Assembly (NCBI RefSeq): GCF_022811605.1 | Contig: NZ_CP094533.1 | Coordinates: 682,001 to 746,000 of the forward strand | Reading direction: 5' to 3' | Source: Agromyces soli | Lineage (GTDB): Bacteria > Actinomycetota > Actinomycetes > Actinomycetales > Microbacteriaceae | Length of the DNA: 64,000 bases | Shown: positions 1 to 64,000 of the stretch, piece by piece | How positions within the stretch are numbered: the first letter of the stretch is position 1 | Layout: each line of letters begins with the position of its first letter | Translations under genes and position numbers: made by a program | The notes under the pieces: model-generated | The model's database searches: none | Seen by the model: only the letters and a program-made list of their open reading frames with translations | What the model was told of the DNA's origin: nothing

Positions 1-161
1 CCCTTCGCGCCGCTGGGCGAGGCACCGGCGGGCGCCCCGGAGGCGGCGCCGACGACGAACGCGGCGATCCCGATCAGCGCCGCGGTGAGGGCGAGCGCGA
101 CGATCATGCGGCGGCGGTGCACCGCCTCGCTGACGACTGGGCGGGGGGAGCTCTCAGACAC
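1..161 (-). CDS. N-terminus of a membrane-anchored or secreted protein (partial)
   Basis: The gene runs off the left edge of the window, so only the first ~53 residues are seen. It starts with GTG (159-161) or with an in-frame GTG or ATG further in (GTG at 122, ATG at 107). The purine-rich GGAGG directly abuts the first GTG, so a downstream start is possible. A basic stretch (HRRR) is followed by a hydrophobic Ala/Leu/Ile/Val segment of about 22 residues and then a small-residue region rich in Gly, Ala, Ser and Pro. This is typical of a signal anchor or signal peptide. The family cannot be named from this fragment. It is divergent from the GH1 gene, so the 162-333 gap holds both promoters. 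Confidence 0.6.
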   Translation of the reverse strand, partial: MSESSPRPVVSEAVHRRRMIVALALTAALIGIAAFVVGAASGAPAGASPSGAK

Positions 162-210
162 CCTCCGAGTGTACGTCCGGCCGAATGGGAGTCCCTGGGA
201 ATCCGAGCGT

Positions 211-222
211 GAGAGCGCTCTC
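211..222. promoter_or_regulatory. CebR-like LacI-family operator
   Basis: Perfect palindrome GAGAGC-GCTCTC. In its flanks (TGAGAGCGCTCTCT) it matches 11 of 14 positions of the known CebR box TGGGAGCGCTCCCA of cellobiose-controlled genes in streptomycetes. It abuts the -35 box of the GH1 promoter, so a bound repressor would block RNA polymerase. The LacI-type gene at 1920 is the natural candidate to bind it. Confidence 0.7.
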
Positions 223-251
223 TTGACAGCGCGGAGCGGCCAGCCTAGAGT
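223..251 (+). promoter_or_regulatory. Sigma-70-type promoter of the GH1 gene
   Basis: TTGACA (223-228) and TAGAGT (246-251) are separated by 17 nt, which is an almost ideal vegetative promoter and unusually good for such GC-rich DNA. Transcription would begin near 258, giving a leader of about 75 nt that ends in the GGAGGA ribosome site at 322-327. Confidence 0.7.
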
Positions 252-333
252 CGCAGCGCCGAGGCCCGAAGCGCAGCAGCGCGGGGAACAGGGGCCCGCA
301 CGACGACGACACCGACCTCCCGGAGGAACGCCC

Positions 334-1782
<1,449 letters not shown>

Positions 1783-1796
1783 CCCCGCCCCCATCT

Positions 1797-1832
1797 CGAG
1801 TTGCCCGACTTTCATGAAAGTCGGGCAACTCG
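1797..1832. repeat. Family A palindrome, copy 1 (probable terminator)
   Basis: A perfect 36-nt palindrome 14 nt after the GH1 stop: CGAGTTGCCCGAC, then TTTCATGAAA, then the complement. There is no T-tract. It is one of ten copies in the window and forms a tandem pair with copy 2. Confidence 0.9.
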
Positions 1833-1847
1833 GTCTGAGGCTCCGGC

Positions 1848-1875
1848 TTGCCCGACGTTCATGAAAGTCGGGCAA
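1848..1875. repeat. Family A palindrome, copy 2
   Basis: Second member of the tandem pair, 15 nt after copy 1. The core TTGCCCGAC-GTTCATGAAA-GTCGGGCAA has one G/A mismatch in the stem, so it is a slightly decayed copy. It lies just upstream of the LacI gene promoter. Confidence 0.9.
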
Positions 1876-1919
1876 CTCGGCGTCTGAAGCGGGGGGCGCG
1901 CGCGACCTAGACTTGCCGC

Positions 1920-2951
1920 ATGGCGAAGGATGCCGCGGGCGGAGCGCCCACCCTCGAGATGGTCGCACGACGTGCCGGGGTGTCGCGCGCGACCGTCAGC
2001 CGCGTCGTGAACGGTTCGCCGAAGGTGAGCCCCGAGGTCGTCACCGCCGTGAACGCGGCCGTCGCCGAGCTCCGCTACGTGCCGAATCGGGCGGCCCGTT
2101 CGCTGGCCCGCCGCTCCTCGAGCGCGATCGCGCTGATCGTGCCGGAGGACGTCACCGTCTTCTTCGGCGACCCCTACTTCGCGGCGGTCGTGCAGGGCAT
2201 CATGGACCGCATCGACGACAGCGAGTACGTGCTGAACCTGCTCGTGGCCTCGGCGGATCCGCAGCGCAAGACCCGCGGCTACCTCGAATCGGGCGTCGTC
2301 GACGGGGCGATCGTCATCTCGCACCACGCGGGCGACGAGCTGTTCGAGCACGCCGCGGTCCCCCTCGTGTACGGCGGCCGCCCGCCGGCGGGCATCGACG
2401 CGTACGTCGTCGACGTCGACAACGTCGAGGCCGCCGTGAGCGGCACCGAACGCCTGATCGAGATCGGCCGGCGCCGGATCGGCACGATCTCTGGCCCGCT
2501 CGACATGCCCGCCGGTATCGACCGGCTCGAGGGATTCCGCCGCGCGGTCGGGGCGGCCGGCCTGCCCGCCGACCTCGTCGAGACGGGCGACTTCACCGCC
2601 GAGGGCGCGGCCGCCGCGACCCGGCGACTGCTCGACCGGGTCGGCGACGGCCGCGACGGACGCCCGCTCGGCGTCGACGCCCTGTTCGTGGCGAGCGACC
2701 TGATGGCGACGGGCGCCCTCGCCGTGCTCGCCGAGCGCGGGCTCACCGCGCCGGCGGACATCGCGATCGTCGGCTTCGACGACAGCCCGGCGGCGCTGCG
2801 CGCCGGGGTGCCGCTGACCACGGTCGCCCAACCCTCGGCCGAGCAGGGCCGGCTGATGGCCGAGCTGCTCATCCGGCTGATCGAGGGCGACGAGACGGTG
2901 CCGCGGCAGACGATCCTGCCGACCCGCCTCGTGCTGCGCGACTCGGCGTAG
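1920..2951 (+). CDS. LacI-family transcriptional regulator (CebR-like)
   Basis: DNA-binding repressor of 343 residues. The N-terminal helix-turn-helix (about residues 11-35) reads LEMVARRAGVSRATVSRVVN, followed by the hinge with the YVPNRAARSLA motif and a periplasmic-binding-protein-like sugar domain that ends with VGFDDSPAA and TTVAQPS, as in the family. It most likely controls the GH1 gene through the GAGAGCGCTCTC operator. A TAGACT -10 box at 1908-1913 ends only 6 nt before the ATG and no Shine-Dalgarno sequence is present, so the mRNA is probably leaderless. The effector is inferred to be cellobiose or a related beta-glucoside. Confidence 0.92.
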   Translation: MAKDAAGGAPTLEMVARRAGVSRATVSRVVNGSPKVSPEVVTAVNAAVAELRYVPNRAARSLARRSSSAIALIVPEDVTVFFGDPYFAAVVQGIMDRIDDSEYVLNLLVASADPQRKTRGYLESGVVDGAIVISHHAGDELFEHAAVPLVYGGRPPAGIDAYVVDVDNVEAAVSGTERLIEIGRRRIGTISGPLDMPAGIDRLEGFRRAVGAAGLPADLVETGDFTAEGAAAATRRLLDRVGDGRDGRPLGVDALFVASDLMATGALAVLAERGLTAPADIAIVGFDDSPAALRAGVPLTTVAQPSAEQGRLMAELLIRLIEGDETVPRQTILPTRLVLRDSA

Positions 2952-2990
2952 CGGTCGAGACGGGCCGCTCGGGTACCGCCCGACCCCGTC

Positions 2991-3923
2991 TTAGCCGAGC
3001 GCGCGGAGCGAGCGCTCGATGAGCCCCCAGAAGCGGTCGACGTCGAGGTCGAGCGCGACGGTCGCGTTGTGCTCGCGGCCGAGGATGTCGATGAGATCCG
3101 TGCTCGTCGCGCCGCGGGTCTCGGTGCCGTCGAGTTCGACGTCGATGCGGGTGCGCACCGTGGTCGCGACCGCGGGGTCGGCGAGCAGCGCGACGGTGAT
3201 CGGGTCGTGCAGGGGGCCGTCGGGCATCCGCTCGGCACGCTCGTAGGTCGAGCAGAAGAACTCGAGCAGCTCCACGCCGAAGGTCGAGAGCGGCGTGCCG
3301 ATGGCCGAGAGGCGGTCGCGCACCTCGCGGGTGATGAGCGCCTGGTGCGAGATGTTCAGGCCGACCATGGTGAAGTCGATGCCGCTGTCGAGGGTGATCT
3401 TGATCGCCTCGGGGTCGGTCCAGGCGTTGAACTCGGCGTAGGGCGTGACGTTGCCGCGGGTCGTCGAGCCGCCCATCCAGACGATGCGGGAGATCCGCGG
3501 GGCGAGCTCGGCGTGGTCGCGCAGCAGCACGGCGACGTTGGTGAGGGGGCCGGTCGCGACGATCGTGACGGGCTCGGCGGAGGCCTCGAGCACGTCGCGC
3601 ATGAGCGTGATCGCGTCGCGCTCGTCGAGCGGCACGGTGGGCTCGGGCAGCACGGGGCCGCCGAGGGCGTTGTCGCCGTGGATCCAGTCGGCCGGGTGCA
3701 GCTCGCCCGCGAGCGGACCGGCGGCGCCGGCCGCGATCGGCACCCCTTCGATGCCGGCGACGGTGCAGGCGATGCGGGCGTTCAGCGTGGTGTGCTCGAG
3801 TCGGCCGTTGCCGCCGACGGTCGTGATCGCCCGGAGCTCGATCGCGGGGTCGCCCGCGGCGAGCCAGATGGCGAACACGTCGTCGTGGCCGGGGTCGCAG
3901 TCAAGGATGATGGGGGTGGTCAT
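2991..3923 (-). CDS. Inosine-uridine-preferring nucleoside hydrolase
   Basis: Cytoplasmic enzyme that hydrolyses the N-glycosidic bond of ribonucleosides to ribose and base, for nucleoside salvage. The calcium-binding signature DCDPGHDD is at residues 8-15; further family motifs are TGPLTNVAVLL and HDPITVALLADP. The length of 310 residues is typical. The ATG at 3923 was chosen because it places the DCDPGHDD motif at the usual position; the frame stays open for 59 residues upstream without family sequence. It is divergent from the LacI-type regulator at 4115 and has an operator 72 nt upstream of its start, shared with the BMP lipoprotein gene. Confidence 0.93.
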   Translation of the reverse strand: MTTPIILDCDPGHDDVFAIWLAAGDPAIELRAITTVGGNGRLEHTTLNARIACTVAGIEGVPIAAGAAGPLAGELHPADWIHGDNALGGPVLPEPTVPLDERDAITLMRDVLEASAEPVTIVATGPLTNVAVLLRDHAELAPRISRIVWMGGSTTRGNVTPYAEFNAWTDPEAIKITLDSGIDFTMVGLNISHQALITREVRDRLSAIGTPLSTFGVELLEFFCSTYERAERMPDGPLHDPITVALLADPAVATTVRTRIDVELDGTETRGATSTDLIDILGREHNATVALDLDVDRFWGLIERSLRALG

Positions 3924-3994
3924 GGCCGCTCCGGTGGTCTCGGGTGCAGGGCGCGGGATGCCGTCGCAGCATCCGCGCCAAGCTGCACAAGCTT

Positions 3995-4009
3995 TGCGTA
4001 ATCGATTGC
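3995..4009. promoter_or_regulatory. Operator shared with the BMP lipoprotein gene
   Basis: The minus strand reads GCAATCGATTACGCA, identical over all 15 bases to 6355-6369. The centre AATCGATT is typical of LacI-family half-site architecture. It lies in the divergent gap between the nucleoside hydrolase and its regulator, so it may serve both directions. Confidence 0.75.
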
Positions 4010-4114
4010 ACTCTGCGGCGCCGATTTTGTCAAGCCCTTCCGCCGCGAGACCCCGGGAACCCCGTACAGTGGGAGCGATGCGCCCCGCCCGGGTGCGCAA
4101 GACCGGAGCAGTCG

Positions 4115-5116
4115 ATGCCGCACGCCGTGACCCTGCAGGAGGTCGCCGACGCCGCCGGCGTGTCCGTCGCGACCGCCTCGCGGGCGCTCTCCGGCAAGAA
4201 CCGCGTGGCCGCCGACACCGTCGCCCGGGTCCGGGCCGTCGCCGCCGAGCTCGGCTACCGGGTCGACCCGATCGCGCGGGCGCTGCGCGAGGGATCCACC
4301 CGCATCGTCGGCATGATCGTCCCGGTCATCGGCAACCCCTACTTCGCCCAGCTCGTCGACGCCGTCGAGCACGAGCTGCACCGCGCCGGCTTCGAGCTGC
4401 TGCTCGCCGACTCGCACGGCGAGCTCGCCGAGGAGTCGCGCCGCCTCACCGTGTTCGGCGACCGCAAGGTCGACGGCATCGTGATCGTGCCCTCGCACCG
4501 GCAGCGCTCGGCGGGCGCCCTGCGCGCCGTGGGCGCCGAGATCCCGCTCGTGCAGATCGACCGCTCGGCGGGCGTCTCGCTCGCCGACTACGTGGGCGTC
4601 GACAACGAGATCGGCCTCGGCCTCGCCCTCGAGCACGTGCACGAGCGCGGCGCCCGCTCGCTCGTCTACGTCGGCGCCGACGACGTCACCTCCAGCGGCG
4701 TCGAGCGCTGGAACGCCTTCGACCGCACCGTCGACCGCGAATCCGTCGCCGTGGGCGAGCCGTTCCGAGGGGACTTCAGCCTCGCCACCGGCGCCGCGGC
4801 CGCCGACGCGCTCGTCGCCCGCCGCGAGCTGCCCGACGCGGTCATCGCCGCCTCCGACCTCATCGCCCTCGGCCTCATCGGCCGGCTCCGCGAGCACGGC
4901 GTCGAGGTGCCGCGCGATCTGCTCGTGACCGGCTTCGACGGCACCGAGCTCTCGCAGGTGCTGGCGCCGACGCTCACGACCGTGGTGCAGCCGATCGAGG
5001 CGGTCGCGGCGGACGCCATCGGCTTCCTGCTGTCGCGCATCGCCGGCTCGACGGCCCCGGTGCGCAGCAGCCGCGTCGCGCCGACGCTGCTCGTCGGCGG
5101 CTCGACCGCGCGCTGA
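4115..5116 (+). CDS. LacI-family regulator of nucleoside use
   Basis: Repressor of 333 residues. The HTH (about residues 4-30) contains VTLQEVADAAGVSVATASRALSG cut short here to its key part, VADAAGVSVATASRAL, followed by a hinge and a ligand domain with TGFDGTELSQVLAPTLTTVVQP near the end as usual. The ATG at 4115 lies 6 nt after GGAG and at the canonical start of LacI proteins; the open frame upstream is not related. It sits between the nucleoside hydrolase and the nucleoside-binding lipoprotein, both preceded by the same operator, so it probably represses both in the absence of a nucleoside or ribose-type ligand. The ligand is an inference from context. Confidence 0.9.
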   Translation: MPHAVTLQEVADAAGVSVATASRALSGKNRVAADTVARVRAVAAELGYRVDPIARALREGSTRIVGMIVPVIGNPYFAQLVDAVEHELHRAGFELLLADSHGELAEESRRLTVFGDRKVDGIVIVPSHRQRSAGALRAVGAEIPLVQIDRSAGVSLADYVGVDNEIGLGLALEHVHERGARSLVYVGADDVTSSGVERWNAFDRTVDRESVAVGEPFRGDFSLATGAAAADALVARRELPDAVIAASDLIALGLIGRLREHGVEVPRDLLVTGFDGTELSQVLAPTLTTVVQPIEAVAADAIGFLLSRIAGSTAPVRSSRVAPTLLVGGSTAR

Positions 5117-5152
5117 GCGACGGCACCCCACGCGCGCGGTCGCGCCGGCGCA

Positions 5153-5189
5153 CGGATGCCGCGGGGCGCCTCGAGCCCCGCGGCATCCG
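5153..5189. terminator. Bidirectional GGATGCC-stem terminator
   Basis: Perfect 15-bp arms (CGGATGCCGCGGGGC and its complement) with a 7-nt loop, in the convergent gap between the LacI regulator and the BMP lipoprotein gene. There is no clear T-tract. The foot of the stem is the GGATGCC motif that recurs at 34696 and 35482. Confidence 0.8.
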
Positions 5190-5218
5190 CTGTTCCGGCT
5201 GAACCGGTTACGCCGCGC

Positions 5219-6292
5219 CTACGGCGCGTTGACCGACTCGACCACGATCTCGCCCGAGATGATCTGCTCCCGGATGGCGTCGACGGCCGCGGCGAGCTCG
5301 GGGCTCACCGACCCCTCGAACTCGTGGAACGGGGCGATCGCGACCCCGTCGTTGGCCAGCTCGCCGATGAACGGGCTGTTGTCGAACTCGTCCTCCACGG
5401 CCTGCCCGATGAGCTCGACGACGGCATCGGCCATCTGCTTCATGACCGAGGTCAGCATGACGTCGGCGAGGTCGGGCGACAGCTCGACCACGTCGTTGTC
5501 GACACCCACGAGCACGACGTCGCCCGGCGCCTCGTGCGCCGCCTCGCCGCTGCCGAGGTAGAGCGAGCCGGCGACCGGCATGATGACGTCGGCGCCCTGG
5601 TCGATGAACGTCTGGGTCAGCGTCTTGCCCGCGGCGATGTCGGTGAAGGTGCCGGCGAAGGTGCCGTCCTGGGCCGCCTTGTTCCAGCCGAGCAGCTTCA
5701 CGTCGGTGCCGGCGTCGGCGTTGTAGCGGTCGACGCCGTCGGAGAAGCCGTCCATGAACAGCAGCACCGGCGGGAACGGCTGGCCGCCGAAGACCGCGAC
5801 CGTGCCCGTCTTCGAGTAGCCCGCCGCGAGGTAGCCCGCGAGGAACGAGGCCTGCGCCGTGTCGAAGACGACCGGCTTGACGTTCGGCAGGTCGATCGAG
5901 GAGTCGTCGATGATGGCGAACCGCGAGTCGGGATTCTGCTCGGCCGCGGCCTTCGTCGCCTCGGCGAGCGAGAAGCCGACCGTGACGGTGAAATCGCAGC
6001 CCTGATCGACGGACTGGGCGAGGTTCGGGGCGTAGTCGTTCTCCGTCGTGGACTCGAGGCGAAGCGTCTCGACGCCGTACTTCTCCTCGGCGGTGTCGAG
6101 CGCCGCGAGCACGGCCTGGTTGAAGCCGCGGTCGTCGAAGCCGCCGAAGTCGGAGACCATGCAGGCGAGGAAGTCGGTGGTCGCGGCGGCGTCGCCGCTC
6201 TCGGCCGGGGGCGCCGAGCAGGCGGTCAGGGCGGTCGCGAGGCCGCCGATGGCGGCGAGCGCGACGGCGGTCCGGGTGCGGTGCTGTCTCAC
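5219..6292 (-). CDS. BMP-family (PnrA-like) substrate-binding lipoprotein
   Basis: Extracellular solute-binding component of an ABC importer, probably for purine nucleosides. A 24-residue lipoprotein signal ends in the lipobox LTAC with Cys25. The mature part has BMP/Med features such as FDDRGFNQAV, CDFTVTVGFSLAEAT, FLAGYLAAG and FGGQPFPPVLLFMDGF. The 357-residue length fits. The neighbouring nucleoside hydrolase and the shared operator support nucleosides as ligand. No ATPase or permease gene is beside it, so the rest of the transporter must be elsewhere, which is unusual because BMP proteins generally head such operons. Confidence 0.92.
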   Translation of the reverse strand: MRQHRTRTAVALAAIGGLATALTACSAPPAESGDAAATTDFLACMVSDFGGFDDRGFNQAVLAALDTAEEKYGVETLRLESTTENDYAPNLAQSVDQGCDFTVTVGFSLAEATKAAAEQNPDSRFAIIDDSSIDLPNVKPVVFDTAQASFLAGYLAAGYSKTGTVAVFGGQPFPPVLLFMDGFSDGVDRYNADAGTDVKLLGWNKAAQDGTFAGTFTDIAAGKTLTQTFIDQGADVIMPVAGSLYLGSGEAAHEAPGDVVLVGVDNDVVELSPDLADVMLTSVMKQMADAVVELIGQAVEDEFDNSPFIGELANDGVAIAPFHEFEGSVSPELAAAVDAIREQIISGEIVVESVNAP

Positions 6293-6351
6293 GGGTACTC
6301 CTTCGTCTGGCGAGGCAGGGGGGATGCAAGGACGGATGCGTCAGCAAAAGT

Positions 6352-6369
6352 TGCGCAATCGATTACGCA
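6352..6369. promoter_or_regulatory. LacI-type operator upstream of the BMP lipoprotein
   Basis: TGCGCAATCGATTACGCA is a near-perfect palindrome with one mismatched pair, centred on AATCGATT and 60 nt upstream of the lipoprotein start. The 15 bases 6355-6369 equal the site at 3995-4009 on the other strand. Confidence 0.78.
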
Positions 6370-6599
6370 TCGCGTGGCACCATGATACTGCTGCGGCCCC
6401 GAGCCGCAAGAGGGCCGCGGGCCACCCGCCGCCGCGCGCGCCGTTCCCCGGCTGAGCGCACCCGACCCCGCCCCACCCGCGCGACCCGTGTCGTCAGTAT
6501 TTGCGGGTCGGCGCGCCGATGGACCCGCAAATACCGACTTCATGCGGAAAGGAGGAGGGAGGGCGCGGCGGGCGCAGGGCGGGATGCCTCCCCCTGCGC
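6370..6599. other. Intergenic region with a family C hairpin
   Basis: The stretch 6293-6599 contains no gene. It holds the operator at 6352, promoter DNA for the lipoprotein gene on the minus strand, and the hairpin at 6497-6534. No other recognisable signal was seen. Confidence 0.6.
6497..6534. repeat. Family C hairpin downstream of an LLM oxidoreductase
   Basis: Perfect 13-bp arms GTATTTGCGGGTC / GACCCGCAAATAC around a 12-nt loop, about 65 nt after the stop of the LLM gene on the minus strand. The preceding bases give GTCAGTATTTGCGGGT, which recurs as GTCAGTATCTGCGGGT at 58711 after the other LLM gene. It is probably a terminator. Confidence 0.75.
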
Positions 6600-7517
6600 T
6601 CAGCGGAAGGCGGGCACGACCTCGGCGGCGAGCAGCTCCAGCACCTCGAGGTCGTCGAAGTCGAGCACTTGCAGGTAGAGCGTCTCGACGCCGAGCTCCG
6701 CGAGCCCGCCGATCCGGTCGACCACCTCGGCGACGGTGCCGCCGATGCCCTCCCGGGCGAGCTCCGCCGGATCGTGGTCGATGGCCGCGGCACGGCGCCG
6801 GTAGGCGGCATCCGTCTCCCCCACCGTCGTCGTGAGGGCCGCCGAGTAGACGAGCGAGCCCGGGTCGCGGCCGAACTCCTCCGCCGCTCGGCGCACGCGT
6901 CCGAAGGCGTCGGCGATCTCCGCGTTCGTGCTGAACGGCACGTTGTACTCGTGCGCGAAGCGCGCGGCGAGCGCCGGCGTGCGGCTCGGGCCGGTGCCGC
7001 CGACGATGATCGGCACCGGCTCCTGCACGGGCTTCGGCAGCGCCGGGGAATCCTGCAGCGTGTAGTGGTCGCCCTCGAAGGAGAAGCGCCCGCCGACGGG
7101 CGTCGACCACAGCCCGGTGATCTCGAGCTGCTCCTCGAGCAGGCCGAAGCGCTGCGCCGGGAACGGGATGCCGTACGCCGAATGCTCGGCGGCGAACCAT
7201 CCCGTGCCCAGCCCGAACTCGACCCGGCCGCCGCTCATCGCGTCGACCTGCGCGACCTGGATCGCGGTGAGCCCCGGATGCCGGAAGGTGACGCTCGTGA
7301 CGAGCGTGCCGAGCCGGATCGTCGACGTCTCACGCGCGAGCGCGCCGAGCGTCACCCAGGAGTCGGTCGGCCCCGGCATCCCGTCGCCGCCCATCGTGAG
7401 CAGGTGATCGCTGCGGAAGAAGGCGTCGAAGCCGAGCCGCTCCGCGGCGAGCGCCATCTCGAGCTGCTGCTCGTAGCTCGCCCCCATCTGCGGTTCGGTG
7501 AAGATCCGGAACTTCAT
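6600..7517 (-). CDS. LLM-class (luciferase-like) flavin-dependent oxidoreductase
   Basis: TIM-barrel flavin- or F420-dependent oxidoreductase of 305 residues, cytoplasmic, substrate unknown. Family features are FDAFFRSDHLL near residue 35, TIRLGTLVTSVTFRHPGLTA at about 66-85, VEFGLGTGWFAAEHSAYGIPF near 99-119 and PIIVGGTGPSRTPALAARFA near 169-188. The final GVETLYLQVLDFDDLEVLELLA segment is the usual end. The ATG at 7517 overlaps the stop of the upstream DNA methyltransferase gene by 4 nt (ATGA), so the two are translationally coupled. Whether it uses FMN or F420 cannot be decided by eye. Confidence 0.9.
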   Translation of the reverse strand: MKFRIFTEPQMGASYEQQLEMALAAERLGFDAFFRSDHLLTMGGDGMPGPTDSWVTLGALARETSTIRLGTLVTSVTFRHPGLTAIQVAQVDAMSGGRVEFGLGTGWFAAEHSAYGIPFPAQRFGLLEEQLEITGLWSTPVGGRFSFEGDHYTLQDSPALPKPVQEPVPIIVGGTGPSRTPALAARFAHEYNVPFSTNAEIADAFGRVRRAAEEFGRDPGSLVYSAALTTTVGETDAAYRRRAAAIDHDPAELAREGIGGTVAEVVDRIGGLAELGVETLYLQVLDFDDLEVLELLAAEVVPAFR

Positions 7518-8452
7518 GCGCGCTCCTTCGCATCGAGCGCCGTGACCGGCGCGGTGGCACTGCTCTCGAACACCGTGCCGGGCACCTCGCCGAGGCGGGC
7601 CCGCATCACGGCGACGGCGTCGGGATGCTCGTCGACGAGCACGAATCGCCGGCCGAGGGCGGCGGCGACCGCGCCCGTCGTGCCGGAGCCGGCGAAGAAG
7701 TCCAGCACCCAGTCGCCCTCGCGGGTGGAGGCCTGCACGATGCGGCGCAGCACCCCCTCGGGCTTCTGGGTCGGGTAGCCGGTCTTCTCGCGCCCGGTCG
7801 GCGAGACGATCGTGTGCCACCAGACGTCGGTGGGCAGCTTGCCGGCGGCGGCCTTCTCGGGGGTGACGAGTCCGGGCGCCATGTACGGCTCGCGGTCGAC
7901 GCCCGCGGAGTCGAACCAGTAGCGGTCCGGATCCTTCACGTAGACGAGGATCGTGTCGTGCTTCGTCGGCCAGCGGCGCTTCGTCTTGGCGCCGTAGTCG
8001 TAGGCCCAGATGATCTCGTTCAGGAAGCACTCGCGCCCGAAGAGCGCGTCGAGCAGCACCTTCGCGTAGTGCGCCTCGCGGTAGTCGAGGTGCAGGTAGA
8101 GGGTGCCGTCGTCGGCGAGCAGCCGCCACGCCTCGAGGAGGCGCGGCTCGAGGAACGCCCAGTAGTCCTCGAAGCGGTCGTCGTAGCGCAGCAGGTCGCC
8201 GCGCACCCGCTCGTAGCGCTTGCCGGCGAAGCCGCGGACCGTCGCGGGGGCGCGCCGCGAGTCGGCGCCGGCGCCGTCGGACGCCTCGTCGGGCTCGACG
8301 ATCCGCACGTGGCTCGTCGTGCGCCGCTCCTGCGGCCGGCCGGTGTTGAACGGCGGGTCGAGGTAGATCATCGTGAAGCGGCCGTCGGGCAGCGTCGGCA
8401 GCACGTCGAGGTTGTCGGCGTGGATGACGCGGTTCGGTTCGGCGGCGGCCAC
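7514..8452 (-). CDS. Beta-class DNA (adenine-type) methyltransferase, solitary
   Basis: S-adenosylmethionine-dependent DNA methyltransferase of about 312 residues. The catalytic motif IV DPPF is at residues 32-35 and the AdoMet motif I FAGSGTT near 253-259; this order (IV before I) defines the beta class, and DPPF favours N6-adenine. VLVDEHPDAV follows motif I as usual. I chose GTG at 8452, 20 codons before motif IV, because starts further upstream would run into the flavodoxin leader; other starts are possible. No restriction endonuclease is adjacent, so it is an orphan enzyme, co-transcribed with the LLM oxidoreductase. Target sequence is unknown. Confidence 0.88.
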   Translation of the reverse strand: MAAAEPNRVIHADNLDVLPTLPDGRFTMIYLDPPFNTGRPQERRTTSHVRIVEPDEASDGAGADSRRAPATVRGFAGKRYERVRGDLLRYDDRFEDYWAFLEPRLLEAWRLLADDGTLYLHLDYREAHYAKVLLDALFGRECFLNEIIWAYDYGAKTKRRWPTKHDTILVYVKDPDRYWFDSAGVDREPYMAPGLVTPEKAAAGKLPTDVWWHTIVSPTGREKTGYPTQKPEGVLRRIVQASTREGDWVLDFFAGSGTTGAVAAALGRRFVLVDEHPDAVAVMRARLGEVPGTVFESSATAPVTALDAKERA

Positions 8453-8513
8453 GCGCTCCAGTCTGCCAGCAGGCCGAGGCCCCCGGCCGCTACGATGCCC
8501 GCGGGAGGCCAGG

Positions 8514-9017
8514 ATGCGCACGCTCGTCGTCTACGAATCCATGTTCGGCAACACCGCCGCGGTGGCGGCCGCGATGGCGCGGGCGCTCACGCCCACCGGC
8601 GCGGTGCGCCTGGAGCTCGCCGACGCCCGCCCCGACGTCGGCGACGCGGAGCTCGTCATCGTCGGCTCGCCGACGCACGGCTTCGCGCTGCCGAGCCGGC
8701 TCTCGCGCCGCGCGGCGCGGGCCCAGGGGGCGGATGCCTCGGCCGCGAGCCGCGCGGGGATCCGCGAGTGGCTCGCCGAGCTCGCGGCGGTGCGCGCCGA
8801 TTCCGCGCCGTTCGCGGCGACGTTCGACGTGCGCCAAGCCCCCGGCACGGCGGGCGCGCCGTCGCACCGGGTGCGGCGCCGGCTCGACGGGCTCGGCTTC
8901 CGCACGATCGGCGAGCCGGCGTCGTTCCGCGTGGGGCCGACGGCCGGGCCGCTCCGCGACGGCGAGCTCGATCGCGCGGCCGCCTGGGCCGCGGCGCTGC
9001 TCGGCCTGGCCCGCTGA
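8514..9017 (+). CDS. Flavodoxin-like FMN-binding protein
   Basis: Small electron-transfer-type protein of 167 residues. The FMN phosphate loop ESMFGNT lies at residues 8-14 directly after the first beta strand (TLVVY), and VIVGSPTHGF at about 49-58 matches the second flavin loop. The start ATG at 8514 follows GGGAGG (8503-8508) and a TACGAT -10 box (8490-8495). It is divergent from the methyltransferase gene. It could be a flavodoxin-domain accessory protein rather than a true redox carrier; the partner is not evident. Confidence 0.88.
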   Translation: MRTLVVYESMFGNTAAVAAAMARALTPTGAVRLELADARPDVGDAELVIVGSPTHGFALPSRLSRRAARAQGADASAASRAGIREWLAELAAVRADSAPFAATFDVRQAPGTAGAPSHRVRRRLDGLGFRTIGEPASFRVGPTAGPLRDGELDRAAAWAAALLGLAR

Positions 9018-9023
9018 GCGCGG

Positions 9024-9052
9024 TGGTTCGCTGAGTCGACTGGTTCGCTGAG
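9024..9052. repeat. Two TGGTTCGCTGAG repeats (family F) after the flavodoxin gene
   Basis: The 12-mer TGGTTCGCTGAG occurs at 9024-9035 and 9041-9052 in the short convergent gap between the flavodoxin and amidohydrolase genes. Related copies occur at 12983 and, inverted, at 13005. They may be part of a transcription end signal. Confidence 0.6.
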
Positions 9053-9070
9053 CTCGGCGAGCCACGGCCG

Positions 9071-10801
9071 TCAGTGCCCGTGCGCGTGCGCGTCGCTGAG
9101 CTCGCGCCCGGCTGCCGGGTCGGCCGCAGCCTCCGACCCCACGGGCTCGGCCACCGCACCGAGCGAGTGCACGACGCGCCCGCCGACCATCGTGACCTCG
9201 GCGTGCTCGCCGAGGAGTCCCGCCGGGTCCTCCTCGTGCGCATAGAGGTCGCCCGACCACACGACGAGATCGGCGTCCATGCCCACGGCGAGCCGACCGC
9301 GCGAGCCCTCGAGGTGCCAGGCTCGCGCCCCGTGCACGGTGTACGCCTCGAGCGAGCGATCGAGGCCGACGCGTTCGGCGGCGGTCCAGGCATCCGTCCC
9401 GTCGAGCGCGGCGCGCGTCGCCGCCGAGAACACGCCGACGAGCGGGTCCATCTCACCCACCTGCCAGTCGCTCGAGAACGCGACCGTCGCGCCCGAATCG
9501 AGGAGGCTGCGGAACCGCCACGCGCGGTCCCAGCGGGCCTCGCCGACGTTCTCCATCCAGGTGCCGGCGACGAGGTCGGGCGAGCAGTGCCGGGGCTGCA
9601 TCGCGGCCGTCACCCCGAGTTCCGCGAAACGGGGCAGGTCGTCGGGGTGCAGGCACTCGACGTGCACGACGCCGTGCCGGCGATCGCTCGCGCCGTTCAC
9701 CCGCTGCGCCTGCTCGATCGCGTCGAGTGCGAGGCGGATGCCGCCGTCGCCCGTCGCGTGCGTGTGGGTCTGCAGTCCGAGCCGATCGAGCTCGGTCACG
9801 AGGTCGACGAGCTCGCGCCCGCCGTTCCCGCCGTAGCTCGGACGGCCGCGCCGGCCGGGCCGGTTCGCGTAGTCCTCGAGCATGAGCGCGGTGTGCGGCT
9901 CGATCACGTCGTCGGCGTAGAGCTTGATCGGGCCGAGGCGCAGCAGCCCCTCGGCATCCGCCTCGGCCGCCGCGCGGTCGATCGTCTGGCGGAGCCGCGC
10001 ACGGAACGCGCCGTCCGCCCCGACCGGGTGGAACAGCGCCGCGATCACCCGCGAGCTCAGCACGCCCTCGGCGAGCGCGCGCTCGAACAGGGGCAGTTCG
10101 GCGAGCGGCACCTGGGGCTCGACGACCGTCGTGATGCCGAGCGCCGTCGCCATCCGCATGCTCGACTGCAGCTTGCGGTAGCGGCGCTCGGGCGAATACA
10201 TCGGGATGTCGCGCTGCAGCTCGGCGAGGCCGGCCTCGGTCATCGCGCTCGTGTAGAAGTCGGTGACCCAACCGGTGGGCTCGCCCGTCGCGGGGTCGCG
10301 CTCCGGCCGGCCCCAGGCGATCTCGCCGCCGGCGTCGATGCCGAGCACGCGCAGGGCCGCGTCGTTCAGCCAGACGGAGTGCTGGTCGTACGTCGTGACG
10401 AACATCGGGCGGCCGGCGGGGTCGAGTCCGGCGAGGTCGGCGGCGTTCGGGCGGCGGCCCTGCACGACGGCGTAGACGGCGTTCTCGGCGCAGATCCACG
10501 GCAGCTCGGGGCGGCGCGCCCCGAAGTCCGCGATGCGGCGGCGCACCTCGTCGAGGGTGTGCGCGCCCTCGAGCGAGACGGCGTCCTCGTCGAAGCCGAG
10601 CAGCAGGTGGTTGTGGCTGTCGATGACGCCGGGGGTCACGAGCCGCCCCTCGGCCTGCACGGTGCGGCGCGCCGAGGGCGCCGCGTCGGCCGAGCCGACG
10701 TAGGCGATGCGACCGTCGGCGACGCCGACCGTCTCCGCCCAGGGCGTCGCGGCGTCGAAGGTGCGCACGCGGGCGCCGGTGATCAGGGTGTCGAGGGTCA
10801 C
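9071..10801 (-). CDS. YtcJ-type amidohydrolase (amidohydrolase 3 family), copy 1
   Basis: Cytoplasmic metal-dependent amidohydrolase of 576 residues; the family hydrolyses amide, imide or related C-N bonds, substrate unknown here. The metal-binding HNH of DSHNHLLLGF is at residues 63-65, followed later by THTHATGDGGIRLALDAIEQ and SSDWQVGEMDPLVGV, all typical of YtcJ-like proteins. The GTG at 10801 overlaps the stop of the APC permease by 4 nt, so both genes form an operon read leftwards. A very similar permease/amidohydrolase/TetR set lies at 59.7-63.4 kb. The permease presumably imports the substrate. Confidence 0.9.
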   Translation of the reverse strand: MTLDTLITGARVRTFDAATPWAETVGVADGRIAYVGSADAAPSARRTVQAEGRLVTPGVIDSHNHLLLGFDEDAVSLEGAHTLDEVRRRIADFGARRPELPWICAENAVYAVVQGRRPNAADLAGLDPAGRPMFVTTYDQHSVWLNDAALRVLGIDAGGEIAWGRPERDPATGEPTGWVTDFYTSAMTEAGLAELQRDIPMYSPERRYRKLQSSMRMATALGITTVVEPQVPLAELPLFERALAEGVLSSRVIAALFHPVGADGAFRARLRQTIDRAAAEADAEGLLRLGPIKLYADDVIEPHTALMLEDYANRPGRRGRPSYGGNGGRELVDLVTELDRLGLQTHTHATGDGGIRLALDAIEQAQRVNGASDRRHGVVHVECLHPDDLPRFAELGVTAAMQPRHCSPDLVAGTWMENVGEARWDRAWRFRSLLDSGATVAFSSDWQVGEMDPLVGVFSAATRAALDGTDAWTAAERVGLDRSLEAYTVHGARAWHLEGSRGRLAVGMDADLVVWSGDLYAHEEDPAGLLGEHAEVTMVGGRVVHSLGAVAEPVGSEAAADPAAGRELSDAHAHGH

Positions 10802-12249
10802 TTCACGGGCTCCAGTTCGTCGTCGTCCGCCTCGAGCAGGTGGGCGGCGCCCGGATTCCTGCGGAGGTAGAGCAGGTAGTAGACGAAGCCCGCGGCGACG
10901 ATGCCCGCCGCGAGGCCGAGGCTCAGCCACTGCGCCGGATCGAGGATGCCGACCACGAAGATCGTCGCGATCGCGATGAGGGCGACGACCGGCGGCGCGG
11001 GCCACAGCGGCATGCGGAAGCCGCCGCTCGGCGCCGTCTCGCCGGCACGGCGGCGGCGGACGACGAGGGCCGCGATGGCGATGAAGCCGTAGCTGAAGGC
11101 GAGGGTCGAGCCGGTCGCGTTCAGCAGGATGTCGAAGGGCACGAAGCAGGCGGCGAGGGCGATGAGGCCCATGACGATCGTCGCGCGCACCGGCATCCGC
11201 GTCGTCGGGGAGATCGTCGCGAGCGGCCGGGCGATGGCGGCCGGCATGGCCTGGTCGCGCGCGGCCGCGAACAGCAGCCGGCCCGACTGCAGCGCGATCG
11301 CGATGATCGCGTTCACGATCGCGAGGGCGATCGCGACGAGGATGACGATCGAGACGGCCCCGCCGGCGCGCGCCGTGAGGAAGGACTCGACGGGCAGCGC
11401 CGCGCCGAACAACTTCTCGAGCGAGTCGGTGCCGAGCAGGATCGCCGAGAGCGGGACGATCTCGGCGACGACCGTGATGAGCGCCGACCACAGCACCGCG
11501 CGGGCGATGGTGCGCCGGGCATTCCGGGTCTCCTCGGCGAAGTAGATGGCGCCGCCGTAGCCGTTGTACGAGAAGATGCCCTGCGTCACCGCGAGAACGA
11601 GGCCGGCGATGCCGAGCGGGGCGAGCCCGCCGGTGGCGGCGTCGAGGGCCTGCGGGTCGAGCAGGGCCGTGACGGGACGCTCGATGTGGATGAAGCCGAG
11701 CAGGGCGAGGAAGGCGAGGGCCGCCATCTCGACGAAGAGGAAGGCGCCGGTGACCCAGGCGTTCGTGCGGATGTTGAAGCACGCGGTGACCGTGGCGAGC
11801 GCGATCACGATGAGGGCGGTCCACATCGGGTCGAGCCCGGCGATCGCGACGCCGAGGTAGTCGGCGACGCCGATGCCGAAGATCGCGACGATGAGCGGCA
11901 GCGTGATCAGGTTGATGAAGAAGACGGCGGCGCCTGCGGCCGGGCCGAGCACGCGGTTCACGAGGGTGTAGTCGCCTCCGGCGATCGGATGCCTCGAGCC
12001 GAGCTCGGCGTAGCAGTACGCGACGAGCAGGCTGATGACGCCCGCGAGGAGGAAGCCCCAGAAGACGCCCGTGCCGTAGGTGGCGAGGGCGGCGCCGCCC
12101 AGGATGAAGACGCTCGAGGCCGGCGAGATGCCCGAGAGCGTGATGAGCACATTGCCGCCCACGCCGAGGGAGCGCGAGAGCTGGGCGCCGTGCGTCGTCG
12201 TGGCGGCGGTGTCGAGGGCGGGCGGACCCGCCGGGGTGGGGGTGGTCAT
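10798..12249 (-). CDS. APC-family amino acid/polyamine-type permease, copy 1
   Basis: Integral membrane importer of 483 residues with about 12 hydrophobic segments. The first helix region contains GGNVLITLSGISPASSVF, and the AYCYAELGSRHPIAGGDYTLV segment after helix 2 is the APC-superfamily hallmark. The ATG at 12249 follows a GAGAG-rich leader and starts the normal N-terminus. It is first in an operon with a YtcJ amidohydrolase and is divergent from a TetR regulator, with a 10-bp inverted-repeat operator (12311-12336) in the gap. Substrate probably an amide or amino acid derivative used by the downstream enzyme. Confidence 0.92.
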   Translation of the reverse strand: MTTPTPAGPPALDTAATTTHGAQLSRSLGVGGNVLITLSGISPASSVFILGGAALATYGTGVFWGFLLAGVISLLVAYCYAELGSRHPIAGGDYTLVNRVLGPAAGAAVFFINLITLPLIVAIFGIGVADYLGVAIAGLDPMWTALIVIALATVTACFNIRTNAWVTGAFLFVEMAALAFLALLGFIHIERPVTALLDPQALDAATGGLAPLGIAGLVLAVTQGIFSYNGYGGAIYFAEETRNARRTIARAVLWSALITVVAEIVPLSAILLGTDSLEKLFGAALPVESFLTARAGGAVSIVILVAIALAIVNAIIAIALQSGRLLFAAARDQAMPAAIARPLATISPTTRMPVRATIVMGLIALAACFVPFDILLNATGSTLAFSYGFIAIAALVVRRRRAGETAPSGGFRMPLWPAPPVVALIAIATIFVVGILDPAQWLSLGLAAGIVAAGFVYYLLYLRRNPGAAHLLEADDDELEPVK

Positions 12250-12310
12250 GGGGCGGTCTCTCTTCGTCGGGGAACCGCGGCCGGGTCGAAGCCCAGGCGG
12301 AGTCGGTCGG

Positions 12311-12336
12311 ATTCTTTGACGTTGGAGTCAAAGAAT
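12311..12336. promoter_or_regulatory. TetR operator before the APC/amidohydrolase operon
   Basis: Perfect inverted repeat ATTCTTTGAC-N6-GTCAAAGAAT in the divergent gap between the permease and the TetR gene. It is the only AT-rich palindrome there and is the likely binding site of the regulator at 12376, serving both directions. Confidence 0.75.
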
Positions 12337-12375
12337 TCACCGAGTCTGACAAAGCGGTCGGCTAGTGTCAAGGTC

Positions 12376-12978
12376 ATGGCCCGACCCCGAGATCAGCGCG
12401 CCCGCCGCGAAGCGCTCATCGAGGCGACGTATGCCGCCGGGCGCATGCACGGGCTCCGCTCGCTCTCACTGACCGACGTCGCCGCGCAGGCCGGGCTCAC
12501 CCGGGGCGCCATCCTCTACTACTACGAGGACCTCGACGCCCTGCTCGTCGAGGCGCACGCCGCCGGCATCGAGCGCTTCTGCGACGCCCGCGACGCCGCC
12601 GTGGCGGCGCTCGACGACCCTCGCGAGCAGCTGTCGGCGGCCATCTCGGGCGGCCTGCCGAGCGGCCCCGACGACGCCCTGATGAGCCTGCTCTACGAAT
12701 TCGACGTGCTCGCGGGCAACTCGGCACTGCACGACGAGCTCGTGCAGAAGCTCTACCTTCGGCAGCTCGGCACGTACCGGGGCATCCTCGCCGCCGGCCG
12801 CGCGAGCGGCGCTTTCGCCCCGCGCCTCGACGACGAGCAGCTCGCGATGACCTTCGTCGCGCTGGAGGACGCGTACGGTCTGCACATCGTCGGCGGCAAC
12901 GCGCTCATGACGGTCGCGACCGCCGAGGCCGCGATGCGCGCCGTCGCCGCCGACCTCGGCTGCCCGGCGGGTCGCTGA
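12376..12978 (+). CDS. TetR-family regulator of the first APC/YtcJ operon
   Basis: Repressor of 200 residues. The N-terminal HTH (about residues 28-50) reads LTDVAAQAGLTRGAILYYY, with GxxxYYY typical of TetR, and a helical ligand-binding C-terminal part. The ATG at 12376 has no Shine-Dalgarno sequence but a TAGTGT -10 box (12363-12368) ends 7 nt before it, so the message is probably leaderless. It is divergent from the permease and likely controls itself and the operon through the ATTCTTTGAC inverted repeat. Confidence 0.92.
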   Translation: MARPRDQRARREALIEATYAAGRMHGLRSLSLTDVAAQAGLTRGAILYYYEDLDALLVEAHAAGIERFCDARDAAVAALDDPREQLSAAISGGLPSGPDDALMSLLYEFDVLAGNSALHDELVQKLYLRQLGTYRGILAAGRASGAFAPRLDDEQLAMTFVALEDAYGLHIVGGNALMTVATAEAAMRAVAADLGCPAGR

Positions 12979-13016
12979 GCCGCTGGTTCCCCGAGCGGAC
13001 CAGGCTCAGCGAACCA
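12971..13016. terminator. Inverted family F repeat terminator
   Basis: GCTGAGCCGCTGGTTC and the inverted copy GGCTCAGCGAACCAG face each other across a short loop in the convergent gap after the TetR stop. They carry the TGGTTC..GAG repeat seen at 9024 and 9041. Confidence 0.6.
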
Positions 13017-13021
13017 GGGCG

Positions 13022-13345
13022 CTAGACGTCGAGGCGGATGCTGCCGCGGAAACGGTCGGAGGGATCGGGTTCGGCCGCGGGATCGCCCTGCTCGTCGGCG
13101 AAGGCGATGCCCTTGTCGCCGTCGGGCGTCGGCGCGGGCGTGGGCAGCCGGTTCTGCTTCTCGACCTCGAGCTGCGCCTCGTACTTGCGCGGCGCGAACA
13201 CCTCGTCGCCGATCATGAGCACCGCGTGACCCGACGGCTTGCCGCGCTTCGTCTTGTCGGAGAGGTCGATCCACCCCCGGCGCACCAGGAACGTGCCCAC
13301 CGCCACCACGGCGACGGCGATCAGCGCCCAGGCCCACCACTCCAT
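13022..13345 (-). CDS. Small single-pass membrane protein of unknown function
   Basis: A 107-residue protein with one N-terminal membrane segment (WWAWALIAVAVVAVGTFLV, residues 3-21) followed by a soluble, charged tail with GHAVLMIGDEVFAPRKYEAQ and a Pro/Asp-rich linker. The start ATG at 13345 sits directly before the membrane helix. I do not recognise a characterised family. It lies between a TetR gene (convergent) and the lipoate ligase gene (same strand, 68 nt upstream), with no obvious functional link. Confidence 0.75.
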   Translation of the reverse strand: MEWWAWALIAVAVVAVGTFLVRRGWIDLSDKTKRGKPSGHAVLMIGDEVFAPRKYEAQLEVEKQNRLPTPAPTPDGDKGIAFADEQGDPAAEPDPSDRFRGSIRLDV

Positions 13346-13413
13346 CCGGGCGATTGTAGCGTCCGACGCTGAGCGTTCCTCGCGCCATCCGCCCGCCTGT
13401 GGACAGCCGAGGC

Positions 13414-14463
13414 CTACGGGACCCGGTTGAGCCACTCCGGCGTCGCGAACTTCGAGGCAACGAGCTCCTCGGCCTCGGCGAGCTCGTCGGGCGCGACCGT
13501 GCCGGGCTGCGCGCCGTACAGCGAGACGAAGGTCTGCTTCAGCCGCTCGATGATCTCGGCGCGGCTGAGTCCGGTCTGCGAGCGCAGCGGGTCGACGCGC
13601 TTGGCCGCCGAGGCGATGCCTTTGTCGCTGATCTTCTCGCGGCCGATGCGCAGCACCTCGAGCATCTTCTCGTTGTCGAGGTCGTAGGACATCGTCACGT
13701 GGTGCAGCACGCCGCCGTTGCCGAGCCGCTTCTGCGCGGCCCCGCCGATCTTGCCGGCCGGGCTCGCGATGTCGTTGAGCGGCTGGTACGTGGCCTCGAT
13801 GCCGAGCGAGCGCAGGCCCTGCAGCACCCAGTCGTCGAGGAAGGCGTAGGAGTCGGCGAAGCTCATGCCCTGCACGAGCTCGGCCGGCACGTAGAGCGAG
13901 TACGTGACGACGTTGCCCTTCTCCATCATCATCGCGCCGCCGCCCGAGATGCGCCGGACGACCTCGAAGCCGTGCTTGGCGGCCCCCTCCGGGTCGACCT
14001 CGTTCTTCACCGACTGGAACGAGCCGATCACGACCGCGGACTCGTCCCACTCCCAGAAGCGCAGGGTCGGCTTGCGACGGCCGTCGCCGACGCGGGTCGC
14101 GAGCACCTCGTCGAGGGCGAGGTGCAGGCGCGGCGGCACGGCGGGGTCGTGCACGAGCTCCCACTCGTAATCGCTCCAGCTGCGCGCCTCGGCGAGGGCG
14201 CGGCGCACCACCACGGCGACCGCCTCGGGCGAGAAGCCCAGCAGCACCGCGTCGGGACGGAGGCCGTCGGCGACCGCCTTCGCGATCGTCTTCGCATCGG
14301 ATGCCGCGGGCAGACCATCGAGCGCCCGGTCGAGGTCGCCGAGCGCCTCGTCGGGTTCGAGGAAGAAGTCACCGGCGACCCGCGGATTGCGAATCAGTCC
14401 GTCGACGACATCGAAGTCGACGACGACGAGCTTGCCCCCCGGAACCTTGTACTCACCGTGCAT
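13414..14463 (-). CDS. lplA: Lipoate-protein ligase A
   Basis: Attaches lipoate via lipoyl-AMP to E2 and H proteins in the cytoplasm. The ligase signature RRISGGGA is at residues 170-177, with NDI..AGKIGGAAQKR near 230-245 supplying the catalytic lysine. The first ~95 residues (GEYKVPGGKLVVVDFDV, then DEALGDLDRAL) look like the small accessory domain that in E. coli LplA is C-terminal, so the domain order is swapped; the protein is 349 residues. The start overlaps the end of the upstream membrane protein gene by 11 nt. The ATG at 14463 is well supported because the accessory domain begins immediately. Confidence 0.92.
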   Translation of the reverse strand: MHGEYKVPGGKLVVVDFDVVDGLIRNPRVAGDFFLEPDEALGDLDRALDGLPAASDAKTIAKAVADGLRPDAVLLGFSPEAVAVVVRRALAEARSWSDYEWELVHDPAVPPRLHLALDEVLATRVGDGRRKPTLRFWEWDESAVVIGSFQSVKNEVDPEGAAKHGFEVVRRISGGGAMMMEKGNVVTYSLYVPAELVQGMSFADSYAFLDDWVLQGLRSLGIEATYQPLNDIASPAGKIGGAAQKRLGNGGVLHHVTMSYDLDNEKMLEVLRIGREKISDKGIASAAKRVDPLRSQTGLSRAEIIERLKQTFVSLYGAQPGTVAPDELAEAEELVASKFATPEWLNRVP

Positions 14464-15031
14464 GCCCCAAGCCTACGGTCGCAGCGGCATCCGCGCGCAG
14501 CGCCCGCCTGGCCGTCCACCACCAGCCGAAGGCGACGGCGGCGGCCGAGACCGCGACCGCCGGGAGCTGCACGACGAAGGCGCCGCCGCCCAATGCGCCG
14601 AACGCGCTCCACGACGCGACGACCCCGATCAGCGCGCCGAGCGCCGCGAACGCCGCGAGGTGCCAGCCGAAGGCCGGCACCCGTTGCAGCGCCAGCCCGA
14701 GCAGCCAGGCGAGGATGCCGCCGAAGACGAGTGCGCCGAGGGTCCACGGGGTCTGGTAGAGGAAGGTGACGAACACCGCGTAGAACCCGAAGCCGATCGA
14801 CGACGACAGCGGATCGCTCGAGCTCGGATCGACGACCCCGCCCACGAACACGATGAGCGCGTAGACGAGGGGGAACGCGAGCTGGAAGGCGAGCCACGCC
14901 ATGCCCGCGCCGCGCGCGAACTCGCCGAAGGTGAAGGCCATGGGCCGCTCCGCGGTGCGCGGGCTGCCACGGCCGTAGCGTTCGGCGAGCGACTCGGCGG
15001 CCGGGCCGGCGCCCGGCTCCGGCGCGCTCAT
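14453..15031 (-). CDS. Four-helix membrane protein of unknown function
   Basis: 192 residues with about four or five hydrophobic segments (around residues 40-65, 82-112, 120-140 and 150-170) and a soluble N-terminus containing SLAERYGRGSPRTAERP. No enzyme motif is visible. The gene overlaps the upstream TetR gene by 4 nt (ATGA) and the downstream lplA by 11 nt, so TetR, this protein and lplA may be one message. It may be the true target of the TetR regulator. Confidence 0.8.
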   Translation of the reverse strand: MSAPEPGAGPAAESLAERYGRGSPRTAERPMAFTFGEFARGAGMAWLAFQLAFPLVYALIVFVGGVVDPSSSDPLSSSIGFGFYAVFVTFLYQTPWTLGALVFGGILAWLLGLALQRVPAFGWHLAAFAALGALIGVVASWSAFGALGGGAFVVQLPAVAVSAAAVAFGWWWTARRALRADAAATVGLGHAR

Positions 15032-15741
15032 GCGCGCACCGCCGCGACCAGTTCGACCAGTTCGCGCAGCGGGCGGCGCAGCAGCGGCAGCCGGGCGAGC
15101 GGCAGCGCGAGGCCGAGCAGGCGCAGGCCGCCGTCGAGCAGGCGCAGGGTGCGCTCGCGACCGGGCGAGCGGTCGTACGCCCAGAAGAGCGCGAGCAGCA
15201 GGTAGGCGAGCCAGAACACCTCGGGCAGCGAACGGGCGAGGTCGTCGGGCAGGGAGTGGCGCGCACCCGCGACGGCGTCGCGGAAGAGCCCGACGGCGAG
15301 CTCTCGCGCCTCGGCCGAGTCCTCGGCGAGCGGGTTGAGCGGCGAGCGGGGCGAGATCGCGGCGGTGAGGAAGCCCGGGGCGAACGCGTGGAACGGCTCG
15401 AGCGTGGCGAGCCCCGTGCGGTAGACGATGCCGAGGCGATCGACGAGCTCGTCGCTGCCGGCGAGCAGCTCGGTCGCGGCCGCCCGGTGCTCGCGCTGCA
15501 CCTCGGCGTACAACTCCTGCACGAGGTGGTTCTTCGTCGGGAAGTAGTAGTACGCGTTGCCGAGCGACACCCCGGCCTCCTGCGCGATGAGGCGCAGGGT
15601 GGTGTCGTCGTAGCCGCGCTCGCGGAAGGAGGCGAGCGCGGTGTCGCGGATGAGCGCGCGGGTGCGCTCGGCCTTGGCCCCGGCCCGCCGCTTCGGCTCC
15701 GCGGCCTCGGGCTCGATGCCGACCCCTTCATTTTCGAACAT
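15028..15741 (-). CDS. TetR-family regulator
   Basis: 237 residues. The HTH lies at about residues 25-70 with TTLRLIAQEAGVSLGNAYYYF and KNHLVQELY after it, and the C-terminal part is an all-helical ligand domain. The ATG at 15741 begins MFENEGVG; the frame is open upstream but extends into the divergent phosphatase promoter. The start codon itself lies inside the palindrome GAACATGTTC (15736-15745), a likely self-binding site. It heads a cluster with a membrane protein and lplA. Confidence 0.9.
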   Translation of the reverse strand: MFENEGVGIEPEAAEPKRRAGAKAERTRALIRDTALASFRERGYDDTTLRLIAQEAGVSLGNAYYYFPTKNHLVQELYAEVQREHRAAATELLAGSDELVDRLGIVYRTGLATLEPFHAFAPGFLTAAISPRSPLNPLAEDSAEARELAVGLFRDAVAGARHSLPDDLARSLPEVFWLAYLLLALFWAYDRSPGRERTLRLLDGGLRLLGLALPLARLPLLRRPLRELVELVAAVRA

Positions 15742-15745
15742 GTTC
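15736..15745. promoter_or_regulatory. GAACATGTTC palindrome at the TetR start
   Basis: Perfect 10-nt palindrome covering the start codon of the TetR gene, with T/A-rich flanks (TTTTC..CAAAA). It may be an autoregulatory operator. Short, so only tentative. Confidence 0.4.
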
Positions 15746-15798
15746 AAAACATACGCGCATCCCGGCCGTCGCGCCACCCCCGCGGGTACGCTGTGGAC

Positions 15799-16449
15799 AT
15801 GACGACGTTCTTCCTGGCTCGCCACGGCGAGACCGTCTGGCACGCCGAGCACCGCTACGCGGGCAACTCCGACGTCGCGCTCACCCGGCACGGGCTCGGC
15901 CAGGCCGCTGCCCTCGGCGCCTGGGCCGTCGACGCGAGGCTCGACGCGATCGTCGCCTCGCCGCTCAGCCGTGCGCGCCGCTCAGCCGCGCCATCCGTCG
16001 AGACGACCGGCCTCGAGCTGCGCATCGAGCCGCGGTTCGTCGAGGTCGACTTCGGCGTCGCCGAGGGGCTCACGCCCGACGAGCTCGCCGAGCGGTTCCC
16101 GGCCGAGTGGGCGGCATTCTGCCGCGCCCCCGCCTCGAATCCGTTCCCCGGCGGCGAGTCGGGGCGCGCCGGAATCGCGCGGGCGATGCCCGCGCTCGAC
16201 GAGCTCGTGCAGGAGTTCCCGGACGGGCGCGTGCTGATCGTCGCCCACGCGACGCTCATCCGGCTGCTGTTCTGCGAGCTGGCGGGCATGGATCCCGACG
16301 GCTACCGCGACCTGCTGCCGGTGCTCGGCAACTGCAACGTCACGACGATCGTCTACCCGTGGTCGATGGAGTCGAGCGCGAGGCATCCGAACCATCCCCG
16401 CATGCGCCTGCTCGGCTTCGACGTCCCGCCCGACCGCGCCGCCACCTGA
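15799..16449 (+). CDS. Histidine phosphatase (phosphoglycerate mutase-like)
   Basis: Phosphatase of 216 residues whose catalytic histidine lies in ARHGETVWH (residues 7-15). The second arginine region ASPLSRARRSA (about 54-64), an acidic residue in VEVDFGVAEG and the final VAHATLIRLL with its catalytic His complete the active site. The substrate could be a sugar phosphate or other small phosphoester; a fructose-bisphosphatase or cobalamin role cannot be assigned. A TACGCT -10 box at 15787-15792 ends 6 nt before the ATG, so it is probably leaderless. A family A palindrome begins 2 nt after the stop. Confidence 0.92.
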   Translation: MTTFFLARHGETVWHAEHRYAGNSDVALTRHGLGQAAALGAWAVDARLDAIVASPLSRARRSAAPSVETTGLELRIEPRFVEVDFGVAEGLTPDELAERFPAEWAAFCRAPASNPFPGGESGRAGIARAMPALDELVQEFPDGRVLIVAHATLIRLLFCELAGMDPDGYRDLLPVLGNCNVTTIVYPWSMESSARHPNHPRMRLLGFDVPPDRAAT

Positions 16450-16450
16450 G

Positions 16451-16486
16451 CGACTTGCCCGACTTTCATGAAAGTCGGGCAAGTCG
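16451..16486. repeat. Family A palindrome, copy 3 (probable bidirectional terminator)
   Basis: A perfect 36-nt palindrome (CGACTTGCCCGAC, TTTCATGAAA, complement) only 2 nt after the phosphatase stop, in a convergent gap with the lipase gene. Confidence 0.9.
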
Positions 16487-16510
16487 AGGAGAGCGGAGGG
16501 GACGCGCGGA

Positions 16511-17359
16511 TCAGTCGACGGCGAAGCGCTCGTCGAGCCAGGCGACGAGGTCGGCGCGCACCTCCTCGCGGTTCGTCTCGTTGAAGATCTCGTGCCGCGC
16601 GCCCGCGTACACGATGAGCTCCACGTCGACGAGGCCCGATCGGCGCACGTACGCCTCGGCGAGCCGGCGCGCGCTCTCCTCACCGCCGAGCGGATCGTCG
16701 TCGCCGACCATGATGAGCAGCGGCAGCTCCTTGGGCAGGTTCCGCGCGGGGCGACCGAGCAGGCGGGCAGCGTCGAGCAGGCCGAACAGCTTCTGCAGTG
16801 AGACGTCGGTCGTGTACGGGTCGGCCATGAAGGCCTCGGCGACGGCGCGGTCGCGGGAGAGCCACTCGACCGTCGTCGCGCCGAGGTGCGCGTGCCGCTT
16901 GTTCAGGTCGCCGCCGTTCATGTGCCGGAGCGTGCGGTAGGCGGTGCCGGTGAGCACGACGCCGTCGTAGCGCTCGGCGTGCCGGTTCACGATGATCTGG
17001 CCCATGAGCGAGCCCCAGGAGTGGCCGAGGTAGACGAGCGGCAGCTCGTAGCCCTCGGTCTCGCGGATCACCTCGGTGAACTGCTCGACCGCCGCGATCG
17101 TCGCGACGAGCCCGCCGGGCCCGAGCTTGCCCATCCGGGTGAGGTCGCCGCCGTGCTGCTCGAAGCCCGTCTTGCCGTGGCCGCGGTGATCGTCGGCCCA
17201 CACCGAGTAGCCGGCCGCGTTCAGCGCCGCGATGAGCTCGCCGTAGCGGCCGATGTGCTCGCCGACGCCGTGGGCGAGCTGGATCACCGCGTGGGCGTCG
17301 GGCACCCGCCACGACTCGTAGTGGATCCGGACGCCGTGCGAGTCGGTGAAGGTCGCCAT
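16511..17359 (-). CDS. Alpha/beta hydrolase, monoacylglycerol-lipase-like
   Basis: Serine hydrolase of 282 residues without a signal peptide. LAHGVGEHIGRYGELIAAL near residue 28-46 is the lid-strand motif of monoacylglycerol lipases, DDHRGHGKT follows, the nucleophile is in GHSWGS at about residue 111-116, the acid in GDDDPLGG (around 235) and the His in GARHEIFNE near the end. These show a complete triad. The likely role is hydrolysis of monoacylglycerols or lysophospholipids. It stands alone, convergent with the phosphatase gene. Confidence 0.92.
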   Translation of the reverse strand: MATFTDSHGVRIHYESWRVPDAHAVIQLAHGVGEHIGRYGELIAALNAAGYSVWADDHRGHGKTGFEQHGGDLTRMGKLGPGGLVATIAAVEQFTEVIRETEGYELPLVYLGHSWGSLMGQIIVNRHAERYDGVVLTGTAYRTLRHMNGGDLNKRHAHLGATTVEWLSRDRAVAEAFMADPYTTDVSLQKLFGLLDAARLLGRPARNLPKELPLLIMVGDDDPLGGEESARRLAEAYVRRSGLVDVELIVYAGARHEIFNETNREEVRADLVAWLDERFAVD

Positions 17360-17420
17360 GCGCTCATCATGACAGGCGGGCCCCGCCCGCGCACGGCGCG
17401 GCGCGGCTCGCTCGATTTAC

Positions 17421-17446
17421 TTAGCCACACTAATTTGTTAGACTAA
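17421..17446. promoter_or_regulatory. MarR operator/promoter region
   Basis: TTAGCCACACTAA (17421-17433) and TTAGACTAA (17438-17446) are two TTAG..CTAA inverted repeats in an AT-rich spot. The second contains a TAGACT -10 box ending 7 nt before the MarR ATG. Autoregulation by the MarR protein is likely. Confidence 0.65.
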
Positions 17447-17451
17447 CGATC

Positions 17452-17934
17452 ATGACGGATGCCGCGACCAGCACCGCCTCGACCGACGCACGCCGCCCCG
17501 AGGCATCCCGCCGTCGTACCCTCGCCGAGCAGTCCACCGAGCTGCGCATCGCGATCATGCGACTGTCGCGGCGGCTCCGTCAGGAGCGCAGCGACACCGA
17601 GATCAGCGGCTCGCAGTTCTCCACCCTCGGCTGGATCCACAGCGAGGGGCCGCTCACCATCGGCCGGCTCGCCGAGCTCGAACGCGTCACCGCGCCGTCG
17701 ATGAACCGCACCGTGAACTGCCTCGTCGACGCCGGCTACGCGGTGCGCTCGAGCTCGCCCGACGACGGCCGCAAGGTGCTCGTCACCGCGACCGAGGCGG
17801 GCTCGCGCGTCGTGCTCGAGACGCGCAAGCGGCGCGACGCGTGGATCGCGAAGCGCTACGCCGCCCTCTCCCCCGACGAGCGCGAGACGCTCGCCCGCGC
17901 CACCACGATCCTCGGGAGGCTCATCGACCAGTGA
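17452..17934 (+). CDS. MarR-family regulator
   Basis: 160 residues with a winged helix: SQFSTLGWIHSEGPLTIGRL (about 50-70), VTAPSMNRTVNCLVDAGYAV as recognition helix and SPDDGRKVLVTAT as the wing. It overlaps the following MFS transporter by 4 nt, the classical arrangement of a MarR repressor and the drug or metabolite exporter it controls. The -10 box ends 7 nt before the ATG (leaderless). Ligand unknown. Confidence 0.92.
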   Translation: MTDAATSTASTDARRPEASRRRTLAEQSTELRIAIMRLSRRLRQERSDTEISGSQFSTLGWIHSEGPLTIGRLAELERVTAPSMNRTVNCLVDAGYAVRSSSPDDGRKVLVTATEAGSRVVLETRKRRDAWIAKRYAALSPDERETLARATTILGRLIDQ

Positions 17935-19385
17935 GTGCCATGTTCCGTTCCCTCGCCCACGTCAACTACCGCATCTGGTTCATCGGGGCCCTCGTGTCGA
18001 ACATCGGCGCGTGGATGCAGGCCACCGCCCAGAACTGGGTCGTCCTCACCGAGCTCAGCGACAACGACGCCCTCGCCGTCGGCATCACGATGGCGCTGCA
18101 GTTCGCCCCACAGCTCCTCCTCGTGCCCGTGACCGGCCTCATCGCCGACCGCTTCGACCGCCGCAAGATCCTCGTCGTGACGCAGTCCTCGATGATGCTG
18201 CTCGGCCTCGCGCTCGGCATGCTGCTGATCTTCGGCCATGCCGAACTCTGGCACCTCTACATCTTCGCCGGCCTCCTCGGCATCGTGAACGCCGTCGACA
18301 ACCCGGCCAGGCAGACCTTCGTCACCGACCTCGTCGCGAGCTCCGACATGTCGAACGCCGTCGCCCTGAACTCGGCCTCGTTCAACACCGCCCGGCTCAT
18401 CGGCCCGGCGGTCGCGGGCCTGCTCATCGTCATCGTCGGCTCCGGCTGGGTGTTCGTGATCAACGCGGCCAGCTTCGTCGCGGTGCTCGCGGCACTCGCG
18501 ATGCTGCGCGGACGCAAGCTCAAGCGGATGCCTCGGGCCCCGCGCGAGCGCGGCGCGTTCATCGCGGGCTTCCGCTACGTGTGGAGCCGCCCCGACCTCG
18601 TCGTCGTCTTCGTGATCGTGTTCCTCGTCGGCGCGTTCGGCATGAACTTCCCGATCTTCTCCTCGACGATGGCGGTCGAGTTCGGCCGCGGCGCCGGCGA
18701 GTACGGCCTGCTGAACTCGATCCTCGCGATCGGCTCGCTCGCGGGCGCCCTGCTCGCCGCCCGGCGCGAGCGCGCCCGCATGCGCATCATCATCGTCGCG
18801 GCGGCCGGCTTCGGCGTCGCCGCGCTGCTCTCGGCGGTCATGCCGGAGTTCGGCTGGTTCGCCGCCTCGACGGTGCTCATCGGCTTCGCCGCGGTGACCC
18901 TGCTCACGACCGCGAACGGCTACGTGCAGACGACGACCGAGCCGGTGCTGCGCGGGCGCGTGCTGGCGCTCTACTTCGCGATCCTCTCCGGCGGCACGCC
19001 GATCGGCGCCCCGATCGTCGGCGCCGTGGCGAACAGCTGGGGCCCGCGTTGGGGGCTCGGCGTCGCCGCGATCGCCGCGGGGGTCGCGGCCCTCATCGGC
19101 CTCGGCTGGCTCGTGGCGTCGCGCGGCATGCGGCTGGTGCGGCATCCCGAGCGCCGCTGGGCCGCCGCCGTGCGCTTCGAGGAGCCGCCCACCGCAGCGA
19201 TCGCCGTCGTGCCGACCTCCGCCATCCCTGCGGTGCGCACCGAGGCCGTGCCGGTCATCCCCGCGGAGGCGCTGCAGGTTCCCACCGAGGCGAGCCCCAT
19301 CGCGGATGCCTCGGACTCGGCCGTGAGCCCGCGCCGGGGTCTGTTCGGCGGCACCCGCCGGGCCAGGGCCGCCCGGCTCAGGTAG
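17931..19385 (+). CDS. MFS efflux transporter
   Basis: Membrane protein of 484 residues with about 12 transmembrane segments. The loop 2-3 motif DRFDRRKILV after helix 2 is typical, and the first helices (IWFIGALVSNIGAWMQATAQNWVV) match the MFS_3 (TetA/enterobactin exporter-like) type. The GTG at 17931 overlaps the MarR stop; GGGAGG lies 11 nt upstream, and an ATG at 17940 is the alternative. A tail of about 70 residues rich in Ala, Val, Pro and Glu with TSAIPAVRTEAVPVIPAEA-like repeats follows the last helix. Probably exports an antibiotic-like compound sensed by the MarR regulator. Confidence 0.9.
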   Translation: MSAMFRSLAHVNYRIWFIGALVSNIGAWMQATAQNWVVLTELSDNDALAVGITMALQFAPQLLLVPVTGLIADRFDRRKILVVTQSSMMLLGLALGMLLIFGHAELWHLYIFAGLLGIVNAVDNPARQTFVTDLVASSDMSNAVALNSASFNTARLIGPAVAGLLIVIVGSGWVFVINAASFVAVLAALAMLRGRKLKRMPRAPRERGAFIAGFRYVWSRPDLVVVFVIVFLVGAFGMNFPIFSSTMAVEFGRGAGEYGLLNSILAIGSLAGALLAARRERARMRIIIVAAAGFGVAALLSAVMPEFGWFAASTVLIGFAAVTLLTTANGYVQTTTEPVLRGRVLALYFAILSGGTPIGAPIVGAVANSWGPRWGLGVAAIAAGVAALIGLGWLVASRGMRLVRHPERRWAAAVRFEEPPTAAIAVVPTSAIPAVRTEAVPVIPAEALQVPTEASPIADASDSAVSPRRGLFGGTRRARAARLR

Positions 19386-19417
19386 CCGGCCGGCCCGGAC
19401 CGCGCCGGCCCGGCCGG
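19386..19417. terminator. GC-rich bidirectional hairpin
   Basis: CCGGCCGG..GGCCCGGCCGG inverted repeat filling the 34-nt convergent gap between the MFS gene and gdhA. There is no T-tract. Confidence 0.5.
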
Positions 19418-19419
19418 GG

Positions 19420-21562
<2,143 letters not shown>

Positions 21563-21636
21563 GCGCCCAAGCTAGCAGCGGCGCCCGCGTCGCGCCCGTC
21601 CCGGCGGGTGCACGGCGGCTCTGGAAGGATGGCGGC

Positions 21637-22575
21637 ATGAGCGACGCGCGACTCACGGTGACCGTGCCCGGCGAGACCCTGCTCCGGGCCCTCGAGGCCA
21701 CGCCGGGCGGTGTGCCCGAGGGAGCCGAGGTGCTCCTCTGGGGGCTCGATTCGCCGCCGCCCGCGCCCCAGCTCGACCTCGTCGTGCCGCCCTACATGGA
21801 CGCAGCCGACAAGGTGGGCGCGCTCGCCGGCGTCGAGTGCCGCCTCGTGCAGTCGCAGTCGATCGGCTACGACGACCTCGTCGAGGTGCTGCCGGCCGGC
21901 CATGTGCTCGCGAACGCCGCGAGCGTGCACGAGCCCTCCACGGCCGAGCTCGCCGTCGGCCTGATGATCGCCGCGCAGCGCGGCATCCCCGAGTTCGTGC
22001 GCGCCGCCGACGAGGGCCGCTGGGCGCCCGAGCGCCGGGCGAGCCTCGCCGACCGGCGGGTGCTGCTCCTCGGCGTCGGCGGCGTGGGCCGGGCCATCGA
22101 GGACCGCCTCGCCCCCTTCGAGGTCGAGCTCACCCGCGTCGCGAGCCGCGCCAGGGACGACGAGCGCGGTCACATCCACGGCATCGACGAGCTGGCCGAA
22201 CTGCTGCCCGCGGCCGAGATCGTCGTCGTCGGCGTGCCGCTCACCGAGGCGACGACCGGTCTCGTCGACGCCGACTTCCTCGCCGCACTGCCCGACGGCG
22301 CACTCGTCGTGAACGTCGCCCGTGGCAAGGTCGCCGACACCGACGCGGTGCTCGCCGAGGCCCGCAGCGGGCGGCTCCGCTTCGCGCTCGACGTCGTCGA
22401 CCCGGAGCCGCTGCCCGAGGGGCACCCCCTGTTCGCACTGCCGAACGTGCTGATCACGCCGCACGTCGGCGGAGCCTCGTCGGCGATGATGCCGCGGATG
22501 GCCCGGCTGCTGCGGGAGCAGATCGAGCGCATGCTCGCCGGCGAGGAGCCGCGCAACATCGTGTTCCGCAGCTGA
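21637..22575 (+). CDS. D-isomer-specific 2-hydroxyacid dehydrogenase family protein
   Basis: NAD(P)-dependent oxidoreductase of 312 residues. The nucleotide loop LLGVGGVGRAI is at about residues 145-155. The catalytic set is present: Arg in NVARGKVADTDAV, Glu in DVVDPEPLPEGHPLF and His in ITPHVGGASS. Together they fit a phosphoglycerate dehydrogenase-like or glyoxylate/hydroxypyruvate reductase-like enzyme. Substrate is unknown because the substrate domain is diverged. The ATG at 21637 follows GGAAGGAT at about 8 nt. The gap to the next gene contains an 8-bp tandem repeat. Confidence 0.9.
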   Translation: MSDARLTVTVPGETLLRALEATPGGVPEGAEVLLWGLDSPPPAPQLDLVVPPYMDAADKVGALAGVECRLVQSQSIGYDDLVEVLPAGHVLANAASVHEPSTAELAVGLMIAAQRGIPEFVRAADEGRWAPERRASLADRRVLLLGVGGVGRAIEDRLAPFEVELTRVASRARDDERGHIHGIDELAELLPAAEIVVVGVPLTEATTGLVDADFLAALPDGALVVNVARGKVADTDAVLAEARSGRLRFALDVVDPEPLPEGHPLFALPNVLITPHVGGASSAMMPRMARLLREQIERMLAGEEPRNIVFRS

Positions 22576-22612
22576 GCGTGCCGCGGCATCCGTCCCGCGC
22601 ACGCCGCCCGCC

Positions 22613-22660
22613 GCCGCACCGCCACGCCGCCGCACCGCCGCACCGCCGCACCGCCGCACC
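22613..22660. repeat. Tandem octamer repeat GCCGCACC
   Basis: Four perfect consecutive copies of GCCGCACC (22629-22660) plus one separate copy at 22613-22620. The array ends directly before the GAGAGGA ribosome site of the serine hydrolase gene, so copy number changes would alter its leader. Confidence 0.85.
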
Positions 22661-22671
22661 GAGAGGACCGC

Positions 22672-23649
22672 ATGCCCGCCTTCGATCACGCCTTCGACTG
22701 GACCCGTCGCCACGTGGCGAGCGGCGCCCTGCCCACCGCGGTGCTCGGCGTCGCCGACGCCTCGGGCATCATCGCGATCGAGGCGTTCGGCGAGGCATCC
22801 CCCGACGACCACTACCCGCTCTTCTCCATCACGAAGCCGCTCGTCGGTCTCGCCGCGCTCGAACTCGTCGAGCAGGGCCGGCTCGCGCCCACGACGACGC
22901 TCGGGGTCGCGCTGCCCGGATTCCGCCGCGCCGAGGAGGTGCAGCTGCGCCACCTCGTGAGCCACAGCTCCGGCATCATCGAGTCACCCATGGACCAACC
23001 GGAGCTGCGACGCACGCTGCTCGCCGCCGACTCCGACTTCGCCCCGGGCACGGCAACCCGCTACTCGACGCTCGCGTTCGAGGGCATCGCCGCGCTCGTC
23101 GAGCACGCGAGCGGCGAGCCGTGGGAGCGCCGCGTGCTCGAACTCGTCGGCCGCGCAGGCGCCGACGGAATCACCTTCGACCGCGAGTCCACGCGGCACG
23201 CGCCCGTCGACGCCGCGGCGTTCGGGCTCGACTGGGACCGCTTCTCGACGCTGCGGCATCCGGGCGCCGGTGCCTTCGCCCGCGCGAGCGACCTGCTCGC
23301 GCTCGGCTCCGCACTGCTTCGGAACGACGGCCGCGTCGTCTCCCCGCTCGCCGTCGAGGCGATGCGCCGGCCGCTCACCGAGGGGCTGCGCAAGCTCGAG
23401 CCGTTCACCGAGGATCGCGGGCAGGAGTGGGGCTTCGCCTGGAACCTGCTCGTCCGCGCGCCGGGTCTGCTCGGCCGCGACACGTACGGACACGCGGGCT
23501 GGGCGGGGACGCAGTTCTGGATCACCCCGTCGCAGGACGTCTGCGTCGTGCTGCTCACGAACCGGCCGGACCCGGCGCAGTTCGGCATCGTGGTCGACGA
23601 GTTGCAGAACGCCGTCGTCGCGGCCGCGTCGCGGCGCGCGCTCGGCTGA
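22672..23649 (+). CDS. Beta-lactamase-related serine hydrolase
   Basis: Class C beta-lactamase/esterase-fold protein of 325 residues with no signal peptide, so probably a cytoplasmic esterase or amidase. The catalytic SITK tetrad (SxxK) is at residues 52-55; LRHLVSHSSGI and RYSTLAFEGIAALVE follow, where Tyr-Ser-Thr stands in place of YxN, and GHAGWAGTQFWI near the end replaces the HxG motif. The ATG at 22672 follows GAGAGGA. It is downstream of the dehydrogenase gene on the same strand, about 100 nt apart. Substrate not evident. Confidence 0.9.
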   Translation: MPAFDHAFDWTRRHVASGALPTAVLGVADASGIIAIEAFGEASPDDHYPLFSITKPLVGLAALELVEQGRLAPTTTLGVALPGFRRAEEVQLRHLVSHSSGIIESPMDQPELRRTLLAADSDFAPGTATRYSTLAFEGIAALVEHASGEPWERRVLELVGRAGADGITFDRESTRHAPVDAAAFGLDWDRFSTLRHPGAGAFARASDLLALGSALLRNDGRVVSPLAVEAMRRPLTEGLRKLEPFTEDRGQEWGFAWNLLVRAPGLLGRDTYGHAGWAGTQFWITPSQDVCVVLLTNRPDPAQFGIVVDELQNAVVAAASRRALG

Positions 23650-23696
23650 GCCCGGGCGCGCGTCTCAGCGCCGGCGTGCGTGCCGGGCGGGCGGCC

Positions 23697-24224
23697 TCAG
23701 CGCCGGCGGGTCGAGCCCGGGCCGTAGATGATGATGCCCGCGACCGGGATCAGCAGGAACCAGATCCACGACCAGGTGTAGCTGCCGTAGGTGCCGGACA
23801 GGAAGAACAGCGCAAGCGCGGCGAACGGCACGAGGGCCATGATCGTCGCGCCGACGGCGCCGCCGAGCGGGCGGATGCCGCGTCCGCCGTCGTAGCCGTC
23901 CCGATCGGCCGAGTCTCGCGAGCCGACATCGGGCTGCTGCGCGGCCTGCTGCTGCGCGGCCCGCTGCTGCGCGTACGGCCGTTCGCCGTAGCCGGCCGCG
24001 GCGGTCGCGGACCCCGGACCCGCCTCGCTCACGGGCAGATCGGCGAAGAGCGGCACGAGATCCGCCCGGGTCACGGCACGCCGAGCCGCCGCCGAGCGTT
24101 CGCCGTACTCGTCGGGGGTGAGGCGCCCGGCGAGCTGCGCCGCCGAGAGCCGGTCGACCGCGGCCTCCCGCTCGGCCGTGCTCAGTCGCTCCTCGGGCCG
24201 GTCTGGGTTCGCGTAGTCGGTCAC
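23697..24224 (-). CDS. DUF1707 membrane protein
   Basis: 175 residues. The DUF1707 domain, RLSTAEREAAVDRLSAAQLA then GRLTPDEYGERSAAARRAVT, covers residues 12-62 and ends with DLVPLFADLPV. A Gln/Ala-rich linker (QQRAAQQQAAQQ) leads to two membrane helices near the C-terminus. Such proteins are common actinobacterial membrane proteins, often transcriptionally near stress genes; function is unknown. The GTG at 24224 (VTDYANPDRPEER) was chosen as the family start. Repeat cluster B1 lies directly upstream, between this gene and the lipoprotein hydrolase. Confidence 0.85.
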   Translation of the reverse strand: MTDYANPDRPEERLSTAEREAAVDRLSAAQLAGRLTPDEYGERSAAARRAVTRADLVPLFADLPVSEAGPGSATAAAGYGERPYAQQRAAQQQAAQQPDVGSRDSADRDGYDGGRGIRPLGGAVGATIMALVPFAALALFFLSGTYGSYTWSWIWFLLIPVAGIIIYGPGSTRRR

Positions 24225-24280
24225 GGGGTCACTCTCGCGCACTGGACGCCGCACGTCGACCCCCTGGGCCGAATCCGCTG

Positions 24281-24542
24281 CACAACTCAGGAACACCCCA
24301 CCACAACTCAGGAACCCCGCGCGCACAACTCAGGAACACCCCGCCACAACTCAGGAATCTTCACCGCTGGCCCGGAGCCCGCCGGCTCGGACGCCCGGAT
24401 TCTCGGGAGAGGGGCGCTCCCCGAAGGCCGCGAGCGCCGAGTGTTTCCTGAATTGTGCGCCCGGGTTCCTGAGTTGTGCGCGGGCGAGCCGGGGCGGTTC
24501 CTGAGTTGTGCGCGGGCGAGCCGGGGCGGTTCCTGAGTTGTG
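24281..24542. repeat. Family B repeat cluster 1 (eight copies of CACAACTCAGGAA)
   Basis: Four + strand copies (24281, 24302, 24324, 24345; spaced 21-22 bp) face four inverted copies TTCCTGA(G/A)TTGTG (24445, 24466, 24498, 24530). The last two sit in a ~32-bp direct repeat. The inverted arms could form a large hairpin. The array ends 10 nt past the stop of the lipoprotein hydrolase gene. The gap 24225-24552 holds no gene. Confidence 0.9.
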
Positions 24543-24552
24543 CGCGGGCCGC

Positions 24553-26199
24553 TCAGCGGGTCCAGGTGCCGAGGCCGCTCGTGTCGTAGAAGTTGAGCGT
24601 CATCGTGGCGCCGGCAGAGCCGTCCGAGGCATCCGCTTCCGAGGCATCCGCGCTGCCGCCGCCGAAGCCGAACGCGGCCGAGGACCGCGACCCGGCCGGG
24701 GCGTTCTCGCCGTCCGGTTCGAAGGCGAAGACGTCGCCGTCCCAGGGTTCGAGCTCGAGCACGGTCGTGCCGCCGTTGCCGAGCCGCACCACGAGTCCGC
24801 CGCTCGCCTGGTCCACGGCGACCACGGCCTCGCCGTAGTAGGGGTTCTGCCAGGTGCCGGCGTAGTCGGTGAGCGGGCGCGAGGGCGCGGGATCGGCGGG
24901 TCGGCGCTCTCCCGCCAGATCCCCCGCCGGCTCGAAGTAGTGGCCGAGCGCCGCCCCGTACGCCTCGAGCCAGTCGCGCGTCGCCTCGCCGTACTGCACG
25001 CGGTCGAGGAACTCCGACACGATCGCCTCCGCCGCGCCGACGGGCGCGCCGTTCGTCAGCGCGACGACGCCGAGATCGAGCGCCGGCACCAGCTGGAAGT
25101 TGGTGCCCGCGCCGAGGATGAACGCGCCGGAATGCCCGAGCGTCACTCGTCCGCTCGGCTGCGTGCCCACGTTGAAGCCGTAGCCGTAGAAGCCGGCACG
25201 CGCGTCGGGCACGGGCGGCAGGCCGGTCGCGATCTCCGGGGCGATCGCCGGGGCGAGGGCGGATGGCGCGATCAGCTCCTCCCCCGCGAAGCTGCCGTCG
25301 TCGAGGACGAGCGACATCCACTTCGCCAGGTCGACGACGTTGGAGCTGACGCCGCCGGCCGGCGATTGGGCGTCGGGCGTGCGCTCGTAGAGCGGCGCGA
25401 ACTCGCCGTCGCCGGTCTTCGCGTGCAGCGTCGCCCGGTTGTCCCGGGCGAGGAAGTCCTCGTAGCGCGAGCTCGTCGAGTCCATGTGCAGTGGGCCGTA
25501 GAGCTCACGCTCGGACAGCGTCGCCCAGTCGACCCCCGCGGCGTTCGCCACGGCCTGCGCGCCGGTCGTCATGCCGAAGTTCGCGTAGTTGTAGCTGATG
25601 CGGAACGGCTGCAGCGGCTGGGAGCGCAGGTGGTCGAGGATGTACTCGCGGTCGTAGCCGAGGTCTTCGAGCTCGTCGCCGGCGGCCATCGGCAGGCCAG
25701 AGCGGTGCGCATACAGGTCGGCGACGGTGAGGTGCTCCGTGACCCAGGGGTCGGCGAGCGCGAAGCCCGGGAGCAGCGGCGCGACCGGCGTCGACCAGTC
25801 CACGACGCCGGCGGAGACCTGCGAGGCGACGACCGTCGCCCCGATGGGCTTCGACATCGACGCGATCTGGAACACGGTCTCCTCGTCGACCGCCGCGTCC
25901 TCGCCGAGCTTTCGGACGCCGAAGCCCTGCGCGAAGTGCAGCTCGCCGCCCTGCACGACGGCGACGGCGGCGCCCGGAACGCCGGATTCCTCGAGGATGC
26001 GTTCGACCTCCTCGGGCAGCTGTTCGAGGGCGGCGTCGAACGCGCCGTCGGCGAGCTCGACCGCGTCCTGCGGCGGCATCTCGCCGAGCGCCGCGCGGGG
26101 CGCGTAGGGCGGCGCCGTGGTGCACCCGGTCAGCGCGGTGAGGGTGCCGAGCGCGATGGCGAGCGTCACAGTCCTGCCGATGGATGCCTGTCGCCGCAT
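24553..26199 (-). CDS. Lipoprotein beta-lactamase-related serine hydrolase with C-terminal extra domain
   Basis: Surface-attached class C-type serine hydrolase of 548 residues. A lipoprotein signal ends at LTGC with Cys26. The catalytic SMSK tetrad (SxxK) is at 114-117, YAN at 205-207 is the YxN motif, and TLGHSGAFILGAG is the third conserved element. About 150 residues after this domain, a beta-rich tail (LTDYAGTWQNPYYGEAVVAV) resembles DUF3471. I chose ATG 26199 (MRRQAS) with GGGAGG upstream; the 22 extra codons before it are not signal-like. It is flanked on both sides by family B repeat clusters. Confidence 0.92.
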   Translation of the reverse strand: MRRQASIGRTVTLAIALGTLTALTGCTTAPPYAPRAALGEMPPQDAVELADGAFDAALEQLPEEVERILEESGVPGAAVAVVQGGELHFAQGFGVRKLGEDAAVDEETVFQIASMSKPIGATVVASQVSAGVVDWSTPVAPLLPGFALADPWVTEHLTVADLYAHRSGLPMAAGDELEDLGYDREYILDHLRSQPLQPFRISYNYANFGMTTGAQAVANAAGVDWATLSERELYGPLHMDSTSSRYEDFLARDNRATLHAKTGDGEFAPLYERTPDAQSPAGGVSSNVVDLAKWMSLVLDDGSFAGEELIAPSALAPAIAPEIATGLPPVPDARAGFYGYGFNVGTQPSGRVTLGHSGAFILGAGTNFQLVPALDLGVVALTNGAPVGAAEAIVSEFLDRVQYGEATRDWLEAYGAALGHYFEPAGDLAGERRPADPAPSRPLTDYAGTWQNPYYGEAVVAVDQASGGLVVRLGNGGTTVLELEPWDGDVFAFEPDGENAPAGSRSSAAFGFGGGSADASEADASDGSAGATMTLNFYDTSGLGTWTR

Positions 26200-26262
26200 G
26201 CGGTCCTCCCCCGGTCCTGCGTGCAGCCTAGCGCTGCGGGCGTGCAGCCGGCCTGCCCGGCG

Positions 26263-26483
26263 CACGACTCAGGAATCCGGCGCCGCACGCCCGCTCCGCC
26301 CCCGGCACAACTCAGGAATCCGGCGCCGCACGCCCACTCCGCCCCCGCACACAACTCAGGAACCCCGCGGCGGAATCCGCGCGATTCCGGGGCGCGCCGA
26401 ACACCTCGGCAGCCATAACGGCCAGATGTTCCTGAGTTGTGTGCGGGGGATGGGGGCGAGCGGGGCGGGGCTCCTGAGTTGTG
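26263..26483. repeat. Family B repeat cluster 2 (five copies)
   Basis: Three + copies (26263 variant CACGACTCAGGAA, 26306, 26350) and two inverted copies (26429; 26471-26483). The spacing sequence CGGCGCCGCACGCCC is also repeated. G-rich runs (GGGGG-AT-GGGGG and later) follow. It fills the gap 26200-26501 between the lipoprotein gene start and the stop of the aldo/keto reductase gene, which it may terminate. Confidence 0.9.
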
Positions 26484-26501
26484 TGCGGGGGGCGGGGGCG
26501 G

Positions 26502-27494
26502 TCAGGCGGCGGGCGCGGATGCCTCGGCGAGCGCCGCGAGTTCGGCCGGCGTGAGCTCGAGCTCCGCGGAGGCGAGCAGGGCGGGCAGCTGCGCCGTGGT
26601 GCGGGCGCTCGCGATCGGCGCGGCGACGGTCGGCTGGCTGCGCAGCCAGGCGAGCGACACCGTGGCGACCTCGACCCCGTGCGCGGCGGCGATCTCGTCG
26701 AGGGCGGAGAGCACGGCCTGCCCGCGGGCGTCGAGGTACTCGGCGGCACCGCCTGCGCGGACGCTCGCACCGGGAGCCTCGACGTCGGCCGCATCGCGGT
26801 ACTTGCCGGCGAGGAAGCCCTTCGCGAGCGAGAAGTACGGCAGCACGGCGAGCCCCTCCCGCTCGGCGCGCTCGCGCAGCGCCCCCTCGAACTCGCGCTC
26901 GACGAGGTTGTAGTGCGGCTGCAGCGCGACGGCGCGGTGGAACCCGTTCTCGGCGGTCACGCGGAACCACTCGTCGATGCGCTCGGGCGTGTAGTTCGAG
27001 ATCGCGATGGCACGCACCTTGCCCGCGTCCACGAGTGCGGAGAGGGCGCCGACGGTCTCCTCGAGCGGCACGGACTCGTCGTCGAAGTGCGCGTAGTAGA
27101 GGTCGATCCGATCGGTGCCGAGTCGCGTCAGCGAGGCATCCGCCGCGGCCCGGATGTTCGCGGCCGAGAGCCCGGCGAACTCCGGGTGCGTGCTGACCTT
27201 GCTCGCGATGGCGAGCTCGTCGCGGTCGGAGCGGCCGGCGAGCCAGCGGCCGATGATCGCCTCGCTCTCGCCGCCGCGGTGCCCGGGGACCCAGTGCGAG
27301 TAGCCGTCGGCGGTGTCGAGCAGGGTGCCGCCGCCCGCGACGAAGGCGTCGAGCACCTCGAAGGAGCCGGCCTCGTCAGCCGTCCAGCCGAAGACGTTGC
27401 CGCCGAGCGCGAGCGGGAACGGGCGCACCCCGAGCGTCTCGGCGAGGCGGGAGAGGGCGGGGCTGGTGGCGGCGATGGCACTGGGTTCGGTCAT
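26502..27494 (-). CDS. Aldo/keto reductase
   Basis: NADPH-dependent carbonyl reductase of the (alpha/beta)8 fold, 330 residues. The catalytic Asp and Tyr are in DTADGYSHW near residues 60-70, IASKVSTHPEF follows, then RLGTDRIDLYYAHFDD, IAISNYTPERI, and VEREFEGALRERAEREGL near 210-230. It resembles the YajO/tas-like group. The ATG at 27494 follows the small gap to the NYN gene on the other strand. Substrate unknown; no operon partner. Confidence 0.93.
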   Translation of the reverse strand: MTEPSAIAATSPALSRLAETLGVRPFPLALGGNVFGWTADEAGSFEVLDAFVAGGGTLLDTADGYSHWVPGHRGGESEAIIGRWLAGRSDRDELAIASKVSTHPEFAGLSAANIRAAADASLTRLGTDRIDLYYAHFDDESVPLEETVGALSALVDAGKVRAIAISNYTPERIDEWFRVTAENGFHRAVALQPHYNLVEREFEGALRERAEREGLAVLPYFSLAKGFLAGKYRDAADVEAPGASVRAGGAAEYLDARGQAVLSALDEIAAAHGVEVATVSLAWLRSQPTVAAPIASARTTAQLPALLASAELELTPAELAALAEASAPAA

Positions 27495-27560
27495 GCCTCG
27501 GGCCAACGGCGACCCTCATGCGGGTATTCCCCGTTCAGGCGCGCGGCGTAGGCTCGCGTC

Positions 27561-28625
27561 ATGCCGGCATCCAGCGAACCCCGCGTGGCCCTCTACTTCG
27601 ACTTCGACAACATCGTGATCTCCAGGTACGACCAGCTGCACGGCGACAGCTCGTACCGCCGCGACACCTCACGCACGAAGGCGCCCGCGGCGGGCACGAA
27701 GACGGCCGAGCGGCTGCGCGCGGCGACCGTCGACGTCGACGCCGTGCTCGACTTCGCGGCCACGTTCGGCACGATCGCGATCGCCCGCGCCTACGCCGAC
27801 TGGTCGGGGCATGTGAACGCGAGCTACCGCGGACAGCTCATCGACCGGGCGGTCGACCTGGTGCAGCTCTTCCCGCTCTCCTCGACGAAGAACGGGGCGG
27901 ACATCCGGCTCGCGGTCGACGCGGTGGAGGACATGTTCCGCCTCGACGACCTCACCCACATCGTGATCGTCGCGGGCGACTCCGACTACGTGGCGCTCGC
28001 GCAGAAGGCGAAGCGGCTCGGCCGCTACGTCGTCGGCATCGGCGTCGCGGGCGGCACGAGCCGCGCGCTCACGGCGGCGTGCGACGAGTACGCGGACTAC
28101 GACGCGCTGCTCGCGACCGACGCCGCGGTCGGCGACGACGAGGACGAGGCGGCGGCGCCGTCGGCGGCCGATGCCGCGGCGGAGGCGGCCCCCGAGGCCG
28201 CTCCCGCGGCGGCGGGCGGTTCCGGCTCGCGGCGGCGGCGCGGCGGAAGCAAGCAGCAGGACGTCGCGGCGGAGCCGAGCGCCGAGGACCAGGCGGATGC
28301 CGAGGCCGCCCCGCCCGCCGAGCGCCCCTCGGCGCGCACGCTGCAGTTCATGCCGCCGGTCGAGCCCTCGGCCGAGGCATCCGGCAGCCCCCGCAACCCC
28401 GGGCGGCTGCTGCTGAAGGCCATCGAGCTGCTGCGCTCGAAGAACGACGAGGAGTGGCAGAGCTCCAGCGCCGTGAAGAATCAGATGATGCGGATGGATC
28501 CGACGTTCCAGGAGCGCCGGCTCGGCTTCGCCTCGTTCACGGAGTTCTTGAAGTCGCGCGGCGGCGTCGTCGAGCTGGATGAGTCGGGCCGGGGCCGCGT
28601 GCGCATCCGCCCCAAGAAGGGCTGA
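27561..28625 (+). CDS. NYN-domain ribonuclease-like protein with C-terminal OST-HTH/LOTUS domain
   Basis: 354 residues. The N-terminal NYN (PIN-like) domain of about 190 residues has the acidic active-site set: LYFDFDNI (Asp14, Asp16), NGADIRLAVDAVEDM near 113-127, and VIVAGDSDYVALAQKAK near 136-152. This predicts metal-dependent RNA cleavage. A long Ala/Glu/Pro/Ser-rich linker (about residues 190-270) with the basic patch RRRRGG leads to an OST-HTH/LOTUS-like winged fold at about 275-354 (NPGRLLLKAIELL, GFASFTEFLKSRGG), a known RNA/G4-RNA binding module. A TAGGCT -10 box ends 6 nt before ATG (leaderless). Confidence 0.9.
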   Translation: MPASSEPRVALYFDFDNIVISRYDQLHGDSSYRRDTSRTKAPAAGTKTAERLRAATVDVDAVLDFAATFGTIAIARAYADWSGHVNASYRGQLIDRAVDLVQLFPLSSTKNGADIRLAVDAVEDMFRLDDLTHIVIVAGDSDYVALAQKAKRLGRYVVGIGVAGGTSRALTAACDEYADYDALLATDAAVGDDEDEAAAPSAADAAAEAAPEAAPAAAGGSGSRRRRGGSKQQDVAAEPSAEDQADAEAAPPAERPSARTLQFMPPVEPSAEASGSPRNPGRLLLKAIELLRSKNDEEWQSSSAVKNQMMRMDPTFQERRLGFASFTEFLKSRGGVVELDESGRGRVRIRPKKG

Positions 28626-28682
28626 GCGGGCTCCGTCGCCAGTCCCGGCCTGCCGTCCCGGCGGGCACCCTTCGACGCGCCC

Positions 28683-28739
28683 GCGCCACTTCGTGCTCGT
28701 TGCGCCAGCAGAGGTGGCGCAACGAGCACGAAGTGGCGC
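28683..28739. terminator. Long perfect hairpin after the NYN gene
   Basis: Two perfectly complementary 25-nt arms (starting GCGCCACTTCGTGC) with a 7-nt loop GCAGAGG, directly upstream of the first LldR-type operator. It is unusually long for a simple terminator. No T-run follows. Confidence 0.8.
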
Positions 28740-28742
28740 ACG

Positions 28743-28757
28743 TGTGGTCTGACCACA
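28743..28757. promoter_or_regulatory. LldR-type GntR operator 1
   Basis: Perfect palindrome TGTGGTCTGACCACA, with the TGGTNNNACCA core of FadR/LldR repressors. The same 15-mer recurs at 28768. Confidence 0.85.
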
Positions 28758-28767
28758 TCTGCTAGCC

Positions 28768-28782
28768 TGTGGTCTGACCACA
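28768..28782. promoter_or_regulatory. LldR-type GntR operator 2
   Basis: Second perfect TGTGGTCTGACCACA, 25 bp from the first, abutting or overlapping the putative -10 box TAGCCT (28763-28768) and ending just upstream of the GGAGG site. Two sites 25 bp apart would allow cooperative binding and tight repression. Confidence 0.85.
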
Positions 28783-28791
28783 GGAGGTTCC

Positions 28792-29526
28792 GTGAGCGAC
28801 ACCCGCGCCTGGCAGCACGTGCTCGAGCACGTCGAGTCGCGCCTGCTCGCGGGCGAGCTCGCTCCCGGCGACCGCCTCCCCGGCGAGCGCGCCCTCTCCG
28901 CCGAGCTCGGCGTCGGCCGCTCGAGCGTGCGCGAAGCGCTACGGGTGCTCGAGGCGATGGGCCTCGTGCGCACCGCGTCCGGCTCCGGCCCGAGCGCCGG
29001 CGCGGTGATCGTCGCGACCCCCGACGGCGGCATGCGCACGCTCATGCGCCTGCAGGTCGCGGCGCGCGGGCTCCCCGTCGCCGACCTCGTCGACACCCGC
29101 CTGCTGCTCGAGGGCGCCGTCGCGGCGCGTCTCGCCGAGGCCTCCGCCGCGACGACATCCGGCGACGAGGCCTCCGCCGCCCCCGAGCTCGGCGCGGCCG
29201 CGCGCCTGCTCGACGCCATGGACGATCCGACGCTCGCGCCCGAGGAGTTCCTCGCGCTCGACGCCGCGTTCCACCTCGCCCTCGCCGAGGCCGCCGGCAA
29301 CCAGGTCACCCTCGCGGCGATGGCGGGCCTGCGCAGCGGCATCGAGGGCTATGTCGTGGCCGGCATGCAGCGCATCGCCGACTGGCCCGCCATGGCCGCG
29401 CGCCTGCGCACCGAGCACCGAGGCGTGCTCCGTTCGATCACCGACGGGGATGCCGCGGCGGCCCGTCGAGGCATCCACGACCACATCGCCGGGTACTACG
29501 CGGCGATCTCCGCCCCCGCACGATAG
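28792..29526 (+). CDS. GntR/FadR-family regulator (LldR-like)
   Basis: Repressor of 244 residues, GTG start at 28792 after AGGAGG. The winged HTH (residues 8-65) contains PGDRLPGERALSAELGVGRS and SSVREALRVLEAMGLV, typical of FadR-family GntR proteins, and the FCD ligand domain has DTRLLLEG and LDAAFHLALAEAAGNQVTL with His residues for metal/ligand binding. It is followed after 9 nt by lactate dehydrogenase, and preceded by two TGTGGTCTGACCACA operators. The natural inference is L-lactate-responsive control of both genes. Confidence 0.92.
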   Translation: MSDTRAWQHVLEHVESRLLAGELAPGDRLPGERALSAELGVGRSSVREALRVLEAMGLVRTASGSGPSAGAVIVATPDGGMRTLMRLQVAARGLPVADLVDTRLLLEGAVAARLAEASAATTSGDEASAAPELGAAARLLDAMDDPTLAPEEFLALDAAFHLALAEAAGNQVTLAAMAGLRSGIEGYVVAGMQRIADWPAMAARLRTEHRGVLRSITDGDAAAARRGIHDHIAGYYAAISAPAR

Positions 29527-29535
29527 GACCACGAC

Positions 29536-30891
29536 ATGGTGCAACGCCAGCTGCCGAACCCGCGCGAGCTCTTCCAGCTCATGAAGTTCAAGACGCCGAC
29601 GATGAACCCCACCGATCGCCGGCTCGAACGCGCCCTCACGATCTGGGATCTCCGCGACATCGCCCAGCGCCGCACCCCGAAGGCCCCCTTCGACTACACC
29701 GAGGGCGCCGCGGAGGACGAGCTCTCGCTCGCCCGGGCGCGGCAGGCGTTCCAGGACGTCGAGTTCCACCCCTCGATCCTGCGGAACGTGCCGGTGGTCG
29801 ACACGAGCCGCGAGGTGCTCGGCGGGCCGAGCGCACTGCCGTTCGGCATCGCGCCGACCGGCTTCACTCGGCTGATGCAGACCGAGGGCGAGGTCGCGGG
29901 CGCCGGGGCCGCGGGCGCCGCGGGCATCCCGTTCACCCTGTCGACGCTCGGCACCACCTCGATCGAGGGGGTGAAGGCGGCGAACCCGAGCGGGCGCAAC
30001 TGGTTCCAGCTGTACGTCATGCGGGACCGCGAGATCTCCTACGAGCTGACCCGGCGTGCTGCCGCCGCGGGCTTCGACACGCTCTTCTTCACGGTCGACA
30101 CCCCGGTCGCCGGGGCGCGGCTCCGCGATAAGCGCAACGGCTTCTCGATCCCGCCGCAGCTCACCCTCGGAACGATCGTGAACGCGATCCCCCGCCCGGC
30201 CTGGTGGATCAACTTCCTCACCACCCCGCCGCTCGAGTTCGCCTCGCTCTCGACGACCGGCGGCACGGTCGGCGAACTGCTGGACGCCGCCATGGATCCG
30301 ACCATCTCCTTCGACGACCTCGAGATCATCCGCGCGATGTGGCCCGGAAAGATCGTCGTGAAGGGCGTGCAGAACCTCGAGGACGCGAAGAAGCTCGCGG
30401 GGCTCGGCGTCGACGGCATCGTGCTCTCCAACCACGGCGGGCGGCAGCTCGACCGTGCACCGATCCCGTTCCACCTGCTGCCGGACGTCGCGCGCGAGGT
30501 CGGCGGCGACCTCGAGGTGCACGTCGACACCGGCATCATGTCGGGCGCCGACATCGTCGCCTCGATCGCGCTCGGCGCGCGCTTCACGCTGATCGGCCGC
30601 GCCTACCTCTACGGCCTGATGGCCGGCGGGCGGCGCGGGGTCGACCAGACGATCGCGATCCTGCGCACGCAGATCGAGCGCACGATGAAGCTGCTCGAGG
30701 TGTCGACGCTCGACGAGCTCGGCCCGCAGCACGTGACGCAGCTCGCCCGCCTGCAGCCGATCGCCCGCCCGGTGCAGGCCGCGGCGGAGCTGGCCGCCTC
30801 GTCGAAGCCGAAGACGGTCCGCTCGCCGCGGCCCGCCGCGGGAAGGACCCCGACCGCCAAGAAGCCCTCCGCCGCCGCGAAGGCCGGCTGA
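29536..30891 (+). CDS. lldD: FMN-dependent L-lactate dehydrogenase (LldD-type)
   Basis: Oxidises L-lactate (or another L-alpha-hydroxy acid) to pyruvate and passes electrons via FMN. 451 residues. The FMN_dh domain covers about residues 35-410. [20 protein letters not shown] is the flavin-phosphate region, [19 protein letters not shown], and the catalytic His300 lies in SNHGGRQLD. The C-terminal ~50 residues are a Lys/Ala/Pro/Thr-rich tail (PSAAAKAG) not found in classical enzymes. It is co-transcribed with the GntR regulator under the paired operators, which supports lactate as substrate. Other hydroxyacid oxidases cannot be excluded. Confidence 0.92.
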
Positions 30892-31031
30892 GCGCCGCAC
30901 GCTCGTCCCGATCGTCGGTGGGGTTCCACGAATCTGCCACCGGCGGGTAACGTTCTCTGCTCTGCTGGAAACTCCCCAAGTGACGCTGGGGGGCGATCGT
31001 CGCACCATCGGGCGTCGATTCGGGAGGAACG

Positions 31032-31505
31032 ATGACGTTCAGCAAGTTCACGACAGGCGCGTCCGCCGAGCCCGGCCGAGCCCGCTGGCATCGGATCGCG
31101 GCAGCGCTCGCCATCGCGTTCGGCCTCGCCGCCGGTTCGGTGGTGGCCGCGCCGCCAGCACCGGCGCAGGCGGCCAACGGCGGGTACTGCTCGAAGCAGG
31201 TGATCTACTACCCGTCGGCGGGCACGTACTTCGTCGTACCGGCGGACGCCAACTTCAATGTGCTGTGCCGTCTCGACAGCGGGGCGAACTCCGTCGCGGT
31301 CAAGGCGCTGCAGGGCGGCCTGAACAGCTCCTGCGCGGTGAGCGCCGGACTCGCGGTCGATGGCGTCTTCGGGCCGGCGACGCGCGCCGCGCTGATCCGC
31401 GCGCAGAAGAAATTCGGGGTGACCGCCGACGGGATCTACGGCCCGAACACCGCGCGCGCCTTCAAGTGGGGGACGACGGCCGGCACCTGCCGCTCGATTC
31501 CCTGA
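31032..31505 (+). CDS. Secreted peptidoglycan-binding-domain protein
   Basis: 157 residues with a signal peptide: basic start, hydrophobic IAAALAIAFGLAAGSVVA, cleavage near APAQAANG (about residue 48). The mature part has a single PGBD-like fold (residues about 80-150: SVAVKALQGGLN, LAVDGVFGPATRAALIRAQKKFGV, TADGIYGPNTARAF). Three conserved cysteine positions (YCSK, VLCR, SSCAV, GTCR) suggest a disulphide-stabilised form. No catalytic domain is visible, so it may target another protein or simply bind wall. RBS GGGAGGAA precedes ATG. It is followed by a hairpin at 31521. Confidence 0.88.
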   Translation: MTFSKFTTGASAEPGRARWHRIAAALAIAFGLAAGSVVAAPPAPAQAANGGYCSKQVIYYPSAGTYFVVPADANFNVLCRLDSGANSVAVKALQGGLNSSCAVSAGLAVDGVFGPATRAALIRAQKKFGVTADGIYGPNTARAFKWGTTAGTCRSIP

Positions 31506-31520
31506 TCCGTCGTTCGATGA

Positions 31521-31552
31521 GACGGCCCGGCCCGATCGCGGGCCGGGCCGTC
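31521..31552. terminator. 13-bp GC hairpin terminator
   Basis: Perfect arms GACGGCCCGGCCC / GGGCCGGGCCGTC with a 6-nt loop in the convergent gap between the PGBD and DHFR-like genes. A short T-containing stretch (TCCTCG) follows, not a true U-tract. Confidence 0.7.
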
Positions 31553-31557
31553 CTCGC

Positions 31558-32130
31558 TCAGCGTGCTCGCACGTACTCCGAGAACACGACGCCGTTGCCG
31601 AAGACCCGGGTCGAGACCTCGGTGAAGCCGGCGGGCGCGTAGGGGCGCGGACCGAACAGCGGGATGCCGCCGCCGAACAGCAGCGGGTACTGCTTCAGCA
31701 CCAGCCGGTCGATCTCGTCGGCGAGCTGTGCCGCGAGCGTGCCGCCGCCGCACAACCAGAGGCCCGAGCCGTCCTGCGCCTTCAGCTCCCGTACGAGCTC
31801 GACCGGGTCGCGACGCACGGTCTCGACGCCCTCGCCCGTCGCCTCGTGCTCGCGGCTGAACACGAGCTGCCGGAGGTGCCGGTAGGGGCTGTCGACGCCG
31901 AAGGGCAGCCCGACGGCGTAGGTGTTCCATCCCATCAGCACGGTGTCGAAGGTGCTGCGGTCCTGCGCGAGGCCGAGCGCCGCGGCCGCATCGCTCGGGA
32001 CGGTGTCGGCGAACCGCTCGTTGATGGCCTCCATGTGGTCACCCTCGACGGGGAAGGCGTCGTACTCGCCGTTCGGCCCCGCGATGAACCCGTCGAGGGT
32101 GACGGCGACGTAGTAGCTGAGTTCTCGCAT
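31558..32130 (-). CDS. Dihydrofolate reductase/RibD C-terminal family protein
   Basis: 190 residues of the DHFR-like reductase fold used by RibD C-terminal enzymes. SYYVAVTLDGFIAGPNGEYDAFP at the start, DTVLMGWNTYAVGL near 62-75, VFSREHE and LWLCGGGTLAAQLADEIDRLVL are conserved family segments with NADPH-binding Gly-rich turn. It is likely a small-molecule reductase, not a trimethoprim-type DHFR. The gene is divergent from a TetR regulator with two operator-like repeats between them. Confidence 0.9.
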   Translation of the reverse strand: MRELSYYVAVTLDGFIAGPNGEYDAFPVEGDHMEAINERFADTVPSDAAAALGLAQDRSTFDTVLMGWNTYAVGLPFGVDSPYRHLRQLVFSREHEATGEGVETVRRDPVELVRELKAQDGSGLWLCGGGTLAAQLADEIDRLVLKQYPLLFGGGIPLFGPRPYAPAGFTEVSTRVFGNGVVFSEYVRAR

Positions 32131-32141
32131 CGTGCTCCATT

Positions 32142-32183
32142 CACAACATGTGTAGTGATTGGGAGACTACAACAGATGTTGTG
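32142..32183. promoter_or_regulatory. Paired TetR operator sites
   Basis: CACAACATGTGTAGT (32142-32156) and the inverted ACTACAACAGATGTTGTG (32166-32183) face each other. ACAACA..TGTTGT palindromes within each are the likely half-sites. They lie between the DHFR-like gene and its TetR gene, covering both promoters; the TetR -10 (TAGGGT) is at 32191. Confidence 0.7.
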
Positions 32184-32202
32184 GTTGCGCTAGGGTCGGA
32201 GC

Positions 32203-32775
32203 ATGGCGAAGAACGAGGCGCGCCGACGGGCGCTCGCGGATGCCGGGCTCGAAGTCCTGGCCCGCGAAGGCTCCCGCGGACTTACGCACCGGGCGGTCGA
32301 CGAGGCGGCCTCCGTGCCCGCCGGCACCACCTCGAACTACTTCCGCAGCCGTGAGGCCCTCATCGCCGGCCTCGTCGATCGCATCGGCGAGCGCCTGGCT
32401 CCGAGCGAGACCGACCTCGCGGCGCGCGCCGGGGCCGAGCCGAGCCCCGAGCTCTTCGCCGACTATCTCCGCGACATCGTGCGCCGGCTGACCGCCGAGC
32501 GGGAGGTGACCCTCGCGCTGTTCGAGCTGCGCCTCGAGTCGAGCCGGCGCCCGGAGCTCGCCGCGGTGCTCGGCGCCTGGCAGCGCGCGGGCTTCGAGGC
32601 CGACGTGGCGTTCAACACGGGCGCGGGCCTGCCAGGCGGCGCCCGCGAGATCGCGCTGTTCCACTACGCGATCGACGGGCTCCTCCTCGACCGGCTCACG
32701 AACCCGATCGACCCCGGCACCTCGACCGACGAAGTCGTCGACGCCCTCGTCGCGGGGCTCCTCCCCCGCGACTGA
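32203..32775 (+). CDS. TetR-family regulator
   Basis: 190 residues. The HTH (about residues 20-50) reads LTHRAVDEAASVPAGTTSNYF with REALIAGL after it; the remainder is the helical ligand domain. A TAGGGT -10 ends 6 nt before the ATG and no SD is seen, so the transcript is probably leaderless. It is divergent from the DHFR-like gene and probably represses it through the ACAACA-type repeats. A family A palindrome lies 13 nt after the stop. Confidence 0.92.
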   Translation: MAKNEARRRALADAGLEVLAREGSRGLTHRAVDEAASVPAGTTSNYFRSREALIAGLVDRIGERLAPSETDLAARAGAEPSPELFADYLRDIVRRLTAEREVTLALFELRLESSRRPELAAVLGAWQRAGFEADVAFNTGAGLPGGAREIALFHYAIDGLLLDRLTNPIDPGTSTDEVVDALVAGLLPRD

Positions 32776-32788
32776 ACTCGCGCCCACC

Positions 32789-32826
32789 CCGAGTTGCCCG
32801 ACTTTCATGAAAGTCGGGCAACTCGG
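32789..32826. repeat. Family A palindrome, copy 4
   Basis: A perfect 38-nt palindrome (CCGAGTTGCCCGAC, TTTCATGAAA, complement), extended by an outer stem CGCCCAC/GTGGGTG. It lies in a convergent gap between the TetR and VOC genes. Confidence 0.9.
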
Positions 32827-32855
32827 CGTGGGTGGGCGGGGTGCGGCGAGCCGGG

Positions 32856-33494
32856 TCAGCGGGCGGATGCCTCCCACGCGAAGCCGTCCGGGTCGGCGAC
32901 CGGGCCGAGCGCGCCGGCGATGACGAGCCGGTGCGAGCCCGAGCCCTCGGCGGGCACGCCGGCGTCCTTCGCGAGCGCGCGCCGCTTGTACAGGCCGAGC
33001 CCGATCCGGCTGCCGGGCGTCTCGAACTCGACGTAGCTGCCGAAGCTCTTGCCGACGGCGACCCCGCGCTCGGTGTAGAAGCGCTTGCTCGCCGCGACGT
33101 CCTCGGCGCCGAGCAGCAGGACCATCCGGTCGAAGACGGCCGCGGCGGGACGGGAATCCTTCTTCGCCGAGGTCGCGACCTTCCAGATGGTGCCGTCGGG
33201 CGCCTGCACCGTGCCGCCGTAGCCCCAGAGGGACTTCGCGAGCGGCTTGACGACGACGGCGCCGGCGTCGAGCGCCGAGCGCACGAGGGCGTCGACGTCG
33301 CCGGGCTGCGCGGCGATGAGCGAGAGCGTGAAGCCGCGGAAGCCGCTCGACGCGGCTTCCGCCGGCTGCACCCGCAGGCGGTCGCCGAGGCCGAAAGCCT
33401 CGGCGTGGAAGCGCTCGGCGGCGGCGACGTCGTCGGCCTGGATGGCGATCGAGTCGATCGCCGGGGCGGTGATGGGGTTCGTCTTCGTGTCCAT
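32856..33494 (-). CDS. VOC-superfamily (glyoxalase-like) protein
   Basis: 212 residues made of two beta-alpha-beta-beta-beta modules, residues 10-110 (DSIAIQADDVAAAERFHAEA) and 115-212 (VFDRMVLLLGAEDVAASKRFYTE), as in glyoxalase/bleomycin-resistance/dioxygenase proteins. YVEFETPGSRIGLGLYKRR and DPDGFAWEASAR end the second module. The metal ligands are not clearly complete, so its reaction is unknown. The ATG at 33494 begins at the first module; the next gene, the alcohol dehydrogenase, is divergent. Confidence 0.85.
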   Translation of the reverse strand: MDTKTNPITAPAIDSIAIQADDVAAAERFHAEAFGLGDRLRVQPAEAASSGFRGFTLSLIAAQPGDVDALVRSALDAGAVVVKPLAKSLWGYGGTVQAPDGTIWKVATSAKKDSRPAAAVFDRMVLLLGAEDVAASKRFYTERGVAVGKSFGSYVEFETPGSRIGLGLYKRRALAKDAGVPAEGSGSHRLVIAGALGPVADPDGFAWEASAR

Positions 33495-33638
33495 GTCGGC
33501 CACGCTACGAGCGAGCGGATGCCCCGGGCTTCTCGATTCCTGCCCGATTCTTGCTCGACTGGCGTTCAGCATCGGGGAGCAGACTGGCGGTGAGCCCGCA
33601 GCTGGGCGGGCCGGAATCGAGCCGAGGAGTCCGTGCAC

Positions 33639-34673
33639 ATGAAAGCGCTGCAATACCGCACGATCGGGGCCGCCCCCGAAATCGTCGAGATCGAGACGCC
33701 GGAGCCGGGTCCGGGCGAGGTGCGGATCCGGGTCACGGCCGCCGGCGCCTGCCACTCGGACAGCTTCATCATGGGGCTGAACGAGGAGCAGTACATCTAC
33801 GGCCTGCCGCTCACCCTCGGCCACGAGGGCGCGGGCATCGTCGACAAGCTCGGCGAGGGCGTCACCGGCGTCGAGGTGGGCGAGGCCGTCGCCGTCTACG
33901 GGCCGCAGGGCTGCGGCCGCTGCGTGCAGTGCGCGCAGGGCAAGGAGAACTACTGCGAGCGCGCCGCCGAGCTCGGCATCCGCCCGCCCGGGCTCGGTGC
34001 GCCCGGCGCGATGGCCGAGTACCTCGTGGTGCCGGACGCGCGCTTCCTGCTGCCGCTCGGCGATCTCGACCCCGTCGAGCACGTCGCGCTGACCGACGCG
34101 GGCCTCACCCCCTACCACGCGATCAAGATGTCGCTGCCGAAGCTCGTGCCCGGCACGACCGCCGTCGTCATCGGCGCGGGCGGTCTCGGCCACGTCGCGA
34201 TCCAGCTGCTCCGCGCGCTCTCGCCGGCGACGGTGGTGGCGCTCGACGTGAGCCAGGACAAGCTGCGGCTGGCCACGGAGGTCGGCGCGCACCACGTGTT
34301 CCCCTCGGACGCCGAAGCGGCCGAGCGCGTGAAGGAGCTCACGGGCGGCACGGGCGCGGCGGCCGTCTTCGACTTCGTCGCGATCCAGCCGACCATCGAC
34401 GCCGGACACGCGATGCTCGCCGTCGAGGGCGACCAGGTGCTCGTCGGCGTCGGCGCCGGCGCGGTGCCGGCGGGCCTCCTCGCCGCCCCCTACGACTCGA
34501 CCGTGCGGGCGCCCTACTGGGGCTCGCGGGCAGAGCTGTTCGAGGTCTTCGAGCTCGCGCGGGCCGGCCTCGTGAAGATCGAGACGGAGCGCTTCTCGCT
34601 CGACGAGGCGCCGGAGGCGTACCGCCGACTGCACGAGGGCACGCTCCGGGGCCGCGCGGTCGTCGTGCCCTGA
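33639..34673 (+). CDS. Zinc-dependent alcohol dehydrogenase (MDR family)
   Basis: 344 residues of the medium-chain dehydrogenase/reductase fold. GACHSDSFIMG (catalytic Zn Cys near 36), TLGHEGAGIV (His/Glu near 60), GCGRCVQCAQGKENYC (structural Zn Cys cluster) and VIGAGGLGHVAIQLLRAL (NAD(P)-binding, near 175) all fit. Ser-Asp after the first Cys and the D-x-S in DVSQDKL suggest NAD as cofactor. The ATG at 33639 is 9 nt after GAGGAG; GTG at 33633 is possible but too close. Substrate is likely a primary or secondary alcohol. Confidence 0.93.
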   Translation: MKALQYRTIGAAPEIVEIETPEPGPGEVRIRVTAAGACHSDSFIMGLNEEQYIYGLPLTLGHEGAGIVDKLGEGVTGVEVGEAVAVYGPQGCGRCVQCAQGKENYCERAAELGIRPPGLGAPGAMAEYLVVPDARFLLPLGDLDPVEHVALTDAGLTPYHAIKMSLPKLVPGTTAVVIGAGGLGHVAIQLLRALSPATVVALDVSQDKLRLATEVGAHHVFPSDAEAAERVKELTGGTGAAAVFDFVAIQPTIDAGHAMLAVEGDQVLVGVGAGAVPAGLLAAPYDSTVRAPYWGSRAELFEVFELARAGLVKIETERFSLDEAPEAYRRLHEGTLRGRAVVVP

Positions 34674-34695
34674 GCGGGCTCCGCACCGGAGACGA

Positions 34696-34731
34696 CGGAT
34701 GCCCCGGGGCCGATCGGCCCCGGGGCATCCG
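34696..34731. terminator. Perfect 36-nt GGATGCC palindrome
   Basis: Palindrome starting CGGATGCCCCGGGGCC in the convergent gap between the alcohol dehydrogenase and DUF4190-like genes. The stem foot GGATGCC/GGCATCC is shared with the hairpins at 5153 and 35482. Confidence 0.8.
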
Positions 34732-34752
34732 CGTGCGAGCGCTGCCGCGCGA

Positions 34753-35361
34753 TCAGTTGCAGGTGATGACGGTGCCGTCGTCGAGCTGCCACACGCCCGA
34801 GCCGAGCTCGGCGCACGCGGCGCCGAGGCTGCCCGCGGCCGCGATGGCGATGACGATGGCGATGACCGTCACGATGATGCCGAGCGCCAGCAGGATCGAA
34901 CCGACGATGATGCCGGCCTTCGCCGGGCCGTTCTTGTGGCCCGCCTTCTTCGACTGCGAGTTCGCCACGATGCTCAGGATGAGGCCGATGAGCGGCATGA
35001 AGATCGCGAGGATGAGACCGGCGATGCCGAGGCCCTTGCCCGGGAAGGTGTCGCCGGCCGGAGCGGGCGCGTAGGCCGGCTGACCCGGGGCCGCGCCGTA
35101 GCCGGGCTGCGCCTGCGGGGCGCCGTAGGCCGGCGGTGCGGGCGGTGCGGCGTAGGCCGGAGCAGCCGGCTCGGCAGCCGGAGCGGCGGGCGCCTCGTAC
35201 GCGGGAGCGGCGGGCGGCGCGGGCTCGGCGGGCGCTTCGTACGCCGGCGCGGCAGGCTCGGCGGGCGCCGCGGGCTCGGCGGGCGCGGCGGCGGGCTCGA
35301 CCGGGACGGCGGGCTCGACCGGCTGCTGCGGCTCGCCCTGCGGGGTGTTGGGGTCGGTCAT
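34753..35361 (-). CDS. Pro/Ala-rich DUF4190-like membrane protein
   Basis: 202 residues. Residues 10-105 are low-complexity repeats of the type PAEPAAPAYEAPA and PAYGAPQAQPGY, probably a flexible extended cytoplasmic segment. Two membrane helices follow (about 108-130 and 148-175) separated by NSQSKKAGHKNGPAK, the DUF4190-type core, and a C-terminal Cys-containing end (VWQLDDGTVITCN). Function unknown. The start ATG at 35361 follows AGGAG. It shares the strand with GH3 below but a terminator separates them. Confidence 0.85.
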   Translation of the reverse strand: MTDPNTPQGEPQQPVEPAVPVEPAAAPAEPAAPAEPAAPAYEAPAEPAPPAAPAYEAPAAPAAEPAAPAYAAPPAPPAYGAPQAQPGYGAAPGQPAYAPAPAGDTFPGKGLGIAGLILAIFMPLIGLILSIVANSQSKKAGHKNGPAKAGIIVGSILLALGIIVTVIAIVIAIAAAGSLGAACAELGSGVWQLDDGTVITCN

Positions 35362-35481
35362 GATGGGCTCCTCCGAGTCGCGGACATGGTCCGGGGAGTG
35401 TCGCCCCCCGACCCGCCGATGGTAGCGCCACTCGGTGACGGCGGGCCAGTCTCCGCGCCGCGAGCGGCCGCGACGCCCCCG

Positions 35482-35532
35482 GCACGGCGGATGCCTCGGG
35501 CGGCCCGCGCCCGAGGCATCCGCCCGCCGTGC
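35482..35532. terminator. Long GGATGCC-stem terminator after GH3
   Basis: GCACGGCGGATGCCTCGGGCG pairs with the sequence ending GCCGTGC; a 4-nt bulge is in the second arm. It is 8 nt downstream of the GH3 stop (minus strand). Confidence 0.75.
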
Positions 35533-35539
35533 GACCGGA

Positions 35540-37822
35540 TCAGCGCCCGGCGTTCGCGGCGTGCAGCAGCTGCTCGATCTGCTCGCGCGTCACCGGGATG
35601 CCCGGGAAGCCGACGAGCCGGCCGATCGGGAACGAGGCCATCATCTTCGCCATGCCCTCGTCGTCGGCCATGGCCGCCATCGATGCGTCCCCGCCGAAGA
35701 GGCCTCCGAGCGCCTGCGCGACGATCGGACCGGCGACCGGATCGCCCATCAGGTCGCCGATCGAGGACTCCATCGTGAGCGGCAGCCGCACGGCGTCGCC
35801 CTCGACGACGACGCCGGCCTCGACCCGGAGGTCGCGGCTCGAGGCGCCGACCGACACCAGGTACTCGCCGCCCTCGACGACCCAGCGGTCGACGCGCAGG
35901 TCCCAGTAGGCGAGGTCGTCGCGCCGCACCGCGAGCTCGACCGTCCGGGACTCCCCGGCCGCGAGCTCGACCGAGGCGAAGGCCTTGAGCTCGCGCGGCG
36001 CCCGCTGCACGGCCGAGCCGGCGAGCCCGGTGTAGAGCTGCACCACCTCGCGGCCGTCGCGCTCGCCCGTGTTCGTCACCGTGACGCGGGCGGCGATGCC
36101 GTTCGCATCGGCCGACACCTCGAGCGCCGAGTACGCGAAGGAGGTGTAGGAGAGCCCGTGCCCGAAGGGGAAGTGGACGGCCGCGTCGCGCGCGTCGTAC
36201 CAGCGATAGCCGACGAAGAGTCCCTCGCCGTAGCGGACGTGCCCGAACTCGCCCGGGAAGTCGAGATAGGCGGGGGTGTCCGCGAGCCGCAGCGGGATCG
36301 TCTCGGCGAGCCGGCCCGAGGGGTTCACCACCCCGTAGAGCACATCGGCGACCCCGCCGCCGCCCGCCTGTCCGCCGAGCCAGCCCTCGACGACGGCCGG
36401 GACCTGCTCGGCGAAGGGCAGCTCGACGACGCCGCCGTTCGCGAGCACGACGACGACGTTCGGGTTGGCGGCGCGCACGGCCGCGAGCAGCTCGAGCTGC
36501 GCCTCGGGGAGACGCAGGTGCTCGCGGTCGAAGCCCTCCGACTCGGCCGCGGCCGGCAGGCCGAGGAAGGTGAGCACGACGTCGGCGCCCTCGGCCGCGG
36601 CGACGGCCTCGGCGAGGAGCGCGGGGTCGGCGGCGGCCTTCGCGTCGAGCGTGAAACCCGGAGCGAAGACGGGTGCCGCGCCGGCGAGCCGGCCGATCTC
36701 CTCGAGCGCGGTGTCGAGCCGGGTCGGGTTGATCAGCGAGGAGCCGGCGCCCTGGTAGCGGGGGGTGCGGGCGAACTCGCCGACGACGGCGACCCGGGCG
36801 CCGGCCGCGAGCGGCAGCACGCCCTCGTTCTTCAGCAGCACGACCCCGCGGGACGCAGCCTCGCGGGCGAGGGCGTGGTGGGCGTCGACGTCGTACGAGG
36901 CATCCGCGTCCGCCCCGGCGACCGCCTGCTGCGCGAGCCGCACGGCGCGCTCGGCCGCGAGATCGAGCGCCGACTCGGCGAGCCGGCCGGCCCGCACGGC
37001 CTCGACGAGCTGCGCATCGGTGCGGCCGTCGGAGGACGGCATCTCGAGGTCGAGCCCGGCGGGCAGGCCCGCGACCCGGTCGTTCACGGCGCCCCAGTCG
37101 CTGACGACGAGCCCCTCGAAGCCCCACTCCTCGCGCAGCACCTTCGTGAGCAGCCACGGGTCCTCGCTCGCGAACACGCCGTTGATGCGGTTGTACGAGC
37201 ACATCACGGTCCACGGCTGGGCATCCTCGACGACCCGCTGGAAGCCGCGCAGGTAGAGCTCGCGCAGCGGACGCGGGTCGACGTCGCTCGACGCGCGCAT
37301 GCGGTCGAACTCCTGGTTGTTCGCCGCGAAGTGCTTCAGCGAGGCGCCGACGCCCTGCGACTGCAGGCCGCGCACGAGCGCCGCGCCGAGCACGCCCGAG
37401 ACGATCGGATCCTCGGAGAGGTACTCGAAGTTGCGTCCGCAGAGCGGCGAGCGCTTGATGTTGATGCCGGGACCGAGCAGCACGCCGACCCCTTCGGCGC
37501 GGGCCTCCTCGCCGAGGGCGCGGCCGACGCGTTCGGCGAGCTCGGGGTCCCACGCGGAGCCGAGGGCGACGGCCGGCGGGAAGCAGGTCGCCGGCACGCT
37601 GTCGGCGAGGCCGAGATGGTCGCTCGAGCCGCGCTGCAGGCGCACGCCGTGCGGCCCGTCGGTGAGCACGATGGACGGGATGCCGGCCCGCTCGACCGCT
37701 TTCGTGCTCCAGAAGCTCGCGCCGCTCGTGAGCGACGCCTTCTCCTCGAGCGTGAGTCCCGCCACGAGCTCCGCCGCGTCGCGCGCGGTGAACTCGGCGG
37801 CCTGGTCGATGGTGTCGGTCAT
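35540..37822 (-). CDS. Family GH3 beta-glucosidase
   Basis: Retaining beta-glycosidase of 760 residues. The N-terminal TIM-barrel-like domain has the nucleophile Asp242 in VVSDWGAV and KHFAANNQEF at 163-172; the (alpha/beta)6 domain and the C-terminal fibronectin-III-like domain (VTVTNTGERDGREVVQLY) follow. No signal peptide, so intracellular hydrolysis of imported beta-glucosides. It is the last gene of the MFS-PAP2-GH3 operon, starting 4 nt inside the PAP2 gene. ATG 37822 is chosen because it is coupled and starts the GH3 domain; the 79 codons upstream are not conserved. Expression is probably controlled by the TetR at 39996. Confidence 0.95.
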   Translation of the reverse strand: MTDTIDQAAEFTARDAAELVAGLTLEEKASLTSGASFWSTKAVERAGIPSIVLTDGPHGVRLQRGSSDHLGLADSVPATCFPPAVALGSAWDPELAERVGRALGEEARAEGVGVLLGPGINIKRSPLCGRNFEYLSEDPIVSGVLGAALVRGLQSQGVGASLKHFAANNQEFDRMRASSDVDPRPLRELYLRGFQRVVEDAQPWTVMCSYNRINGVFASEDPWLLTKVLREEWGFEGLVVSDWGAVNDRVAGLPAGLDLEMPSSDGRTDAQLVEAVRAGRLAESALDLAAERAVRLAQQAVAGADADASYDVDAHHALAREAASRGVVLLKNEGVLPLAAGARVAVVGEFARTPRYQGAGSSLINPTRLDTALEEIGRLAGAAPVFAPGFTLDAKAAADPALLAEAVAAAEGADVVLTFLGLPAAAESEGFDREHLRLPEAQLELLAAVRAANPNVVVVLANGGVVELPFAEQVPAVVEGWLGGQAGGGGVADVLYGVVNPSGRLAETIPLRLADTPAYLDFPGEFGHVRYGEGLFVGYRWYDARDAAVHFPFGHGLSYTSFAYSALEVSADANGIAARVTVTNTGERDGREVVQLYTGLAGSAVQRAPRELKAFASVELAAGESRTVELAVRRDDLAYWDLRVDRWVVEGGEYLVSVGASSRDLRVEAGVVVEGDAVRLPLTMESSIGDLMGDPVAGPIVAQALGGLFGGDASMAAMADDEGMAKMMASFPIGRLVGFPGIPVTREQIEQLLHAANAGR

Positions 37823-38571
37823 ACCGAGGCTCCTTCGTAGGGCGACGCCGGCCGGGCGTCGAGCGGTGCCGGGGTCGTCCGGCGGAAGAGGGGCTTGCCG
37901 TAGTCGCGCTGCAGCAGCGTCGCGAAGGCCCACCAGAGCACGAGCGTCGCGGAGGCGCCGCCGATGACGCCGACGACGGCGTCCGAGAACCAGTGCGCGT
38001 TGATGAGCGTGCGCTGCCAGACCATGCCGACCGCGATCAGGCCGCCGACGAGCCACCACCAGCGCCGCTTCGCGACGGGCAGCAGGGCGGCGACGCCGAC
38101 GAGCAGGATGCCGGCGCTCACCGAGTGGCCGGAGGGGAACGAGCCGTGGTCGACCTGGAAGAGCGGTCCGAAGAGGTTCGCGGCCACGTCGTCGGCCGGG
38201 CGGGGCCGGTCGACGAGGTTCTTCACGAGCTGCGACACGAGGAGGGTGCCGCCGAACTCGGCCGCGAGGAAGAACAGCGCCGAGCGCCAGCGCCGCACGA
38301 CGAAGAGCCAGATCGGGATGAGCAGGATCGTGAGCACCGCGCCCGGCAGCTCGCCGAGGTACTGGAAGAACATCGGCAGCGCCCAGCTCTCGCCGCCCGT
38401 GCCGGGGGCGAGGCCGACGAACGCCCGCCAGGCGTCGTCGAAGGGCTGGGTGAAGGGCTGCTCGACGTTCGCGGCCACCGCGAACGCGAAGGCGACGAAC
38501 ACGGCGAGGCCCGACAGCCCGAGGACGAGCAGCGCCCGCGGGCGGCGGGGCCGCGAGGCATCCGCCGTCAT
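37819..38571 (-). CDS. PAP2-family membrane phosphatase
   Basis: 250 residues with about six membrane helices. The three phosphatase motifs are present: KNLVDRPRP (near residue 118-126), PSGHS (near 145-149) and the final His/Asp in INAHWFSDAVVG. It should hydrolyse lipid phosphates or undecaprenyl pyrophosphate at the outer membrane face. Its presence between a sugar transporter and a GH3 glucosidase, with 4-nt overlaps on both sides, is unusual and may indicate removal of phosphate from a glycosyl-lipid or simple co-expression. Confidence 0.92.
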   Translation of the reverse strand: MTADASRPRRPRALLVLGLSGLAVFVAFAFAVAANVEQPFTQPFDDAWRAFVGLAPGTGGESWALPMFFQYLGELPGAVLTILLIPIWLFVVRRWRSALFFLAAEFGGTLLVSQLVKNLVDRPRPADDVAANLFGPLFQVDHGSFPSGHSVSAGILLVGVAALLPVAKRRWWWLVGGLIAVGMVWQRTLINAHWFSDAVVGVIGGASATLVLWWAFATLLQRDYGKPLFRRTTPAPLDARPASPYEGASV

Positions 38572-39902
38572 CGCACGGCCTTGATCGGCCAGACGGCGAA
38601 GGCGCCGAGCACGGAGAGGACGATCGCGACCGGGAACAGCCCCGCGAAGCCGAAGGCGAGCACGATCGCGCCGGCGACGCCGGGGGCGAGCGTCTGCGGC
38701 AGGGTGGCGGCGATGTTCACGACGCCGAGGTCCTTCGCGAAGGACTTCGCCGAGGGCAGCACCTCGCTCATGAGCGCGGTGTCGACGGCCTGGAACATGC
38801 CGAAGCCGAGACCCGAGATGAAGGTCATGATCATCCAGGCGGTGACGTCGGGCCACACCCACGGCAGCAGGAAGGCGAGCCCGGTCACGACCGAGGAGGC
38901 GAAGACGAAGATCTTGCGGCGGCCGAGCTTGTCGGAGAGCGGCCCCGAGACGATCGTGGCGATGAGGATGCCGGCGAGGCTGATCAGGCCGAGCACCGGG
39001 ATGACGTCCTGCGGGCGCTCGACGCCGAAGTAGTCGGTGAGCAGATAGAGCTGGTAGCCGGTCACGGCGAAGTAGCCCGTGTAGAGCAGCAGCCGCCCGG
39101 TGAAGGCCCAGAAGAAGTCGGGGTGCTTGATCGGGTTCACCCAGAAGGTGCGCAGGAAGTCGCCGAGCTTGAACGGCTCGACGGGCAGCTCCTTCGAGGA
39201 GTAGTCGGGGTTGAACACGATGAAGAGCGTGAGCACCACGATCGCGATGGCGGCGAAGGTGAAGTAGCCGGCCGTGATGCTGTCGAAGAAGAGCGAACCG
39301 ACGATCTGACCGCCGAGGGCGCCGACCATGAGGCCGATGCCGGAGAGCGCCGCGAAGGTGCCGCGGCGCTTCAGCGGCACGCGGTCGGGCATGACCGCGC
39401 TGAGCGGGCCCTGCGCGAAGTTGTAGGTGATCTGGACGAGGGTCCAGGCGATGACGACGCCGATGAGGGAGTCCGCGAAGGCGAGGCCGACGAGCGACAG
39501 GCCGCCCGCGAGGGCGCCGAGGAACATCCACGGGGCGCGGCGGCCGAAGCGCGAGCGGGTGCGGTCGGAGATCTGCCCGGCGATGGGCTGCGCGATCATC
39601 GCGCAGAACGCGCCGATGGTCGCGACGATCGCGAGGTTCGCGACCTTGTCGGCCTCGCCGAATGCGAGCTCGACCTGACGCGGCAGAAGGATGCCGGGGA
39701 CCGCGCCCCAGATCAGGAAGATGCCGAGGTTCGCGGGGATGATCCAGCCGAGCAGGCGACCGACGCCCTTGATCGGCGCGGGCGGATCCTCGTTCCCGGC
39801 CGCGTCTTCGACGAAGGCGGCGGTGGCTTCGAGCGACTCCGGGGTCTCGGGTTCATCGGGTCGGGATTCTGCTGCGGGCTGCGGGGCGGACGACATCGTC
39901 AT
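38568..39902 (-). CDS. MFS-type sugar transporter
   Basis: 444 residues with about 12 membrane helices, preceded by a Pro/Glu-rich cytoplasmic N-terminus of about 55 residues. QISDRTRSRFGRRAPWMFLGA after helix 2 is the family loop and GFGMFQAVDTALMSEVLPSA resembles GPH/SLC45-type sugar transporters. The ATG at 39902 begins this extension. It heads the operon with PAP2 and GH3 and is divergent from a TetR gene; an AAAACC..GGTTTT operator (39948) is in the gap. It most likely imports a beta-glucoside. A paralogue lies at 45023. Confidence 0.92.
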   Translation of the reverse strand: MTMSSAPQPAAESRPDEPETPESLEATAAFVEDAAGNEDPPAPIKGVGRLLGWIIPANLGIFLIWGAVPGILLPRQVELAFGEADKVANLAIVATIGAFCAMIAQPIAGQISDRTRSRFGRRAPWMFLGALAGGLSLVGLAFADSLIGVVIAWTLVQITYNFAQGPLSAVMPDRVPLKRRGTFAALSGIGLMVGALGGQIVGSLFFDSITAGYFTFAAIAIVVLTLFIVFNPDYSSKELPVEPFKLGDFLRTFWVNPIKHPDFFWAFTGRLLLYTGYFAVTGYQLYLLTDYFGVERPQDVIPVLGLISLAGILIATIVSGPLSDKLGRRKIFVFASSVVTGLAFLLPWVWPDVTAWMIMTFISGLGFGMFQAVDTALMSEVLPSAKSFAKDLGVVNIAATLPQTLAPGVAGAIVLAFGFAGLFPVAIVLSVLGAFAVWPIKAVR

Positions 39903-39947
39903 CGGGGGGCAAATCCTTCCGGGAGGCCTCATCGTCGAGGCGGTGCG

Positions 39948-39970
39948 AAAACCATACGGCACTCGGTTTT
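39948..39970. promoter_or_regulatory. TetR operator AAAACC-N11-GGTTTT
   Basis: AAAACC (39948-39953) and GGTTTT (39965-39970) as inverted arms around ATACGGCACTC, in the gap between the MFS operon and its TetR gene. Similar sites precede the ABC-GH1 operon (54808) and the secreted glucanase (55665). Confidence 0.75.
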
Positions 39971-39995
39971 GGTCCGCAAGCACTACCATGCACGT

Positions 39996-40592
39996 ATGGC
40001 ACGCAGGGGTTCGTACGCGAAGGGCATCGCCAAGCGGGAGGAGATCCTGAGCGCCGCGCTCGAGGTCATCGCCCGCAACGGCTACGGTCGCGCCTCGGTG
40101 CGCGAGCTCGCCGACGCCGTCGGCCTGAGCCAGGCCGGCCTGCTGCACTACTTCGCCTCGAAGGAGGAGCTCTTCGCCGAGATCCTGCGCAAGCGCGACG
40201 AGGTCGACCGGGAGACCCTCGACGCCGCGCACGCCGACGAGCGGCTCAGCATGATGGACGGCTTCGTCGAGGTCATGCGGCACAACGCCGACGTCCCCGG
40301 ACTCGTGCAGCTCTACGCCCGCCTCTCGGCCGAGGCGACCGAGGCCGACCACGCCGCGCGACCCTTCTTCACCGAGCGCTTCCGGTTGTTCCGCGAGCTC
40401 TCCGTGGAGAGCATCCGCGAGGGGCAGCAGGACGGCACCATCCGGGCCGACCTCGATGCCGAGCGGATCGCGAGCCTCATGCTCGCCGCCGCAGACGGCC
40501 TCCAGACGCAGTGGCTGATGGACCCCACGATCGACATGGCCGAGCACATCGAGTACCTCCTGACCCTGCTGAAGCCGCCGGCCGCCGCGTGA
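39996..40592 (+). CDS. TetR-family regulator of the MFS-PAP2-GH3 operon
   Basis: 198 residues. RGSYAKGIAKREEILSAAL opens the protein, followed by the HTH RELADAVGLSQAGLLHYF (about 38-55) and KEELFAEILRKRD. The same N-terminal RGSYAKG and LLHYF/LMHHF pattern is in the TetR at 54860, so these are paralogues. It probably binds the AAAACC..GGTTTT site. It is translationally coupled to the ROK gene (4-nt overlap). The inducer is presumably a beta-glucoside. Confidence 0.92.
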   Translation: MARRGSYAKGIAKREEILSAALEVIARNGYGRASVRELADAVGLSQAGLLHYFASKEELFAEILRKRDEVDRETLDAAHADERLSMMDGFVEVMRHNADVPGLVQLYARLSAEATEADHAARPFFTERFRLFRELSVESIREGQQDGTIRADLDAERIASLMLAAADGLQTQWLMDPTIDMAEHIEYLLTLLKPPAAA

Positions 40593-41800
40593 CCGGATCG
40601 CTCGCGAGCGCCGACGTCGGCCGGCACAACCTGGCGCTCGTCGCCGGACGCCTCGCCGCCCTCGGCAGCGCGAGCCGCAGCGAGCTCGCCGAGGCGACCG
40701 GGCTCGCCCGCGGGTCCGTGACGGCACTCGTCCGCCGGCTGCAGGGCGACGGACTCGTGCGCGAGACGACGTCGGTGGCCCCGAGCGGCAAGGGCCGACC
40801 GCGCACGATGCTCGAGCTCAGCGGCGACCACCTCGCGATCCTGACCCTGCTCGTGGACGCTGACCGCGCGACCGCCGTCGCCTCCGCCCTGAACGGCACC
40901 CGGCTCGCCCGCCGGGCGCGGCGGCACGGCCGGCCGATGGGCGATCCCGCCCGGGTGGCCGACGTCGCCGCCGCAGTCGTCGAGGAGCTGCTCGGCGAGC
41001 TCCGCGCCGGGGGCCGCCGGATCGCCGAGGCATCCGTCGTCGTCTGGGCCCCCGTCGGCGGAGAACCGACCGTCGTCCTCGCCGACACCGATCTCGACTG
41101 GGGCGTGGTCGACCTGCTCGCACTCCTGCGCGAGCGCTCGCCCGAGCTCGACGCGCTCGGCCGGGCGGGTCGACTGCAGCTGCTCGCCGACACCGCCGTC
41201 GCCGCGGTGGCCGAGCACCTCGACGCCGGGCGGCCGTCCGAGCTGCTGTATCTGAAGAGCGACTCGGGCATCGGCGGCGCGATCGTCGTCGACGAGACCC
41301 CGCTCGACGGCAGCCACCACCTGGCGGGGGCGCTCGGGCATCTCCCCGTCGTTCCCGACGGAGCGCGCTGCGGCTGCGGCCAGCGCGGATGCCTCGTCAC
41401 CGTCGCCGGCCCAGACGCCCTGCTCGCCGCGGCCGGTCTCGACGGGCTCGCCCGCGAGGCGGGCCTCACGGTCGCACTCGAGACCTTCGTCGCCCGGATC
41501 CGGGCGGGCGAGCCGCGTGCGGTCGCCGGATGGCACGGCGGCCGGGCCGAGCTCGCCCGGGCTCTGCAGATCCTGATCATGGCGATCGACCCCGCGGTCA
41601 TCGTGCTCGGCGGCTACCTCGCCGGACTCGCCGAGGACATCGCGGCGGAGCTCGCAGCCATCCAGCCGGGCATCGACGGCCGGCGCCTCGTGCCGCCGCC
41701 GGTGCGCGGCAGCCGACTCGGCGGGGACGCCGCGCTGCTCGGCGCGGAACGCACCGCGCTCGCGAAGGCGCTCGCGGAGCCGGCGGCGCTCGCGCGCTGA
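40589..41800 (+). CDS. ROK-family transcriptional regulator
   Basis: 403 residues. An N-terminal winged HTH (RSELAEATGLARGSVTALVRRLQ, about 25-48) precedes a ROK (sugar kinase-like) domain. The zinc motif CGCGQRGC is at about 260-267, and SDSGIGGAIVVDETPLDG and LGGYLAGLAEDIAAEL are conserved family elements. No ATP-loop DxGxT motif is obvious near the start of the ROK part, consistent with a regulator rather than a kinase. GTG at 40589 overlaps the TetR stop. Two regulators in one operon beside a GH3 operon suggest dual control of sugar use. Confidence 0.9.
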   Translation: MTGSLASADVGRHNLALVAGRLAALGSASRSELAEATGLARGSVTALVRRLQGDGLVRETTSVAPSGKGRPRTMLELSGDHLAILTLLVDADRATAVASALNGTRLARRARRHGRPMGDPARVADVAAAVVEELLGELRAGGRRIAEASVVVWAPVGGEPTVVLADTDLDWGVVDLLALLRERSPELDALGRAGRLQLLADTAVAAVAEHLDAGRPSELLYLKSDSGIGGAIVVDETPLDGSHHLAGALGHLPVVPDGARCGCGQRGCLVTVAGPDALLAAAGLDGLAREAGLTVALETFVARIRAGEPRAVAGWHGGRAELARALQILIMAIDPAVIVLGGYLAGLAEDIAAELAAIQPGIDGRRLVPPPVRGSRLGGDAALLGAERTALAKALAEPAALAR

Positions 41801-41927
41801 GTTCCGGAACGGGATGCCTCGTCCAGCATCGGCGGACGGGGTATGAGGCCTATTCGCTCTGGACTCTTCTGGATCCGTGTCGGCGGCTTCGAGTAGGCTC
41901 GACCCGTCCGGGATGCCAAGGAGGTCG

Positions 41928-43072
41928 ATGCTCGTGCAGGTCCTGACGGCGACGGAACGCACCGCGCCCCGACGAACGCCTCGGCTCATCGCGGCGACCG
42001 TGCTGCTGGGAGTGGGCGCCGGGGCGGGCTGGGCGGCGACCTCCGTGTTCGCGCCGCCCGACGAGGTGACCGCCTCCACCTACACCTACGTCGACGTCGT
42101 CGACGGAGAGGTGGGCTCCTCGGTCCGCCTCACCACGATGGCGGCCTGGCGCCAGGTTCCGGCGGGCACCAACCGCGCGGCCGGCACGGTCACCTCCGTC
42201 GAGCTCGCCGCCGGCGACGAGGTGCGCACCGGCTCGGTGCTGTACTCGGTCGAACTGCGGCCAGTGGTCGCGGCCGTCGGCACGGTGCCCGCCTTCCGTC
42301 CGATCGGGCGTGACGCCCAGGGGCCCGACGTGCGCCAGCTGCAGCAGCTGCTCACCGACCTGGGCCACTACGACGGCCTCGTCGACGGCGGCTTCGGGCC
42401 CCGCACCGAAGCCGCCGTGAAGGCGTGGCAGGACTCGCTCGGGCTGCCCGCCGACGGCGTCGTCCAAGCGGGCGACCTCGTCTTCCTCCCGGAGCTCCCC
42501 GGTCGCGTGACGCTCGACGACGAGCTCGTCCGGCCCGGAGCGAGCCTGTCCGGCGGCGAACAGCTCGTGTCGATGCTGCCGAGGCAGCCGGAGTTCACCA
42601 TCCCCGTCAGCCGGGCCCAGGCCGCGACGATGCCGGTCGGCACGGCAGTCGAGATCGAGGCACCCGACGGTGGAGCGTGGTCTGCCGTGATCGTCGCGCA
42701 AGAGCCGTCCGCCGAGGCCGATGACCAGGTCGGGCTTCGGCTCGGCGCCGCCGGCGGCACGCCGATCTGCGTCGACGCGTGCACCAAGATCCCGGTGCTC
42801 GGCGACGCCCGCCTCTCCTCGACCGTCATCACCCAAGCCCCGACGAGCGGCCTCGTCGTGCCCGCGGCCGCCCTTCGTTCGTCGGCCGACGGCGCGGTCG
42901 CCGTGATCGACCGCGAAGGCCGAAGCCACCCCGTCACGGTCCTCGCCTCGGCCCGCGGCATGGCAGTCGTCGACGGCGTCCGGGCCGGCCTGCGCGTGCG
43001 CGTGCCCGCCGACGCGCCTGGCGAAGCGGCCTCGACCGAACCCCGCGCACCGCAGCAGCCGGCGGCGGGACG

Positions 43073-43076
<4 letters not shown>
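41928..43076 (+). CDS. Export adaptor with peptidoglycan-binding domain
   Basis: 382 residues: an N-terminal membrane anchor (about 20-42), a lipoyl-like barrel (AAGTVTSVELAAGDEVRTGSVLYSVE), then a PGBD at about 128-180 (GPDVRQLQQLLTDLGHYDG, GGFGPRTEAAVKAWQDSLGL), then a barrel with PVGTAVEIEAPDGGAW, QAPTSGLVVPAAAL. This is an HlyD/RND-adaptor-like fold with a wall-binding domain inserted. The GTG at 41934 (9 nt after AAGGAGG) is an equally good start. It overlaps the ABC ATPase gene by 4 nt. It likely connects the ABC complex to the cell wall to export a substrate or sense the wall. Confidence 0.85.
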
Positions 43077-43722
<646 letters not shown>

Positions 43723-43726
<4 letters not shown>

Positions 43727-44832
43727 GCGGGGCGCGCGCACTTCTCGCCGTCGTCCGAGAGGCGTTCGCCTCCACCATCGCCCAGCCCGTCGGCTCGGCG
43801 ATCGGTCTCGTCGTGGTCGCCGGAATGTGCGCGGCCGTCCTCCTCACCTCCGGCCGCACCGTGGCCGCGGAACAGCAGGTCGTGGCATCGATCGACTCCG
43901 CCGGCACGCGCGCGATCGTGGTGCGGGCCGAGGCCGATGCGGGGCTCGACACCTCGGTGCTCGACCGCCTCACCGGGGTCGACGGGGTGGAATGGGCCGG
44001 CGCGTTCAGCCTCGCCGAGGACGCCCGCAACGCCGCGTTCGCGGGCGGCGCACCGGTGCCGCTGCGCCAGGCGTGGAGCGAGGACTGGCGAGAGCTCGGC
44101 CTCCCGGCCGGTGCATCGGCCGACGGGGCCGTCGCCTTCGCCTCCGCGACCGCGCTCGACCGACTCGGCATCGACGGCGCCGTGGGCGAGCTGGCGCTCG
44201 ACGATGGTCGGGGCTACGCCGTGGGCGGCCGGATCGAGACGCCCGAGCATCTCGCGTTCCTCGAGCCTCTCGTCGTCGCGCCCCAGCCGCCCGCCGAACG
44301 TGCGGCCCCCGTCGGCGCGCTCGTCGTCATCGCGTCGCGGCCCGAGCTCGTCGCACCGCTCACCGGCGTCGTCCGCTCGGTGCTCGATGTCGCGGACCCG
44401 ACACGGGTCGAGCTGCGCACCAGCGAGACGCTCGCAGCGCTCCGCGGGCTCGTCGAGGGGCAGCTCGGCGCATTCGGCCGGGCGCTCACCCTCGGCATCC
44501 TCGGGGTGAGCGCCGTGCTCGTGGGAGTGCTGCAGTACGGCATGGTCACCCTCCGCCGAAAGGACTTCGGTCGACGCCGTGCGCTCGGCGCCTCGCAGCG
44601 CCTCGTGGTGGCTCTCGTCACCATCCAGACGGCGATCGTCGCCGGGGTCGGCGCCACGGCCGGCTCGGCGCTCGCGATCGGCGCCCTGGCTGCGGCCGGC
44701 GACCCCCTGCCGGGGCCGCGTTACCTCCTCGGCGTCGGCACGCTCGCGGTGCTCGTCGCCACGCTGGCCGCGGTGCTCCCGGCCGTCTCCGCCGCGCGCC
44801 GCGAACCGATCGCCGAACTGCGGGTGCCGTAG
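43723..44832 (+). CDS. FtsX/MacB-like ABC permease
   Basis: 369 residues with four hydrophobic segments: one near the N-terminus (residues 18-38), then a large extracellular domain of about 200 residues, and three near the C-terminus (about 252-278, 290-320, 330-355). MVTLRRKDFGRRRALGASQRLVVALVTIQ is the MacB-type coupling loop. The 4-helix plus large loop topology is typical of MacB/FtsX/LolE permeases, which push rather than translocate through a channel. It completes an adaptor-ATPase-permease operon. Substrate is unknown. Confidence 0.88.
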
Positions 44833-44863
44833 CCGGCCCGGCCGGCCGGCCGGGCCGGGCCGG
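44833..44863. terminator. CCGG-rich palindrome after the exporter operon
   Basis: CCGGCCCGGCCGGC..GCCGGGCCGGGCCGG, a GC-only hairpin starting directly after the permease stop. It is followed by an AT-rich spot (44866-44895). Confidence 0.55.
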
Positions 44864-44877
44864 CGACATCGATATAG

Positions 44878-44890
44878 TTCGAGACTTGAA
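44878..44890. promoter_or_regulatory. Possible operator TTCGAGACTTGAA before the second sugar MFS
   Basis: TTCGAG-A-CTTGAA is an almost perfect palindrome (one mismatched pair) in the most AT-rich part of the MFS leader region; a nearby TTTTTAGG may carry a -10. The binding factor is unknown and no regulator is adjacent. Confidence 0.35.
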
Positions 44891-45022
44891 TTTTTAGGGA
44901 GTCCGCGCCACACTGGTGCCTCAGATACCGAATGTCACTCGGAATTCGCGGAGCGCCGCCGCCACTCGCGAGCCTGCGCTCGCCCCACCCCACGCACGGC
45001 CCACTCGACGATGAGGAGCCCC

Positions 45023-46333
45023 ATGTCCATGCAGCCCCCGCTGGATCCCAGCACCGAACTCGCCCCCACGGGCGCGATCTCCTCGACCGAGCCGGGCCCC
45101 GGCGACCCCCCGGCGAGCCCGCCCCCGACGCGTCGGACCCTTCCCGGCATCCTGCTCGTCGCCCTCACCCTGTTCGCCACCTACGGCGGACTCATCGCCA
45201 TCCTGCTGCCGATCCAGGTGGCCATGATCGACGAGGCGAACAAGGTCGCGAACCTCGCGATCGTGTCCACCGTCTCCTTCGTCTTCACCCTCTTCGCCCA
45301 GCCCATCGTCGGCGCCATCAGCGACCGCACCCGCACCCGCTTCGGCCGGCGCGCCCCGTGGATGGTCGGCGGCGCGCTCATCGGCGGCATCCTGCTGTTC
45401 GGCCTCGGCCTGCTCGACTCGATCCTCTGGGTGACGGTCTTCTGGGTGCTGATACAGGTCTCGCTGAACGCGCTGCAGGGCCCGCTCTCGGCGATCACGC
45501 CCGACCGCTTCCCCCGCGACAAGCGCGGCGCGGCGAGCGCGATGTTCGGCATCGGCACCCAGCTCGGCATGACGATCGGCGTCATGATCGCCGGGCAGTT
45601 CGCGACGAACTTCGGGGTCGGCTACTCGGCCTTCGGCGTCGCGATCATCGTCGTGACCGTCGTCTACGTGCTCATCGACCGCGACTGGTCCTCGAAGGAG
45701 GCCGCGATCGAGCCCTGGAGCTGGAAGCGCTTCCTCGGCGGCTTCTGGGTGAGCCCGAGGCGGCACCCCGACTTCGCGTGGGCGTTCGCCGCACGCTTCC
45801 TGCTGATGCTCGGCTACTTCGTGGTCGCGGCGTTCCAGCTGTACATCCTCACCGACTACATCGGCATGTCCCTCGAGGGGGCGGCCGGGGCCACGGTCAC
45901 CCTGACCCTCGTCTCGCTCGTGCCGACCCTCGTCGCCATCGCGCTCTCCGGCTGGTGGAGCGACCGGATCGGCCGGCGCAAAGTGTTCATCTACGTCGCC
46001 TCGGTGATCATGGTCGCCGGCTTCACGATGCCGCTGCTGATGCCGAACATGACCGGCATGATCGCGATGGCCGTCATCAACGGCATCGGCTTCGGCCTCT
46101 ACATGTCGGTCGACGCGGCCCTCATGAGCGAGGTGCTGCCCGGCGACGGCGCAGCCGCCGGCAAGGACCTCGGCATCCTGAACATCGCGACGAACATCCC
46201 CCAGGCGATGAGCGCCGCGGTCGCCGGCACCATCATCGGCGTGCTCGGGGGCTACCCGATGCTCTTCGTCTTCGGCATCGTATTCGTCATCATCGCCGCG
46301 ATCGCCACCGCCCCGATCAAGAGCGTGCGTTAG
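45023..46333 (+). CDS. MFS-type sugar transporter, paralogue 2
   Basis: 436 residues, about 12 membrane helices after a 50-residue Pro-rich cytoplasmic start. AISDRTRTRFGRRAPWMVGGA and GFGLYMSVDAALMSEVLPGDGAA match the transporter at 38568 closely. ATG 45023 follows GAGGAG. It is followed after only 9 nt by a carboxylesterase gene, so they form one operon. The substrate may be a glycoside ester or other plant-derived compound that the esterase acts on after uptake. Confidence 0.92.
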   Translation: MSMQPPLDPSTELAPTGAISSTEPGPGDPPASPPPTRRTLPGILLVALTLFATYGGLIAILLPIQVAMIDEANKVANLAIVSTVSFVFTLFAQPIVGAISDRTRTRFGRRAPWMVGGALIGGILLFGLGLLDSILWVTVFWVLIQVSLNALQGPLSAITPDRFPRDKRGAASAMFGIGTQLGMTIGVMIAGQFATNFGVGYSAFGVAIIVVTVVYVLIDRDWSSKEAAIEPWSWKRFLGGFWVSPRRHPDFAWAFAARFLLMLGYFVVAAFQLYILTDYIGMSLEGAAGATVTLTLVSLVPTLVAIALSGWWSDRIGRRKVFIYVASVIMVAGFTMPLLMPNMTGMIAMAVINGIGFGLYMSVDAALMSEVLPGDGAAAGKDLGILNIATNIPQAMSAAVAGTIIGVLGGYPMLFVFGIVFVIIAAIATAPIKSVR

Positions 46334-46342
46334 GAGCACTGC

Positions 46343-47950
46343 ATGTCGCACACCCCCGGCACCGAGTCATCCGCCCCCGCCGCCGCATCGAGCGGTGAAC
46401 GCGAGCCCGACGGCCCCGCCGAGTTCGTCGAGGTCGACACCCTCGCCGGGCGCGTCCGCGGGCGGTGGCGACCGACGGTGCGCCGCGCGGGCGACGCGAG
46501 CGGCGGCGGGGGCGCCGAGCGTTCGGCGGCGTTCCTCGGCATCCCCTTCGCCGAACCGCCCGTGGGCGAGCTGCGCTTCGCCGCGCCCGTGCCGAAGTCG
46601 CCGTGGACCGGCACGCTCGACGCCCTGGAGTTCGCGCCGACCGCGCAGCGCGGCGACCCCGGCGTGACCCTCATCCCCGAGCCGAGCGTGCCCGGCGAGT
46701 CCACCCTGAACGTGAACGTCTTCACCCCCTCGCCGACGGCACCCGCCTCGGGTGGGTCCGGGCTGCCCGTGCTCGTGTGGATCCACGGCGGCGGCTACTT
46801 CGCCGGCTCCCCCGCGAGCCCCTGGTACGACGGCCGCAGCTTCAACCGCGACGGCGTCGTCACCGTCACGATCTCCTACCGGCTCGGCTTCGACGGCTTC
46901 GGCTGGATCGCGGACGCCCCGTCGAACCGCGGCGTGCGCGACTGGCTGCTCGCCCTCGAGTGGGTGCAGCGGAACATCGCCGCGTTCGGCGGCGACCCCG
47001 GCCGGGTGACGATCGCCGGGCAATCGGCCGGCGGCGGCGCGGTGCTCACTCTGCTCGGCATGCCGGCGGCGCAGCACCTGTTCCACGGCGTCTACGCCCT
47101 GTCGGCGGCACTCGCCGACGTCGCCCCGGCGCGGAGCGAGGCCTTCGGCCGGGCCCTCGCCGCCGAGGCCGGGGCCGAGCCGACCCGGGCGGGCTTCGGC
47201 GGTCTGCCCGAGGAGCGCGTGCTCGAGCTGCAGAAGCAGGCGACCGAGCTCGGGCCGGACACGCTCGGCTCGATCATCGACGAGGGGCTGCCGCTCGGCC
47301 CGACGATCGACGGCGAGCTCATCGAGCGCCCGACGCTGGAGTCGCTGGCCGCGGGCGTCGGCCGCGGCATCCCGCTCGTGCTCGGCGCGACCGACGACGA
47401 GTTCACGATGGCCTTCGCGGAGGCCGAGAAGAAGCTGCGCTGGGTGCCGAAGTCGCTGCTGCTGAAGAAGCTCGGCATGCCGAAGGACCGGCTGAAGCCC
47501 TACCTGCGGGCGAACGCCGACGTCGCCGCGAAGGGGACCGCGCGGATCGGCGGGCGCTTCCTCAGCGACCGGATGTTCCGCACCGCCGCGCTGCGCGTCG
47601 TCGAGGCGCGCGAGGCCGGCGCCGCCTCGGCTTCGGCGGGCGCGGATGCCTCGGCCGGCACCTGGCTGTACCGCTTCTCGTGGCCCTCCGGCGCCTTCGG
47701 CTTCGCCGAGCACTGCCTCGACGTGCCGTTCTTCTTCGACTGCCTCGACGGCCCGGCGATGGAGCCGCTCGCGGGCCCGAACCCGCCGCAGGCCCTGGCC
47801 GACGAGCTGCACACGGCGGCCGTCGCCTTCATCGGCACGGGAGACCCGGGCTGGCCGACGGCGCACGGCCCGGCCCCGGCGGCGAAGGTGTGGGACGTGC
47901 CCTCACGTGTGCAGCCCGACGCCTACGCCTCCGTCGGCCCACTCCGCTGA
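46343..47950 (+). CDS. Type-B carboxylesterase
   Basis: 535 residues, alpha/beta hydrolase of the carboxylesterase type. FLGIPFAEPPVGELRFAAP is the family start motif (about residues 65-85), PVLVWIHGGGYFAGSP the oxyanion hole, and the nucleophile Ser is in VTIAGQSAGGGAVL (about 229). Acid and His lie in the C-terminal part. No signal peptide is present and the N-terminal 30 residues are low complexity (Ser, Ala, Pro, Glu). It is expressed with the MFS importer, so an intracellular esterase acting on an imported ester is likely. Confidence 0.92.
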   Translation: MSHTPGTESSAPAAASSGEREPDGPAEFVEVDTLAGRVRGRWRPTVRRAGDASGGGGAERSAAFLGIPFAEPPVGELRFAAPVPKSPWTGTLDALEFAPTAQRGDPGVTLIPEPSVPGESTLNVNVFTPSPTAPASGGSGLPVLVWIHGGGYFAGSPASPWYDGRSFNRDGVVTVTISYRLGFDGFGWIADAPSNRGVRDWLLALEWVQRNIAAFGGDPGRVTIAGQSAGGGAVLTLLGMPAAQHLFHGVYALSAALADVAPARSEAFGRALAAEAGAEPTRAGFGGLPEERVLELQKQATELGPDTLGSIIDEGLPLGPTIDGELIERPTLESLAAGVGRGIPLVLGATDDEFTMAFAEAEKKLRWVPKSLLLKKLGMPKDRLKPYLRANADVAAKGTARIGGRFLSDRMFRTAALRVVEAREAGAASASAGADASAGTWLYRFSWPSGAFGFAEHCLDVPFFFDCLDGPAMEPLAGPNPPQALADELHTAAVAFIGTGDPGWPTAHGPAPAAKVWDVPSRVQPDAYASVGPLR

Positions 47951-47953
47951 CCC

Positions 47954-48673
47954 TCAGCGCCGGCGGAAGCGCGCGGCGAGACCCCAGCCGGTGACCCGCA
48001 GCATCGCCTCGAGCACGATCCCGACGCTCATCTTCGAGCGCCCGAGCTCGCGCTCGACGAAGGTCACGGGCACCTCGACGACGTCGAGCCCGGCCTCGTG
48101 CGCGTGCCACAGCATGTCGACCTGGAAGCCGTAGCCCTTGGTGTGCACCTCGTCGAGGCGCATGCGGCGGAGCCCCTCCGCCCGGAACGCCCGGTACCCC
48201 GCCGTCGCGTCGCGGGTCGGCAGCCGCAGCACCCAGCGCGCGTAGGCGCTGCCGCCGCGGGAGAGCAGTTCGCGGTACCTGGGCCAGTTCTCGATCCGTC
48301 CGCCCGGGATCCAGCGCGAGCCGATCACGAGGTCGGCGCCCTCGGCGAGCGGCGCGAGCAGGCCGTCGAGCTGCTCGGGCAGGTGCGAGCCGTCGGCATC
48401 CATCTGCACGATCGGGTCGTATCCCGCCTCGAGCGCCCAGGCGAAGGCGTCGAGATACGCGGCGCCGAGGCCCTCCTTGCCGGCGCGGTGCCGCACGAGC
48501 ACCCGCTCGTCGGCGGCGGCGAGCTCGTCGGCGAGCGCCCCGGTGCCGTCGGGCGAGGCGTCGTCGACGACGAGCACCGCGGCGGCGGGCTCCGCCGCGA
48601 GCACCCGGCCGACGATCGCGGCGAGGTTCTCACGTTCGTTGTACGTGGGGATCACCACGAGCGGGCTGGGCAT
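47954..48673 (-). CDS. Polyprenol monophosphomannose synthase-like glycosyltransferase (GT2)
   Basis: Transfers a sugar, probably mannose from GDP-mannose, to polyprenyl phosphate at the membrane (DPM1/Ppm1-like), supplying protein and lipoglycan mannosylation. 239 residues. VVIPTYNERENLAAIV at the start, VVDDASPDGTG (near residue 40), QMDADGSHLPEQL (near 90, DxD metal site), GSRWIPGG, and CTRD..GYRAFR-type TAGYRAFRAE are the GT2 dolichyl-phosphate signature. No C-terminal membrane domain is present, so it is the stand-alone catalytic form. The gene is convergent with the esterase. Confidence 0.92.
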   Translation of the reverse strand: MPSPLVVIPTYNERENLAAIVGRVLAAEPAAAVLVVDDASPDGTGALADELAAADERVLVRHRAGKEGLGAAYLDAFAWALEAGYDPIVQMDADGSHLPEQLDGLLAPLAEGADLVIGSRWIPGGRIENWPRYRELLSRGGSAYARWVLRLPTRDATAGYRAFRAEGLRRMRLDEVHTKGYGFQVDMLWHAHEAGLDVVEVPVTFVERELGRSKMSVGIVLEAMLRVTGWGLAARFRRR

Positions 48674-48702
48674 CCCTCGAATCGTAACCGCTCGATGCCC
48701 GC

Positions 48703-50175
48703 TCAGCGCACGCCGCGCATGAGCCGCAGCACGCCCCGGCTGCCGACCGCGAGCGCGAGCCCCAGCACGATCGCGATGCCGCCGAGCACGCCGAAGTAGC
48801 CCACCTCGGTCTCGGCGGAGTAGAACTCCGCGAGCCGGCCCGAGATCGCCGTGCCGAGCGCGACGGAGAGGAAGAACAGCGCGACCATCTGAGTGTGGAA
48901 CACCTCGGGCGCGAGCTTCGTCGTGACCGACAGCCCGACCGGCGAGAGCAGCAGCTCGGCGACGGTGAACACGAACAGGATGCCGATGATCGCGAGCAGC
49001 GGGGTCGAGTTCGGGCCGCCGCCCGCGAACGGGATGAACAGCAGGAACCCGACGCCCATGATCGCCGTGCCGAGCGCGAACTTCACGGGCGTCGACGGCT
49101 GGCGGGCGCCGAGCTTCGTCCAGATCGCGGCGAAGACGCCGGAGAGGATGATGATGAAGATCGGGTTGATCGACTGCACCCACGACACGGGCATCTCCCA
49201 GCCGAAGAGGTCGCGGTTCAGCTGCTTGTCGCTGTAGATCGTGAGCACGGTGAACTGCTGCTGGTACAGCGACCAGAACGCGACGCTCGCGATGAACAGC
49301 GGGATGAAGCCGACGACCCGGCTGCGCTCCACCGCCGTGATGCGCCGGCTCGACAGGATGACTGCGAAGTAGGCGATCGCGGCGACGATCGTGGTGCCGA
49401 TCACCCAGACGACGAGGTTCTCAGCGGTGATGAGCCCGGTCACGACGAGCACCACGATGACGACGACGCCCGCGACGGCGACGCCGATCACGAGGCCGAT
49501 GCGCCCGCGGGGAAGCGGGTTCGGCACGGCGGATGCCTCGGCCGGCAGTCGCTTGCGGCCGAAGGAGTACTGCACGAGCCCGATCGCCATGCCGAGCGCG
49601 GCGAGCCCGAAGCCCCAGTGGAAGCCGAGGGTCGACTGCAGCAGCCCGGTGAGGATCGGGCCGAGGAAACCGCCGAGGTTGATGCCGAGGTAGAAGAGCG
49701 AGAAGCCGGCGTCGCGGCGCACGTCGTCGGGGGCGTAGAGCGTGCCGACGACGCTCGTGGCGTTCGCCTTCAGGCCGCCGGAGCCGAAGGCGACGAGCAC
49801 CAGTCCGACGCCGACGCCGACGAAGCCCGGCAGCAGGGCGAGCGCGAGGTGGCCCGCCATGATGACGATGGCGCTGAAGAACAGCACCCGCTCGCTGCCG
49901 AGCAGGCGGTCGGCGATCCAGGCGCCGAGGATCGTCGAGAGGTAGACGCCGCCGCCGTAGGCGCCGACGATGCCCGCGGCGGAGGCCTCCGGCAGGCCGA
50001 GGCCGCCGTCGGCGACCGAGTAGTAGAGGTAGATGAGCAGGATGCCCTGCATGCCGTAGAAGCTGAACCGCTCCCACATCTCGACGCCGAAGATGTTCGC
50101 GAGCGCCCGCGGCTGCCCGAAGAAGCCGTGGTCGTTCCGGGCGTCGGGCTCGCTCGTCGCTCGCTGGTCCCGCAT
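48703..50175 (-). CDS. POT/PTR-family proton-coupled oligopeptide transporter
   Basis: Imports di- and tripeptides with protons. 490 residues, about 12-14 helices. IFGVEMWERFSFYGMQGILLIYL at the start is the ExxERFxYYG motif of PTR2 transporters (here ERFSFYG), and GWEMPVSWVQSINPIFIIILSGVFA is the second POT signature. I chose ATG 50175; a GTG at 50184 is possible. It is followed by the DPM-like gene on the same strand with a 29-nt gap. Two family A palindromes lie just upstream of its start. Confidence 0.93.
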   Translation of the reverse strand: MRDQRATSEPDARNDHGFFGQPRALANIFGVEMWERFSFYGMQGILLIYLYYSVADGGLGLPEASAAGIVGAYGGGVYLSTILGAWIADRLLGSERVLFFSAIVIMAGHLALALLPGFVGVGVGLVLVAFGSGGLKANATSVVGTLYAPDDVRRDAGFSLFYLGINLGGFLGPILTGLLQSTLGFHWGFGLAALGMAIGLVQYSFGRKRLPAEASAVPNPLPRGRIGLVIGVAVAGVVVIVVLVVTGLITAENLVVWVIGTTIVAAIAYFAVILSSRRITAVERSRVVGFIPLFIASVAFWSLYQQQFTVLTIYSDKQLNRDLFGWEMPVSWVQSINPIFIIILSGVFAAIWTKLGARQPSTPVKFALGTAIMGVGFLLFIPFAGGGPNSTPLLAIIGILFVFTVAELLLSPVGLSVTTKLAPEVFHTQMVALFFLSVALGTAISGRLAEFYSAETEVGYFGVLGGIAIVLGLALAVGSRGVLRLMRGVR

Positions 50176-50208
50176 GTCGCTCACCCTACTCCCGCCCCCG
50201 TTTCCGAC

Positions 50209-50236
50209 TTGCCCGACTTTCATGAAAGTCGGGCAA
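50209..50236. repeat. Family A palindrome, copy 5
   Basis: Perfect 28-nt core TTGCCCGAC-TTTCATGAAA-GTCGGGCAA; second member of a tandem pair downstream of the GH1 gene on the minus strand. Confidence 0.9.
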
Positions 50237-50255
50237 CCCTGAGGGGTAGGGAACT

Positions 50256-50291
50256 CGACTTGCCCGACTTTCATGAAAGTCGGGCAAGTCG
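50256..50291. repeat. Family A palindrome, copy 6
   Basis: Perfect 36-nt form (CGACTTGCCCGAC, TTTCATGAAA, complement), 23 nt after the stop of the minus-strand GH1 gene at 50315; nearest terminator of that operon. Confidence 0.9.
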
Positions 50292-50314
50292 AGGGGTCGA
50301 TGCTGGGCGTCGGG

Positions 50315-51478
50315 TCAGGCGAGGCGGCCGGTGCGGGCGACCTCGCCGAGCCAGGCCAGGCTCGGCTTGGGGCGCCGCTCGAAGGTCTCGCGGTCCCAGC
50401 CGATCAGGCCGAAGGTGGGCGCGAAGCTGCCCCACTCGTAGTTGTCGAGCGCCGACCAGTGCAGGTAGCCACGCACGTCGACGCCGTCGGCGAGGCATCC
50501 GGCGACCGCCTCGAGGGCGCCCCGCGTGTAGTCGATGCGGCGCGCGTCGTCGGCGGTCGCGATGCCGTTCTCCGTCACGTAGACGGGCACGCCGCTGCGC
50601 GCCCAGGCGTTGCGGATGCCGTCGCCGACCGCCGGCGGGTAGTACTCCCACCCCGTGAGGGTGCGCTCCGCGCCCTCGGCGATCGGCAGCGGCCCCTCCG
50701 GCCCGATCTTCGTGCGGGTGTACGCCTGCACGCCGACCCAGTCGTCCCCCGCGGCCGCGTCGAGGAACACGTCCTCGCGCGAGCGGCCGTAGTCGGCGGC
50801 CACCTGCTCCGCCCCGGGCTCGGGCTGGTACGCCTGCGTCGCGATCGTCCAGCCGGCCTTCGCGCCGACGCCGCGCACGAGCTCGACCGCACGGCGGTGC
50901 GCCGCGATGAGCCGCTCGGTCACCTCCGGCACCCCCGGCGGCAGTCCGATCGAGGGGAAGCCGACGGCAGGGTCGGCGAGCACCGACACCATGTTCGGCT
51001 CGTTGATCGTGCAGACGTGCGCGACGTCGTCGAGGATCGGCAGCGCCGCCTCCACGAAGCGGGCGAAGCGCTCGACCGAGGCATCCGTCAGCCAGCCGCC
51101 CTCGCGCGCGAACCAGATCGGGTTCGTGAAGTGGTGCAGCGTCACCGAGGGCTCGAGCCCGAGCGAGCGGGCCGTGTCGACCATGCGCCGGTAGTGGTCG
51201 AGCATGGCCCGCGAGACGAAGCCGCGCTCGGGCTCGATCCTGGCCCACTCGATGCTGAAGCGATACGTGTTCAGCCCGGCGTCGGCGAGCAGCGCCATGT
51301 CCTCCGGGTAGCGGTGGAAGCTGTCGGCGGCGTCGCCCGAGGGCTCGGCGACGGGCGGGCCGGGCAGGTGCCCGTGTTCGCGCTGCCACCAGTCCGAGTT
51401 CACGTTGTTGCCCTCCACCTGGTGGGCCGCGGTCGCGGCGCCCCAGAGGAAGCCGTCGGGGAAGGCGGGGTTCGTCAT
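50315..51478 (-). CDS. Family GH1 beta-glycosidase, short type
   Basis: 387 residues, at the short end for GH1. FLWGAATAAHQVEGNNVNSDW opens the fold, the acid/base Glu160 is in TINEP and nucleophile Glu303 in VTENG; YLHWSALDNYEWG follows. No signal peptide, so it cleaves a beta-glycoside oligosaccharide after import by the ABC transporter encoded upstream. It is the last gene of SBP-permease-permease-GH1, 47 nt after the second permease. Substrate could be a beta-glucoside such as sophorose or cellobiose. Confidence 0.93.
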   Translation of the reverse strand: MTNPAFPDGFLWGAATAAHQVEGNNVNSDWWQREHGHLPGPPVAEPSGDAADSFHRYPEDMALLADAGLNTYRFSIEWARIEPERGFVSRAMLDHYRRMVDTARSLGLEPSVTLHHFTNPIWFAREGGWLTDASVERFARFVEAALPILDDVAHVCTINEPNMVSVLADPAVGFPSIGLPPGVPEVTERLIAAHRRAVELVRGVGAKAGWTIATQAYQPEPGAEQVAADYGRSREDVFLDAAAGDDWVGVQAYTRTKIGPEGPLPIAEGAERTLTGWEYYPPAVGDGIRNAWARSGVPVYVTENGIATADDARRIDYTRGALEAVAGCLADGVDVRGYLHWSALDNYEWGSFAPTFGLIGWDRETFERRPKPSLAWLGEVARTGRLA

Positions 51479-51525
51479 ACGGTGCTGGTCTCCTGAGTCG
51501 GTCGAGTCGGATCGGACGGCGGGGG

Positions 51526-52479
51526 TCACTTGATGCCGGTGAGGGCGATGCCCTGCACGAAGTAGCGCTGCAGCACCACGAAGACGGCGAGCACGGGCAC
51601 GACGACCACGACGGCGCCGGCCATCATGAGGCCGTACTGCGCGGCGTTCTGGCCGACGGAGTAGAGCGCGAGCGCCACCGGCAGCGTGTACTTGTCCTCG
51701 CTCGTGGCGACGACGAGCGGCCAGAGGAAGTTGTTCCAGCTGGCGAGGAAGGTGAGGATCGTGAGCGTCGCGACCGCGGGCCCGCAGAGCGGCATGATCA
51801 CCCGCAGGAAGATGCGCCACTCGCTCGCCCCGTCGATGCGCGCCGCCTCGATCAGCTCGTCGGGCAGGGAGAGCATGAACTGGCGCATCAGGAACACGCC
51901 GAGCGGGGTGATCAGGAACGGCAGGATGAGCCCCGGGTACGAGTTCACGAGGCCGAGGTTCGCGGTGAGCACGAACAGGGGCACGAAGGTCACGACGCCC
52001 GGCACCATGAGGGTGGCGAGCACGAGGCCGAAGAGCAGTCGCTTGCCGCGGAACTCGAGCTTCGCGAGCGCATAGCCCACCATCGACGAGAACACGATGT
52101 TGCCCGCGGTCACGAAGAACGCGACGATCAGGCTGTTCGCGAAGTAGTTCGCGAAGTCGAGGCGGCCGAACAGCTGCGCGTAGTTGTCGAGGGTGGGGTC
52201 GATCGGCCAGAAGTTCGTCGGGTGCTGCCGGATCTCGGCGTTCGTCTTGAACGAGCCGAGGATCATCCAGACGAACGGCATGACCATCGCGACGAGGCCG
52301 GCGGCGAGCACGAGGTAGAGCCACCAGCGGCGCGGGCCGCGGCGTCGCCGGGGCGGCCGCTCGCTCGTGCGGGGCGCGGCGGCACCGACGGGCGGAACGG
52401 CGGATGCCTCGGCCGCGGCGCCGGCCGCGGCGGCCCCGGTCGCCGCGCCGGCGGCGGGCGGGTCGGTGAGCTGGGTCAT
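51526..52479 (-). CDS. CUT1-type sugar ABC permease (MalG-like)
   Basis: 317 residues with six helices after an Ala/Gly/Pro-rich N-terminal extension of about 45 residues. The coupling motif EAARIDGASEWRIFLRVIMP is the EAA loop that binds the ATPase. The adjoining MalF-like permease ends at 52481, leaving 1 nt. It depends on a shared ATPase (MsiK-type) encoded elsewhere, which is usual in actinobacteria. Confidence 0.94.
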   Translation of the reverse strand: MTQLTDPPAAGAATGAAAAGAAAEASAVPPVGAAAPRTSERPPRRRRGPRRWWLYLVLAAGLVAMVMPFVWMILGSFKTNAEIRQHPTNFWPIDPTLDNYAQLFGRLDFANYFANSLIVAFFVTAGNIVFSSMVGYALAKLEFRGKRLLFGLVLATLMVPGVVTFVPLFVLTANLGLVNSYPGLILPFLITPLGVFLMRQFMLSLPDELIEAARIDGASEWRIFLRVIMPLCGPAVATLTILTFLASWNNFLWPLVVATSEDKYTLPVALALYSVGQNAAQYGLMMAGAVVVVVPVLAVFVVLQRYFVQGIALTGIK

Positions 52480-52480
52480 G

Positions 52481-53404
52481 TCAGTCCTTCCGTCCGAGGA
52501 AGCGGAACTGGATGAGCGAGAGCGCGACGATCGCGAGGAACAGCACGTAGCTCGCGGCCGAGGCGTAGGAGTAGTTGCCGAAGCCGAACTGCTGATACGT
52601 GTACATCGCGGTCGAGAGCGTCGAGTCGAGCGGGCCGCCGCGGGTCATCACGAAGGGCTCCTCGAAGAACTGCAGGAAGCCGATGCCGGTGATGACGGCG
52701 GCGAACAGCAGGGTCGGCCGCAGCGCGGGCAGCGTGATCGAGCCGAAGCGCTGCCAGGCGTTCGCGCCGTCGACCATGGCCGCCTCGTGGTGCTCCTTGG
52801 GCACGCCCTGCAGGCCGGCGAGGAAGATCACCATGAGCGTGCCGATGTTGCGCCAGACCGCCATCATGATGAGCGAGGGCAGCGCCCAGCTCGTCGACTG
52901 CAGCCAGTTCGGGCCCTCGATGCCGAACCAGCCGAGGAAGGCGTTCAGCAGGCCGTCGGGCTGCAGGATGAACCGCCAGACGATCGCGATCGCGACGATG
53001 CTCGTGACGACCGGCGCGTAGTACCCGACGCGGAACACCGTGCGGAACTTCGCGATCCCGGTGTTCAGCGCGAGTGCCACGGCGAGCGCGAGCGCCATCG
53101 TGACGGGCACCCCGACGAGCACGAAGATGCCGGTGTTCAGCAGCGAGCGCACGAAGCGCGGGTCCTCGAAGAGGCGCAGGTAGTTGTCGAGGCCGACGAG
53201 GTTCACGTTGAACGGGGTCTGCAGGTCGCGCGTGGTGAGGTCGGTGAAGCTCATCCCGAGCGAGGCCACGATCGGGCCCGCCATGAACACGAGGAAGAGC
53301 ACGACGAACGGCGCGGCGAAGCCCCAGGCGACGAGCGTGGCGCGCCGGCTCCGGCGCCGCGCCGCACGGGCGCGGGCCGGGGCCGGCGTGGGCAGGGCGG
53401 TCAC
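52481..53404 (-). CDS. CUT1-type sugar ABC permease (MalF-like)
   Basis: 307 residues with six helices. The EAA loop reads HHEAAMVDGANAWQRFGSITLPAL. FVVLFLVFMAGPIVASLGMSFTD forms the first helix and the large periplasmic loop is short, as in actinobacterial CUT1 permeases. It pairs with the downstream permease and with the SBP 7 nt upstream. No local ATPase. Confidence 0.94.
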   Translation of the reverse strand: MTALPTPAPARARAARRRSRRATLVAWGFAAPFVVLFLVFMAGPIVASLGMSFTDLTTRDLQTPFNVNLVGLDNYLRLFEDPRFVRSLLNTGIFVLVGVPVTMALALAVALALNTGIAKFRTVFRVGYYAPVVTSIVAIAIVWRFILQPDGLLNAFLGWFGIEGPNWLQSTSWALPSLIMMAVWRNIGTLMVIFLAGLQGVPKEHHEAAMVDGANAWQRFGSITLPALRPTLLFAAVITGIGFLQFFEEPFVMTRGGPLDSTLSTAMYTYQQFGFGNYSYASAASYVLFLAIVALSLIQFRFLGRKD

Positions 53405-53411
53405 GACCGGA

Positions 53412-54713
53412 TCACTGCCCCGTGCCGATGGACTCGGCCTGCTGCTGCACCGACGTCAGCGCGTCGTCGACGCTCGTCTCGCCGCGAGTGACCTTCTCGA
53501 GCTCCTGGTCGATGACGGCGGAGACCTGCGCCCAGGTCGGGATCGCGGGCGGGGCCTTCGAGTCGGTGAGCTGCTCGCCGAAGACGCTCAGGTAGGGGTC
53601 GTCGGCGAAGGTCGGGTCGTCCCAGGCGGCCTCGACGCTCGGCAGGTCGGTGGACACGTCGTACCAGGCGATCTGCGTCTCGGGCTGGCTCAGCCAGCGC
53701 ACGAACTTCCACGCGGCATCCCGGTTGTCGCTGTCGTCGAAGACGGCGAGGTTGCCACCGCCGGTGAAGCTCGTGCGGCTGTCGGCGCCGGGCACCATCG
53801 CGACGGCGAACTGCTCGGCGAAGGCGTCGCCGCCCTGTTCGAGCAGGAGGCTCACGTGGAACGGGCCGCTGAAGAAGGAGCCGACCTCACCGGAGATGAA
53901 CTTCTGCTCGATCTCGCCGCCCTCGAGGCGGACGGGCTCGGAGATGCCGTCCTCGAAGAAGCTCGCGTAGAACTCGAACGCCTCCTTCCACTCGGGGCTG
54001 TCGAGGGTGAAGGTCTCGCCGTCCTCGGCGAGGATGTCGCCGCCCTGCTGCCAGGCGAGCGGGGCGACGTACTGCCAGGAGTCGAAGCCGCCGGGCGGCA
54101 GCGAGACGCCGGAGGCCGCGCCCTGCTCCTGCAGGGCCTTGGCGAAGGCGTGGTACTCGTCCCACGTGGTGGGCGCCTCGACGCCGGCGGCCTCGGCCAG
54201 GTCGGTGCGGTAGTAGAGCACGCGGGTGTCGACGTACCAGGGCACGCCGTAGGCGGTGCCGTCGACGACGGTGGTGTCCCAGGAGCCGTCGAAGAAGCTG
54301 TCCTCGTCGACGAGGCCCTCGGGGGTGGGCTCGAAGGCGCCGGTCGCGGCGAACTCGCCGACCCAGGTCGTGCCGAGCATCGAGATGTCGGGGGTCTCGC
54401 CGCCGGCGATGGCGGTGGCGATGCGGTCGTGCGCGCTCTCCCAGGGCACGGCGGTGACGTCGATCGTGACGTCGGGGTTCTCCTCCTCGAACTTCGCGGC
54501 GAGCTCGCCGAGGACCTCGCCCTCGTTGCCCATCGCCCAGATCTCGACGGCGCCCTTCGCGGGCTGCTCGTCGATGGCGCCCTTGCTCGAGTCGCTGCCG
54601 TCGGCGGCGCCGTCGCTGCGGCCGCAGCCGGCGAGCACGGTCGCGCCGACCGCCATGACGGCGCCCGCGAGCAGGGCGCGGCGCGCCACCCGGTGTGATC
54701 TCCATCGATTCAT
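53412..54713 (-). CDS. Sugar-binding lipoprotein of the ABC transporter
   Basis: 433 residues. Twin-Arg-like RRALLAGAVMAVGATVLAGC with lipobox Cys30; the mature part has SBP_bac_1 features: VEIWAMGNEGEVLGELAAKFEEENP, YGVPWYVDTRVLYYRTDL, GTPD-type ETPDISMLGTTWVGEF and WKFVRWLSQPETQIAW. It captures an oligosaccharide outside the cell. The ATG at 54713 is 6 nt after GGAGG. The operon continues with two permeases and GH1. The promoter region contains the AAAACC..GGTTTT operator shared with the MFS-GH3 operon. Confidence 0.94.
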   Translation of the reverse strand: MNRWRSHRVARRALLAGAVMAVGATVLAGCGRSDGAADGSDSSKGAIDEQPAKGAVEIWAMGNEGEVLGELAAKFEEENPDVTIDVTAVPWESAHDRIATAIAGGETPDISMLGTTWVGEFAATGAFEPTPEGLVDEDSFFDGSWDTTVVDGTAYGVPWYVDTRVLYYRTDLAEAAGVEAPTTWDEYHAFAKALQEQGAASGVSLPPGGFDSWQYVAPLAWQQGGDILAEDGETFTLDSPEWKEAFEFYASFFEDGISEPVRLEGGEIEQKFISGEVGSFFSGPFHVSLLLEQGGDAFAEQFAVAMVPGADSRTSFTGGGNLAVFDDSDNRDAAWKFVRWLSQPETQIAWYDVSTDLPSVEAAWDDPTFADDPYLSVFGEQLTDSKAPPAIPTWAQVSAVIDQELEKVTRGETSVDDALTSVQQQAESIGTGQ

Positions 54714-54807
54714 CGTTCGGCCTCCATCGGTCGTGGTCCGCGCGGCACGGGGGTGTGCTCCGCCGAATCCGGTCGGGCGTGCTGCCGCGACCGGCCCACC
54801 ATAACCC

Positions 54808-54834
54808 AAAAACCTTACATCCGATAGGTTTTAG
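54808..54834. promoter_or_regulatory. TetR operator AAAACC-N12-GGTTTT in the ABC/TetR gap
   Basis: AAAAACC (54808-54814), 12-nt spacer TTACATCCGATA, GGTTTTAG. It is in the divergent gap between the SBP operon and the TetR gene, with a TAGATT -10 box for TetR at 54848. Related to 39948 and 55665. Confidence 0.78.
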
Positions 54835-54859
54835 CGTGAAGGTGCGATAGATTCGCTCC

Positions 54860-55525
54860 ATGCACGACGACGAGACGCAGCGCGCACCCGCCGCAGGCGC
54901 GACCCCGGGGCATCCCGGCTCCCCCGCACGCCCGCGCGGCGCGCGCGGAAGCTACGCGAAGGGGCAGGCCAAGCGGCAGGAGATCGTCGACGCCGCCCTC
55001 GTCGTCTTCGGCCGCAGCGGGTACCACAGCGGCTCGCTCCGCGAGATCGCCAAGCGCGTGAATCTCACCCCCGCGGGCCTCATGCACCACTTCTCCGGCA
55101 AGGAGGAGCTCTTCACCGAAGTGCTCCGCCAGCGCGACGCGCACGTGCAGGCGGCCGCGGGCGACGTCTCCGAGTCGACGCTGCTCGAGCAGGTGCGCAA
55201 GGTCGTCGCCTACAACCAGACCACTCGCGGGCTCACCTCGCTCTACACGGTGATCTCGGCCGAGGCGACCGACAGCGAGCATCCCGCGCACGAGGAGTTC
55301 GCCCGCCGCTACGCCGAGTCGGAGGCCTCCTCGAGCCGGGTGCTCGCCGACGCGCAGCGCGACGGGCTGATCCGCGCCGACATCGACCCCACGAGCGCCG
55401 CCCGGCTCATCTCGGCCGTCATGGACGGCCTGCAGCAGCAGTGGCTGCTCGACGACTCGGTCGACATGACCGCCCTCTTCGACGAGTTCGTGCGCGGCTA
55501 TCTGCTCGCCCCGCCCACCGTCTGA
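54860..55525 (+). CDS. TetR-family regulator of the beta-glucan locus
   Basis: 221 residues. A 30-residue low-complexity start, then RGSYAKGQAKRQEIVDAALVV and the HTH REIAKRVNLTPAGLMHHF (about 66-83) with GKEELFTEVLRQRD. The match to the TetR at 39996 in RGSYAKGxAKRxEI and LxHxF positions shows common descent. A TAGATT -10 box ends 6 nt before ATG (leaderless). It is expected to bind AAAACC..GGTTTT sites upstream of the SBP operon and the glucanase at 55736, linking the whole 50-57 kb locus. Confidence 0.92.
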   Translation: MHDDETQRAPAAGATPGHPGSPARPRGARGSYAKGQAKRQEIVDAALVVFGRSGYHSGSLREIAKRVNLTPAGLMHHFSGKEELFTEVLRQRDAHVQAAAGDVSESTLLEQVRKVVAYNQTTRGLTSLYTVISAEATDSEHPAHEEFARRYAESEASSSRVLADAQRDGLIRADIDPTSAARLISAVMDGLQQQWLLDDSVDMTALFDEFVRGYLLAPPTV

Positions 55526-55558
55526 CCCCGGCCCCGCCCGCCCGCCCGCCCGAGCCCA

Positions 55559-55628
55559 CGAATTGCACGACGACCGCCGCGCCGCGCCGCCCAGCGCCGG
55601 CGCGCCGCGGCATCCATCGTGCAACTCG
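55559..55628. repeat. Nested inverted repeat after the TetR gene
   Basis: CGAATTGCACGA (55559-55570) and TCGTGCAACTCG (55617-55628) pair with one mismatch around an inner GC-rich stem (GCCGCGCCG / CGGCGCGCCGCGGC). It is probably the TetR gene terminator. Its outer arms resemble the CGAGTTGC foot of family A. Confidence 0.55.
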
Positions 55629-55664
55629 ATCCGCGCGAGGCGCACCGGCCGCGCCATCCGTCTC

Positions 55665-55690
55665 AAATACCTTGCACTTGTTCGGTTTTA
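55665..55690. promoter_or_regulatory. AAATACC-N12-GGTTTTA operator before the glucanase gene
   Basis: AAATACC (55665-55671), 12-nt spacer TTGCACTTGTTC, GGTTTTA (55684-55690). The arms are imperfect but the layout matches the sites at 39948 and 54808. It is about 46 nt upstream of the glucanase start. Confidence 0.6.
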
Positions 55691-55735
55691 ACGAGAGGCT
55701 GCCGTCGTCCCATCCGCACGAACGAAGGAGTTCCC

Positions 55736-57265
55736 ATGCGAACGAGACTGCGCGCCCTGCTCGGCGGGGTGCTCGCGCTCGCACTGCTCGCACCAGCCAC
55801 CGCCGCGAACGCCGGCGGGGGCCGCGGCGGCGAACGCGACACGCTGCTCCGCTACGCCGCCGACACCTGGACGTCCATGACGGCGATGACCGACGACGGC
55901 ACCGGACTCGTCGCCGACCACATCGACGGCGAGCTGAGCACCCCGAGCGGGTACACGAGCCCGACGAACATCGGCGGCTCGCTCTGGTCCACCGTCGTCG
56001 CCCGCGACCTGAAGCTCGTCTCCCGCACAGAGGCGCGCGAGCGGATGGCCCGCACGCTCGACACCCTCGCCGCCATGGAGCGGCACGAGCCGAGCGGCAT
56101 GTACTACAACTGGTACTCCCCCGCCGACGGCTCGAAGCTCACCAGCTGGCCGACGGACGGCAGCGCGGTGCATCCCTTCCTCTCGACCGTCGACAACGGC
56201 TGGCTCGCCGCCGCCCTGCGCGTCGTCGCCTCCGCGGAGCCGCGCCTCGCGAAGCAGGCCGACGCGCTCTACGCGAGCATGGACTTCGGCTGGTTCCACG
56301 ACCTCGAGGCCACCCCCGAGGCGGGCATCAACCGCGGCGGCTTCTGGGTCGAGCCGCCGCCCGGCTGCTCGGTGCCCGGCAACTACGGCGACGACGGCCC
56401 CGACGTGTACTACACCTGCCACTGGTACGACACGACCGTGAGCGAGGCCCGCATCGCGACGTACCTCGGCATCGCGAACGGGCAGATCCCGGCGGAGTCG
56501 TACTACGGCACGTTCCGCACGATGCCCGAGCGCGGCTGCGACTACGCCTGGCAGGAGCAGAAGCCGACGGGCGAGTGGCGCGAGTACCTCGGCGTGCCCG
56601 TCTACGAGGGCGTGTACGAGTACCGCGGCATGAAGCTCGTGCCGGCCTGGGGCGGCAGCATGTTCGAGGCGCTCATGCCCGACCTGTTCGTCCCGGAGGC
56701 CGAGTGGGGCGAGGACTCCTGGGCGGTGAACCACCAGGCGACCGTGCGCGCGCAGATCGAGCACGGCATGGACGAGGCCGGCTACGGCTACTGGGGCTTC
56801 TCGCCCAGCTCGGACCCGTTCGGCGAGTACCGCGAGTACGGCGTCGAGGCGATCGGCATCAGCGCCGACGGCTACGCGAGCGACGTCGAGCGCACCAATG
56901 TGGACGCCGGCTACGAGGGATGCCGCGAGGCCACGAACCCCGCGCCGGACTTCGGCGACGGGGTGGTCACGCCGCACGCGGTGTTCCTCGCACTGCCGTA
57001 CGCGAAGGACGAGGCGCTCGCCGACCTCGCCGGGCTGGAGCAGGAGCTCGGCGCCTACGGCCCCGGCGGCTTCTCCGACGCGGTCGCGGTCGGCAGCGGC
57101 ACGGTCGCGGAGCGGTACCTGAGCCTCGACCAGTCGATGATCATGGCCGCGATCGGCAACGATCTGCAGCGGGACCGGCTGAAGGACTACTTCGTGGACC
57201 GCGAGTTCGAGCGCGCCGTGCGCCCGCTCGTCGAGGCCCTGGAGTTCGGCTCCGAGCTGCGCTGA
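55736..57265 (+). CDS. Secreted glycoamylase-domain (GH144-like) glucanase candidate
   Basis: 509 residues with a signal peptide (RTRLRALLGGVLALALLAPATAANA, 26 residues with cleavage at ANA). The mature protein has the alpha/alpha-toroid glycoamylase/DUF3131-type pattern: DDGTGLVADHIDGE, TSPTNIG (74-80), STVDNGWLAA (150-159), YWGFSPSS (352-359), VVTPHAVFLALPYAKDEALADL and YLSLDQSMIMAAIGN. Such proteins include GH144 endo-beta-1,2-glucanases; activity here is inferred. GAAGGAG precedes ATG 55736. It should release oligosaccharides for the ABC transporter and GH1 upstream. Confidence 0.85.
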   Translation: MRTRLRALLGGVLALALLAPATAANAGGGRGGERDTLLRYAADTWTSMTAMTDDGTGLVADHIDGELSTPSGYTSPTNIGGSLWSTVVARDLKLVSRTEARERMARTLDTLAAMERHEPSGMYYNWYSPADGSKLTSWPTDGSAVHPFLSTVDNGWLAAALRVVASAEPRLAKQADALYASMDFGWFHDLEATPEAGINRGGFWVEPPPGCSVPGNYGDDGPDVYYTCHWYDTTVSEARIATYLGIANGQIPAESYYGTFRTMPERGCDYAWQEQKPTGEWREYLGVPVYEGVYEYRGMKLVPAWGGSMFEALMPDLFVPEAEWGEDSWAVNHQATVRAQIEHGMDEAGYGYWGFSPSSDPFGEYREYGVEAIGISADGYASDVERTNVDAGYEGCREATNPAPDFGDGVVTPHAVFLALPYAKDEALADLAGLEQELGAYGPGGFSDAVAVGSGTVAERYLSLDQSMIMAAIGNDLQRDRLKDYFVDREFERAVRPLVEALEFGSELR

Positions 57266-57282
57266 GCAGCCCGCCCCAACAC

Positions 57283-57320
57283 CCGAGTTGCCCGACTTTC
57301 ATGAAAGTCGGGCAACTCGG
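57283..57320. repeat. Family A palindrome, copy 7
   Basis: A perfect 38-nt form (CCGAGTTGCCCGAC, TTTCATGAAA, complement), 17 nt after the glucanase stop, in a convergent gap with the DUF1761 gene. Confidence 0.9.
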
Positions 57321-57340
57321 TCTGCTGGCGGGCGCCGAGG

Positions 57341-57772
57341 CTAGACCGTGCCGGCGGGCGGCCAGACGCCGATGATGAGCGCCATCACGAGCACCGTCAC
57401 GAGCTCGTGCGCGATGTTCATCGTGGTGAGCGCGGACGGCCGCCCCTCGAAGGCGTCGTGCGTGATGAAGCGCGCGGCCGTGAAGCCGGCCCAGAGCGCG
57501 CCCGCGGTCAGCAGCGCGCCGAGCAGGAAGTTGCCGCCGTAGAAGTGCCACGCGATCGCCGTCGCGCCCGCGAGCACCCACGCCGTGATGAAGCTCACGA
57601 GCACGGTCACGAGGATCGCGCCGACGGCGCTCGAGGCGGCCCCGTCGAGGTCGACCTTCGCGAGCTTCGCCCAGCGAGTGCCGAAGACCTTGGGCGTGTA
57701 CCAGATCGAGCCGACGACCATGCTCGACAGCGTGGCGAGGATGACGGCCCAGTAGTTGATCTCAGGGGTCAT
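57341..57772 (-). CDS. DUF1761 membrane protein
   Basis: 143 residues with about four helices. The start INYWAVILATLSSMVVGSIWYTPKVFGTRWAKL is the DUF1761 signature, followed by the remaining helices including GGNFLLGALLTAGALWAGFTA. Function unknown. GGAGACG precedes ATG 57772. The frame extends upstream without family sequence. It is divergent from the hypothetical membrane protein gene at 57884. Confidence 0.88.
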   Translation of the reverse strand: MTPEINYWAVILATLSSMVVGSIWYTPKVFGTRWAKLAKVDLDGAASSAVGAILVTVLVSFITAWVLAGATAIAWHFYGGNFLLGALLTAGALWAGFTAARFITHDAFEGRPSALTTMNIAHELVTVLVMALIIGVWPPAGTV

Positions 57773-57883
57773 GACGTCTCCTTCTCGAGCGCGGATGTTG
57801 TGCCGAGCGTAGCGCCGCCGCGCGCCCCGCCGTCGGATGCGGCAAGCTGAGGCCACCGGCGCGCGCCGGAGAACGGAGTCCGC

Positions 57884-58672
57884 ATGCCGCAGCCCGACGA
57901 CCCATCCGCAGCGAGCTCGCGGCGCGCGCGCCTCGAGCGCCTCGTCTACGGCGCGGACGCCAGCGAGGAGGAGCGCGCCGCGGCCGAGCGCGAGCTCGCC
58001 GCCCTCCGGCACGGCGACACGGGGGCGGATGCCTCGGCGGGATCGGATGCCCCGACGGCATCGGATGCCCCGACGGCATCGGATGGCCCGCCGGCATCGG
58101 ATGCCCCGACGGACCCGGCAGCCGCCCCCGCGGGTTCCGTGCCCGCCCCGGCCCCGGTGCCCCGGCGCTGGTACCGCTCGCGCACCCTGCTCGTCGGGGC
58201 ATCCGCCGCGGCCTTGGGGCTCCTGCTCGGCGGCCTCGCCGGCTGGCAACTCTCCCGCGCGGCGATCGCCGAGTCCGGGATCGGCATCCCGATCGCCGGC
58301 TCGGGGGCGGAGGCGATGCTCCAGCGCCCGGCGGACTTCGACGACCGCCCCTCGATCTTCGACGCGGAGTCCGGCATCGACCGCGACAGCCTGCGTCGGA
58401 TCGCCGCCGCGGGCAGCAGCGACGGCTCCGCCGACACCGGAGTCGCCGCCTACGGCGCGCGCAGCACCGACGGCCGGGAGCTCTGCCTCGCCGTGATCTG
58501 GGACCGGATGGGCGGCGGCGGAGCCACCTGCACGAGCGGCGGCGAATTCCCGCCGAACGGGCTCACCATGCAGATGGGCACGAACGACCCGGCCGTCGAG
58601 AACGGGCTCCTCACGCTGCGCGCGACGTGGTTCGCCGACGGCACGGTGCAGATCGGCATCCCGCTGCTCTGA
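57884..58672 (+). CDS. Single-pass membrane protein with repeat-rich linker, unknown function
   Basis: 262 residues. RRARLERLVYGADASEEERAAAERELAAL near residues 12-40 is a charged helical segment also found at the start of other actinobacterial membrane proteins. An 18-bp DNA repeat encodes an ASDAPT-type linker (about residues 50-80). One helix follows (about 99-122, LLVGASAAALGLLLGGLAGW), then an exported globular domain of about 130 residues with two Cys (LCLAVIW, GATCTSGGEF) that may form a disulphide. No family recognised. Confidence 0.8.
   Translation: MPQPDDPSAASSRRARLERLVYGADASEEERAAAERELAALRHGDTGADASAGSDAPTASDAPTASDGPPASDAPTDPAAAPAGSVPAPAPVPRRWYRSRTLLVGASAAALGLLLGGLAGWQLSRAAIAESGIGIPIAGSGAEAMLQRPADFDDRPSIFDAESGIDRDSLRRIAAAGSSDGSADTGVAAYGARSTDGRELCLAVIWDRMGGGGATCTSGGEFPPNGLTMQMGTNDPAVENGLLTLRATWFADGTVQIGIPLL
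58042..58113. repeat. 18-bp minisatellite inside the membrane protein gene
   Basis: Four tandem copies of an 18-bp unit beginning ATCGGATGCCCC; copies 1-2 identical, copy 3 with two changes, copy 4 with one at its end. Being a multiple of three, copy changes preserve the frame. Each unit carries GGATG or GGATGCC. Confidence 0.85.
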
Positions 58673-58699
58673 CGCGGCGCGCCCGCCCTCACCTCCCCT

Positions 58700-58767
58700 G
58701 CCCGCATGACGTCAGTATCTGCGGGTGCGAATCCGCCACGACCCACGAAAAGTGACGTCATGCGGGC
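58700..58767. repeat. Family C hairpin downstream of the F420-type oxidoreductase
   Basis: Perfect 15-bp arms GCCCGCATGACGTCA / TGACGTCATGCGGGC around a 38-nt loop. The loop opens with GTATCTGCGGGT, matching the hairpin at 6497. The 3' arm ends 14 nt from the LLM stop (minus strand). Confidence 0.8.
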
Positions 58768-58780
58768 CGAGCGCCCCGGC

Positions 58781-59581
58781 TCAGGCGTTCTTGGCGTCGC
58801 GCCACTCGAGCCAGCGCCGCACCGGTGCGAGGTCGTAGTCGGGCCCCGAGACGCCGATGGTGAAGAGGCGCACGCCGGCATCGTAGAGCGCGTCGGCGTG
58901 CTCGACGTCGTGGCCCTTCCGGTCGAGCTCGTTCGACACGGTGATCGTCGAGACGTCGCGGCCGACCTCGTCTCCCCAGCGCTTCAGCACGTCGAGCTTG
59001 TGGCCGAGCTCGTCGGGCTGCACGAAGGAGTGCCAGATGTCGGCGTGCTCGGCGACGATGCGCAGCGTCTTGCGCTCGCCCTTGCCGCCGATCATCACCG
59101 GGATGTCGCGGGTCGGCGCCGGGTTCAGCTTCGCCCAGCGGGCGCGGATTCGCGGCAGCGCCTCGGCGAGCGCGGCGAGCCGGGTGCCCGGGGTGCCGAA
59201 CTCGTAGCCGTACTCGTCGTAGTCGCGCTCGAACCATCCGGCGCCCGTGCCGAAGATGAAGCGGCCCGTGCCGCCCTTCGCCGAGACGTGGTCGAGCGTG
59301 CGCGCCATGTCGGCCTGCAGGTCGGCGTTGCGGTACGAGTTGCAGTTCACGAGCGTGCCGAACTCGATGCGCTCGGTCTGCTCCGCCCAGGCGCCGAGCA
59401 TGCTCCAGCCCTCGAAGTGCAGCCCGTCGGGGTCGCCCGAGAGCGGGTAGAAGTGGTCCCAGTTGAAGACGACGTCGGCGCCGAGCTCCTCGACGCGCAG
59501 GACGGCGTCGCGGATGGCGGAGTACTCGGCGTGCTGCGGCTGGAGCTGCACGCCCAGGCGTGCGCGGGATTCGAGGGTCAT
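58781..59581 (-). CDS. LLM-class F420-dependent oxidoreductase
   Basis: 266 residues. LGVQLQPQHAEYSAIRDAVLRVEE at the start, ADVVFNWDHFYPLSGDPDG near 34-52, RIEFGTLVNCNSYRNADLQA near 70-90, RFIFGTGAGWFERDYDEYGYEF near 107-128, DIPVMIGGKGERKTLRI near 158-175 and FTIGVSGPDYDLAPVRRWLEW at the end are conserved in F420-dependent LLM proteins of actinobacteria. It probably reduces or oxidises an unknown metabolite with coenzyme F420. It is shorter than the LLM protein at 6600 and belongs to another branch. Family A copy 8 lies upstream; a family C hairpin follows its stop. Confidence 0.9.
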   Translation of the reverse strand: MTLESRARLGVQLQPQHAEYSAIRDAVLRVEELGADVVFNWDHFYPLSGDPDGLHFEGWSMLGAWAEQTERIEFGTLVNCNSYRNADLQADMARTLDHVSAKGGTGRFIFGTGAGWFERDYDEYGYEFGTPGTRLAALAEALPRIRARWAKLNPAPTRDIPVMIGGKGERKTLRIVAEHADIWHSFVQPDELGHKLDVLKRWGDEVGRDVSTITVSNELDRKGHDVEHADALYDAGVRLFTIGVSGPDYDLAPVRRWLEWRDAKNA

Positions 59582-59629
59582 CTCGTCAGCCTACGGTCTG
59601 CCCGGGCGTGCACGCCCGCCCCTCCGGGA

Positions 59630-59657
59630 TTGCCCGACGTTCATGAACGTCGGGCAA
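59630..59657. repeat. Family A palindrome, copy 8 (GTTC variant)
   Basis: Perfect 28-nt core TTGCCCGAC-GTTCATGAAC-GTCGGGCAA with an outer CCCCTC/GAGGGG stem, 19 nt after the APC permease stop on the minus strand. A single copy in a co-directional gap, the exception to the pairing rule. Confidence 0.9.
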
Positions 59658-59676
59658 CCCCCGAGGGGCGAAGCGG

Positions 59677-61056
59677 CTACTCCTTCAGGTCGAGCATCGG
59701 CGTCGGCCGGCGGAAGCCGCGGGTCACGATCGCGAGGATGACGACGCCGAGCGCGAGCCACGACAGGCCGATGATGAAGGTGCGGCCCGAGAGGCTCGTC
59801 CACAGCCAGACCGTCAGCGCGAAGCCGATGAGCGGCAGCACGAGGTTGTTCAGCACGCCGAGGCCGGTGCGCTGCTTGCCGTCGAGGAAGTAGTGCTTCA
59901 CGACCGAGAGGTTCACCACCGAGAACGCGATGAGCGCGCCGAAGCTGATCATCTCGCTGAGCAGCGTCAGGTCGAACACGAGCGCGAGCAGCGAGACGGC
60001 CGAGACGATGAGGATCGCGACGACCGGCGTGCCGAATCGCTTGTTCAGGTGGCCGAACACCCGGCGCGGCAGCACCCCGTCACGGCCCATGGCGAAGAGG
60101 ATGCGCGCGACCGAGGCCTGCGAGGTCAGCGCCGATCCGGTGGCTCCGGCGACGTAGCCCGCGATGAACAGCGTCGACAGCCACTGCCCGCCCGCGGCGC
60201 CGACGACGTCGACGCCCGCGGCGTCCACCGAAGTGAAGTCGTTCGAGGGGAACACGAGTTGGGCTACGTAGGAGAGCAGCACGAACACGAGGCCCGCGCT
60301 GATCGTCGTGATCATGATCGCCCGGGGCACGGTGCGCTTCGAGTCCTTCGCCTCCTCGGCGAGCGTCGACACCGAGTCGAAGCCGAGGAAGGAGAGGCAC
60401 AGGATGGCGGCGCCCGCGAACAGCGCCCCGAAGCCGTCGACCGTGCCGTCGCCCTGGAACGGCAGCAGCGGGTCGACGCCGTTGCCGGCCGCGGTCGAGT
60501 AGCCGAGGGCGACGAACACGACGATGAAGATCGTCTGCACGGCGATGATGACGAAGTTCGCCCGGTTCACCGAGACGATGCCGACGACGTTCAGGATCGT
60601 CACGAGCGCGATCGCGGCGACCACGAAGACCCAGGCGGGGATGCCGGGGAACGACGCCGAGAGGTAGATGCCGAGCACCAGGTAGTTGATCATCGGCAGG
60701 AACAGGTAATCGAGCAGCAGCGCCCAGCCGGAGAGGAAGCCGACCGCGCCGCCGAAGCTCCGCTGCGTGTACACGTACGCCGATCCCGCATACGGGTAGG
60801 CGACCGACATTCTCGCGTAGGAGCGCGCCGTGAAGACCATCGCGACGAGCGTGATCAGGTAGGCGACGGGCACCCGGCCGCCGGTGACCTGCGTGACGAT
60901 GCCGTAGGTCGTGAACACGGTGAGCGGCACCATGTAGACGAGCCCGAAGAGCACGAGCGAAGGCACGCCGAGCACGCGCTTGAAGCGGCCCTCCGTGACT
61001 TGCGCGGTGGCGGTGGTCGCCGAGATCAGCGGATCGTGGGGCGAAGCCTGGGACAT
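59677..61056 (-). CDS. APC-family amino acid/polyamine-type permease, copy 2
   Basis: 459 residues, about 12 membrane helices. The segment ARMSVAYPYAGSAYVYTQRSFG after helix 2 is the APC hallmark, and FLGFDSVSTLAEEAKDSKRTVPRAI in the helix 6-7 region is the second conserved stretch. ATG 61056 follows AAAGGAAA. It is downstream of a YtcJ amidohydrolase (26 nt) and both belong to an operon whose TetR gene is divergent at 62820, the same content as at 9-13 kb but with the two structural genes in the opposite order. Confidence 0.93.
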   Translation of the reverse strand: MSQASPHDPLISATTATAQVTEGRFKRVLGVPSLVLFGLVYMVPLTVFTTYGIVTQVTGGRVPVAYLITLVAMVFTARSYARMSVAYPYAGSAYVYTQRSFGGAVGFLSGWALLLDYLFLPMINYLVLGIYLSASFPGIPAWVFVVAAIALVTILNVVGIVSVNRANFVIIAVQTIFIVVFVALGYSTAAGNGVDPLLPFQGDGTVDGFGALFAGAAILCLSFLGFDSVSTLAEEAKDSKRTVPRAIMITTISAGLVFVLLSYVAQLVFPSNDFTSVDAAGVDVVGAAGGQWLSTLFIAGYVAGATGSALTSQASVARILFAMGRDGVLPRRVFGHLNKRFGTPVVAILIVSAVSLLALVFDLTLLSEMISFGALIAFSVVNLSVVKHYFLDGKQRTGLGVLNNLVLPLIGFALTVWLWTSLSGRTFIIGLSWLALGVVILAIVTRGFRRPTPMLDLKE

Positions 61057-61082
61057 GGCCGGGTTTCCTTTCGTGGGCGGCG

Positions 61083-62714
61083 CTACGCTGCGCCGCGGTA
61101 TCGGGGGCTTCCTGCGAGGTAGGTGGAGCGGATGGCGAGGGCGGGCAGCTCGGCGGGGGCGAGCTGCCGCGGGTCGGCGTCGAGCACGACGAAGTCGGCG
61201 CTCGCGCCGGGATCGATGCGCCCCCACGGGGCGGCGGCGCGGTCGGCGAAGCCCTGGTGGGCCACGGAGGCCGAGTAGGCGTCGAAGGCGATCGCCGGGT
61301 CGAGGATCTCGGCGGGAGTCCAGCCGCCGGCGGGCACCCCGTCGGCGGTCTGCCGAGACACGGCGATCGCGAGGCCGTCGAGCGGGGCGCCGGAGCTCAC
61401 CGGCCAGTCGGAGCCGAAGGACAGCGCCGCGCCGGATGCCTCGAGCGAGGCCATGCGGTACTGGCGGTCGGCGCGCTCCTGGCCGAGCCGGGGCACGGTG
61501 AGGACGGTCATCAGCCCGTCGAGCTGCGCCCACAGCGGCTGCATGCACGCGATCACGCCGAGCTCGGCGAAGCGGTCGAGGTCGGCGTCGTCGACGAGCT
61601 GGGCGTGGGCGATGACGGGGCGGCGGTCGCGCGGGCCGTTCGCGGCGATGGCGCCCTCGATCGCGTCGAGCGCCTGGCGCACGGCGGCGTCGCCGATGGC
61701 GTGGATGTGCACCTGGAAGCCGGCGGCGTCGACCGCGCGCACGGCCTCGGCGAGCGAGTCGCCCTCCCAGACCGACATGCCGTGCTTGTGCAGCGCGGAG
61801 CAGTACGGCTCGAGCAGCGCCCCGGTCTCGGACTCGATGACGCCGTCGGCGAAGAACTTCACGGTGTGCGCGGTGAGCATGGGCGAGCCGAGCGCCTGCA
61901 CCCGCTCGCGCGAGTCGAGCATGGCCGGCAGCTGCGCGGGGAACCGCCGCGGGTCGGCGTACAGGGCGAGGTTGAAGCGCACGGGCAGGATGCCGCGCTC
62001 CGCCGCCTCGAGGTAGCTGTCGACATCGCCGGGTTCGACCCAGGCATCCTGCACCCAGGTGACCCCGCGCGCGAGGTAGTACTCGCCGGCCCGCACGAGC
62101 GCGCGCATGCGCTGCTCGGCCGGCCGCACGGGGGCGGCGTCGAAGACGAGGTCGACGGCGCCCCACTCGCGGAGGGTGCCGAGCGGGCTGCCGTCGGGGC
62201 GGCGGCAGATCTCGCCGAGCACCGGCTCGGGCGTCGACGCGTCGATGCCGGCGAGCTCGAGCGCCCGGGAGTTCACCCACACGGTGTGGTAGTCGTAGGC
62301 GCGCAGCACGACCGGACGGTCGGGCACCGCGGCGTCGAGCCAGCGGGCGTCGAAGAGGCCCTCCTCGACGAGGCTCGGGTCGTAGGAGGCACCGAAGATC
62401 CACTCCTCGTCGGGGTGCGCCGCGGCGTACTCGCCGACGGCGGCGACGATGTCGTCGACGGAGGTGCGGCCGCGCACGGCGGGGCCCTCCGCCTCGAGCC
62501 CGCCGAAGAGCGGATGGGCGTGCCCGTCGCCGAATGAGGGCATCAGAAATCCGCCGTCGAGCTCGACGTGCTCGAGCTCGACGGCGCTCTCGGCCGCGGC
62601 GTCGGCCGCGTCGTCGAGCGCGACGATCACCCCGCCTTCGACGAGCAGGGAGTGCGCCGTGGGCTCGCCCGCGCCGCGCCAGATCGTTCCGCCGGAGAAG
62701 TGGATCGCCGTCAT
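61083..62714 (-). CDS. YtcJ-type amidohydrolase (amidohydrolase 3 family), copy 2
   Basis: 543 residues. Metal-binding HAH in GDGHAHPLF at residues 65-67, VKFFADGVIESETGALLEPY, FQVHIHAIGDAAVRQALDAIE, and SFGSDWPVSSGAPLDGLAIAV are all YtcJ features and match the copy at 9071 in arrangement. It should hydrolyse an N-acyl, imide or lactam-type C-N bond in the cytoplasm; substrate unknown. ATG 62714 is preceded by GGTGCATGAC and starts the family pattern. First gene of the operon with the APC permease. Confidence 0.92.
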   Translation of the reverse strand: MTAIHFSGGTIWRGAGEPTAHSLLVEGGVIVALDDAADAAAESAVELEHVELDGGFLMPSFGDGHAHPLFGGLEAEGPAVRGRTSVDDIVAAVGEYAAAHPDEEWIFGASYDPSLVEEGLFDARWLDAAVPDRPVVLRAYDYHTVWVNSRALELAGIDASTPEPVLGEICRRPDGSPLGTLREWGAVDLVFDAAPVRPAEQRMRALVRAGEYYLARGVTWVQDAWVEPGDVDSYLEAAERGILPVRFNLALYADPRRFPAQLPAMLDSRERVQALGSPMLTAHTVKFFADGVIESETGALLEPYCSALHKHGMSVWEGDSLAEAVRAVDAAGFQVHIHAIGDAAVRQALDAIEGAIAANGPRDRRPVIAHAQLVDDADLDRFAELGVIACMQPLWAQLDGLMTVLTVPRLGQERADRQYRMASLEASGAALSFGSDWPVSSGAPLDGLAIAVSRQTADGVPAGGWTPAEILDPAIAFDAYSASVAHQGFADRAAAPWGRIDPGASADFVVLDADPRQLAPAELPALAIRSTYLAGSPRYRGAA

Positions 62715-62732
62715 GCACCGTTGCTTTCACTC

Positions 62733-62764
62733 GAACGAACAGCGTTCATACGAACACTGTTCGT
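62733..62764. promoter_or_regulatory. Two TetR operator palindromes
   Basis: GAACGAACAGCGTTC (62733-62747) and the perfect ACGAACACTGTTCGT (62750-62764) lie side by side in the gap between the YtcJ operon and the TetR gene. The shared GAACG/CGTTC arms make them the likely binding sites for the regulator. Confidence 0.75.
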
Positions 62765-62819
62765 GTGGGTGTTGAGAGGCTACACTCTCGGCAGGGCTGA
62801 CGGAAGGGGGGATGCCGCG

Positions 62820-63437
62820 ATGGCCACCGTCAACCGCGAGCAGCTCGTCGTCGCCGCCCTCGCGATCGTCGACGAGCAGGGCAGCGAGGCGCTCACCATG
62901 CGCTCCCTCGCGGCCCGCGTGCACCGGCAGGTCTCCTCGCTCTACAACCACGTCGGCAGCCGCGACGAGCTGATCGAGCTCGTGCGCGCGCACATCGTGG
63001 TGGGCATCGACACGAGCCCCTTCGCCGACGAGCCCTGGGACGTCGCGCTCGAGGCGTGGGCCCGCTCCTACCTGCGGGTCTTCGCGGCGCACCCCAACCT
63101 CATCCGCATCCTTGCGACGACCCCCATCCGGGACGTCTCGACGTTCGAGATCTACGACGTGGTGATCGGCGCCCTGATCGAGGCCGGCTGGCCGATGCAC
63201 GACGCTGTCGCCGTGATGCGCACCGTCGAGGCGCACGTGCTCGGCTCCGCGCTCGACCTCGTGGCGCCGAGCGACATGCTCGACCAGTCCTCGGTGCCGG
63301 CCGAGCTCGCCCGTGTGCACGCCGCGCTCGACCCCGAGTACGAGGAGTCGACGAGCGCCGCCGCCGCGTTCGAGCTCGGCATCCGCGCCCTCCTCGACGG
63401 CCTCCGCGCCCGCCGCGCCACGGTCGCCCCCACCTGA
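62820..63437 (+). CDS. TetR-family regulator of the second APC/YtcJ operon
   Basis: 205 residues. The HTH at about 22-50 reads LTMRSLAARVHRQVSSLYNHV with REQLVVAALAIVDEQG before it. LYNHV in place of LYYYF and the C-terminal TetR_C-like segment with WARSYLRVFAAHPN resemble TetR/TetR_C repressors. GGAAGGGGGG precedes ATG 62820, with TACACT at 62781. It is divergent from the amidohydrolase operon and probably binds the two GAACG-type palindromes. Two family A palindromes follow. Confidence 0.92.
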   Translation: MATVNREQLVVAALAIVDEQGSEALTMRSLAARVHRQVSSLYNHVGSRDELIELVRAHIVVGIDTSPFADEPWDVALEAWARSYLRVFAAHPNLIRILATTPIRDVSTFEIYDVVIGALIEAGWPMHDAVAVMRTVEAHVLGSALDLVAPSDMLDQSSVPAELARVHAALDPEYEESTSAAAAFELGIRALLDGLRARRATVAPT

Positions 63438-63451
63438 CCTCCCCCATCTTC

Positions 63452-63489
63452 CCGACGTGCCCGACGTTCATGAACGTCGGGCACGTCGG
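63452..63489. repeat. Family A palindrome, copy 9 (GTTC variant)
   Basis: Perfect 38-nt form CCGACGTGCCCGAC, GTTCATGAAC, complement, 14 nt after the TetR stop. The outer arm differs from other copies, with compensating change, so the hairpin is kept. First of a tandem pair. Confidence 0.9.
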
Positions 63490-63503
63490 TTCGGTCGCAT
63501 GAG

Positions 63504-63535
63504 GGTTGCCCGACGTTCATGAAAGTCGGGCAACC
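63504..63535. repeat. Family A palindrome, copy 10
   Basis: GGTTGCCCGAC-GTTCATGAAA-GTCGGGCAACC with one mismatch in the core, 14 nt after copy 9. The pair lies between co-directional TetR and Lrp genes. Confidence 0.9.
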
Positions 63536-63554
63536 CCGGGGTGGTGCACCCCGT

Positions 63555-63572
63555 TTGCGAACGATTCCGCAA
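63555..63572. promoter_or_regulatory. Short inverted repeat upstream of the Lrp gene
   Basis: TTGCG-N8-CGCAA, about 65 nt upstream of the Lrp/AsnC start. It may be an autoregulatory Lrp-type site, but it is short. Confidence 0.35.
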
Positions 63573-63637
63573 CGACCCGCAGGATTCGCGCGCGACCGCA
63601 CGACGGTGCGCAAGAGTCCCGCGTACACTCGCGTTCC

Positions 63638-64000
63638 ATGGACAACCTGGACCGAGCGATCCTCGATCTTCTGCGGCAGAACGCCCGTGCCGGCTACGGC
63701 GACATCGGCTCCTCCGTGGGCCTCTCCGCCTCCGCCGTGAAGCGTCGCGTCGACAAGCTCGTCGCCGAGGGCGTCATCCGCTCGTTCACGATCCAGGTCG
63801 ACCCGACCGTCGACGGCATGTCCACCGAGGCCTACGTCGAGCTGTTCTGCCGCGGCACCGTCGCCCCCGACGAGCTGAAGCGCATCCTTCAGGAGGTGCC
63901 CGAGGTCGTCTACGCCGGCACCGTGACCGGCTCCGCCGACGCGATCGTGCAGATCCGCGCGCGCGACATCGCCTCCCTCGAGGACGCCCTCGAACGAGTG
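63638..64000 (+). CDS. Lrp/AsnC-family regulator (partial)
   Basis: The gene is cut by the right edge; 121 residues are seen. LDRAILDLLRQNARAGYGDIG and SVGLSASAVKRRVDKLVAEG form the HTH at residues 4-50, then VIRSFTIQVDP and the RAM ligand domain (EVPEVVYAGTVTGSADAIVQI) typical of Lrp proteins. A TACACT -10 box (63624-63629) ends 8 nt before the ATG and no SD is seen, so the message is probably leaderless. Regulated genes are outside the window. Confidence 0.93.
   Translation, partial: MDNLDRAILDLLRQNARAGYGDIGSSVGLSASAVKRRVDKLVAEGVIRSFTIQVDPTVDGMSTEAYVELFCRGTVAPDELKRILQEVPEVVYAGTVTGSADAIVQIRARDIASLEDALERV

What the first reader, a model, noticed from the sequence alone, without database searches (positions are those of the whole stretch)
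1797..63535. Family A: ten sequence-conserved TCATGA-centred palindromes at gene ends
The core TTGCCCGAC-(T/G)TTCATGAA(A/C)-GTCGGGCAA occurs at 1797, 1848, 16451, 32789, 50209, 50256, 57283, 59630, 63452 and 63504. It is always intergenic; the copy nearest a gene end lies within 2-24 nt of a stop codon, and no copy is in a divergent gap. Ordinary terminators conserve structure, not sequence, and these lack a T-tract. Outer arms vary with compensation (GAGTTG/CAACTC, GACTTG/CAAGTC, GACGTG/CACGTC). The density is about one per 6 kb. This suggests a dedicated protein-bound terminator element or a domesticated palindromic repeat of the REP type.
Basis: partly seen in the sequence, partly recalled or inferred. 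Interest (0 to 1): 0.78.

Follow-up and report, generated by a model that had tools for sequence, protein, structure and literature searches.

The report
Lineage-specific palindromes at gene ends
A near-identical 28- to 36-base palindrome sits just behind the stop codons of dozens of genes in three closely related Agromyces species, and was not found in the other genomes searched; it probably acts as a copied, two-way transcription stop signal whose sequence is held more tightly than a simple RNA hairpin would need.

Summary
In detail: ten copies at seven sites in the window, none in 100 shuffles. The genome carries 88 copies at one mismatch or less (95 at two); 3 of 60 Agromyces genomes carry the family. 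No other genome of a 398-genome family sample or a 394-genome class sample matched. Copies lie in the slot of ordinary, sequence-unrelated hairpins: about 17 nt after a stop codon, similar mix of gap types. 'Never divergent' is true in the window but not genome-wide (10 of 194 copies). At four window sites syntenic non-carriers lack the palindrome and any perfect stem above 6 bp, so it was gained in this lineage; sites are now mostly shared by the three species. Orthologous copies differ at 2.6-5.1% of core positions against about 21% in flanking non-coding DNA. Unlike in ordinary hairpins the loop is conserved too, and changes fall on three tolerant positions, which suggests recognition of sequence as well as structure. 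No RAYT transposase was found in 60 Agromyces genomes. Copies concentrate in the origin half of the chromosome; ordinary hairpins do not. Best reading: a REP-like palindrome without RAYT, spread in one lineage and kept as a bidirectional terminator, perhaps protein-bound. No RNA or binding data exist here.

The parts
1797..1832 (.). Family A palindrome, 36 nt (28-mer 1801-1828), first of a tandem pair; 14 nt after stop of gene 334-1782 (+), codirectional gap
   Evidence: absent in syntenic gap of non-carrier G430
1848..1875 (.). Family A palindrome, second of the pair, 47 nt from the first; G/A mismatch at the variable inner position
16451..16486 (.). Family A palindrome, 36 nt, convergent gap between 15793-16449 (+) and 16511-17359 (-)
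   Evidence: occupied in both other carrier species
32789..32826 (.). Family A palindrome, 38 nt, convergent gap between 32203-32775 (+) and 32856-33503 (-)
50209..50236 (.). Family A palindrome, 28 nt, distal member of a pair in a codirectional (-) gap
50254..50293 (.). Family A palindrome, 40 nt, 21 nt after the stop of gene 50315-51478 (-)
   Evidence: absent in syntenic gap of non-carrier G430
57283..57320 (.). Family A palindrome, 38 nt, convergent gap between 55769-57265 (+) and 57341-57772 (-)
59630..59657 (.). Family A palindrome, GTTCATGAAC variant, 19 nt after the stop of gene 59677-61056 (-)
   Evidence: absent in syntenic gap of non-carrier G418
63452..63489 (.). Family A palindrome, 38 nt, GTTCATGAAC variant, 14 nt after the stop of gene 62820-63437 (+)
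   Evidence: absent in syntenic gap of G418
63506..63533 (.). Family A palindrome, second member of the pair, 49 nt from the first

Best explanation
Family A is a dispersed palindromic repeat that spread in the ancestor of a small Agromyces lineage (A. mediolanus and close relatives), landed or survived mainly just behind stop codons, and is now kept there as a bidirectional hairpin 3' end: on either strand the transcript folds into a GC-rich hairpin of roughly 12-18 bp with a CAUG loop that should stop or stabilise the RNA. Shown: the repeat, its slot, its gain in this lineage, its constraint, its shared sites. Inferred: termination or 3'-end stabilisation; host selection as the cause of the constraint; recognition of the core sequence by an unidentified protein; how it was copied.
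For: 95 copies at up to 2 mismatches in the own genome, reversed-pattern control 0; 3 of 60 genus genomes carry the arms (81, 38, 74 copies), 57 have none. Syntenic non-carrier gaps lack it at 4 of 4 window sites with a usable alignment, and no perfect stem above 6 bp stands there. Position is like that of ordinary hairpins: median 17 nt (159 copies) against 15 nt (48 hairpins) from the stop; convergent/codirectional/divergent 83/76/10 against 21/27/7, p = 0.15. Strong RNA folds, z about -6 to -9 for the six copy-holding stretches folded. Core differs at 21 of 812 positions (29 pairs) and 23 of 448 (16 pairs) between orthologs, against 310 of 1501 and 170 of 805 in flanking non-coding DNA. Outer arms covary. 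In convergent gaps copies co-occur with another strong hairpin less often (4 of 35 against 21 of 62, p = 0.017).
Against: No T-tract, and a paper title seen only in the reference list of PMC9695777 (Czyz et al. [quoted passage not shown] No preference for G-U over A-C on the transcribed strand in the core (8 against 10, counted), which an RNA-only function would predict. The loop is conserved more than an RNA hairpin needs. Copies occur in divergent gaps before start codons (10 of 194). Over all gap types co-occurrence with other hairpins is not significantly reduced (7 of 65 against 46 of 275, p = 0.26), and the convergent result is confounded by gap length. The cause of constraint (selection or homogenisation) is not settled. 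No mobilising enzyme was identified.
Confidence: 0.58

Rival explanations
1. Protein-bound DNA dyad: the 36-mer is primarily the binding site of a sequence-specific dimeric protein (chromosome organisation, or a roadblock that ends transcription); the hairpin is a by-product of the palindrome.
For: The centre (loop) is conserved: 3 of 180 loop positions differ between orthologs against 6 of 63 in ordinary hairpins (p = 0.011; few ordinary hairpins, 10 and 3). 38 of 44 core differences fall on 3 of 14 dyad positions. No G-U preference on the transcribed strand. Copies cluster in the origin half: 48 of 56 sites, KS p = 3e-9, replichores 30:26, while ordinary hairpins do not (30 of 151 against 27 of 88 slots). 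The one terminus-proximal 20 kb stretch tested is collinear in both other carriers at 93% or more.
Against: Covariation of the outer arm (148 of 180 complementary) is not expected of independent half-sites. Placement behind stop codons is like that of ordinary hairpins. A new protein with about 90 sites limited to three species is demanding. G000 and G426 hold only one ParB-domain match, so no Noc-like ParB paralogue there; other protein families were not searched.
Confidence: 0.22
2. Selfish or neutral dispersed repeat: a MITE-like palindrome with no host role; copies survive only where harmless, and near-identity is kept by ongoing copying or gene conversion.
For: Lineage-specific expansion; copy number at a site varies 1-3 among species, usually with spacers of 17-23 nt; non-consensus variants are almost never shared by orthologs (1 identical of 26 single-copy pairs with a non-consensus member).
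Against: Core differences between orthologs fall on three positions instead of evenly; orthologous copies persist at shared sites; no extra half-sites in held carrier DNA; no Y1 transposase; no copy in viral contigs; in plasmids only one weak partial match, E = 4.
Confidence: 0.15
3. Ordinary terminators that converged on one sequence at old gene-end hairpins (no dispersal).
For: Ordinary hairpins occupy the same slot and their stems are about equally conserved between orthologs.
Against: A 24-mer core exact at 65 places cannot converge by chance; the four syntenic non-carrier gaps examined show no perfect stem above 6 bp; no other genus genome has the 9-nt arms around any 4-14 nt.
Confidence: 0.03

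Closest known systems
REP/BIME elements (RAYT-associated palindromes; recalled)
   Same: Short intergenic palindromes, many copies, mostly at gene 3' ends, sometimes in clusters of two or three, lineage-specific
   Different: Near-perfect dyad with no asymmetric head; no Y1 transposase found in 60 genomes; about 95 copies; outer arms differ from site to site
Intrinsic terminators of high-GC Gram-positives (hairpin without U-tract; recalled)
   Same: Position after stop, strong GC-rich hairpin, similar gap classes to ordinary Agromyces hairpins
   Different: One sequence in about 90 places; conserved loop
Paired DNA-uptake-sequence terminators of Haemophilus/Neisseria/Pasteurella (PMC2267715, abstract and section 15 read)
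   Same: Sequence-conserved terminator-like hairpins built from a repeated word
   Different: No single unpaired half-sites in held carrier DNA
TRIT terminator family of M. tuberculosis (named in a passage of PMC3526491; the rest recalled)
   Same: A recurrent terminator family in an actinobacterium
   Different: Sequences not compared; the source paper is not held; no Rfam match in the window
Noc/SlmA binding sites (about 70 palindromic NBSs, absent from the terminus; PMC4331003, passages read)
   Same: Similar number, palindromic, depleted near the terminus
   Different: Placed behind stop codons; one ParB match only in G000; limited to three species

Membership tests
REP element with RAYT | RAYT (Y1_Tnp, PF01797) in the genome | tested here: not met
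   0 of 60 Agromyces genomes at E <= 0.001, own genome included; control rings in 5 of 14 named genomes
REP element with RAYT | Short palindrome, intergenic, many copies | tested here: met
   95 copies at up to 2 mismatches; of 194 held copies 8 were called 'inside' and 4 'overlap'; the two loci inspected, L135 and L037, are caller errors, the rest were not inspected
REP element with RAYT | Conserved 5' tetranucleotide head (GTAG/GGAG, recalled) | tested here: not met
   Position profile outside the 28-mer shows symmetric GA(S)/(S)TC arms and no asymmetric head
Canonical intrinsic terminator | Stable GC-rich hairpin after the stop | tested here: met
Canonical intrinsic terminator | U-tract after the hairpin | tested here: not met
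   tails; only a mild T excess (0.4-0.5) about 8 positions after the 28-mer
Intrinsic terminator (function) | RNA 3' ends at the site | not testable with these tools
   needs Term-seq
MITE / IS remnant | Terminal inverted repeats shared with a transposon and target-site duplication | tested here: inconclusive
   no extra half-sites in held carrier DNA; empty sites too diverged to read a duplication
DNA-uptake-sequence terminator | The half-site also occurs singly, in genes | tested here: not met
   0 extra half-sites at up to 1 mismatch in the carrier stretches held at that call
Noc binding site | ParB paralogue (Noc) beside ParB | tested here: not met
   one PF02195 match in G000 (near dnaA) and one in G426; four in G427, only one of them strong
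Noc/SlmA binding site | Depletion near the terminus | tested here: met
   8 of 56 sites in the terminus half, KS p = 3e-9; terminus position inferred as opposite dnaA

The most novel reading that the evidence does not exclude
The palindrome is a two-in-one element: a copied bidirectional terminator that is also the recognition site of an unidentified DNA-binding protein, spread over the origin-side half of the chromosome, so that gene ends in one Agromyces lineage double as anchor points for chromosome organisation or division control, a role so far described for Noc and SlmA sites elsewhere.
Probability: 0.15. Interest if true: 0.78.

Novelty: new variant of a known kind. Interest (0 to 1): 0.47.

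Why it matters
It is a natural case where one terminator-like sequence was copied to dozens of gene ends within one lineage, while the sister species sampled have unrelated hairpins at gene ends and none at the four matching places examined, with carriers and nearest non-carriers about 85% identical in the genes compared. That allows direct tests of how a sequence-identical terminator set arises without a RAYT, whether a hairpin without a U-tract stops transcription in a high-GC actinobacterium, and whether sequence-specific recognition is involved.

Tried and rejected
RAYT-driven REP: rejected, 0 of 60 genomes. Phage or plasmid origin: 0 stretches in viral contigs; in plasmids one 23-nt partial match in Ruegeria inside a gene, E = 4; the phages collection was not searched. 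Half-site or transposon-end origin: 0 extra half-sites in held carrier DNA. Known RNA family: 0 Rfam matches at gathering score in the window. Chance origin of single hits in relatives: of 8 genus genomes with one GACNTTCATGAANGTC each, the 6 inspected were inside genes. RNA test by G-U versus A-C in codirectional copies: no signal (26:17 over stem and arms, p = 0.22; 8:10 in the core, p = 0.81). Terminus depletion by gene turnover: weakened, because the one 20 kb stretch tested at the inferred terminus is collinear in both carriers. Terminus depletion by lack of slots: not supported. Noc-like ParB paralogue: not found in G000. tRNA neighbours of divergent copies: none in the 12 loci scanned, 10 of them with divergent copies. 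The direct-repeat listing of the window showed no longer shared unit around the palindrome (20 largest families only). Paper searches: searches listed nothing on this palindrome and (REP, Actinobacteria, RAYT) held 0 papers; only listings were read. A lead not followed: one search lists PMC4057263 (start of abstract seen), where an integrative element of Streptomyces uses the 8-bp palindrome TTCATGAA at a gene 3' end as its integration site; the same 8 letters form the centre of Family A, and nothing else was compared.
Full report
OBSERVATION. The ten copies are real and far beyond chance: 10 matches to the 28-mer at up to 3 mismatches, 9 exact, 0 in 100 shuffles. None is divergent. The nearest arm of each site lies 1-21 nt from a stop codon and no T-tract follows.

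GENOME. The window is 682001-746000 of a 3,810,275-base single contig. That genome holds 95 copies of the inner 24-mer at up to two mismatches (88 at one; 65 exact by my count of the listing), with 0 for the reversed pattern. dnaA lies at 981781, so the origin is near 0.98 Mb and the terminus is inferred near 2.89 Mb. The 65 exact copies form 56 sites; 48 lie in the origin half and 8 in the terminus half (KS D = 0.41, p = 3e-9), 30 on one replichore and 26 on the other. Few lie within the first tenth of the way from origin to terminus (3 of 56).

PHYLOGENETIC RANGE. In 398 genomes of the family and 394 of the class only the own genome matches at one mismatch or less (these samples did not include the two other carriers). 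In 60 Agromyces genomes the arms TTGCCCGAC...GTCGGGCAA with 4-14 nt between them occur only in three: G000 (81), G426 (38) and G427 (74); 57 have none. The looser GACNTTCATGAANGTC gave 8 further genomes one hit each; the 6 inspected are inside genes. G426 and G427 fit these two by the spacing of copies (inference). Held orthologous DNA is about 93% identical between G000 and JCM and 90% between G000 and RA (matches over 800 nt). JCM has runs of N beside several copies, so its count is a minimum.

GAIN. Syntenic stretches of near non-carriers (82-89% identical in the best matches) were fetched. At the four window sites where both flanks aligned across a short gap (1797 and 50205 in G430, 59625 and 63452 in G418) the palindrome is absent, and the longest perfect stem there is 5-6 bp. 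Two other alignments (16451 in G430, 50205 in G418) span extra DNA and were not used; the remaining window sites gave no two-flank match. So at these sites the family was gained, not derived by drift of old hairpins. Within the three carriers most sites with mapped flanks are shared: of 30 G000 sites mapped to JCM loci 29 hold at least one copy, and 40 of 40 mapped to RA loci do (72 G000 sites in all). This is biased upward, because JCM and RA loci were fetched through their copies. Copy number at a site differs (1, 2 or 3), and 25 of 31 distinct tandem spacers (three species, orthologs included) give 45-51 nt steps with mostly unrelated spacer sequence.

SLOT. Of 194 distinct copies in held stretches of the three carriers (orthologs included), 84 are convergent, 77 codirectional, 10 divergent, 8 called inside genes, 4 overlapping gene calls and 11 undetermined at locus edges. 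Inspection of L135 and L037 showed their inside calls to be caller errors; the three in L040 look like the counterpart of L135, and L081 and the 4 overlaps were not inspected. Divergent copies are real. Ordinary, sequence-unrelated hairpins (stem 10 or more) in 604 kb of G000 have a mix that does not differ significantly (27 codirectional, 21 convergent, 7 divergent; p = 0.15) and a like distance to the stop (median 15 nt, against 17 nt for Family A), but no origin bias (30 against 151 slots in the origin half, 27 against 88 in the terminus half; p = 0.06 in the opposite direction). Of those stretches 300 kb were chosen away from listed copies, 240 kb at round numbers, and 64 kb is the window. 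Two non-carriers sampled at 200 kb each also carry sequence-unrelated hairpins at gene ends and no Family A. So Family A occupies the terminator slot, but its chromosomal spread is its own.

CONSTRAINT. Between single-copy orthologs the 28-mer differs at 21 of 812 positions (29 G000-RA pairs) and 23 of 448 (16 G000-JCM pairs), against 310 of 1501 and 170 of 805 in neighbouring non-coding positions. Multi-copy and N-holding pairs were dropped, and the two comparisons share G000 sites. Stems of ordinary hairpins are conserved to a like degree (12 of 262 over 10 RA pairs, 1 of 79 over 3 JCM pairs), so that alone is ordinary. The centre is not: the four middle bases of Family A differ at 1 of 116 and 2 of 64 positions, while loops of ordinary hairpins differ at 6 of 49 and 0 of 14, p = 0.011 pooled. 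That contrast rests on few ordinary hairpins, and their flanks came out less diverged (55 of 472 and 21 of 126) than those of Family A, partly because the alignments were made differently. Of 44 core differences 38 fall on dyad positions 2, 4 and 13 out of 14. Nine changes are two-sided (eight of them T-A to or from G-C at position 4) and 26 one-sided. Among codirectional copies one-sided changes in the core give G-U on the transcript 8 times and A-C 10 times (counted), no sign of RNA-only selection. The outermost arm covaries strongly (148 of 180 complementary), which speaks for pairing, or for hairpin-templated correction.

MECHANISM. Folded as RNA, single copies form a hairpin of about 16-17 bp with a CAUG loop (z about -6 to -8), and the 50209/50254 pair folds as one long hairpin (z -8.9). 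In convergent gaps copies are found with another strong hairpin less often (4 of 35 against 21 of 62, p = 0.017), but over all gaps the difference is not significant (7 of 65 against 46 of 275) and gap length is a confounder. I therefore take a bidirectional terminator or 3'-end stabiliser as most likely, with protein recognition of the core as a serious second reading. How the element was copied is unknown: no Y1 transposase in the genus sample, no stray half-sites, no viral copy.

COMPARISON. It resembles REP elements in form and place but fails the RAYT test. It resembles terminators in place but lacks a U-tract. Among repeated stem-loop families, paired uptake sequences thought to act as terminators are the nearest that I read of (PMC2267715, abstract and section 15). 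About 70 Noc sites absent from the terminus are described for B. subtilis (PMC4331003, passages read); the likeness here is in number and spread only, and G000 has a single ParB match. The requirement of mycobacterial polymerase for a U-tract is known to me from a title in the reference list of PMC9695777.

On re-reading the calls I corrected the number of window sites from eight to seven, the RNA stem length, the identity range of non-carriers and the wording on divergent copies, and measured the hairpins in the empty sites.

Noticed in passing
window 5153-5189, 34696-34731, 35486-35524: A second recurrent gene-end hairpin type with CGGATGCC/GGCATCCG arms and variable inside; also elsewhere in G000 (e.g. 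L204:413) and in the non-carrier G400 (L178:1586), so not limited to the carriers. GGATGC or GCATCC occurs in 12 of 57 ordinary G000 hairpins.
   Followed up: partly
window 24273-24343, 24464-24559, 26342-26369, 26430-26500: Repeated 13-mer CACAACTCAGGAA / TTCCTGAGTTGTG in tandem and inverted clusters around genes 23697-24242, 24553-26169 and 26502-27494.
   Followed up: no
window 28683-28739: Perfect 25-bp inverted repeat with a 7-nt loop in a codirectional gap, about 57 nt after a stop.
   Followed up: no
L016:1501, L109:1502, L124:12623 and other divergent copies: Ten Family A copies in divergent gaps (about five sites by reading), 8 of them 25-37 nt from a start codon; by reading, some of the genes look like regulators. 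They could act as attenuators or operators.
   Followed up: partly
L060, L085, L037, L145 (JCM 3346): Runs of N abut several palindromes, perhaps assembly gaps or masking at hairpins, so copy numbers from such genomes are minima.
   Followed up: no
L135:1505-1624 and L040:5571-5690: Three tandem copies at exactly 48-nt steps, in frame with an open reading frame that lacks a stop across them.
   Followed up: partly
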